DNA from: a virus
Length of the DNA stretch: 32,710 nt
IMG/VR virus record: IMGVR_UViG_3300017917_001967
Span: 1-32,710 of that record
Direction: 5' to 3' (one strand)
The translations under genes and the position numbers were made by a program. The notes beneath the pieces were generated by a model that was not told the DNA's origin, did not search any database, and worked only from the letters and a program-made list of their open reading frames with translations. This document shows, in pieces, positions 1-32,710 of the stretch; position 1 is the first letter of the stretch, and every line of letters begins with the position of its first letter.

Positions 1-95
1 GTCGGGTGGAGAAATCCACCTACCTTTTAACTAACAAAATTAAAAACTAATCATTATGGCTTGTAATTTATCAGCTGGTAGAAACGAAGTTTGTA
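1..95. repeat. Terminal direct repeat, left copy
   Basis: These 95 bases are identical to the last 95 bases (32616-32710). They include the 5' leader and the first 13 codons of the tube-like gene. The simplest reading is a circular assembly cut at an arbitrary point, giving a 32,615-bp circle. A genuine short terminal repeat is the alternative, but its position inside a structural operon makes that unlikely. Confidence 0.97.
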
Positions 96-601
96 AAGAA
101 TCGATTGGTGGTATTCAAGGTGTTTATTTCATCAACTATACTACTGGAAGCTTTACAAAGAATGGTTCTGGTGAAGTAACTTCTTTATCAGGTTCAACTG
201 CGTACTACTACCAATTAAAAGGAAATTCAAACTATACTGAGACTGTTAACTCTTCAAGAGATAATGGTACAACTTTCTTCTCTCAACAATTAGTGTTGAA
301 CTTAAAGAAGTTGACTAACGAAATGACTACTCAATTAAAGTTGATGGCATACGGTAGACCACAAATTATCGTTTGGACTAATAACGGTGACGCATTGTTA
401 GTTGGTGAAAAATTAGGAGCAGATGTAACTTCAGGAACTATCCAAACTGGTGGAGCATTGGGTGACCTTTATGGTTATTCAGTAACTTTCACAGGTATGG
501 AACAATTACCAGCAGCATTTATTTCTGGTTCAACTACTACTTCTGCTTTCGCAGGATTAGGAGCAAACGCACCAACAATCGTATACGGAACTAACAGCTA
601 A
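56..601 (+). CDS. Major virion protein, probably tail tube
   Basis: This 181-residue protein starts MACNLSAGRNE and continues CKESIGGIQGVYFINY, an N-terminus I associate with a structural family in Bacteroidota phages. The central part (about 75-125) is a soluble beta-rich sequence (QLVLNLKKLTNEMT, RPQIIVWTNNGDALLVGE), and the end carries FTGMEQLPAAF. It lies directly downstream of the capsid gene across the circular junction and ends at a strong terminator, which fits a very abundant virion protein. Like the capsid gene, and unlike the rest of the genome, it often uses C-ending codons (AAC, TTC, ATC), a sign of high expression. Tail tube is inferred from position and abundance; a capsid decoration protein is the alternative. 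Confidence 0.7.
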   Translation: MACNLSAGRNEVCKESIGGIQGVYFINYTTGSFTKNGSGEVTSLSGSTAYYYQLKGNSNYTETVNSSRDNGTTFFSQQLVLNLKKLTNEMTTQLKLMAYGRPQIIVWTNNGDALLVGEKLGADVTSGTIQTGGALGDLYGYSVTFTGMEQLPAAFISGSTTTSAFAGLGANAPTIVYGTNS

Positions 602-630
602 TCTCAGTATTAGATTTGATAAATAACTAA

Positions 631-656
631 CCCTACTCTTCGGAGTGGGGTTTTTT
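631..656 (+). terminator. Rho-independent terminator after the capsid/tube operon
   Basis: An 8-bp stem (CCCTACTC / GAGTGGGG, one G-T pair) closes a TTCG tetraloop and is followed by TTTTTT and then GTTTT. This is a textbook intrinsic terminator. It closes the scaffold-capsid-tube transcript just before the late promoter of the portal operon. Confidence 0.95.
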
Positions 657-660
657 GTTT

Positions 661-690
661 TAACTATTTTGGGATAATGCATTGTTATTA
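661..690 (+). promoter_or_regulatory. Late-class promoter, portal operon
   Basis: TAACTATTTT at 661-670 and TTGTTATTA at 682-690 are separated by 11 bases. Both boxes and the spacing are identical to the site before the scaffold gene (30766-30795). It sits between a terminator and a start codon 29 bases downstream. The class is defined by five sites in this genome. Confidence 0.7.
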
Positions 691-719
691 TAAGATAACG
701 ACAAGATAAATTATACCTA

Positions 720-1073
720 ATGTTAGCTTATCACATATCTCAGTCTAATGCATTTGCCATTAGAACTGAACCAACTGCAAGTAATCAATATACAATGAGT
801 CTACAAGACATGTATACACTTGCAAATTCTACTATGTCAATGAGTGGAATCACTTATGACGGATATGAATCATTACTTCAATTCACTGCAAGTATTAGTG
901 GTGCATATGTAGGTGCAGAATATCGTGCAACCTTATATACATCAACAACTGATATATGGCATGGTTCAATCCAAGTTTATGCATCTGCATCAACAGATAA
1001 AACAGTATACGAAAACCAAATACCGCCAGTAACATCACACGCTAGCGAAAACAGATACATAATATTACAATAA
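720..1073 (+). CDS. Small structural protein of unknown function, first gene of portal operon
   Basis: This 117-residue protein has no signal peptide or membrane segment. The C-terminal half (about 50-117) is beta-rich: YESLLQFTASISGAYVGAEY, then a DIWHGSIQVYAS strand and ENRYIILQ. I recall similar short proteins near head genes in other Bacteroidota phages, but no function is known to me. It is the first gene after a late promoter, and its stop is followed after one base by the portal start. A minor head or tail protein is likely from context only. Confidence 0.75.
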   Translation: MLAYHISQSNAFAIRTEPTASNQYTMSLQDMYTLANSTMSMSGITYDGYESLLQFTASISGAYVGAEYRATLYTSTTDIWHGSIQVYASASTDKTVYENQIPPVTSHASENRYIILQ

Positions 1074-1074
1074 T

Positions 1075-2376
1075 ATGAAACAAGGACAAAAATTTGCAAT
1101 AGTAAATGTAAATAATAATCAACTTCCATTCATTACAGAAGATGCTAAAACACGTCAGAACTGGATACCATTTGGTGTTTACGGACATGATGACTTCTTT
1201 GATGCAGTAACAACTACATTCAATGTGTCAACTACAAACTCTGCATGTATTGAAGGTATTGCTGATTTGATTTATGGTAAAGGTGTATATTCTAAAAATG
1301 AAGTAAATAATAAATTACTTCAGAAGTTAATTCCACAAGAAGAAACTAAGAGAATTGCATTTGACTTAAAATTATTCGGTAATGCAGCATATCAAGTATA
1401 TTGGAATGATGACCATACACAAGTAATTAAATTCTATCACGTTCCTGTTCAATATATCAGAGCAGAGAAGTTATTGTCACATCCTAAAGTGCAAAACTAT
1501 TTTTATTGCACAGATTGGAATGACCAAAAGAAAATAAAAGAAAAGAAGAAGATACCTGCATTTGGAACATCAACTGAGAAGTGTGAAATACTTTACATTA
1601 AGAATTATACTCCAAATTTGTATTATTATAGTTTACCAGATTGGGTTTCTGCAATGCAGTTCTGTGTAAGTGAGGGAGAGATATCTAATTTGCATTTAAA
1701 TAACATTACAAACGGTTTCTTACCTGCAGTGATGTTGAACTTCAATAATGGAGTTCCTGCCCCTGAAGAGAGAGAAACTATCGAAGATTTAGTTCAAGCA
1801 AAATTCACAGGAACAGATAATGCAGGTAGATTTATGTTATCATTTAACGATGACCCAAATACTAAACCTACTTTGGACATTATTGATATTCCTAATTTGC
1901 ATGAGAAGTATGATTATGTTGCAGAATATACACAAGATAGAATCTTAGTTGCACATAGAGTAACTTCACCTTTATTGTTTGGTATTAGAACTAAGAATAA
2001 TGGTTTCTCTTCACAATCAGAAGAAATGAAAACTGCATTCTCTATTTTACAAACAATGACAATTGCACCATTCCAAAACTTAATCTTAAATGCATTAGAT
2101 TTAGCATTGACTGAAGGTGGATATGATGAAATGGAATTATACTTCGAACAATTAACTCCATTAGCAATTTTAACTGAACAAGCGGCAGATACTAATAAAT
2201 CAGTTGCACAAGTTGAAGATGAAACTAATAAAGCATTAGAGAATCCTGCAACTCAAGAAGAACCACAAGACCAAACAACTCAGGATACAACTTTAGAAGA
2301 AAGTATGTTACCTGAAACAAAATATAATATGCATTCAGCATTTTTTGAAAGAGAATACGAAATAATTAAAAAATAA
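1075..2376 (+). CDS. Portal protein
   Basis: A 433-residue protein that should form the dodecameric ring at the capsid vertex through which DNA is packaged and ejected, and to which terminase and connector bind. Supporting features are the family-typical length, an early segment DLIYGKGVYSKN, a central KLFGNAAYQVYW, and the late helical part with VAHRVTSPLLFGIRTKNNGFSSQSEE followed by a long helix (ILQTMTIAPFQNLILNAL), the order found in PBSX/HK97-type portals. The last ~60 residues are rich in E, Q and T and look disordered. The connector gene starts 4 bases downstream. The terminase large subunit is far away, because other genes separate packaging and head modules. Confidence 0.88.
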   Translation: MKQGQKFAIVNVNNNQLPFITEDAKTRQNWIPFGVYGHDDFFDAVTTTFNVSTTNSACIEGIADLIYGKGVYSKNEVNNKLLQKLIPQEETKRIAFDLKLFGNAAYQVYWNDDHTQVIKFYHVPVQYIRAEKLLSHPKVQNYFYCTDWNDQKKIKEKKKIPAFGTSTEKCEILYIKNYTPNLYYYSLPDWVSAMQFCVSEGEISNLHLNNITNGFLPAVMLNFNNGVPAPEERETIEDLVQAKFTGTDNAGRFMLSFNDDPNTKPTLDIIDIPNLHEKYDYVAEYTQDRILVAHRVTSPLLFGIRTKNNGFSSQSEEMKTAFSILQTMTIAPFQNLILNALDLALTEGGYDEMELYFEQLTPLAILTEQAADTNKSVAQVEDETNKALENPATQEEPQDQTTQDTTLEESMLPETKYNMHSAFFEREYEIIKK

Positions 2377-2379
2377 ACC

Positions 2380-2898
2380 ATGGCATACGCACTATTCATT
2401 AACAGAAACGATATCATTAAAAACACTCCGTTGCAAGGTGCAATAGATGCAGATGCATTGTTGCCATTTGTAAGAACTGCACAAGACAAATACTTAAAAA
2501 ATCTTTTAGGTACAGTTTTGTTTGGTTATTTACAAGAACAAATCGTTGCAAACAATGTAGATAATCTTTCTGTATATTATAGAGATTTGTTAGACGACTA
2601 TGTAAAGAATGCATTGATTTGGTATTCTGCAGTAGAATATATCCCATTTAGTTCTGTTCAATTTAAATCTAATGGTGCAGTTAAACAACAAAGTGAACAA
2701 GGTATTGCACCTGCTAAGGGTGAGATAGATTATCTTTTGACTAAAGCATTAAATAATGCTGACTATTATGCATTAAGATTACAAAACTATTTGATTGCAT
2801 ATTCACAACAAATACCTCAATACTTACAATCGGTTGGTAATCAAACTCAGATTTATCCTGACCAAAGTAATCAGTATTTTTCTGGTATTCAATTGTAA
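2380..2898 (+). CDS. Head-tail connector/adaptor protein (DUF6712-like)
   Basis: This 172-residue, mostly helical protein starts with INRNDIIKNTPLQGAIDADA and continues LLPFVRTAQDKYLKNLLGTVLFGYL, a pattern I recognise as the DUF6712-type head-completion family of Bacteroidota phages. The family has the helical-bundle character of gp6/gp15-type adaptors that dock under the portal. Its place immediately after the portal gene supports this. The role is inferred from family resemblance and gene order. Confidence 0.72.
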   Translation: MAYALFINRNDIIKNTPLQGAIDADALLPFVRTAQDKYLKNLLGTVLFGYLQEQIVANNVDNLSVYYRDLLDDYVKNALIWYSAVEYIPFSSVQFKSNGAVKQQSEQGIAPAKGEIDYLLTKALNNADYYALRLQNYLIAYSQQIPQYLQSVGNQTQIYPDQSNQYFSGIQL

Positions 2899-2903
2899 TA
2901 AAT

Positions 2904-3428
2904 ATGGGAACACCTTTAGTTACAAATACGAATGTAAATTATACAAATTACTATAATTTGGTAAACTTCTTTGCAGAGTTTATGTCAAATCACCCATCTA
3001 TTACACAAGTGAGTAATGAAGATATAGAAGATTTTGATGAAAGAGAATTTCCAAACTATCCAGTAGCGAATGTAACTATTCCAGGTACTAGATTTAGTGA
3101 TAATGAAACTTTATGGGATATACAAATCTTAATTGCTGATAAGTATAAGAACAAAAATAACGAAAGTAATCCTATAACCAACGAACAAACTATTTACTTT
3201 TATCAAGAAGAAGATAAGATGGATATTTGGTCAAACCTATTAGCAATTGCAAATGATTTAACTTCATTTGTTCAAAGAGGTGTAACTGGATTCGATGTTA
3301 TAGGTGATATTAAATGTATACAATTCCACGAAAGATTTGATTCTGGTTTAGCAGGATGGGTTGTGACATTTACACTTGCAACACACAATAATAAAAATAG
3401 ATGTTTATTCGAACTATACCCAAATTAA
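2904..3428 (+). CDS. Neck/tail-completion-like protein, paralogue A
   Basis: A 174-residue protein homologous over almost its whole length to the next gene. Shared blocks in order are a N-terminal YYN.. helix with NHP, the FP.YP.AN strand, K.KN.NNESNP, Y.. DDK/EDKMDI, DLTS..QRGV.GF, and a C-terminal ATHNNKNRCLFEL. The pattern alpha, beta, long loop, amphipathic helix, beta resembles tail-terminator or tail-completion proteins, and the position between connector and fibre agrees, but I cannot name a characterised homologue. Its stop is separated by one base from the paralogue's start. Confidence 0.7.
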   Translation: MGTPLVTNTNVNYTNYYNLVNFFAEFMSNHPSITQVSNEDIEDFDEREFPNYPVANVTIPGTRFSDNETLWDIQILIADKYKNKNNESNPITNEQTIYFYQEEDKMDIWSNLLAIANDLTSFVQRGVTGFDVIGDIKCIQFHERFDSGLAGWVVTFTLATHNNKNRCLFELYPN

Positions 3429-3429
3429 T

Positions 3430-4293
3430 ATGAGTCAAATAATACACAATACAGGAACTAACAATACGCTTTATTATAATGTAATAAACTATTGGAAAAC
3501 TATTATGGGTAATCATCCAGGTATAGGTGCTGCATCTATGGGTGATTTGTGGGATTTTGGTGAAAGACAATTTCCTCAATATCCTATTGCAAATATTCAG
3601 ATATTAGAAACTGATTTTGGAACATCAACATCTAATTTCAGATGTCAGTTAATGGTTGCAGATAAAGTTAAGAATAGAAATAACGAATCAAATCCGACTG
3701 ATAACCAACAAACAATACCTTACTATCAAGTTGATGATAAAGTGGACATATTTGCAAATACACTTGCAATAATCAACGATTTAACTTCATACACGCAAAG
3801 AGGTGTTCAGGGATTTGAAATCAATGATGACATTATATGCACTCCTTTTGCAGATAGATTAGATAATGGTGTTGCTGGATGGACTGCAGAATTTACATTA
3901 ACAACTCATAACAATAAAGACAGATGTTTATTCTTCTTAATTAATCCTTCAGGTAGTGGATATCTAATTCAGGATTGTATTACCGGAGATTACTACAAAG
4001 CAGTATTAAACGGAAGTGGAAGCATTGGACAAGTGTTTTCTGCACCTTATGTTTATCCAAATGCTCAGAACATCACTACTTCTTACGGAGTGAATTGTTA
4101 TACTATTATCAATACATTTGAGAATTCAGATGATTTTGATTTGGTGAATCTTCCAATATTACAAACACCAAGTTCTAATTTTGGAGATTGTCCTGAGTGT
4201 TTGAAATGGATTGCACCTCAAGTATGGGGAACAACATTTCAAAGTTGGAATTTACCACCAAACCAACCATATAAAACGTGGAATAAAGCATAA
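3430..4293 (+). CDS. Neck/tail-completion-like protein, paralogue B with extra C-terminal domain
   Basis: The start at 3430 lies one base after the upstream stop and begins at the region matching paralogue A; a longer reading from 3376 would overlap the previous gene by 53 bases. Residues 1-170 repeat paralogue A (NHPGIGA, FPQYPIAN, NNESNP, DLTSYTQRGVQGFE, TTHNNKDRCLFFL). Residues 171-287 form an additional domain with cysteines (DCITGDYY, GDCPECLKW) that paralogue A lacks. This is a tandem duplication in which one copy gained a domain. A tail-completion role is inferred; the extra domain could contact the fibre encoded immediately downstream. Confidence 0.72.
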   Translation: MSQIIHNTGTNNTLYYNVINYWKTIMGNHPGIGAASMGDLWDFGERQFPQYPIANIQILETDFGTSTSNFRCQLMVADKVKNRNNESNPTDNQQTIPYYQVDDKVDIFANTLAIINDLTSYTQRGVQGFEINDDIICTPFADRLDNGVAGWTAEFTLTTHNNKDRCLFFLINPSGSGYLIQDCITGDYYKAVLNGSGSIGQVFSAPYVYPNAQNITTSYGVNCYTIINTFENSDDFDLVNLPILQTPSSNFGDCPECLKWIAPQVWGTTFQSWNLPPNQPYKTWNKA

Positions 4294-4308
4294 AAAATTA
4301 AATATAAA

Positions 4309-7300
4309 ATGGGAAATTTAAGTAATTTATACATATCGCAGAGTTATACCTCTCTTGCACACTTAGGAACTGACAATGCATTAGTTCCAGGAACAATGAC
4401 AATGTTGCAAGATGGTATTGGACAATCATTAAATATTTCGTTCAATGGAACTGACATAAGTTCATCAGGAAATATATATGGTGCAAACTTACAAGGTTTG
4501 TCATCAACTGCTTCGTTTAATGCATATACTGCATCTACGAATAACAGATTAAATAATTTAGAGTCAACTTCTGCAAGTGTAAACATATCTGTAACAAACT
4601 TAAATGCATACACTTCATCAAATGATAGTAAAGTAAACCAATTAATCAGTGCAACTGCTTCATATGCAAATTCTGCATCTGTTGCAGCAGTTGATGCAGC
4701 ACAACAATCACAAATTAATCAATTGATTACTGCAACTGGTTCTTACATTACTACACCATTAACTTCTTTGAATGCATTTACCCAATCACAAGATACAAAA
4801 AACACAACTCTTGCAACATACACTGCATCAGTTGACCAAAAGTTTTCAAACATTGGTTCTCAGTCAGGAAGTTGGGTAACTGAATCTGAAACAGGTTCAT
4901 TTGCAAGATATGATGTATCAAACCCATGGAGTGTTAGTCAAACATTTACACAAATAACTTCATCAACTGCAAGAATAGCAGGATTAAATTATCCTACTGC
5001 TGATAATGGTGCAGAATCATTTATACAAACCAATGGTGCAGGAACTTTATCTTTACAATATGTGAAGACAATGTATCAGAATATTAGAAATAGAGAAAGT
5101 GTAACAATCAATAAAGGAACACCTCTATTTGCAAGTGGTTCTACTGGAGATAATGTAGATGTTTATATTGCAGATGCAAGTAATCCATTAAGAATGCCTG
5201 CAACACTTATTGCAGGTGACACAACTCTTGCTGCAGGTGCAACAGGTAAAGGTATTATATTTGGACATATAGAAGGAGTAGATACAAATGCATATCCTGC
5301 AGGAACTGAAGTTTATGTTGGAGTAGGTGGAGGTTGGACTGCAACTAGACCAACTGGTAGCACAACTCCAATACAACCATTAGGTGTTGTGACAAGACAA
5401 GGTAATAATGGTATGGGTATTGTAATGACAGAAACTCCATATGATTTACCAAATATTCAAACAGGATACACATGGGTAGGTAATGGTAATAATCAACCAG
5501 TAGCAGTTGCAACTTCATCGTTTGCATCTGTTGTGGATTTGACTTCATTGAACTCATTCACTGCATCTCAATTAGTAATTAATTCAGGATATAATACATT
5601 CACTGCAAGTGCACAATCACAATTGACTGCATTAGAGAATGCAACATCATCTTACGCTGTAAGTTCATCAGTTGCAACTGCAATTACTAATTTATCTGCA
5701 TCATTAACTGTAACTGACCAATATTTACAATCACAAATTGACGCTTTAGACCCATCTGGGTCTGCTGCATCAGTTGCATTGTTAAATGCATTTACTGCAT
5801 CTCAAGAAACTAAAAACTCAACTCTTGCAACATATACTGCATCTGTTGATTTACAATTAACTAACTTATCTACTTCACAATCAATTGACAATCAAAAATG
5901 GGTTAACATTGCAGGTCAATCTGGTTCATGGGGTGGTGGTTCAACTGACTTAACTTCTTTAAATGCATTTACTGCATCTCAAGAAATTAAGAATACTACA
6001 TTAGAAAATGTAACTTCGTCTTTACAATCATTCACTGCATCACAAGAAACAAAAGATGCAACTTTAGCATCTGTGACTGCATCTTTACAACAACAATTAA
6101 CTAATATTGGAACACAATCTGGTAGTTGGGTAACTGAAAATGAAACAGGTTCATTCTTAGTGACTGCATCTGTAAATCTTAATACAATTACATTTACTAA
6201 GGGTGATACATCTACATTTAATATAACTGTCGATACAGGAAGTGCAGTAACAACCGACTTAACTTCTTTAAACGCATTCACTGCATCTCAAGAAACTAAG
6301 AACTCTACATTAGCAACATACACTGCATCTATTGATACTAAGTTTTCTAATTTAGCATCTCAATCTGGTTCATGGATAACTGAAAGTGAAACTGGAAGTT
6401 TTGCAACAACAGGGTCTAATAACTTTGCAGGTAATCAAATTATATCTGGAACATTTATTCAATCTGGAAGTAATTCACTTCCTGGTGGACCTGGTGGAGC
6501 ATTGGTTGGAACACATATACAAAATAGAGTATTGATAAGTGGCCCTTCAGGTGGTGAAACTCCAAGATTATATATCTCTGGTAGTGATGGTGCATTTACC
6601 GAGTTTGGTAGAGGATTTATAAACCAAGACACAACAAAAGTTTCTACTTTAGGTGCATCAATATATACTGCAGCACATACTTCTTCACAAGCTAGCAATA
6701 CAGTAGCTGTATATAATCAAGACTTTAGCACTGATGTTGAATTAACAATGTTTGCAGGAACTAGTTCAGTAGGTTTGGGTGATTGGGATAATGGGTCGAC
6801 ATTTACAATGGTTCCATTCTTAACAGTTGCACCAAATTTAGGTAATAATCCTTCACCTACAATGACTAGAGGTTTGATTATAACGGGTTCGACTAATATG
6901 CAACAATTAACTGCATCTTTACAACAAGGATATGTGTGGGTAGGTGATGCAAGTGGTAAAACTACAACAGTTGCAACTTCATCATTCGGTGGAGGTGCTG
7001 CATTCCCTTATACAGGAACTGCATCTATATCTGGTAGTTTACAAGTGACAGGTAGTATGAGTGGATTACCAAATGAATTGACAGTAACTTCAAATACTGC
7101 ATCAATTGATTTCACAAAAGGTAATTTCTTTAGTATAACTTTACCTGCATCTGCAAAAACACACTTCACAGTCGCAAATACAATTAAAGGACAAACAATA
7201 AATATACAAATCAACCAACCAGCAGGTGCATCAACTGGTAGTGTTGCATTCTCACCTTCAATCTTATTTGCAGGTGGTAATGACTACCAAGCAACTGCAA

Positions 7301-7383
7301 CCGGTTCAGCAATTGATTTATTAACAATGGTTTCTATTACAGGCTCATCTGTATTAGCAACTTCAATCAAAAACTTCTTATAA
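4309..7383 (+). CDS. Long tail fibre 1
   Basis: A 1024-residue protein poor in cysteine and very rich in S, T, A, N and Q, as expected for a beta-structured trimeric fibre. Residues 1-60 probably attach to the virion. Residues 150-705 contain repeated SLNAFTASQETKNSTL / TYTASVD units and three copies of QSGSW(V/I)TE.ETGSF. A distinct globular insert lies at about 255-385, starting NIRNRESVTINKGTPLF. Two GY.WVG..VATSSF blocks occur near 392 and 878. From about residue 700 the sequence parallels the C-terminal part of fibre 2 (28341-29957): TGSNNF.GNQ, DWDNG, GNNPSP, then KGNFF and a terminal SIKNFL. The tip gene follows after one base. Confidence 0.85.
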   Translation: MGNLSNLYISQSYTSLAHLGTDNALVPGTMTMLQDGIGQSLNISFNGTDISSSGNIYGANLQGLSSTASFNAYTASTNNRLNNLESTSASVNISVTNLNAYTSSNDSKVNQLISATASYANSASVAAVDAAQQSQINQLITATGSYITTPLTSLNAFTQSQDTKNTTLATYTASVDQKFSNIGSQSGSWVTESETGSFARYDVSNPWSVSQTFTQITSSTARIAGLNYPTADNGAESFIQTNGAGTLSLQYVKTMYQNIRNRESVTINKGTPLFASGSTGDNVDVYIADASNPLRMPATLIAGDTTLAAGATGKGIIFGHIEGVDTNAYPAGTEVYVGVGGGWTATRPTGSTTPIQPLGVVTRQGNNGMGIVMTETPYDLPNIQTGYTWVGNGNNQPVAVATSSFASVVDLTSLNSFTASQLVINSGYNTFTASAQSQLTALENATSSYAVSSSVATAITNLSASLTVTDQYLQSQIDALDPSGSAASVALLNAFTASQETKNSTLATYTASVDLQLTNLSTSQSIDNQKWVNIAGQSGSWGGGSTDLTSLNAFTASQEIKNTTLENVTSSLQSFTASQETKDATLASVTASLQQQLTNIGTQSGSWVTENETGSFLVTASVNLNTITFTKGDTSTFNITVDTGSAVTTDLTSLNAFTASQETKNSTLATYTASIDTKFSNLASQSGSWITESETGSFATTGSNNFAGNQIISGTFIQSGSNSLPGGPGGALVGTHIQNRVLISGPSGGETPRLYISGSDGAFTEFGRGFINQDTTKVSTLGASIYTAAHTSSQASNTVAVYNQDFSTDVELTMFAGTSSVGLGDWDNGSTFTMVPFLTVAPNLGNNPSPTMTRGLIITGSTNMQQLTASLQQGYVWVGDASGKTTTVATSSFGGGAAFPYTGTASISGSLQVTGSMSGLPNELTVTSNTASIDFTKGNFFSITLPASAKTHFTVANTIKGQTINIQINQPAGASTGSVAFSPSILFAGGNDYQATATGSAIDLLTMVSITGSSVLATSIKNFL
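4759..6420 (+). repeat. Coding repeats inside fibre 1
   Basis: Units encoding (T)SLNAFTASQE-K then TLATYTAS(V/I)D begin near 4759, 5536, 5773, 5946 and 6257. Copies of the QSGSW block lie near 4858, 5920, 6115 and 6358. The units are diverged in DNA but constant in phase, so they are shaft repeats maintained as protein. They also offer targets for recombination that changes fibre length. Confidence 0.8.
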
Positions 7384-7384
7384 T

Positions 7385-8500
7385 ATGTTTGCACCAGCAG
7401 CGTTTGAAGATTTAACTTTTCCACAACAAACTCTTAACCCTTGGTCATCTTTTGAAAGTAATCAATGGATGAGAGCAACTGGAAATTATTTTACATCAGG
7501 TAGTGGTAATGGAGTAACATATGGTTCTCCCGTAGAAATAGGTGCAACTTTATCCGGAACTACTGCCAAATACAATGGTGGTGCTATGGCAGCAAATGGT
7601 ATAATATATTCACCAGGTCATAATAATACAAACTGGTTGTTAATTGACACATATACAGATACAGTTTCAACAACAGGTAGTATAGGTGCAGCATCTACAA
7701 ATGGTGCATTTTATTCACCTAAAAATAGAGCAGTTTATTGTGCAACATCTGACCCTAGAATGTATAAATTACCAATTGATAATCATTCTGGTAGTTTCGT
7801 ATCATTACCAGCATTAGGTTCACAATATTTTTGTTTTGTATTAGGATATGATGGTGTAAATGCATACTCAACTGGAACATATAATACTGATACAATGGTA
7901 AGATATGATACATCTATTGAGTCAGGAAGCAATATGAGTATTGCAACATTAAATGATAGAAATAACGGATGTTTAGGCCCTAATGGTAAAATATATTGGT
8001 CACCTTCTGGTCCTTCAGGCACTAGAAACTACATTGAGTTTGACCCTGCAACCAATACATATACATCATTTGGAACACCAAATGGTGATACTAGAAATGG
8101 TATGATAATTGCACCTGATGGATTTATGTATTCATTACCATTTGCTGGAAACCCAATTGTAAAAATAAATCCAAAAACATTAGGACTTACAGATATGGCA
8201 ACTCCAAATCCTTCAACTAGAAGTTCAAGTGCATGTATTGGTGCTGATGGTAGAATTTATATGGTTGGTGATAGTAATCAAATGACTATATGGGATTGGA
8301 GAACTAATGGATTAGAATATGTAACATTACCATCTTCATCTGGATATCACGGAATATGCATGGGTGTTTATGGTGATTTATATATCACCCCATGGTCTGC
8401 ACCTAAAGTTGTAAAAGTTCCAATTAACAATAATGGTAGAGTAATAAGACCAATTCAAGAAATGAATGGTATATTGGGTAGACATCAAACAGGAATATAA
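7385..8500 (+). CDS. Fibre-1 tip protein, beta-propeller-like
   Basis: This 371-residue protein directly follows the fibre-1 gene. From about residue 60 it consists of repeated segments of the form G.NGKIYW/ADGRIY/DGFMYSLP, each followed by a strand naming an end value (NYIEFDPATN, IVKINPKTL, MTIWDW, KVVKVPINN). This is the sequence signature of a multi-bladed beta-propeller, with about six repeats visible. The N-terminus, MFAPAAF, resembles that of the fibre-2 tip (MRFTPTAF), suggesting a shared docking peptide. A receptor-binding role at the fibre end is inferred from gene order; no enzymatic motif is visible. Confidence 0.75.
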   Translation: MFAPAAFEDLTFPQQTLNPWSSFESNQWMRATGNYFTSGSGNGVTYGSPVEIGATLSGTTAKYNGGAMAANGIIYSPGHNNTNWLLIDTYTDTVSTTGSIGAASTNGAFYSPKNRAVYCATSDPRMYKLPIDNHSGSFVSLPALGSQYFCFVLGYDGVNAYSTGTYNTDTMVRYDTSIESGSNMSIATLNDRNNGCLGPNGKIYWSPSGPSGTRNYIEFDPATNTYTSFGTPNGDTRNGMIIAPDGFMYSLPFAGNPIVKINPKTLGLTDMATPNPSTRSSSACIGADGRIYMVGDSNQMTIWDWRTNGLEYVTLPSSSGYHGICMGVYGDLYITPWSAPKVVKVPINNNGRVIRPIQEMNGILGRHQTGI

Positions 8501-8508
8501 CAGAATAG

Positions 8509-8925
8509 ATGGCAACTCTAAACGATATCGTAACCAAAACCAAATCTCTTGCAGATGTTATGGCAAGGACGGTTGCAAATAAAGCACCTGTTCGAACTGG
8601 TAATCTTAAAAGAGCAATTAGAAGAGCAAATAACATTAATACAATGTTGGATGTTAAAGGTTCTGGTAGTAAAGAAATAAAATCTAAAGATATAACTATT
8701 ACATTAGATTATGCTCCAGAAGGTGCAGAATATGGTAAGTATTGGAATGACCCAACAGTAAGTAGAACTGTTAAAAAAGGTAAAACTAGAAATGTTCCAG
8801 ATAAAATAAACTTTGTTGACCAAGCATTAAAAGACCCAAATTTTATTAGAGCTTTTGATGAATTAGTAGATATGATTACTGAAAATGCTATTTCTCAAAT
8901 AGAGGATGCATTATCTGAAGATTAG
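8509..8925 (+). CDS. HK97 gp10-like head-tail joining / tail-completion protein
   Basis: This 138-residue protein carries near its N-terminus (residues 24-38) NKAPVRTGNLKRAI, the hallmark APV(R/D)TG.L(K/R) motif of the HK97 gp10 family. Beta strands follow (DITITLDYAPEGAEYGKYWN) and then a C-terminal helix. Proteins of this family sit at the neck or tail end and complete head-tail joining. Its position after the fibre cassette rather than beside the connector genes suggests that the fibre-tip pair was inserted into the neck operon. It is the last gene before the next late promoter. Confidence 0.75.
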   Translation: MATLNDIVTKTKSLADVMARTVANKAPVRTGNLKRAIRRANNINTMLDVKGSGSKEIKSKDITITLDYAPEGAEYGKYWNDPTVSRTVKKGKTRNVPDKINFVDQALKDPNFIRAFDELVDMITENAISQIEDALSED

Positions 8926-8928
8926 TAT

Positions 8929-8958
8929 CAATTATATTTTATTATTTTTTGGTTATTA
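8929..8958 (+). promoter_or_regulatory. Late-class promoter, tail-tip operon (divergent copy)
   Basis: CAATTATATT at 8929-8938, then 11 bases, then TGGTTATTA at 8950-8958. The boxes match the consensus at 7 of 10 and 8 of 9 positions with exact spacing, and the start codon is 17 bases further on. It lies in the only sizeable gap between 4.3 and 13.3 kb. It is the weakest of the five sites. Confidence 0.5.
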
Positions 8959-8975
8959 TATTAAACGAATTATAA

Positions 8976-10142
8976 ATGTCTTTAAGTATAACTCAAACCC
9001 CAGCATTAGTTTCATTGGCACAATCACCAATGGCATTTACAGTTGCTGAAAGTAACACAAATCTTTTAACTACATCATCATTTCAATACATTGGTGAATT
9101 ATATTATTGGACTGGTTCACAATCACAATCATCATCTGCTGCAAATTATACAATTGCAAAATATCCTAATACTTCAGGTGTTGGTATATTTGATGTATGT
9201 AAAATAATAAATTCAACTTTATTGGATTCATTATATAATAATTCATCAAATGTAGAATATTATGCAGTTGACTTCTATACACAATATTGGGATGGAACAA
9301 CATTTGTAACAGGTTCACATTTAAAATCATCTACATATAAAGCATTAGATGGTTATGGATTGATGAACACAGATGCAATAGGACAAAACATAACTGCATC
9401 TAATGCATTCTGGCCTTTGATGACCGATGGGCCTGCAACTCAAAGTGTTTTTGAAACAAATAAAGGATATAGTGGTGTATATGTAGGAATATCTGGTGGA
9501 ACTATACCAACTAAGTTAGTATATTCATCATCTTTACAATCTGTTGATTATACTTTAACTGGTAATGAATCATCTTCAGGTCAAATTATTTCATATCCAC
9601 AAGCACCTGCACAAAGTGGTTTTCCATTATCTGGAAGTTATTCATCTTATACTATTCAAGCATATGATGGAACAACTAAGTTAGGTTTGCCAATTCAATT
9701 TAACTTTGATTGTCAACAAAAATATCCTAATGTAAGAATAATGTGGAAGAATAGATTTGGACAATTTGATTGGTTCAATTTCTATATGGTAAGTAGAGAA
9801 TCATTTGACATTAAAAGAAGTATGTATCAACCACAAATAGGAAGTTGGAATTCACCTACTTTATCTTATGCAAAACAAGATTCACAAAATAAAAACTATA
9901 TTGTTGATGCTAATTCAAAGTTATCAGTAAATTCATTTTGGATTGACCAAGTTTATAATGATATATTAAAACAATTATTAGTAGCAGATGAAATTTATTG
10001 GTTATATGATGAAGCAAATAACTTTGTTAGACCTTTATCTATATTAAACCAAAACATAACATTTAAAACAGGAGTTGTAGACCATTTAATTCAATATCAA
10101 TTTGATTTTGCTTATGGTCAATCTTATAAATTAATATTCTAA
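8976..10142 (+). CDS. Tail-tip/baseplate structural protein
   Basis: A 388-residue protein with an N-terminal SLSITQTPALVSLAQSPMAF, a long beta-rich middle with an aromatic-rich motif (ELYYWTG, YYAVDFYTQYWDG), and a C-terminal part starting VRIMWKNRFGQFDWFNFY and ending with GVVDHLIQYQFDFAY. I recognise the WKNRFGQFDWF type of motif from tail proteins of Bacteroidota phages, with no experimentally defined role that I know. Its stop overlaps the next start by one base (TAATG), indicating translational coupling, and the three genes 8976-13310 behave as one tail-tip block before the tape measure. Confidence 0.7.
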   Translation: MSLSITQTPALVSLAQSPMAFTVAESNTNLLTTSSFQYIGELYYWTGSQSQSSSAANYTIAKYPNTSGVGIFDVCKIINSTLLDSLYNNSSNVEYYAVDFYTQYWDGTTFVTGSHLKSSTYKALDGYGLMNTDAIGQNITASNAFWPLMTDGPATQSVFETNKGYSGVYVGISGGTIPTKLVYSSSLQSVDYTLTGNESSSGQIISYPQAPAQSGFPLSGSYSSYTIQAYDGTTKLGLPIQFNFDCQQKYPNVRIMWKNRFGQFDWFNFYMVSRESFDIKRSMYQPQIGSWNSPTLSYAKQDSQNKNYIVDANSKLSVNSFWIDQVYNDILKQLLVADEIYWLYDEANNFVRPLSILNQNITFKTGVVDHLIQYQFDFAYGQSYKLIF

Positions 10143-12148
10143 TGGCAGTTATATCTACACAAAACATATCATATCGTATTGTTGCAGTAAATAATCAAAC
10201 GAATGAAGATGTTCAATTAGATGTGTTTCAAGATGAAGATTTGAAAATATCTAATAATGTAACAGGTTTGTTTGATATTGCACAACTACCATCTGATTTT
10301 ACTAGACAAATAACAATTCCAGGAACTTCAAAGAACAATGCATTTTTTGAACATGTTTATGATATAAGCATCCAAAATCCATTTTTATTTGCAACAAACA
10401 TTAAAGTTCCTTGTTATATTGATTTTAATTCAGTATATCTAATCAATGGATATTTGCAATTAAATAAAGTAAATGTTTATCAAAATAAGGCAATTGATTC
10501 ATATGAAATAACTATATTTGGAACTCTTTCTTCTTTTGGTAGAGATTTAAACAATAATTATCTTACCGATTTAACAATATTGAGTCAATTTAACCACACT
10601 GCATCTTACAATAATATAACTGCAAGTTGGGATGGTAATTTATTTAGTGGTAGCATTGTATATCCATTAGCAGAATACGGACAAAAATTAAAATACAATT
10701 ATGGTTCTGGTCAATATGGAATAGATGACCCATATGGTGCATTATGTGTACAAGATTTCAAACCTGCAATTAGATTAAAAGAAGTTTGGGATGCATGTTT
10801 TGAAGAATATGGATATTCTTATTCTTCATCATTTTGGGAACAGAGTTGGTTAAATGATGTCTATATGATTTGTAATTCAGGATTGAGATATCCTATTATG
10901 AATGGTGCATCAAATGTAAACGGAACATCATCTATTGATTTAGAAAAATATGGATTATTTAAAATATCACCAATATCAGGTTCAGGTGTAACTGCAGTAA
11001 CTATGTCAGCAAACACACCAAGACTTTTAAATTGGTATAATATAAATGAAAATCCAAATAATAATTTAAGTTCTGATTTAAATTATTCAATAGATTTTAA
11101 AACAAAAGTTAGAGGTGAAATAAATCTAAATTTTAAAATGATACCAACAGGTGTATCTGGTTCAAATGCACCTCAATTTTATATTTTAATTACACCAACA
11201 TCTTCACCTGGTACAGTATATTCTAAAACTCCATTAGAAAATATAAACAATTATATGCAACAAATTTCTGTATATAATGGTTCAAATATAAGAGAACAAA
11301 CTTTTACATTATTAGACCAATGGAATGCAACCGATTATGGAGTATTTACTGGTTTACCATCTGGTTCTTATAATTTTTATTTAGTATATGAAAGACTGGA
11401 TCCTGCACTTTTAAATTTTCAAATAGTATTGGAACCTGAATCAAATACAAATTCATTTTTTAGTGTAACAAAATGTAATCAGGCAGGTGATGGATTGATA
11501 ATGTCTATACCAGATAATATGCCAATTGGTAATAATGGTTTGAATAATGGTATTAAATTAATCGACTTTATAACTTCAGTTCAAAAGAAGTTTAATTTAA
11601 TAATGTATCCAAGTAAAATCAAACCAAATCAATTTATTGTTGAAACATTTAATACTTGGTATAAATCAGGCAAAGTTAAATCATTTGACAACTTTATTGA
11701 CTTAAATAAAAATATAGAAGCAATACCTGCAAATAATCTTGCTGTAAATAAATTGACATTTGGAGACAAATTAGACCAAGATTATATTTCACAACAATTT
11801 TCTAAAGGTGCAAACAGAGAGTATGGTAAATCGTATTATATTGATACTACAAACTATTTTTCACAAGGAGAATACAAAGTAGAAACAGGATTTGCATCTT
11901 CACCATTAATTTATTTACAAGGAACAGGTTTATCAGGTAGTGTACCAGATATTACAGGTAGTGCAGGAAGTTGTTCATCATATACTGCAGTTGCAACTCA
12001 ATATAATTATGGATATGTAAGTTATTATGATTGTAATGCAGTTTATCAAACTCAATATATATCTGCAAATACTGAATTTAATTTCTGTGCACAAACTAAT
12101 ACTGCAACTGGACCGATGTTAATAACTTATAACGGAGATTGTAATTAA
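10142..12148 (+). CDS. Large tail-tip/baseplate protein, hub candidate
   Basis: A 668-residue protein. The N-terminal 120 residues include SDFTRQITIPGTSKNNAFFEHVYDI and a beta domain. Residues ~200-235 have PAIRLKEVWDACFEEYGYSY, a motif typical of the large tail proteins of Bacteroidota siphoviruses. Around 470-520 lies NGIKLIDFITSVQKKFNLIMYPSK, reminiscent of hub-type domains. The last ~60 residues form a small cysteine-containing module (SGSAGSCSSYTA-like, YYDCNAV, FNFCAQ). A hub or tip role is inferred from size, order and these motifs. The downstream gene appears to carry what is often the C-terminal portion of the same assembly. Confidence 0.7.
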   Translation: MAVISTQNISYRIVAVNNQTNEDVQLDVFQDEDLKISNNVTGLFDIAQLPSDFTRQITIPGTSKNNAFFEHVYDISIQNPFLFATNIKVPCYIDFNSVYLINGYLQLNKVNVYQNKAIDSYEITIFGTLSSFGRDLNNNYLTDLTILSQFNHTASYNNITASWDGNLFSGSIVYPLAEYGQKLKYNYGSGQYGIDDPYGALCVQDFKPAIRLKEVWDACFEEYGYSYSSSFWEQSWLNDVYMICNSGLRYPIMNGASNVNGTSSIDLEKYGLFKISPISGSGVTAVTMSANTPRLLNWYNINENPNNNLSSDLNYSIDFKTKVRGEINLNFKMIPTGVSGSNAPQFYILITPTSSPGTVYSKTPLENINNYMQQISVYNGSNIREQTFTLLDQWNATDYGVFTGLPSGSYNFYLVYERLDPALLNFQIVLEPESNTNSFFSVTKCNQAGDGLIMSIPDNMPIGNNGLNNGIKLIDFITSVQKKFNLIMYPSKIKPNQFIVETFNTWYKSGKVKSFDNFIDLNKNIEAIPANNLAVNKLTFGDKLDQDYISQQFSKGANREYGKSYYIDTTNYFSQGEYKVETGFASSPLIYLQGTGLSGSVPDITGSAGSCSSYTAVATQYNYGYVSYYDCNAVYQTQYISANTEFNFCAQTNTATGPMLITYNGDCN

Positions 12149-12158
12149 AAAATAAAAT

Positions 12159-13310
12159 ATGCCACAACAGATACCTTTATATTTACCAACATTTATAAGT
12201 TCAGTTGATTACAAACCAGCTAGAGTTTTACCACATATTTATTTTTATAATGGTAAAATTGCATGTGAATCTTTTTATATTGAACATAGAGGAGATGGTG
12301 CACCTAATAATTTAATATATGCAAACACATCATCTGTATTTCCATATGTTGATAATTACAATGTAACAGGAAGCAATACATTTCCATCTATAAATTCAAA
12401 ATCATTATTATTTAATAATGAATCTTCAGTTTATGGAACTGCACCCACTGCATCTTTATATAATGAGTATTATCAAAAATATATTGAACTATTATATAAT
12501 CCAAAGACTAGATTATTTAATTGTTCTGCTATTATACCTTTTGCAGATTATAATGCATTAACATTAAATGATATAATAGAATGGAGAGGCAACTATTATC
12601 ATTTAAGAGCTATAAACAATTATAGTGTAAAAACTGGTGAATGTGATTTACAATTATTAGGGCCAATTATATTTGATACATTTGGGCAAATACCAAAAGC
12701 ACCACAAACATTTGGTGCAGTTAGTTGGAGTTATTCTGAATCCAATCAAGATGGACAATTTGTAATAAAAGATAATTCTACAACACTTGCAACATTAACT
12801 GCAAATGGAAGCGGAAGTGCAATAATATCTTCTTCTCACGTAATTTCAGCATCTATAACACCTGTAAATTATCCTACATCTTCATCTGTAACAATGAGTT
12901 TAATTGTGAATGGGCCTAATCCTACTTCACAAACTGTATATAATCAAAATACTACATTGAGTACTAGATTTACTGTAACATCTGGTAGTTTATATTCTAT
13001 TACTGCAAGTATCCAATTTAATTCTTCTTCGGTTGTATCAGGTTCATTACAATTAACTGAAAGATATGGATTTTCAAATTCACTTGATAATAGTGGTATA
13101 TGTTTAGTTGGTACTTCTTCTGCATGGGCAGTTCCTGGAGCTAGTTTATTTGACCCTGCTACATATATTTTTCAAGATGACCAAGGAACAACACCATTCC
13201 CTTACAACTATGTGATTGATAGATTATTTGGAAATGCACTTCCTGCACCTGTATATGGTTATAATTCAGGAAGTGGATTAGTAGGTGCACAGACTAGAAG
13301 TTGCTTGTAG
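12159..13310 (+). CDS. Tail-tip protein, companion of the hub candidate
   Basis: A 383-residue protein. Residues 95-170 contain EYYQKYIELLYNPKTRLFNC, then IPFADYNALTLNDIIEWRG and NYYHLRAINNYSVKTGECDL, a block I recognise as following the IPGT/AIRL part in other Bacteroidota phage tail proteins, sometimes in one polypeptide. The rest (170-383) is an S/T/N-rich beta domain that may be exposed. The gap to the previous gene is 10 bases, with an AAATAAAAT leader. The pair may be a natural split of one ancestral gene or simply two partners. Confidence 0.68.
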   Translation: MPQQIPLYLPTFISSVDYKPARVLPHIYFYNGKIACESFYIEHRGDGAPNNLIYANTSSVFPYVDNYNVTGSNTFPSINSKSLLFNNESSVYGTAPTASLYNEYYQKYIELLYNPKTRLFNCSAIIPFADYNALTLNDIIEWRGNYYHLRAINNYSVKTGECDLQLLGPIIFDTFGQIPKAPQTFGAVSWSYSESNQDGQFVIKDNSTTLATLTANGSGSAIISSSHVISASITPVNYPTSSSVTMSLIVNGPNPTSQTVYNQNTTLSTRFTVTSGSLYSITASIQFNSSSVVSGSLQLTERYGFSNSLDNSGICLVGTSSAWAVPGASLFDPATYIFQDDQGTTPFPYNYVIDRLFGNALPAPVYGYNSGSGLVGAQTRSCL

Positions 13311-13340
13311 TATAGATTAAAAATTAAATGTTATATTGAT

Positions 13341-13493
13341 ATGATAAAGAATATTATTGATTTATTACAGAAAGATAATTATTATAATGTTTCCGAAAGT
13401 GTTGAAATAGCAAAAGGAAAATATAAATTACCTTCTACTTGGAAAGAATCATGGAAGAAAATAAAAAGATACGCTAAATTAAATAAAAAATAA
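13341..13493 (+). CDS. Small basic protein before the tape measure
   Basis: A 50-codon reading frame starting MIKNIIDLLQKDNYYNVS, lysine-rich at its end (KESWKKIKRYAKLNKK). Its TAA overlaps the tape-measure ATG by one base (TAATG), the same coupling seen elsewhere in this genome, which supports it being real despite its size. An earlier ATG at 13328 stops after three codons. The position suggests a chaperone-like or regulatory role for the tape measure, but I recognise no family. Confidence 0.6.
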   Translation: MIKNIIDLLQKDNYYNVSESVEIAKGKYKLPSTWKESWKKIKRYAKLNKK

Positions 13494-15583
13494 TGGCTGA
13501 TAAAAAAGTAACCATAAAAGTTGATTTAGATGCAGAACCATCAATTGCACAATTAAGAAAATTAAAAGCAGCATTAAAAGAAACTGCAGCAGGTTCGGAA
13601 GACTTTAATAAAATTAAAGCTGCAATGAATGATGTTGAAGATGCTTTAAAATCTGCAAAAACAGGTGCTGATAACTTTGCTGAAATAGTTGGTGAATTAC
13701 CTGGACCTGTTGGTGAATTGGGTAATAAAGTAGGTGGAACAATTGCTACTTTAAAACAATTTGGTGGTATTAAATTAGATGCATTAAAGAATTCATTTAC
13801 CGAATTGGGTAAAGACTTAGTTGATGTTGGTAAAGGTATAGGTAATTTAACAGGTTTAAGTAAAGTATATACTGTTGCAACTAATGGTGCAAGTAAAGCA
13901 TTACAATTTTTTGGTGTATCTGCAGAAGGTGCAGCAACTGCATCAAAAACATTTGGACTTGCAATATCAGGTCTATTAGCAGCAACTGGATTAATTGCAT
14001 TAACTGCATTGATTCAAATGACTTCTGAAGCTTGGGAAAATTATTCTAAGAAAGCAGAAAGAGCAGAAGAAGCACAAAAGAAATTAAACGAAAGTTTATT
14101 AAAAGGTGCAAAAGCAGCATTAGATGCTGAAAGTGCATCTGTAAAAAGAACTGGTGATTTATTAGTTGCAGAAGCAAAAGCAAGAGGTGCAAATGCTGCA
14201 GAAATATATAAGATTGAACAACAAAATAGAAAGTTGTTACTACAATCACAAGAAAGATACTATAATGAATTAAAAGATAAAGATAGTGATGAGGCAAGAA
14301 GTGCTTTAAGCAATATTAAAGATACTCAGAATCAAATTAAAATTGCTGATGCTAATTTTAAGGCAGACCAATTAGAAAAAAATAATCAACATACTGCTCA
14401 AGTAACTCAAAAGAATCAAGAGGAATTAAAACAAATTGCTAAAGATAGAGAAGACGCTAGAATTAAATTATTAAGTGCTGAGGAAGCTGAAGTTGCAAAC
14501 ATTGAAAGAAATTATAAAGTAAAAATAGACCTTGCTAAAAAACATGGTGAAAATACAAAAGATTTAGAAAAGGCACAGGCTAAAGAAATAAAAGCAGTTA
14601 GAGATAGATATCGTAAAGACGAAAATGAGGCAATGAAAAAAGGCCTTATTGATGATTTACAAACTATAATAGATGGTAATAAAGAACAATACGAAAAAGA
14701 AAAATTACAATTAGATTTACAAAAAGCAAAAGGTTTAATTGATGAAGAAACATATCAACAAAGTTTATATGATATCAGAGTAAAATATGCAAACTCAGAT
14801 GCTGATTTAATTAATGCTCAAATAGATAATTTAAATTATTTAAGTGATAAGAAAAAAGATAATTTAGAAAAAGACAAAGAATGGGCAGATAAACAAAAAG
14901 AATATAATAAAGTAATTGCAGAAAGTTGGATAGATTTGGGTAGAACTACTGCAGACACATTTGCTAAGTTAGGTGGATTATTTGAAGAAGGTAGTGACGC
15001 TGCAAAAGCTTTTGGTATTGCATCTGTATTAATTGGTGCAGCAACTTCAATTGCACAAATTAATTTTAGATTTGCAGAAGGTATTGCAGATGCAAGAAGT
15101 ACAATTACTAAAGGTCAAGCAATTGCAGGACAAGGTTTATCATTATTGGGAAATCCTGTTACAGCTTTACTTGGTGCATCTATGATAACTTCAGGTACAG
15201 CTGGAGCTGGAGCAGGTACTGCATTATTGACAAAATTACAATTAAATAAAGGATTACAAATAGCCGGAGTAGTTGCAACATCTGCAGCACAAATTGCAGC
15301 AATTACATCTGCAAAAGGTAAGTCTGGAGGTGGTGCATCTTCAGGTGGTGGTGTAGATGCTGGTGCAACTGGTGCACCTGCACCTGTATATAGTGGAGCA
15401 GCAACATCAATGGCATCACCACAAATACAAACAACTAATGCTGTTAACCCATCTACTCAAATTGCACAAACTATAACTGGTGCAAGAGAACCATTGAGAG
15501 CATATGTAGTGAGTGGTGAGATTAGTTCAGCTCAAGCATTAGATAGAAGAACTAATAGAGCAGCAACCTTTAGTGGGGGATAA
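13493..15583 (+). CDS. Tape measure protein
   Basis: A 696-residue protein that sets tail length and lies inside the tube until ejection. It has a charged N-terminal helix (ITIKVDLDA-like start, then LRKLKAALKET), a hydrophobic segment at about 152-175 (AISGLLAATGLIALTALI), a long coiled-coil region (180-460, rich in K, E and A), a second small-residue hydrophobic part (about 495-590, with IASVLIGAATSIAQI), and a Gly/Ala/Ser tail. This order is typical of siphovirus tape measures. By the usual ~0.15 nm per residue the tail would be roughly 100 nm. That length is an estimate, not an observation. Confidence 0.92.
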   Translation: MADKKVTIKVDLDAEPSIAQLRKLKAALKETAAGSEDFNKIKAAMNDVEDALKSAKTGADNFAEIVGELPGPVGELGNKVGGTIATLKQFGGIKLDALKNSFTELGKDLVDVGKGIGNLTGLSKVYTVATNGASKALQFFGVSAEGAATASKTFGLAISGLLAATGLIALTALIQMTSEAWENYSKKAERAEEAQKKLNESLLKGAKAALDAESASVKRTGDLLVAEAKARGANAAEIYKIEQQNRKLLLQSQERYYNELKDKDSDEARSALSNIKDTQNQIKIADANFKADQLEKNNQHTAQVTQKNQEELKQIAKDREDARIKLLSAEEAEVANIERNYKVKIDLAKKHGENTKDLEKAQAKEIKAVRDRYRKDENEAMKKGLIDDLQTIIDGNKEQYEKEKLQLDLQKAKGLIDEETYQQSLYDIRVKYANSDADLINAQIDNLNYLSDKKKDNLEKDKEWADKQKEYNKVIAESWIDLGRTTADTFAKLGGLFEEGSDAAKAFGIASVLIGAATSIAQINFRFAEGIADARSTITKGQAIAGQGLSLLGNPVTALLGASMITSGTAGAGAGTALLTKLQLNKGLQIAGVVATSAAQIAAITSAKGKSGGGASSGGGVDAGATGAPAPVYSGAATSMASPQIQTTNAVNPSTQIAQTITGAREPLRAYVVSGEISSAQALDRRTNRAATFSGG

Positions 15584-15610
15584 TCATTTTTATAACTTAT
15601 AATGTTATTA
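15581..15610 (+). promoter_or_regulatory. Late-class promoter, protease/head operon
   Basis: TAATCATTTT at 15581-15590 (overlapping the tape-measure stop codon), 11 bases, then ATGTTATTA at 15602-15610. Matches to consensus are 8 of 10 and 8 of 9 with exact spacing. The protease start lies only 4 bases downstream, so transcription from here would give a leaderless or nearly leaderless mRNA. Confidence 0.55.
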
Positions 15611-15614
15611 CAAT

Positions 15615-16694
15615 ATGAAACTTTACGAATTAAAAATAGAAGATGAGAATGTAGATGAAGTGTTTGCCATTAGTTTGGTAGAAAGTCCTGCAATCGAATC
15701 TGATTTTGTGTATTTCAATAAAGACCAAGTAATGTTTGCTGAAGTTAGTAAAGACCAGCATATGTTAATTGGCCCAATCTTAATACCTGATAAGAAGATA
15801 TTAAGAGTAGATGGTGAAGGACAACCTTATCATGTGTTTTTTACAAAAGATACTGTTAAGAAGTTAGCACAGAACTATTTGATGAAAAAATATACTGACA
15901 AAGCAACTTTAGAACATGATAATAAAATAAAAGGTGTTCATTTAGTTGAGAGTTGGGTAAAAGAAGGGCAATTAGATAAATCAAATAATTTTGGTTTAAA
16001 TTTACCTGTTGGAACTTGGGTTGGTATGTTTAAGATTACCGATGATGGTTTGTGGAAAGATTATGTAAAGGCAGGTAAAGTAAAAGGATTTTCTATTGAA
16101 GGTTTGTTTGAACATAAATTAGTTCAGGCATCAATTTGGGAAGATGCAATATTAGAAAAGAATATTGACGAATTATCTGAAAAAGAAGCAGAGATTGCAT
16201 TAAAGAAAATCAAAGCAATCATCAAAAAAGATAAAAGATTTGGAAAAGGTCAAAGAATAGAATTTGAATCTTATTCAGATTATCCAGATGGTGTTAAGAA
16301 TAATGCAAAGAGAGCATTAGAATATGCAGATAAGAATGGTTGGGGTCAATGTGGAACTCCAGTAGGAAAACAAAGAGCAAACCAGTTGAGTAAAGGAGAA
16401 CCAATCTCTGTTGATACAATAAAGAGAATGTATTCTTTTTTAAGTAGACATGAGGGTGATTTAGAAACATCTACATCTTTCGGTGATGGTTGTGGTTACC
16501 TTATGTATATGGCATGGGGTGGTAAAGCAGGATTAGGATGGAGTAGAAACAAATTAAGACAATTAGGATTATTGCAAGAAGGTGAGGGTAACCCATCAAT
16601 TGCATCTTCATACGCAGGTGAACCAGCAGATGGTTATGTAGCACCTGCATTAATTGGAGGCCCTAGAAAAGTAAGAAAGAAATTATTTAAATAA
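15615..16694 (+). CDS. XkdF-type prohead protease with C-terminal capsid-like peptide
   Basis: A 359-residue protein. Residues 1-170 match the XkdF-type phage protease pattern: start MKLYELKIE, AISLVESPAIE, LEHDNKIKGVHLVESW (H101, S113), PVGTWVG, and GFSIEGLF at 158-165. Residues ~210-320 form a second domain (YSDYPDGVKNNAKRALEYA, NGWGQCGTPVGKQRANQL, RMYSFLSRHE, YMAWGGKAGLGWS) that I have seen joined to such proteases. It presumably matures scaffold or capsid protein, although the catalytic residues cannot be fixed by eye. The last 34 residues contain NPSIASSYAGE then PADGYVAPAL, closely matching residues 9-32 of the capsid protein. It is unusually far from the capsid gene. Confidence 0.78.
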   Translation: MKLYELKIEDENVDEVFAISLVESPAIESDFVYFNKDQVMFAEVSKDQHMLIGPILIPDKKILRVDGEGQPYHVFFTKDTVKKLAQNYLMKKYTDKATLEHDNKIKGVHLVESWVKEGQLDKSNNFGLNLPVGTWVGMFKITDDGLWKDYVKAGKVKGFSIEGLFEHKLVQASIWEDAILEKNIDELSEKEAEIALKKIKAIIKKDKRFGKGQRIEFESYSDYPDGVKNNAKRALEYADKNGWGQCGTPVGKQRANQLSKGEPISVDTIKRMYSFLSRHEGDLETSTSFGDGCGYLMYMAWGGKAGLGWSRNKLRQLGLLQEGEGNPSIASSYAGEPADGYVAPALIGGPRKVRKKLFK

Positions 16695-16700
16695 GAAAAT

Positions 16701-17063
16701 ATGACATTTGTAGAATTTTTATCAGCATTGAATACTTGTAAACAACAATCAATATTCTGGCATAATCAAACTACTTCATTTAGTGAACATAAGGCATTGA
16801 ATCAATTTTATGATGAAATCGAAGGTCTATTAGATGGTTTAGTTGAATCAGTAGCAGGTATCTATGGTAGACCACAAGGATATGAAATGCATGATGTAGA
16901 AGATTGGACTTCAACTGAAGCAACTATTGAATACTTTAAGAAAGTATATCAAATGGTTCAAACTGAAAGAAAGACAATTTATCAAGAGACTTGGGTTCAA
17001 AATCAAGTTGATGAAATTGCACAATTAGTAGCATCTACTTTATATAAGTTGACATTAAAATAA
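16701..17063 (+). CDS. Ferritin/Dps-like helical protein (DUF5856-like)
   Basis: A 120-residue all-helical protein with FLSALNTCKQQSIFWHNQT, SEHKALNQFYDEIEGLLD and LVESVAGIYGRP, the pattern (helix, W-H-x-Q-T, S-x-H-K-A, D-x-L-V-E) of the phage DUF5856 family, which resembles Dps-like ferritins in helix layout. The H, E and D residues correspond to positions that bind iron in Dps, but metal binding here is unproven. Its stop overlaps the next start by one base (TAATG). Function in the virion or infected cell is unknown to me. Confidence 0.6.
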   Translation: MTFVEFLSALNTCKQQSIFWHNQTTSFSEHKALNQFYDEIEGLLDGLVESVAGIYGRPQGYEMHDVEDWTSTEATIEYFKKVYQMVQTERKTIYQETWVQNQVDEIAQLVASTLYKLTLK

Positions 17064-17389
17064 TGGAAGCAAATAAAGTATATGATAAATTAGTAAACTT
17101 TGCAATGCAAGAAATTAGTTTTGCAGAGTTTCAAGAAATGTTATTCGCTTCTACTGAATCTAACCCTGTTAGAGTTGGATGGGAAACATTAGAAGGAAAT
17201 AACAGATATTATTGGATGTTTTGGGATAATGCAGCGTATGTAGGTGGTGAGGCAGGAGGAAGTGCAACGAAAGAAGAAGAGGGAATGGTAAACATTCAAG
17301 TATTAGATAAAGTTGGTGACTGGAGAACATTAGATTATTCTTCAGTTTCTAAAGTAAGATTTAACGGACAAACTTTTAAAGTAAAATAA
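17063..17389 (+). CDS. SH3-barrel-like small phage protein
   Basis: A 108-residue protein whose C-terminal part, VNIQVLDKVGDWRTLDYSSV then SKVRFNGQTFKVK, resembles the small SH3-like beta-barrel proteins common in Bacteroidota phages (V-x-D-x(3)-GWR-x(3)-Y-x-S-V/I pattern). Residues 40-90 include EGNNRYYWMFWDNA and a glycine-rich turn. It is translationally coupled to the ferritin-like gene. No biochemical role is known to me, and the fold assignment rests on this one motif. Confidence 0.5.
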   Translation: MEANKVYDKLVNFAMQEISFAEFQEMLFASTESNPVRVGWETLEGNNRYYWMFWDNAAYVGGEAGGSATKEEEGMVNIQVLDKVGDWRTLDYSSVSKVRFNGQTFKVK

Positions 17390-17406
17390 AAATAAAATTA
17401 TAAAAC

Positions 17407-17670
17407 ATGGGAACAATTATTAACGCACATGGATATTTAGAAAATGGACAATTTTCTGGTGGACAAGCAGTGACGGGTTCTGACCCTATCAATTCAAATC
17501 CATTACCATTTACAGCTGGTGGTTTATACATCGGTCAAGTAGGTAATTTAGTTGCACAAACTATTGATGGTTCAGTATTAACATTTGTATCAGCATCAGG
17601 ATTTATTCCAGGTATTTTCACAGCAGTATCATCATCAACAACTGCAGGTGCTATTATAGCATTAAAATAA
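17407..17670 (+). CDS. Spike-base-like head protein (Rcc01079-type)
   Basis: An 87-residue protein ending in the pattern GGLYIGQVGNLVAQTIDG, SVLTFVSASGFIPG, and STTAGAIIALK. It parallels the family pattern (A)LYVG..G.L.V...GG..VTF.NV.AG..LP......TGTTA..IVALY, known to me as the spike-base protein of the Rhodobacter gene transfer agent and many phages. In that particle it sits on the capsid and carries a fibre. Residues 1-35 are flexible and glycine-rich. If correct, the next gene is a good candidate for the attached spike. The family call is from memory of the motif. Confidence 0.6.
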   Translation: MGTIINAHGYLENGQFSGGQAVTGSDPINSNPLPFTAGGLYIGQVGNLVAQTIDGSVLTFVSASGFIPGIFTAVSSSTTAGAIIALK

Positions 17671-17681
17671 ATTAAAAAATT

Positions 17682-19007
17682 ATGTTGTATCTAAGAAATA
17701 CAAACCAACTTCAATCAACAGCTATAGATATTAAAAGAGGAACAACTAATTCTTGTTGTACTCCTACTTTGAATTCTGTAACTAGTGCATCTTTTACACA
17801 ATTAACAATTGACTCTTCTTTTGGAGTTTATTTAATAAATTGTAAAAGTTGTGTTGGTGGATATATTCAGGTAACAGAAGATAGTGGTTCTACATGGACT
17901 ACTATAAATCCAGGTAATTGTAGCACTACAAATTTAGTGCCAATGCCTTCTCAATCTGCATATTATAGAACATTCACATCTTGTTCTACAAACAATCAAC
18001 CGTTTGACCCATTAACATCTTCATTTAGTAATGAGATTTTATACATACCTAATTCTAGATTACATTATAAGTTTGATGAAAATTTAGGAAGTAGTAGATT
18101 TACTATTGCTGTAACAGGTAGTACAATATTAGATGCAACTGCATCTGTAACTGGTGATTTTTATGAGATTCCATCTGCATCTGCAGTTAGTGAATCTTTA
18201 CAAGTATTATCAGTTCCTTACACAGGATCTCTTTCAATGAGTTTGTTAATAACTGGAAGTAATGTATCTTATTATACATCATCTTGTGTACTTAGTACAT
18301 CATCTATTTTCATAGGAAGTTATAAAGCAATACCAAACGAAGATTATTACACAACTGCATCTATTGATTATAATCCAGGTAGACAAGATTGTGGAACAAA
18401 CTTATTACCTTATACAGTTTATTCATGTGATGTTGATAATCAAATATGGTATCCTGCAAATCAATGGGGAACATTTACATCTCAATCAACTAACTATGGA
18501 TTTATTACAGGAAGTATAACTAGAACAAATGTTGAAACAAATGATTGTAGATATAATGCATTGAGATTATCAGGATCTGCTACATTCCAATCAACACAAA
18601 CTGATACTATAACGATAAATGTAGTGACTGGTTCTGTTACTGCACAAGGTCTTTCAGATTTGACTCCTGGTGGTAGTCAATGGACTTTAACTGCAAATGC
18701 AGATTCATCATCATTTACATTCAATATAGGAAATACAAATTATGATTTAATTATTCCAGCTAGTGGAAGTTGTAAGAATAAATTATTATCTATAAGAGTT
18801 GAAGGTAATGTAGGTCCAGTTCCAACCAGTGGTAGATTTACTGCATATGTTAATGGAGTTAGTATAGGTACAGAAGATATTAATCAAATTACTACATTAG
18901 GTTCAACTTATATATTAAGTTCAAACAATGGTGCATTGAGAACACATGGAAATAATGTACCTGATTCTAACTGGATAACTCAATATAATTGTTATTACGA
19001 CTTATAA
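17682..19007 (+). CDS. Cysteine-rich structural protein, head-spike candidate
   Basis: A 441-residue S/T/N-rich beta protein with an unusual number of cysteines (about 15), including NSCCTPTL at 23-30 and INCKSCVGGY at 52-61, which gives way to isolated cysteines ending in QYNCYYDL. It lacks a signal peptide. Cysteine content sets it apart from the two tail fibres, which have essentially none. Location 11 bases after the spike-base-like gene suggests a head-exposed fibre or decoration, possibly stabilised by disulphides after lysis. No homologue is recognised. Confidence 0.65.
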   Translation: MLYLRNTNQLQSTAIDIKRGTTNSCCTPTLNSVTSASFTQLTIDSSFGVYLINCKSCVGGYIQVTEDSGSTWTTINPGNCSTTNLVPMPSQSAYYRTFTSCSTNNQPFDPLTSSFSNEILYIPNSRLHYKFDENLGSSRFTIAVTGSTILDATASVTGDFYEIPSASAVSESLQVLSVPYTGSLSMSLLITGSNVSYYTSSCVLSTSSIFIGSYKAIPNEDYYTTASIDYNPGRQDCGTNLLPYTVYSCDVDNQIWYPANQWGTFTSQSTNYGFITGSITRTNVETNDCRYNALRLSGSATFQSTQTDTITINVVTGSVTAQGLSDLTPGGSQWTLTANADSSSFTFNIGNTNYDLIIPASGSCKNKLLSIRVEGNVGPVPTSGRFTAYVNGVSIGTEDINQITTLGSTYILSSNNGALRTHGNNVPDSNWITQYNCYYDL

Positions 19008-19018
19008 AATTATAAAAT

Positions 19019-19084
19019 ATGCCAATAAGAATTAACCCAGAAACGGATGAAGTAGAAATTTATCATCCTAAAAAACCAAAATAA
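19019..19084 (+). CDS. Possible 21-residue microprotein
   Basis: A short frame MPIRINPETDEVEIYHPKKP ending KP..K-stop, placed 11 bases after the previous stop and 1 base before the next start, with an A-rich leader like those of its neighbours. Tight packing in an otherwise gapless operon is the only evidence. It could equally be spacer. Confidence 0.4.
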   Translation: MPIRINPETDEVEIYHPKKPK

Positions 19085-19085
19085 A

Positions 19086-19409
19086 ATGCCAGTAAATCCA
19101 AATAAAGGTGAGAGAGAACAAGATTTCATCTCTCGTTGTATATCAGAAGAAATAAGTTCAGGATATGAACAAGAACAAGCAGCAGCTATATGTTATTCAT
19201 ATTGGAGAAAAGACAAGATGAGTAAGATAAAAGATACATCTGCAAAAGTAATGGCAAAAGTTGCCTATGATACTGATTTTAAAGGTATCAACTTATTTGC
19301 AGAAGGTGGATTAGAAGATGCGTGCTGGGAAGGTTACGAAGCAATTGGAACAAAAATGTTAGATGGACGCGAGGTTCCTAACTGTGTTCCTATTTCAGAA
19401 CCAAAATAA
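19086..19409 (+). CDS. Small conserved phage protein with cysteine motifs
   Basis: A 107-residue protein starting MPVNPNKGEREQDFISRCIS with QAAAICYSYWRKD around 35-47, and ending CWEGYEAIGTKM then GREVPNCVP. I recognise both ends as recurring in phage genes next to XkdF-type proteases: F(I/M)SRC...AICYSxW, and GxKxxxGRxVPNCVP. Their function is unknown to me; the cysteines could bind metal. It is in the same operon as the protease. Confidence 0.65.
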   Translation: MPVNPNKGEREQDFISRCISEEISSGYEQEQAAAICYSYWRKDKMSKIKDTSAKVMAKVAYDTDFKGINLFAEGGLEDACWEGYEAIGTKMLDGREVPNCVPISEPK

Positions 19410-19415
19410 AAAATA

Positions 19416-19601
19416 ATGATGCATTTATTTCGTAAAGAACCATTTAACGCAACTCTTTATGATATGGAGTTAAAAGTGGATAATTTACAAAAGCAAATAG
19501 ACGAATTGAGAACATTAGTCTTAGAATTAAGTAAACAAATTAATACATTACAAATTGAGTTAGATTATCTATCTCAAAGCAAATACGGAAAATCAATATG
19601 A
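19416..19601 (+). CDS. Short coiled-coil protein
   Basis: A 61-residue protein whose residues 14-52 form a clear heptad pattern (LYDMELKVDNLQKQIDEL, TLVLELSKQINTLQIEL). No membrane segment is visible. A second start one codon later is equally possible. The stop overlaps the next start (ATGA), so it is coupled to the lipoprotein gene. The arrangement recalls two-component spanins, in which an inner-membrane coiled coil overlaps a lipoprotein, but the missing membrane anchor argues against a standard i-spanin. Confidence 0.62.
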   Translation: MMHLFRKEPFNATLYDMELKVDNLQKQIDELRTLVLELSKQINTLQIELDYLSQSKYGKSI

Positions 19602-19774
19602 CAAAATTAACAAAAACACAAAAGATAGTAATAACATTTGTAATTGTAACTGCAATTGCATTTTTAGTATGGGGATGTGGAACTGCAGTATCAACTGAAA
19701 TTAAAACTGACTCAACAATCAACGATACTACATTAGTTGACACATTAAAAGTTGATACAATTGGCAAAAAGTAA
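19598..19774 (+). CDS. Small lipoprotein, spanin candidate
   Basis: A 58-codon frame: basic start MTKLTKTQK, hydrophobic stretch 10-25 (IVITFVIVTAIAFLVW), then GCG with Cys27 as the likely lipidated residue, followed by a short polar T/D/K tail. The -2 tryptophan is unusual for a lipobox (LVWGC), so processing is uncertain. It starts in an ATGA overlap with the coiled-coil gene and is overlapped by the next gene. Outer-membrane lipoproteins of this size at the end of a late operon are often o-spanins that help disrupt the outer membrane. This role is inference. Confidence 0.6.
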   Translation: MTKLTKTQKIVITFVIVTAIAFLVWGCGTAVSTEIKTDSTINDTTLVDTLKVDTIGKK

Positions 19775-19895
19775 ATCAGCAGGAAGTAACAATAAGATTT
19801 CATTTGGGACTAGAAAGTCTGGACAATTAAATGGTCAGAAATCTTTTAATAAACATACTCCAAAGAAAAAGATGTATAGAGGACAAGGTAGATAA
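19761..19895 (+). CDS. Small basic protein with YRGQGR end, TTG start
   Basis: A 44-residue frame read from TTG at 19761: (M)AKSKSAGSNNKISFGTRK ... KSFNKHTPKKKMYRGQGR. I recognise the K-S-(F/Y)-N-K-H-x-P-K ... YRGQGR ending from short genes in many Bacteroidota phages. TTG is preferred because the MAKSK beginning fits that family; a second TTG three codons upstream is possible, and no ATG exists in frame before residue 38. It overlaps the lipoprotein gene by 14 bases in another frame. Strongly basic, so nucleic-acid or virion binding is possible; the function is unknown. Confidence 0.6.
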   Translation: MAKSKSAGSNNKISFGTRKSGQLNGQKSFNKHTPKKKMYRGQGR

Positions 19896-19960
19896 TTAGG
19901 TTGTAACCTATTTTAACCTAATTTAAGACACTTTCTTTGTAAAGTAAGGAGAATATACAA

Positions 19961-20008
19961 AAAAATAAAACCCTCTCAGGATTTGACTCCTTTGAGGGTT
20001 TCTTCGTT
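19961..20008. terminator. Bidirectional terminator between convergent operons
   Basis: AAACCCTC (19968-19975) pairs with GAGGGTTT (19994-20001), with a further AGGA/TCCT pairing inside. The minus-strand transcript would end in a long U run (the complement of the A-rich stretch 19959-19970). The plus-strand transcript has only a short TTTCTT. It lies between the last late gene and the end of the minus-strand operon, so it probably serves both, more strongly the minus strand. Upstream, 19896-19921 holds small AACCTA/TTAGGTT repeats of unknown meaning. Confidence 0.8.
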
Positions 20009-20030
20009 ATATCAACATCAAACAAAATTC

Positions 20031-20447
20031 TTATTTTTTAAATTTACATCTATCCATATGCCATCTTTTCATAGTTGGGTATGCACCTTCTAGTTTACAA
20101 TATGGACATTTTAATTTTTTATTATTTATGTGATTTTTTGATTTTGCAGATATCTTTCCAGCTTTTATTACAGTGCCTCGTTCTGATGCTAACTTGCCAG
20201 CTGACTTACCACCATTTATTTGTGCATTTAACTTTTCTTCTTTAGTCATAGAAAATAAGCCAGTTTTATTTTTATAATGTTTATATCCAGTTTTTAATCC
20301 ATTATTTTTTAATATATCAGGAAATTCTCCATTTGCTAGTTTAGAATTTTTACCATTTTCAATTCTAACTAATTTTTGAACTGTTAATTTATTTAACTCA
20401 TCATAATCTATATTTGATTTCTTCCATTCAATCTTACTCATTGTCAT
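20031..20447 (-). CDS. Zinc-finger DNA-binding protein, homing-endonuclease-like tail
   Basis: A 138-residue lysine-rich protein. At the C-terminus, CPYCKLEGAYPTMKRWHMDRC gives a C-x2-C ... H-x3-C site (C114, C117, H130, C134), a finger common at the ends of phage HNH and GIY-YIG homing endonucleases. Residues 78-104 (NGGKSAGKLASERG, KAGKISAKS) resemble the small-residue DNA-binding repeats of those proteins. No nuclease domain is present, so it may be a degenerate endonuclease or a DNA-binding regulator. It overlaps the upstream ATPase gene by 14 bases, or 8 if the second methionine is used, and shares its promoter. Confidence 0.65.
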   Translation of the reverse strand: MTMSKIEWKKSNIDYDELNKLTVQKLVRIENGKNSKLANGEFPDILKNNGLKTGYKHYKNKTGLFSMTKEEKLNAQINGGKSAGKLASERGTVIKAGKISAKSKNHINNKKLKCPYCKLEGAYPTMKRWHMDRCKFKK

Positions 20448-21240
20448 AAATGTTTTGATTATCTAATATAATTTCCCACATATCAGGATATTCCGACATA
20501 GTATCTGCAACTTTAATTGCAACTCTTGGAGTTATTTCTTTAAAGTCATTATAGTTTTGTTCTAAATAATTAATTGTTTTGTTAATCACTTTAGAATTAT
20601 AACCACCTTCTTTTGCTTCACAATTTTTACCTAAGATATCCAATTCATCTATTAAATGCATTGTATACATATATTTTTCTTCTTTAGTTAAGAATACTTC
20701 TACACCAATAAATCTAGTTTGAATTGCATCCCAGTTATCACCAAACTTCTTTTGTAATTTATCAAATCTAGTATTAGTAATCCAAATAATTGAACCTTGG
20801 AAATCAAATTGATTTGGAACACCTAAGTCTTTAAATAATTGGTTTTTAGTTGCAGCTTCATATCCTAACATCTTTGGGCCTTTCTCTAATTCCAATCCAC
20901 CTTTTAAAAAGTCTGTAAACTTTCTAAAGTCACCTGTTGACATAGACTCTAAACTACAATCATCAAAAACAACAACATCACCTTTCTTTCTATTTTCCCA
21001 CAATTTTGCATAAAATGCAGGTGCAGTAAATGATTTTGATTTGTTATAATCTACTCTTTTTGTAGTTTTGGTTTTAATAAATGCTTGTTTAATATAATGG
21101 GATTTACCAGTTCCAGCATCACCTGATATTAATAATCCTCTTTGTGCAGAATTACCTAATACGAATACTTCTGCTATTTGTTGAATAGTTTTAAATTTAT
21201 CAACTACTCTTTTTACGATTGGGTTTGTTCTTTGTGCCAT
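20434..21240 (-). CDS. AAA+ ATPase, replication/helicase-loader candidate
   Basis: A 268-residue protein with Walker A GDAGTGKS (40-47), Walker B VVVFDD (89-94), sensor-1 ITN (154-156) and a plausible arginine finger at R176 (AIQTRF). The length and single AAA+ module suit a DnaC/DnaI-like loader or a similar DNA-remodelling ATPase, but no specific subfamily is clear. It is transcribed divergently from the DUF1376-type replication gene from paired early promoters, which supports a replication role. The phage has no recognisable polymerase, primase or helicase, so this ATPase could recruit host machinery. That is inference. Confidence 0.75.
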   Translation of the reverse strand: MAQRTNPIVKRVVDKFKTIQQIAEVFVLGNSAQRGLLISGDAGTGKSHYIKQAFIKTKTTKRVDYNKSKSFTAPAFYAKLWENRKKGDVVVFDDCSLESMSTGDFRKFTDFLKGGLELEKGPKMLGYEAATKNQLFKDLGVPNQFDFQGSIIWITNTRFDKLQKKFGDNWDAIQTRFIGVEVFLTKEEKYMYTMHLIDELDILGKNCEAKEGGYNSKVINKTINYLEQNYNDFKEITPRVAIKVADTMSEYPDMWEIILDNQNIYDNE

Positions 21241-21272
21241 AATGTTTTAATTTTTGTTTATTTGTTAATACT

Positions 21273-21304
21273 CTAATATACGACAAATATTTCAATTTAC
21301 CAAA
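21273..21304 (-). promoter_or_regulatory. Early-class promoter, minus-strand operon
   Basis: Read on the minus strand, TTTGGTA (21304-21298) and TATATTAG (21280-21273) have box starts 24 bases apart, the same as the three plus-strand early promoters. The ATPase start codon is 32 bases further on. The boxes resemble the Bacteroidota primary-sigma -33 TTTG and -7 TAnnTTTG elements. Confidence 0.75.
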
Positions 21305-21453
21305 TAAAAATGGTGTTTTTTCATAATAAATTGATTATCAACGAGTTGCATATACTGGTTTTATGTCATAAAAACCAGGTTTTTCGGGTATTTTTCGTTT
21401 TGTTTTGATTTATCATACTTATTACATATGAAACACCATATGGAAACTCATAA
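21305..21453. other. Divergent intergenic region, operator/origin candidate
   Basis: This gap between divergent early promoters holds dense dyad symmetry: TTGAT-T-ATCAA at 21331-21341, CTGGTTTTAT / ATAAAAACCAG at 21355-21378, CCATATGG at 21436-21443, and a near-direct repeat CATATGAAAC / CATATGGAAAC at 21426-21447. T-rich runs lie between them. Such a layout fits repressor operators or a replication origin beside the replication genes. Which one applies cannot be told from sequence alone. Confidence 0.45.
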
Positions 21454-21487
21454 TTTGGTATTATGGAAAAATTTTCTTATATTACAT
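21454..21487 (+). promoter_or_regulatory. Early-class promoter, replication gene
   Basis: TTTGGTA at 21454-21460, 17 bases, TATATTACAT at 21478-21487. Both boxes and the spacing recur exactly at 22227-22260. The DUF1376-type start codon is 28 bases downstream. Confidence 0.8.
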
Positions 21488-21515
21488 TATTATAAACAAT
21501 AAAAAACTAAAAAAG

Positions 21516-22016
21516 ATGGCAAAAGACCCAGCAGTTTTACTATGGACAAAAGATTTCCTAGTAGGAACTATGACAATGACAAATGAACAAGTAGGTAAGT
21601 ATATTAGATTATTATGCTTACAACATCAAAATCAATATTTGACTGATGGTGATATGAAAAGTATATTATCAGATGAAGATATTGTAATTGCTGAAAAATT
21701 TATAAAAGAAGATGGAAAGTGGTATAATATTAAAATGAAAGAAGAAACTATAAGAAGAAAAGCTTATACTGAAAATAGATTAAAAAATCTTCAGAAAAAG
21801 AAAGATATGAAAGTTAATATGGATTCCCATATGGAAAACCATACTGGAACTGTAACTGGAACTGGAACTGCAAATCTTGAACTTAAACTAGAAACTGTAA
21901 ATGTAACTAAAGCTGAAAGAGAAGATATATTAGCAGAAGCATTAACAGGTAGTTTAGATAAAGAGCAAAAACAAATAGCAAATAAGTTTGATAATATATT
22001 TGGAGATGTAAAATAA
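21516..22016 (+). CDS. DUF1376-type replication protein
   Basis: A 166-residue protein. The N-terminal ~80 residues (MAKDPAVLLWTKDFLVGTMT, NEQVGKYIRLLCLQHQNQYL, then DGKWYNIKMKEE) follow the DUF1376 pattern seen at the start of phage replication initiators and DnaT-like helicase-recruitment proteins, a winged-helix-like DNA-binding domain. A basic linker (RLKNLQKKKD) and a low-complexity TGTVTGTGT stretch follow, encoded by GGAACT repeats. The C-terminal helix could recruit a host helicase or the divergent AAA+ ATPase. The domain that would follow in a full initiator is missing or reduced. Confidence 0.75.
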   Translation: MAKDPAVLLWTKDFLVGTMTMTNEQVGKYIRLLCLQHQNQYLTDGDMKSILSDEDIVIAEKFIKEDGKWYNIKMKEETIRRKAYTENRLKNLQKKKDMKVNMDSHMENHTGTVTGTGTANLELKLETVNVTKAEREDILAEALTGSLDKEQKQIANKFDNIFGDVK

Positions 22017-22032
22017 ATTCAGTATATTACAT
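21999..22032 (+). promoter_or_regulatory. Early-class promoter, RNA gene
   Basis: TTTGGAG at 21999-22005 (inside the last codons of the replication gene), 17 bases, TATATTACAT at 22023-22032. The spacing is identical to the other early promoters. The -7 box is a perfect copy, while the -33 box differs in its last two bases. No start codon with a usable frame follows; a structured RNA and a terminator do. Confidence 0.7.
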
Positions 22033-22035
22033 TAG

Positions 22036-22198
22036 TCTGTTTTTGTTAATTATAAAATGAATGATATGTGTTATTCTCTATATGTAAGAACTTAATTAAT
22101 ACTCACAGCTATTCAGCATTTATGTAGAGTGTTCTTACGACACACATATTTAGGTCAGCAGGTTTTAAAGTGCCATTTAACTGCTGACCATTTTTTTT
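22036..22198 (+). ncRNA. Structured small RNA (~160 nt), no known family
   Basis: The stretch begins a few bases after an early-class promoter and ends in a strong terminator. It folds as nested helices: ATATGTGT (22064-22071) with ACACATAT (22142-22149), GTAAGAAC (22084-22091) with GTTCTTAC (22131-22138), ACTC (22101-22104) with GAGT (22127-22130), and GCT/AGC around an ATTC loop (22108-22117). The 5' side has large internal loops of 12 and 9 bases. No open frame of useful length is present. A long helix with asymmetric bulges superficially recalls 6S RNA, but no similarity can be claimed. A regulatory RNA or decoy is possible. Confidence 0.65.
22153..22198 (+). terminator. Rho-independent terminator of the RNA gene
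   Basis: GGTCAGCAG (22153-22161) pairs perfectly with CTGCTGACC (22181-22189), extended by TTAAA/TTTAA around a 6-base loop with a 3-base bulge, and is followed by A and eight Ts. It would stop transcripts of both the replication gene and the RNA gene. Confidence 0.93.
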
Positions 22199-22226
22199 GC
22201 GTTTTATTTTTTTCACGATACTTATA

Positions 22227-22260
22227 TTTGGTAATATCAGAAATTTATTTTATATTACAT
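22227..22260 (+). promoter_or_regulatory. Early-class promoter, HNH-to-terminase operon
   Basis: TTTGGTA at 22227-22233, 17 bases, TATATTACAT at 22251-22260. It is an exact repeat of the boxes and spacing at 21454-21487. The first start codon (22280) is 19 bases downstream. No terminator is visible before 28.0 kb, so this promoter may drive about 5.7 kb. Confidence 0.8.
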
Positions 22261-22279
22261 AAAACAAAAACAACTTAAT

Positions 22280-22669
22280 ATGGCACAAAAAATAATTTGG
22301 AAAACTGTAAAATGGAAAGGAATTGAATTTCCTAATCATTTAGTATCAAACACAGGCAAAGTAGTCACATCCCACAAAATCGCTAGAAACAAAACAAAGA
22401 CACCTTTATTCGGAGATTATAGAGAGATGAGTTATAAAACTTCTAATAGAGGATATACCTCAGTTTATATTACTGCACCAGGCGGTAAAAGATATTACCC
22501 TAATTTGCATCAGATAGTATGGGAAAGTTTTAATGGTGAAGTCCCATCTAAATTAGTAATTGACCATTCTGATAATCAAAAGGATAACAATATATTATCC
22601 AATCTACAATTACTTACAAAGAAAGAAAATACAATCAAATATCACAAAGTAGATAAATTTAAAAAATAA
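22280..22669 (+). CDS. HNH endonuclease with NUMOD4-like N-terminus
   Basis: A 129-residue protein. Residues 7-30 (WKTVKWKGIEFPNHLVSN then TGKVVTS) match the NUMOD4 substrate-recognition motif. The HNH core comprises NLHQIVWESFNG (75-86), VIDHSDNQKDNN (93-104, with D95 and H96) and NLQLLTKKEN (108-117, with N108 and N117). All expected catalytic positions are present, so it is probably active. It may be a free-standing homing endonuclease or, given its small size and early position, a nicking enzyme. It is the first gene after an early promoter and is separated by one base from the next gene. Confidence 0.82.
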   Translation: MAQKIIWKTVKWKGIEFPNHLVSNTGKVVTSHKIARNKTKTPLFGDYREMSYKTSNRGYTSVYITAPGGKRYYPNLHQIVWESFNGEVPSKLVIDHSDNQKDNNILSNLQLLTKKENTIKYHKVDKFKK

Positions 22670-22670
22670 T

Positions 22671-22868
22671 ATGAAATTTATAAAATTAGGAGATTATACT
22701 GAAGCATTGATACATGTTATCACTTTAGGATTTGGACACAGGATTGCAACTCTAATTGCAACTGAATTAGGTTTTAAATCATGTGGATGTTGTGAAAGAA
22801 AACAATGGTTAAATAGATTAACTGACAAATCTTATGATGGTCAATGTAATCAGATAAAATTATTTTAA
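22671..22868 (+). CDS. Small CGCC-motif protein
   Basis: A 65-residue protein with an N-terminal helix (ALIHVITLGFGHRIATLIA) followed by KSCGCCERKQWLNRLT at 36-51. I recognise the C-x-C-C-x-R-(K/R)-x-x-L-N motif from short genes in diverse phages, usually without assigned function; it may bind metal. The hydrophobic helix could be amphipathic rather than membrane-spanning. It sits one base after the HNH gene and one base before the next gene. Confidence 0.62.
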   Translation: MKFIKLGDYTEALIHVITLGFGHRIATLIATELGFKSCGCCERKQWLNRLTDKSYDGQCNQIKLF

Positions 22869-22869
22869 T

Positions 22870-23130
22870 ATGATAGAAGAAATAATGCAAATAGAAGGAG
22901 ATTGGTATTTGATTCACTTAAAAGGAACAAGATATTATCAGATATGGAATAAGTGGGATTTGTTTGAATTGTTATTGGATGCAACTCAAACTGACTTAAA
23001 CAATCCTAAACCTAATATGGTATTATGGGATGAAGACTTACCAATTCCACAAGAAGGATTAAACGACTTAGTAAATAAATTAAAACAAATAAAAGAAAAA
23101 CAAAATGGAAAAAGCAACGACAACATTTAA
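22870..23130 (+). CDS. Small protein of unknown function
   Basis: An 86-residue acidic protein beginning MIEEIMQIEGDWYLIHLKGT, with a likely beta hairpin (DWYLIHLKGTRYYQIWNKWD) and a C-terminal helix rich in K and Q. It has no cysteines or membrane segment. It overlaps the next gene by 26 bases, showing that both are packed into the same early operon. I recognise no family. Confidence 0.6.
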   Translation: MIEEIMQIEGDWYLIHLKGTRYYQIWNKWDLFELLLDATQTDLNNPKPNMVLWDEDLPIPQEGLNDLVNKLKQIKEKQNGKSNDNI

Positions 23131-23386
23131 GTTAGCAAGTGAACAACAATTAGACCCAAATGCAGCATATCTAATTGACTTTAGTAAATTGACATCAGTA
23201 AACGATTTAGTCCTAATCTTAAGTTGTATGGGATTCACATTTGCAGGAACACATCCTTACATTGACCAAATCAAACCATTCTTAAATTTAGACAATCCTA
23301 TTTATCCAGGTGAAAGAATGCCTGCACCAAAGAATAGTGAACTTAAATTACCAAAATTGAAAACTTTAAATAAAGATGGAGAATAA
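23105..23386 (+). CDS. Small protein of unknown function
   Basis: A 93-residue protein, MEKATTTFKLASEQQLDPNA then YLIDFSKLTSVNDLVLILSC, with a proline-rich end (YPGERMPAPKNSELKLPKLK). Residues 25-60 look like a beta-alpha-beta unit. It overlaps the upstream gene by 26 and the downstream gene by 11 bases. No function can be proposed. Confidence 0.6.
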   Translation: MEKATTTFKLASEQQLDPNAAYLIDFSKLTSVNDLVLILSCMGFTFAGTHPYIDQIKPFLNLDNPIYPGERMPAPKNSELKLPKLKTLNKDGE

Positions 23387-23606
23387 TAAATACGCACCAT
23401 TAAACGAGCAAGAGTTCAATGAATTATCAGAATTTATTTTAAACTTAGGTGCATATCTTCCAGATAATAAAGCACCTTATGTTTGGGATATGTTCAATAG
23501 ATTAAGAGATGAAAATGAAAATAGACCTTGTACATGTGCATCATCTGCAGGACATTGGAAAAGAGCAGTTGACTATTTATTTAATTGGGTAAAAGAAAGA
23601 CAATAA
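23376..23606 (+). CDS. Small helical protein with CTC motif
   Basis: A 76-residue protein: acidic N-terminal helix (LNEQEFNELSEFILNLGAYL), then RPCTCASSAGHWKRAVDYLF and NWVKERQ. The P-C-x-C-x-S-x(2)-HW pattern followed by a C-terminal helix is familiar from small genes in other Bacteroidota phages, where function is unknown. The stop overlaps the start of the sigma-like gene (TAATG), so the two are probably co-translated. Confidence 0.6.
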   Translation: MENNKYAPLNEQEFNELSEFILNLGAYLPDNKAPYVWDMFNRLRDENENRPCTCASSAGHWKRAVDYLFNWVKERQ

Positions 23607-24157
23607 TGGAAACAGGCAGTTATCAATGTGAATGTGAAAGAAGATTAATTAATTTACATTCTGAATCACATAAATGGTTACTGAACTCAGCAAATAAAAT
23701 TACTCATAATAGAGAAGAGTCTGAAGATTTAGTGCAAGAACTTTACATATATTTGCATGAGAAATGTAATCCTAAATTATTTTGGGGAACTAATTCATAC
23801 AACTTATTTTACGCATCAAAGTTCTTGCACAGCAGATTCATCAACAAAACTAAGAAACTAAATCGGACAACCTTAGTAGATGAAGTATGGAGTAATGAAG
23901 AAGATATACCATATGATGAAGAGAGAGATTTACAAATTCAGAAAGCACATGATGAAGTAATCAATGAATTAAAGAAACTTTCGACAACTAGAATGTGGCC
24001 ATCGGCAAAGATATTTGAATTATATTGGATGTCAGATGATACATTAGATGAAGTAGCAAGAAAAATAAAGATAAGTAAATCAACAACCTTTTTAGCAGTA
24101 AAGAAAGTAAGAAGGTATTTAAAAGAAGTTATAGATAATCCATTTGATAATGTTTAA
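23606..24157 (+). CDS. Sigma-70-family-like transcription factor
   Basis: A 183-residue protein; the ATG at 23606 in the TAATG overlap is chosen over an upstream in-frame start at 23585. Residues 21-60 match sigma region 2 (SHKWLLNSANKIT then EESEDLVQELYIYLHE, comparable to the AEDLVQE(T/V)F motif). About residues 145-180 form a region-4-like helix-turn-helix (TLDEVARKIKISKSTTFLAV then KKVRRYLKEV). This two-domain layout is that of small alternative sigma factors. It lies in the early operon and is the natural candidate to read the five TAAyTATTTt-N11-TTGTTATTA sites before the structural operons. Binding is inferred, not seen. Confidence 0.72.
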   Translation: METGSYQCECERRLINLHSESHKWLLNSANKITHNREESEDLVQELYIYLHEKCNPKLFWGTNSYNLFYASKFLHSRFINKTKKLNRTTLVDEVWSNEEDIPYDEERDLQIQKAHDEVINELKKLSTTRMWPSAKIFELYWMSDDTLDEVARKIKISKSTTFLAVKKVRRYLKEVIDNPFDNV

Positions 24158-24590
24158 AAAGAAATTTGATAGAGTAAACGGAGAAATAAGACAATGTAGA
24201 GAATGTAATGTAGAGTTTCATTCATTCAAACCTGTTTTTGTTTGCAGACCATGTGACAATCGTATTAAAAGAGAAAGATTAAAAGAAAGAGGATTGTTAG
24301 GTGAAATAGATGTGTATAGACCAAAGAAAAACTATCCATTCGACAACAAAGGTAGTGAAGCAGATAATAGATTTGCAAAGATAAGAGCAAAGACAAATCA
24401 AGCATGGAAATTAGGAAGAGAAGCAATAAATGCACATTACGAAGCACAATTGAAAGAAATTGAAGAGAATGGTATTTTGGAATGGATATATGATAGAAGA
24501 GATGATGAAACAATAAGAAGTAAAAGAAGTAGAAGTAGAACATATATAAATAAAGATTATCCAGACACCAGAGGACATTATGAGGACTAA
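24150..24590 (+). CDS. Basic zinc-ribbon protein
   Basis: A 146-residue protein starting MFKKKFDRVNGEIRQ. CREC (16-19) and CRPC (32-35) form a four-cysteine zinc site, followed by a strongly charged helical region (KRERLKERG, then WKLGREAINAHYEAQLKEIE) and an Arg/Ser-rich end (SKRSRSRTY). The ATG at 24150 is preferred to an in-frame TTG at 24144. It overlaps the sigma-like gene by 8 bases. Nucleic-acid binding is likely; because of the coupling, a partner role in transcription switching is conceivable but unproven. Confidence 0.65.
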   Translation: MFKKKFDRVNGEIRQCRECNVEFHSFKPVFVCRPCDNRIKRERLKERGLLGEIDVYRPKKNYPFDNKGSEADNRFAKIRAKTNQAWKLGREAINAHYEAQLKEIEENGILEWIYDRRDDETIRSKRSRSRTYINKDYPDTRGHYED

Positions 24591-24759
24591 CGAAAGATAT
24601 GCAGATAAGTTGGAACTATTCTTTGACTATAATTTTATCAGACGATGCGAATTAGAATTAATATCAAACAAAGAATTAGATAATCATATGTTTATCATAT
24701 ACAAACCAGGTGGAGAATTAATACATGGTTGGATAATAGAAAGAGTAAGATATGAATAA
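24580..24759 (+). CDS. Small protein of unknown function
   Basis: A 59-residue frame, MRTNERYADKLELFFDYNFI, ending GGELIHGWIIERVRYE. It overlaps its upstream neighbour by 11 bases and its downstream neighbour by 8, the spacing style of this operon. The alternation of charged and hydrophobic residues suggests a small alpha/beta fold. No family recognised. Confidence 0.6.
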   Translation: MRTNERYADKLELFFDYNFIRRCELELISNKELDNHMFIIYKPGGELIHGWIIERVRYE

Positions 24760-25456
24760 ATTTTTTGAATATAAAGATGTAGAGATTACAATTGATGAAT
24801 GTAATACACCAGAAAAAACAAAGATGTTTAAGGATTTTATAAATCAATATCATTCTTATGTAAAGTATAAGGTAGTTCCACAACGCAGAATAAATTGGTT
24901 GGTATGGAATGGTGCAGAATTAGTAGGAGCAATCGGAATAAGTAGTTGTGTATTATGTGTAAAAGACAGAGATAATTGGATAGGTTGGAATAAAGACCAA
25001 AGGATTAAATTATCTAATAGTATGGCAAACAATTATCGTTTCTGCTTAAAACCAGATACAGGTATAAAGAATTTAGGTAGTAGGGTATTAAAGATGGTAA
25101 GGATAGAAGGTGCAAAGAGATGGAAAGAAAGATATGGTGATGACTTATTATTAATGGAAACTTATGTTCTTAAAAATGAAAATAGAAGAGGTGCAGTATA
25201 TCTTGCGGATAATTGGATACATGTAGGAAATACACAAGGAGTAAGTATAAGAAAATCAAACTTAAAGATGTGGCAAATAGGTGACAATGCAAGAGCAAGA
25301 TTGGCTAGAGAGAATCCAGAAGAAGCAATCCGTAAGTATGGGCCAAAGGATGAGAATGGAGTAGGACAAAAGATGATTATAACGGAGAGTGAACCTAAAA
25401 TGATATTCGTTAAACCAATAATAAAAGAATGGAAAGAAAGAATACAAAAGGGGTAG
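24752..25456 (+). CDS. DUF4338-like protein (DruA/Mom-like)
   Basis: A 234-residue protein with the ordered motifs of DUF4338: NWLVWNGAELVGAIGISS (48-65), RDNWIGWN (73-80), NNYRF (93-97), NLGSRVL (107-113), W..RYGDDLLLMETYVL (124-140) and GAVYLADNWIHVGNTQG (147-163). DUF4338 is the domain of DruA in Druantia defence. Its last block resembles the GNAT-like core of phage Mu Mom, which modifies adenine in DNA. No DruE-like helicase accompanies it, so it is not a Druantia system. Residues 170-234 form a basic extension. An early DNA-modification or anti-restriction role is inferred. It overlaps the next gene by 28 bases. Confidence 0.72.
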   Translation: MNKFFEYKDVEITIDECNTPEKTKMFKDFINQYHSYVKYKVVPQRRINWLVWNGAELVGAIGISSCVLCVKDRDNWIGWNKDQRIKLSNSMANNYRFCLKPDTGIKNLGSRVLKMVRIEGAKRWKERYGDDLLLMETYVLKNENRRGAVYLADNWIHVGNTQGVSIRKSNLKMWQIGDNARARLARENPEEAIRKYGPKDENGVGQKMIITESEPKMIFVKPIIKEWKERIQKG

Positions 25457-25578
25457 GGGATAAAATAAAGTCGTTAGGAAATTGGATTGATAGTAAAGAT
25501 GAAACAATAGTGCTCATTGTTGCATATCTCCTCACTATTGGATTATCTCTTTTAATTGAGGTATCTACTACAAAATAA
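25429..25578 (+). CDS. Single-helix membrane protein, holin candidate
   Basis: A 49-residue frame: basic N-terminus (MERKNTKGVGDKIKSLGNW), one hydrophobic segment at 26-44 (TIVLIVAYLLTIGLSLLIE) and a short polar end. It overlaps the DUF4338 gene by 28 bases. One transmembrane helix with a charged N-terminus fits a small class III holin or another inner-membrane protein. Holin is only a positional guess, because no endolysin has been found next to it. Confidence 0.55.
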   Translation: MERKNTKGVGDKIKSLGNWIDSKDETIVLIVAYLLTIGLSLLIEVSTTK

Positions 25579-25620
25579 AGTATGCGTTGTTAAATTAATA
25601 GTAAAATACAATTAAATACT

Positions 25621-25926
25621 ATGGCATTCACAAAAGGAGATGTAAGAATTAATAGAGGTGGAAGACCACCGGGTGCATTGAATAGGTCAACAGAACAAAT
25701 GAAGTTAACACTTGCTCGTGCAACTAACTCAGTATTAGATACACTTACAAAAGACTTAGAAGAAATAAAAAAGAAAGACCCAGAGAAGGCAATTGAACTT
25801 GCACTGAAATTAATGGAATATACTTTACCTAAGTTGAGTAGAACAGAAATGAAGGCAGAGATTGAACAAAGAATACAATCAATCAATGTAAATATAAATA
25901 GAACAGGTAGTGGAACTGAACATTAA
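25621..25926 (+). CDS. Small terminase subunit (probable)
   Basis: A 101-residue protein beginning MAFTKGDVRINRGGRPPGAL then NRSTEQMKLTL, i.e. the NRGGRP.GA basic arm common in short DNA-binding proteins ahead of terminase genes, followed by helices (LDTLTKDLEEIKKKDPEKAI) and YTLPKLSRTE. It overlaps the large terminase by 17 bases. The small subunit recognises the packaging site and assembles as a ring; here this is inferred from position, size and the basic arm. Confidence 0.72.
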   Translation: MAFTKGDVRINRGGRPPGALNRSTEQMKLTLARATNSVLDTLTKDLEEIKKKDPEKAIELALKLMEYTLPKLSRTEMKAEIEQRIQSINVNINRTGSGTEH

Positions 25927-27076
25927 TACTACAATTACATTTGAGCATTTATTAGATGCAAAGAATAGAGTTAGCCAACACATAGGTGGCACTCGTAGTG
26001 GAAAGACTTATGCAATCTTACAATGGTTAATCGTTCAGGCATTACAATCCAATGAAACCATCACAGTAGTAAGAAAAACTATTCCATCACTTAAAAGAAC
26101 TGTAATCAAAGATTTTATAGATATACTTAAATCAATTGGAATATACGATGAAGATAAATGGAATACTACCGATAGAACTTATAACTTCCCTACATCAACT
26201 ATGCAATTTATTAATACTGACGATGGTGATAAGTTGCGTGGAATTAAATCTACTATACTTTTTGTGGATGAGGCCAGTGAGGTTGATGAAGAATCTTATT
26301 TCCAATTATCAATCAGAACTTCAGGTCGTATCATACTTGCATTTAACCCGACCATTAGTCCTTACCATTGGCTTAGACAAATGCAAGATTGTGAAAGATT
26401 TGTAACAACATATCGTGATAACCCATATATCCCACAAGAAATGGTTAAAGCGATTGAGGACTTACAACATACATCACCTAAGAAGTGGGCAATATATGGT
26501 AAAGGTGAATATGCGGCAAACGATAAGGCAATCTTTGAATTTGAAGTAGTGGATACCATTGAGGCAGATTTTATTTGTTTCGGTATTGATTTTGGATATT
26601 CTCAGGATCCTACTTCTTTAGTTGCAGTTTATAAGAACTCTGATACAATATTTTTGGAAGAGTTAATCTATGAAAGAGGAATGGTAACACAGGATATTAT
26701 AAATAAACTGAATGGGTTAGATATAAGAAAGAGTGAACCGATTTGGGCAGATAGTGCAGAACCAAGACTAATAGAAGAAATATATAGAAGTGGATTCAAC
26801 ATTAAACCAGTAACTAAAGGTAAGGATAGTATTAACTTTGGTATACAAGTAATGAAGAACTACAAAATTAAAATATTAAAGACATCACAAAACCTAATCA
26901 ATGAAATGTATGCGTATCAATATGAAACCGATAAGCATGGTTATGTTACTGACAAACCTGAAGGTGGATTAGACCACGCAATCGATGCAGCGAGATATGG
27001 ATGTATGATGACATTATCACAAAAAGCAGTAAACAAAGGAAAATATGCAATCACAATCGGAAGTTACAGATACTAG
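25910..27076 (+). CDS. terL: Terminase large subunit
   Basis: A 388-residue protein that packages DNA into the prohead by ATP hydrolysis and cuts it. The ATPase domain has Walker A GGTRSGKT (26-33), Walker B with acidic pair ILFVDE (116-121) and a coupling motif LAFNPT (143-148). The RNase-H-like nuclease has D227 in GIDFGYSQDP, D281 in WADSAEP, and D355/D359 in DHAIDAARYG. All expected residues are present. The start is GTG at 25910, just before the small-subunit stop; the resulting M-ELNINTTITF leads directly into the conserved N-terminus. It is slightly short for the family but complete. It overlaps the next gene by 32 bases. Confidence 0.95.
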   Translation: MELNINTTITFEHLLDAKNRVSQHIGGTRSGKTYAILQWLIVQALQSNETITVVRKTIPSLKRTVIKDFIDILKSIGIYDEDKWNTTDRTYNFPTSTMQFINTDDGDKLRGIKSTILFVDEASEVDEESYFQLSIRTSGRIILAFNPTISPYHWLRQMQDCERFVTTYRDNPYIPQEMVKAIEDLQHTSPKKWAIYGKGEYAANDKAIFEFEVVDTIEADFICFGIDFGYSQDPTSLVAVYKNSDTIFLEELIYERGMVTQDIINKLNGLDIRKSEPIWADSAEPRLIEEIYRSGFNIKPVTKGKDSINFGIQVMKNYKIKILKTSQNLINEMYAYQYETDKHGYVTDKPEGGLDHAIDAARYGCMMTLSQKAVNKGKYAITIGSYRY

Positions 27077-27260
27077 ACCGCAAATGTGGACTAATGAAGA
27101 AATTAGAGACTTAATACTCTATGCAAAAGATTTACAACAACAAGTAGATGATATGAAAGCAAATCTTATCACTATGGATGCAAAGTTGAAGAATGAAGAA
27201 GCAAAAGTAAGAAAATTAATATTAACGATAAATTATTTAACAAATGGAACTAGAGATTAA
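27045..27260 (+). CDS. Short coiled-coil protein
   Basis: A 71-residue protein, MQSQSEVTDTRPQMW then NEEIRDLILYAKDLQQQVDD, with heptads through residue 66. It overlaps the terminase by 32 bases and the chaperone gene by 17, so it is likely real. Proteins like this can act as small adaptors of packaging or tail assembly, but there is no specific evidence. Confidence 0.58.
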   Translation: MQSQSEVTDTRPQMWTNEEIRDLILYAKDLQQQVDDMKANLITMDAKLKNEEAKVRKLILTINYLTNGTRD

Positions 27261-27912
27261 GATACCTACTGATTGGTCTAGCGTAAGTCTAAAGAAATAC
27301 TTAGAATTACAAAAGGAAATCAAAAACTATGAAGGTGATGAAGATGCCATAACTGCACTTATGTTGATTCATTTGTGTGGAATTAATCCATATTTAATAG
27401 ACAAAATTAGTATTGATGGATTTAAACAAATAGAAGATGCATTGAATGGTTTTATTAATCAGACAAATTTGCCATTAAAAAGATTTATTACAATAGATGG
27501 TGTTGAATATGGATTTGAACCTAACTTATCTGAAATGTCTTATGGTTCTTATGTGGATATTACAAAATATGATACCTTTACAATAGACGATAATTGGGGC
27601 AAAATAATGTCAATACTATACAGACCAATTATAGAAAAGAAAGGTGAAAACTATAAAATAAAAAGATATACAGGTGATATAGATGATACTAAGTGGTTAG
27701 AAGTAGGAATGGATATACACTTAGGTGCCTTGTTTTTTTTTGCGAGTTTATTAAGGGACTTATTGAATTCTACCCTGAACTCTTTGACGGAGAAGGAGTT
27801 GGAACCAAACATGAAGCAAATTTTAGTAAAAAGTGGAAATCTTATCCAACGATTATCCAACTTGCAGGAGGAGACATTCAAAAAATTGATGAGGTCACCG
27901 AAGAACCTTTAA
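27244..27912 (+). CDS. Tail assembly chaperone-like protein, zero-frame product
   Basis: A 222-residue frame starting MELEIKIPTDWSSVSLKKYL then ELQKEIKNYEGDEDAITALM, a pattern I associate with tail-assembly-chaperone-like proteins of Bacteroidota phages. Up to residue 166 it is an ordinary alpha/beta protein. At that point lies a run of nine T (27733-27741). The zero-frame continuation (ASLLRDLLNSTLN...) is less convincing than the -1 frame, which stays open to 28004. Lambda G/GT and many other phages make two chaperone forms by frameshifting here. It is unusual that it lies after terminase rather than beside the tape measure. Confidence 0.72.
   Translation: MELEIKIPTDWSSVSLKKYLELQKEIKNYEGDEDAITALMLIHLCGINPYLIDKISIDGFKQIEDALNGFINQTNLPLKRFITIDGVEYGFEPNLSEMSYGSYVDITKYDTFTIDDNWGKIMSILYRPIIEKKGENYKIKRYTGDIDDTKWLEVGMDIHLGALFFFASLLRDLLNSTLNSLTEKELEPNMKQILVKSGNLIQRLSNLQEETFKKLMRSPKNL
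27735..27741 (+). promoter_or_regulatory. Probable -1 frameshift slippery site T-TTT-TTT
   Basis: In zero frame the nine Ts at 27733-27741 read TTT TTT TTT, so 27735-27741 fits the canonical X-XXY-YYZ heptamer. Slipping back one base after 27741 enters the frame TGC GAG TTT. A sequencing error in the run is the main alternative explanation. Confidence 0.65.
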
Positions 27913-28004
27913 GTAAATGTTTATTATATCTTGCATTCCAAGCAGATAAAAATAAGTTAGATGAGTTAATACATAATGATGCAATTGCAAAAATGAGGCA
28001 TTGA
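27741..28004 (+). CDS. -1 frame extension of the chaperone-like protein
   Basis: After the slip the frame encodes 87 more residues: CEFIKGLIEFYPELFDGEGV, KKWKSYPTIIQLAGGDIQKI, then DEVTEEPLSKCLLYLAFQAD, giving a fused product of about 253 residues. The composition (SKKW..Y-T-I-x-x-L-A-x-G-D-I then a C-terminal helix) looks like a genuine conserved protein end. An independent start at 27693 exists but would yield an unlikely N-terminus. The stop lies directly before a late promoter. Confidence 0.62.
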   Translation, partial: CEFIKGLIEFYPELFDGEGVGTKHEANFSKKWKSYPTIIQLAGGDIQKIDEVTEEPLSKCLLYLAFQADKNKLDELIHNDAIAKMRH

Positions 28005-28034
28005 TAATTATTTATTCTCCCTTTGTTGTTATTA
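28005..28034 (+). promoter_or_regulatory. Late-class promoter, fibre-2 operon
   Basis: TAATTATTTA at 28005-28014, 11 bases, TTGTTATTA at 28026-28034. Matches are 8 of 10 and 9 of 9 with exact spacing. The next start codon is 15 bases downstream, and the previous stop ends at 28004. Confidence 0.65.
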
Positions 28035-28049
28035 GTTTAAACACGATTT

Positions 28050-28322
28050 ATGGAACCAGGAGCAGGAATGTGGTCAAATAGTAGAAGTGGAAACTTAAGA
28101 TACTCTGTTAATAGAGAAAATCAAAGTGGTATCTATCTAGGGCCAACGAGAGGATTATCTTCACCTAAGAATAGTAGAAGAGCATGTTTATGTATACATT
28201 CTAACACATATAGTGTGAGATGTTGTCAGGGTGCATTGATTCAACAAGGTATTGGACAAATACAATCAACTGCACAGGCACAAGGTGGATTTGGACCTGG
28301 TTTTGACGAAGGATTTGATTAA
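28050..28322 (+). CDS. Small cysteine-motif structural protein
   Basis: A 90-residue protein: basic N-terminal part (SNSRSGNLRYSVNRENQSG), then RRACLCIHSNTYSVRCCQGA and LIQQGIGQI, and a glycine-rich end. The CLC...Y-S-x-x-CC-x-G-x-L-x-x-QGIG pattern is one I recognise from short virion-associated genes in Bacteroidota phages. It is the first gene of the late fibre-2 operon. The role is unknown; the four cysteines could form a metal site. Confidence 0.65.
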   Translation: MEPGAGMWSNSRSGNLRYSVNRENQSGIYLGPTRGLSSPKNSRRACLCIHSNTYSVRCCQGALIQQGIGQIQSTAQAQGGFGPGFDEGFD

Positions 28323-28340
28323 ATAAAACAATAATATAAA

Positions 28341-29957
28341 ATGTCTCAAATATCTAAACAAGCGTTAAAGGTAGACAACAATACCTCTTTCCCTAATAAT
28401 ACAACAGGATACATTTCTCCTACAATACTTAGAGGATTCAATACTAATATGATTGACTCTTTGGTAGATGAAATTACATTTACTGCATTCAGTAGTTCTG
28501 TAACATCTTCTATTCAGTTGTTAAATGCATATACTGCATCTATACAACCTTCATTTACTTCATTGAATCAATTTACTTCATCCCAAGAATTAACTAATTT
28601 GGGATTCACAACTCAAATAAGTTCATTAAGTGCAACTCAATTAAGTCAAGCAGGTGATATTGCTCAATTACAAACAACTGCATCTTTGACAAATGAAATT
28701 ATTTCAAGTAATGTTTCTTTGGGATATGCAAGAAGATTTAATTTTAGTGGATTTATTACTGCAAGTTTAGTGACAAATGTAGATGGAACTATTGCAGATA
28801 TCACTATGAATCAAGATGGAAGTAAATTAAATACATCTTCATTTAACGACTATACTGCATCAACTGCAGCAACTCAATCAGTATTTAGTGCATCAGTTGC
28901 AACTTCATTGTCAGCAAGTGTATATACATTTAACAAATATACTTCTTCAACAAATACATGGACTGCATCTGCACAAACATCAATAGACCAATTATTAAAT
29001 TTTAGTTCTTCATTAGATGCTACATTTGCAACAGATGCACAATTAAATGCTGCAACTGCAAGTTTAATAAATCAAATTGACACTAAATTAAATACATCTT
29101 CTTTTAATTCATACACACAATCACAAGAAGTATATAGTTCATCTGTTGGTAATATATTGAATGACTTAATATCACATACAGGAAGTTATGCAACTACTGG
29201 TTCTAATAACTTTGTAGGTAATCAAGTAATCACAGGTAGTTTATTAATATCAGGTAGTTCACAATTTGATTTAGATATTACAGGAGCAATGAAAGTTTCA
29301 AGTAATGATGGATTAGGTCAATCTACAATATCAGGAAACAATATTGGTGTAAATAATTCAAAAGGAACATCTGCAACATTCATACAAAATTATGGCCCAA
29401 CTGGAAGTAATGCAGGATTATATATGGGTGTTTATGATGACCCTAACTTTAATACAGATATAGAAACTGCAATTGTGGTAGATAGTAATGGTATTGCATT
29501 CAAAGATTGGGATAATGGAACTGTATTTGATTATGTAGATTGGTTAACAATTACACCGAATGTAGGAAATAATCCATCACCTAGATTTGTTAGAGGTTTA
29601 CAAATTACAGGTAGTGTATCTGTAACCGGTTCTGTTTATGGTAATATAAGTGCATTAACTATTTCTTCTAATAGTGCAAGTATGGATTTATCTAAAGGTA
29701 ATTTCTTTACTTTATCATTAGTATCTGGAAGTGCAACTCACTTAACTGCAACAAATATTAAACCTGGTCAAACTATAAACTTATTAATTACACAATCGAC
29801 TCCTGCAAGTGGAAGCTTAACTTATAACTCAACATTTAAATTCCCTGCTGGTAATTCTTATGTTGCAACACCAATATCAGGAGCAAAAGATATAATTACA
29901 TTTATTGCATACGATACTACAACATTATATGCAACATCAATTAATAACTTATTGTAA
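28341..29957 (+). CDS. Tail fibre 2
   Basis: A 538-residue S/T/N/A-rich protein, about half the length of fibre 1. After a distinct ~50-residue N-terminus (ALKVDNNTSFPNNTTGYISP) come shaft-like repeats (LNAYTASIQ, LNQFTSSQE, FNDYTAST, FNSYTQSQE). From about residue 284 it parallels fibre 1: TGSNNFVGNQVITGSL, KDWDNGTVF, GNNPSPRFVRGLQITGS, KGNFFTLSL, and a terminal SINNLL. The central part has a unique insert (GQSTISGNNIGVNNSKG). The shared end and tip-gene order make it a paralogue. The tip gene starts in a TAATG overlap. Confidence 0.82.
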   Translation: MSQISKQALKVDNNTSFPNNTTGYISPTILRGFNTNMIDSLVDEITFTAFSSSVTSSIQLLNAYTASIQPSFTSLNQFTSSQELTNLGFTTQISSLSATQLSQAGDIAQLQTTASLTNEIISSNVSLGYARRFNFSGFITASLVTNVDGTIADITMNQDGSKLNTSSFNDYTASTAATQSVFSASVATSLSASVYTFNKYTSSTNTWTASAQTSIDQLLNFSSSLDATFATDAQLNAATASLINQIDTKLNTSSFNSYTQSQEVYSSSVGNILNDLISHTGSYATTGSNNFVGNQVITGSLLISGSSQFDLDITGAMKVSSNDGLGQSTISGNNIGVNNSKGTSATFIQNYGPTGSNAGLYMGVYDDPNFNTDIETAIVVDSNGIAFKDWDNGTVFDYVDWLTITPNVGNNPSPRFVRGLQITGSVSVTGSVYGNISALTISSNSASMDLSKGNFFTLSLVSGSATHLTATNIKPGQTINLLITQSTPASGSLTYNSTFKFPAGNSYVATPISGAKDIITFIAYDTTTLYATSINNLL

Positions 29958-30760
29958 TGAGATTTACACCAACGGCTTTTTATGGTTCACAATTAGGACA
30001 AACATTAGTTGCAACTTTATCAGGAGCAGGTGCAACATCTGGTTCTTTTACTTCCGGTGGAATAAATTATGGATATATTAAATTTACATCAGGCAGTTAT
30101 ACATTAAATGTAACTACTGGTGCTGAAATTGATATGTTAATAGTTGGTGGAGGTGCAGGTGGTTCAGTAATTAGTGCACAAGGTAGTAAAGGTGGTGGAG
30201 GAGGAGGTGTTTACACAACTACGACTAGATTATACAAAGGAAGTTATAGTGTATTAGTAGGAGCAGGTGGTTCCGTTAATAATAATGGTATAAGTTCTTC
30301 TATATCTGCATATGGATACAATTATTATGCAGAAGGTGGTAATTCAACAGGTGAACAGGGTATACCAATAGGATATCCTGCAGGTATGGATGGTCCTGTA
30401 TGTAGTGGTGGATTAGATTTTGGACATGGTGGAGGAGGAGGTGCAGCTGCAAGTGGTTCAAATGGATTTTGTAGTGGTGCAAATGTTGGACAAGGTGGTG
30501 CAGGTGGTGAAGGTTTAACTTATAACTTTGATGGAACTCCATCTGTATATGGTTCCGGTGGTGGAGGTGGTGGAGGTATCTTAGTTGGTGGTAATGGAGG
30601 TGCTGGAGGAACTAATGCTGGAAATGGTGGTGGATTTTCAACAGGTCCTACAAACGCAATAAATGGATATGGTGGAGGTGGAGGTGGAGAAGCTTCTACT
30701 AACACAGGTGGTGCAGGTACTGGTGGACATGGTATTGTCATAATAAGATACAGATTATAA
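29957..30760 (+). CDS. Fibre-2 tip protein, glycine-rich (polyglycine-type)
   Basis: A 267-residue protein starting MRFTPTAFYGSQLGQ. Residues ~60-260 are extremely glycine-rich (LIVGGGAGGS, KGGGGGGV, GHGGGGGAA, GSGGGGGGG, YGGGGGGEAS) and end GGHGIVIIRYRL, the usual finish of glycine-rich phage and surface domains. Such stretches can fold as a polyglycine-II sandwich, known from the gp38 adhesin of phage S16, with variable loops binding the receptor. It is translationally coupled to fibre 2. The N-terminus resembles that of the fibre-1 tip. The receptor-binding role is inferred. Confidence 0.78.
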   Translation: MRFTPTAFYGSQLGQTLVATLSGAGATSGSFTSGGINYGYIKFTSGSYTLNVTTGAEIDMLIVGGGAGGSVISAQGSKGGGGGGVYTTTTRLYKGSYSVLVGAGGSVNNNGISSSISAYGYNYYAEGGNSTGEQGIPIGYPAGMDGPVCSGGLDFGHGGGGGAAASGSNGFCSGANVGQGGAGGEGLTYNFDGTPSVYGSGGGGGGGILVGGNGGAGGTNAGNGGGFSTGPTNAINGYGGGGGGEASTNTGGAGTGGHGIVIIRYRL

Positions 30761-30765
30761 AAAAA

Positions 30766-30795
30766 TAACTATTTTTCAAACAACCTTTGTTATTA
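30766..30795 (+). promoter_or_regulatory. Late-class promoter, scaffold/capsid operon
   Basis: TAACTATTTT at 30766-30775, 11 bases, TTGTTATTA at 30787-30795, identical in both boxes and spacing to 661-690. The scaffold start is 21 bases downstream. A small ACCTTT/AAAGGT dyad (30783-30800) overlaps the second box and could be an operator. Confidence 0.72.
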
Positions 30796-30816
30796 AAGGT
30801 ATAAACAAAAAAGAAT

Positions 30817-31575
30817 ATGAACTCAAAAAGCGTATTAAAAAGAATAATGACATTGTTATCAGCTGAAGAAGTTGAATTAACAGATGCAAAAGATGCACAA
30901 GGTCAAATCTTACAATCTCCAACATTCGATTTAGGTGAACCAGTAGAAGTAGTTCACGAAGACGGAACTAAGTCTCCTGCACCAGATGGTGAACATGAAG
31001 TTTCTTTAAAGGATACTGAAGGAAATGAAGTAATCGTTAGAATCCAAACTAAGGATGGTAAAATCGTTAGTAGAGAAAATGTAGAAGAAGCAAAGAACGA
31101 AGAGATGGCAGATGTGAAAACAGAACCAATCCCACAAGGAACAGGTGAAGAATTACCTGAAAACGTAAGACCTGAACAACCAAACTCAGTAAAATCTGGT
31201 ACTATTAAGATGGCAGAAGAAGATGAGACTGTTGAACCAATCCCTGCAACTGAAGATAAGTCAATGGAAGAAGAAGGTGAAGAACCTGAAATCTCTATTG
31301 AGTTAGGCAAGAAGATGGAAGATATGGCATACAGAATTGAAGAGATGGAAAAGAAGATGGCAAAGATGGAAGCAATGTTTCCTCCAGTTGCATCTGAAGT
31401 AGTTCAAGAAGCAGAAGGCATTAAGATGTCAGAAGTAGAAGAAGAAGAGTTGCCTAAATTAGATGGTGCTCCAATCGAAGAAACTACAACTAAATTCTCT
31501 GCAGAAACAAAAAGAAATTATGGTAAGAAGATTGCAACTCCACAAAGTTCATTCTTATCTAAACTTTATAAATAA
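30817..31575 (+). CDS. Scaffolding protein (probable)
   Basis: A 252-residue, highly acidic protein directly upstream of the capsid gene. Residues ~25-90 form a small beta domain (GEPVEVVHEDGTKSPAPDG, NEVIVRIQTKDGKIV). Residues 90-160 are a disordered E/P/T-rich linker. Residues 165-190 are a coiled coil (KKMEDMAYRIEEMEKKMAKM). The C-terminus is basic (AETKRNYGKKIATP, SFLSKLYK), as needed to touch the capsid inner surface. This organisation matches phage scaffolds. It is probably removed by the XkdF-type protease. Confidence 0.8.
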   Translation: MNSKSVLKRIMTLLSAEEVELTDAKDAQGQILQSPTFDLGEPVEVVHEDGTKSPAPDGEHEVSLKDTEGNEVIVRIQTKDGKIVSRENVEEAKNEEMADVKTEPIPQGTGEELPENVRPEQPNSVKSGTIKMAEEDETVEPIPATEDKSMEEEGEEPEISIELGKKMEDMAYRIEEMEKKMAKMEAMFPPVASEVVQEAEGIKMSEVEEEELPKLDGAPIEETTTKFSAETKRNYGKKIATPQSSFLSKLYK

Positions 31576-31607
31576 ATTATTAACCCCTATTTTCAAAAAG
31601 GAAAACA

Positions 31608-32600
31608 ATGAAAAAATTACAAAACTTTGCGAATCCAACTATCTCTAACAGCACTTACGCTGGTGAGGCAGCTTCTGGTTATATCGCAGCAGCATTGTTA
31701 TCTGCTACAACTTTGGACAACAAATTGGTAACTATCATGCCAAATGTTAAATACAAAAGTGTAATCCAAAAATTAGCAGTAGCAAACTTAGTTAACGACG
31801 CATCTTGCGATTTCGTTACTAACACAGGTTCAGTGACTATCTCTGAACAAATCTTAACTCCAAAAGAGTTACAAGTAAACATCCAATTATGTAAACAAGA
31901 ATTTGTTGCATCTTGGGAAGCTTTACAATTAGGTTTCTCTGCATTCGATGAGATTCCTAAATCTTTCAATGACTATTTAGTATCTTATGTTGGTGGTGTA
32001 GTAGCACAAGCAACTGAAGAATCTATCTGGCAAGGTGTTAACTCAACTAACGGTCAATTCGGTGGTTTTGAAACAGCTTTCTCTGCTTCAGTAGCAGCAG
32101 GTGGTGCAACTGCAGTTTTACCAGCAAGAACTTCTGGTGGTTCTTCTGCAATCATCTCTGGTTCAGTAACTCCAGACAATGTTATCTCTAAATTAAACTC
32201 TGTATTCTTAACAGTTCCTAAGACTGTATATGGTAAGCAAGATTTGTTAATGTATGTTTCTACAAACGTGGCAAAATCTTACCAAGCAGCTTTAGCTGGT
32301 GGTGGTGCAAGTGGTTTAGGTGCTAATGGTTTCAACAATCAGCTTAATGTAGGTGAAAAACCAATGAACTTCAACGGTGTTGAAATCGTAATGTGTCCTG
32401 GTATGAGTGATAACAAAATCGTTGCAGCTCAAAAATCAAACTTATTCTTTGGTACCGGGCTTCTTTCAGATTACAACCAAGTTAAAGTTATCGACTTAGC
32501 AGATATCGATGGTTCTCAAAATTATCGTATTATAATGCGCTATACCGCTGGAACTCAGTTCGGTGTAGGTCAAGATATCGTTTACTACGGTGCTTACTAA
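31608..32600 (+). CDS. Major capsid protein (HK97-fold type)
   Basis: A 330-residue protein. The N-terminal 35 residues include NPTISNSTYAGE and ASGYIAAAL. Next come a helix and strands (TLDNKLVTIMPNVKYKSVIQ), a large domain with ATEESIWQGV, and the conserved end NLFFGTGLLSDYNQVKVIDL, DGSQNYRIIMRYTAGTQFGV, which I recognise from Bacteroidota phage capsid proteins. It has one of the few good ribosome-binding sites here (AAGGA at 31598-31602, five bases before ATG) and C-ending codons, both suiting the most abundant protein. Whether its N-terminus is cleaved is unknown. Confidence 0.92.
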   Translation: MKKLQNFANPTISNSTYAGEAASGYIAAALLSATTLDNKLVTIMPNVKYKSVIQKLAVANLVNDASCDFVTNTGSVTISEQILTPKELQVNIQLCKQEFVASWEALQLGFSAFDEIPKSFNDYLVSYVGGVVAQATEESIWQGVNSTNGQFGGFETAFSASVAAGGATAVLPARTSGGSSAIISGSVTPDNVISKLNSVFLTVPKTVYGKQDLLMYVSTNVAKSYQAALAGGGASGLGANGFNNQLNVGEKPMNFNGVEIVMCPGMSDNKIVAAQKSNLFFGTGLLSDYNQVKVIDLADIDGSQNYRIIMRYTAGTQFGVGQDIVYYGAY

Positions 32601-32612
32601 TATAAACTAACT

Positions 32613-32641
32613 AAGGTCGGGTGGAGAAATCCACCTACCTT
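32613..32641 (+). promoter_or_regulatory. Stable GNRA hairpin between capsid and tube genes
   Basis: AAGGT and GGTGGA pair with TCCACC and ACCTT around a GAAA tetraloop, with small mismatches between the two helices, followed by TTTT. It lies 12 bases after the capsid stop. It could be a partial terminator or RNA-end protector that sets the capsid-to-tube ratio. The short T run makes full termination unlikely. The assembly breakpoint falls inside this hairpin. Confidence 0.6.
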
Positions 32642-32710
32642 TTAACTAACAAAATTAAAAACTAATCATTATGGCTTGTAATTTATCAGCTGGTAGAAAC
32701 GAAGTTTGTA
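32616..32710. repeat. Terminal direct repeat, right copy
   Basis: Identical to bases 1-95. It contains the start of a second, incomplete copy of the tube-like gene (ATG at 32671, 13 codons), which is an artefact of opening the circle and not a separate gene. Confidence 0.97.

Follow-up and report, generated by a model that had tools for sequence, protein, structure and literature searches.

Within the window, that is, the whole 32,710-nucleotide stretch of DNA analysed here (a 32.7-kb virus record whose gene content, with portal, tape measure, protease and terminase, is siphovirus-like), a pair of short boxes recurs in the gaps ahead of structural genes. This raises the question of whether the boxes form a promoter class of their own and, if so, which factor would read it.

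The two-box element and its positions

A sequence-only reading had listed five copies of the element, before the portal, tail, protease, fibre and scaffold/capsid genes, and all five exist (first five rows of Table 1). As it claimed, GTTATTA is invariant and the gap between the boxes measures 11 bases in every one of them, with the copies at 661 and 30766 being identical in both boxes. The left box, given as TAAyTATTTt, is present but looser than written (CAATTATATT at 8929 and TAATCATTTT at 15581). The placement of each site in the gap before a structural operon also holds, with the qualification that the box at 15581 starts on the stop codon that ends the preceding tape-measure gene. The list itself was incomplete, lacking a variant ahead of the small terminase gene, a weak leaderless candidate and a site ahead of a small RNA (Table 1). 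Thus, the statement that the element stands before every structural operon is correct, the packaging (terminase) operon having to be added, and the statement that none precedes early genes is true for protein genes only, since a non-coding RNA in the early region has a site ahead of it.

The late boxes are distinct from the TTTGG/TATATTA class, as had been proposed, and it is this host-type class that precedes the early operons on both strands (Table 1). The primary sigma factor of Bacteroidota recognises promoters with TTTG at -33 and TAnnTTTG at -7 (TTTG-N19-TAnnTTTG), a pattern that the late boxes (TAACTATTTT and GTTATTA) fail to meet and that is found instead, in its host-type form, at the early operons. 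No earlier description of the late element was found in the literature searched, which left most subscription journals outside its coverage, and the same search gave nothing relevant on late promoters of Bacteroidetes, Flavobacterium or crAss-like phages.

Two further matches in the window were rejected. The one at 18968-18997, within the 3' end of gene 17682, was considered a chance match, with 0 of 25 relatives supporting it upstream of gene 19086, and no gene arrangement backs a promoter reading of a minus-strand match at 19605-19634 (13.7 bits). As a separate observation, the late protease operon contains a DUF5856/phrog_858 (starvation-inducible regulator) gene at 16701-17063.

Table 1. 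Predicted promoters and associated features of the window. Percentages are the relatives scoring above 12 bits upstream of the homologous gene.
Feature	Position	Strand	Details
Predicted late promoter, portal operon (gene 720)	661..690	+	-35-like box TAACTATTTT at 661-670, -10-like box TTGTTATTA at 682-690; predicted start about 695-696; 92% of 83 relatives
Predicted late promoter, tail gene 8976	8929..8958	+	GG sub-class, TTGGTTATTA with AATACTTTT-like left box; 89% of 35 relatives
Predicted late promoter, protease gene 15615	15581..15610	+	Start codon 4 nt past box, predicted leaderless mRNA; 85% of 20 relatives, median distance 4
Predicted late promoter, gene 28050/fibre operon	28005..28034	+	93% of 54 relatives
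Predicted late promoter, scaffold/major capsid operon (gene 30817)	30766..30795	+	96% of 83 relatives
Predicted variant late promoter, small-terminase-like gene 25621 and large terminase	25565..25595	+	CTACTACAAA-N12-TTGTTAAAT, spacer one base longer; window score 8.9
Weak candidate late promoter, gene 13341, ahead of tape-measure gene	13307..13336	+	TGTTATAT box, 4 nt from gene 13341, leaderless; window score -2.7
Predicted late-type promoter of small non-coding RNA	22047..22076	+	Matrix match in early region
Predicted host-type promoter, operon holding sigma gene	22227..22256	+	TTTGG-N19-TATATT, by pattern
Predicted host-type promoter, early gene 21516	21454..21483	+	By pattern
Predicted host-type promoter, early ATPase gene 21240	21275..21304	-	By pattern
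RNA polymerase sigma factor of ECF type, proposed to read the boxes	23606..24157	+	183-184 residues; profile and fold
Predicted small RNA	22081..22198	+	Hairpin 22084-22138 (stem, 9-nt 5' bulge UUAAnnAAU, stem); intrinsic terminator 22153-22198
Dyad ACCTTT-GTTATT-AAAGGT	30783..30800		Centre at the -10-like box; seen at the scaffold/capsid promoter alone

Conservation of the element in related phages

Scans with the capsid, portal and sigma proteins gathered 226 related loci from uncultured viral contigs, some of them sharing one contig. These relatives are likely, although not proven, to be a family of uncultured aquatic Bacteroidota phages, and a Bacteroidota, flavobacterial host is held with the same reserve on three grounds: the distantly related phage P12024S infects a marine flavobacterium, a contig from a Polaribacter metagenome-assembled genome (MAG) was recovered, and the sigma factor matches a Bacteroidetes-type ECF profile. 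In the search for a host, scanning cellular genomes with the portal identified none, and the capsid gave only this Polaribacter MAG contig (major capsid protein 41%). The gap at the portal-side gene of the Polaribacter-associated relative has no such box, which indicates that the promoter class is confined to part of the lineage; another distant relative, G006, gives a poor promoter score. Apart from the promoters, one 62.6-kb contig (G004, with loci L024, L055, L247 and L250) carries a pair of distinct capsid genes, a second sigma gene besides the first and the small RNA in at least two copies, being either two related genomes joined together or a misassembly. A minus-strand tRNA gene, absent from the window, lies near the sigma region in two other relatives (L263:1771-1841 and L265:1294-1365).

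When the window was scanned with the two-box pattern, three perfect matches and five with at most one mismatch were obtained, the expectations from 300 dinucleotide shuffles being 0 and 0.03; with three mismatches allowed, the pattern became too loose to discriminate (12 matches versus 5.8 expected). Because the pattern had been fitted to these five sites, held-out matrices from the relatives were also used. A matrix trained solely on the relatives' sites before genes 720 and 30817 placed 30766, 661, 28005 and 15581 as the top four positions of the window, although 28005 and 15581 (the latter ranking fourth) had no part in its training set. Similarly, when each site was scored with its own gene held out, 661, 30766, 28005, 8929 and 15581 ranked 1, 1, 1, 3 and 1, respectively, among about 65,000 non-site positions.

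The two boxes are rigidly spaced. When a two-box model was fitted upstream of each of four genes on its own, the offset being left free between 19 and 24, it returned 21 bases start to start in 232 of 234 relatives' sequences, whereas the spacing of the second box from the start codon varies from 4 to over 40. In addition, the 120 bases upstream of homologues were scored against a threshold of 12 bits for the 42 of 44 window genes with at least three homologues. Seven gene starts carry the motif: the same five genes named by the sequence-only reading, in 85-96% of genomes, gene 25621 in 46% of 80 relatives (as the variant TAACTACAAA-N12-GTTA) and gene 13341 in 40%, where 6 of 15 relatives score 12 or more with the same 4-nt distance. 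The other 35 testable genes, early genes included, gave 0% above 12 bits in these 120 bases, the sigma gene's own upstream region had the motif in none of 63 homologues, and control stretches within genes were at 0% nearly everywhere. No third conserved box was seen upstream of the left one. Since the relatives have common ancestry, conservation cannot be counted as independent in each of them. The boxes, their rigid spacing, their placement and their conservation can be considered established at the level of sequence. Accordingly, of the earlier proposal of an undescribed late promoter in Bacteroidota, what stands is a promoter-like element that marks late (structural and packaging) operons; its activity as a late promoter remains an inference, and the phylum is likely but not proven.

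An ECF-type sigma factor as the candidate reader

The most likely reader of the late boxes is the phage's own ECF-type sigma factor, although this is inferred and no in vitro data support it. That the window encodes such a factor rests on protein comparisons. The ECF sigma model TIGR02937 matches all 37 aligned homologues at E 0.01 or better (best 4.8e-13), as does the Bacteroidetes ECF model TIGR02985 for the same 37; the window protein itself scores 38.8 bits with TIGR02937, below the curated trusted cut-off of 42.9, and is matched over its full length (residues 24-175 of 184). The AlphaFold model has two helical domains with a flexible linker between them, and its best Foldseek matches are the ECF sigmas SigL/SigH in initiation complexes. 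Profile coverage, domain architecture and fold matches concur on the presence of regions 2 and 4. Each of the nine relatives that reach at least 30 kb has the gene, and tblastn gave no match in cultured phages. An AAC in the -35 and a GT in the -10 element are typical of ECF promoters; the left box has AAC and the right box GT, 22 bases apart.

It is considered highly probable that the two boxes act as a -35 and a -10 element in late promoters that the phage ECF-type sigma reads with the host core polymerase, with the reservation that expression, primer-extension and in vitro data are all lacking. In the proposed circuit, the host's RNA polymerase, carrying the host primary sigma, would first read the promoters of TTTG/TAnnTTTG type, among them that of the sigma operon at 22227, a position expected for an early or middle regulator. 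The phage sigma would then join the host core polymerase, its region 4 reading TAACTATTTT and its region 2 reading TTGTTATTA, so that RNA would start 11-12 bases past the G of GTTA. This would switch on the terminase, fibre, scaffold/capsid, portal, tail and protease operons together with the small structured RNA. Timing and start sites, like the reading of the boxes, are inferred.

A distant cultured relative, Nonlabens phage P12024S (L267; portal 33% and capsid 27% identity), provides a parallel. Its gp33, annotated with sigma-70 region 2 and ECF-like by family profiles, lies upstream of terminase, and is linked to the window sigma by gene order, family profiles and hhalign (E 8e-8). Reading of intergenic gaps and a pattern scan revealed AAAACA-N15/16-CGTTAA seven times, at operons for structural and packaging genes (gene starts 179, 3031, 5412, 21280, 23961, 25201 and 26802), and the scan found none on its minus strand. 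What P12024S/L (Inhavirus) have in common with the window is thus an ECF-like sigma encoded ahead of terminase, boxes placed at the operons for structure and packaging, and a GTTA core; they differ in the -35 box, which is AAAACA and not TAACTATTTT, and in that all seven sites stand 11-12 bases before an ATG. As a side observation, all seven predicted late mRNAs of P12024S would be leaderless, starting from the A of ATG. The family matrix fails to find its motif in P12024S, only the GTTA core being common to both, and the literature searched holds no description of P12024S/L promoters.

The predicted start of the late transcripts is supported by three landmarks found 11-12 bases after the G of GTTA, namely the A of the leaderless protease ATG in the window and its relatives, the ATGs behind the seven P12024S sites and the first base of the small-RNA hairpin. 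Their agreement fits the right box as a -10 element and opposes the notion that only the left box is a -10 element, with the right one being a conserved 5'-UTR element (a translation signal or an RNA-protein site). The latter could draw support from the closeness of the right box to many start codons and from its inclusion in a covarying, RNA-foldable dyad at the scaffold operon. However, a right box is also found ahead of a non-coding RNA, it is rigidly spaced to the left box and not to the start codon, and upstream of the left box no third conserved one is seen; the translation signal was rejected on this evidence, and the 5'-UTR explanation as a whole is very improbable. To ascribe the boxes to a host alternative ECF sigma, leaving the phage sigma with another purpose, is improbable too, even if flavobacteria encode many ECF sigmas and the phage protein resembles Bacteroidetes ECF profiles. 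Against it, no near-complete relative lacks the phage sigma, P12024S encodes a counterpart at the corresponding place on its map, and the window and P12024S lineages diverge in their -35 boxes just as they do in their sigmas.

Two boxes 11-12 bases apart would also suit an activator site next to a -10 element, as in the T4 MotA middle promoters, the host primary sigma then acting with a phage activator bound to the left box. Yet GTTATTA is unlike the TAnnTTTG -7 element used by the early genes of the same genome, and no MotA-like gene was recognised while an ECF sigma is present, leaving this arrangement scarcely credible. Finally, the relaxed pattern is common, as would be seen if the sites were chance or compositional artefacts of an AT-rich genome, a notion refuted by the held-out tests, the 0% at 35 other genes and the rigid spacing in relatives, and whose remaining probability is negligible. 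The phage ECF-type sigma accordingly remains the favoured reader.

Late promoters served by phage-encoded sigma factors are already known from phages 7-11 and phiEco32 (PMC8948821). The sigma gp47 of Salmonella phage 7-11 is described there as acting at late promoters GTAAtg-(16)-aCTA, with starts 6-9 bp from the element, whereas the sigma gp36 of E. coli phage phiEco32 uses a single box, tAATGTAtA, and drives middle and late genes via host polymerase (PMC8948821). Phage 7-11 shares with the window a phage-coded sigma with region 4, a bipartite promoter before late genes and host-type early promoters, but is an unrelated podovirus of a gammaproteobacterium with other box sequences, and the text consulted mentions neither leaderless starts nor a small RNA (PMC8948821). 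phiEco32 likewise has a phage sigma driving late genes through host polymerase, but with one box, no region 4 homology and a second factor, gp79, that inhibits host sigma70 transcription (PMC8948821). The window shows two features of the 7-11 type, a phage-encoded sigma with regions 2 and 4 and a bipartite element of fixed spacing before late and not early operons. By this analogy, it would work like 7-11 in an unrelated phage lineage with most likely flavobacterial hosts, sigma use and start sites being only predicted.

What is new here is the promoter sequence, the phylum, the leaderless starts and the small RNA, promoter activity being only predicted. If true, Bacteroidota phages would thereby gain one of their first complete, predicted circuits of early and late transcription; these phages are abundant in water and gut, but little is known of how they control their genes. 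With the motif, late operons can be annotated from sequence in uncultured genomes, and an ECF-type sigma is tied to a target list at once, with the cultured relative P12024S/L available for testing the prediction. It also exposed a structured RNA family without an Rfam entry under the same predicted control.

The scaffold dyad and the predicted small structured RNA

The dyad at the scaffold/capsid promoter is absent from the other promoters. Its arms reach at least 5 in 47% of 78 relatives, versus 7% in flank shuffles, and compensatory changes are seen among the relatives. Because half of the repeat would stay untranscribed if transcription starts as predicted, the dyad is more likely to be an operator than an RNA hairpin, although an operator is only a possibility.

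Sites equivalent to the one at 22047 occur in relatives, where what comes next is a hairpin with an intrinsic terminator and no gene. A search with a covariance model built on this hairpin found 46 copies, with matches in 13 of 17 family genomes. The aligned copies show strong covariation of the stems (99.8% paired; score 0.82 versus 0.22 when shuffled and 0.15 or less when slid) and a nearly constant 9-nt bulge, UUAAnnAAU, with the caveat that the seed was chosen partly by pairing and by promoter, and that the alignment (A7) was fitted to the model. A late promoter at 8 bits or more accompanies 35 of 39 copies (1.1% of random places), the G of GTTA lying 11-12 bases ahead of the hairpin in most. 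In several relatives the RNA is on the strand opposite to the genes, indicating an independent gene. A host-type TTTG/TAnnTT promoter is also present at 19 of 37 copies (control 5%), overlapping the -35 box in some (window 21999-22076), and three copies (L169, L188 and L193) combine poor late boxes with a well-placed host-type promoter. Given these host-type promoters at about half of the copies, the RNA may be made early too.

No match to the RNA, and no known RNA family, was found in Rfam. RNA model R1 found nothing in P12024S/L and no match in 80 Flavobacteriaceae genomes, where it lacked a positive control. The 6S-Flavo RNA (RF01685) resembles the phage RNA as a small, bulged hairpin occurring in Flavobacteriaceae, but has another sequence and structure and is larger (108 model positions); its model gave no match at the gathering score or at E up to 10 in the window and two relatives, while 15 of 16 control Flavobacteriaceae genomes matched. 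That the RNA is a new phage family binding RNA polymerase holoenzyme as a 6S-like promoter mimic, helping the switch from host to phage sigma or limiting late transcription, is a function merely proposed, and on balance an unlikely one. The gap that follows the RNA (22280-22669) forms a hot spot of homing endonuclease genes, HNH or GIY-YIG-like, which differ among relatives.
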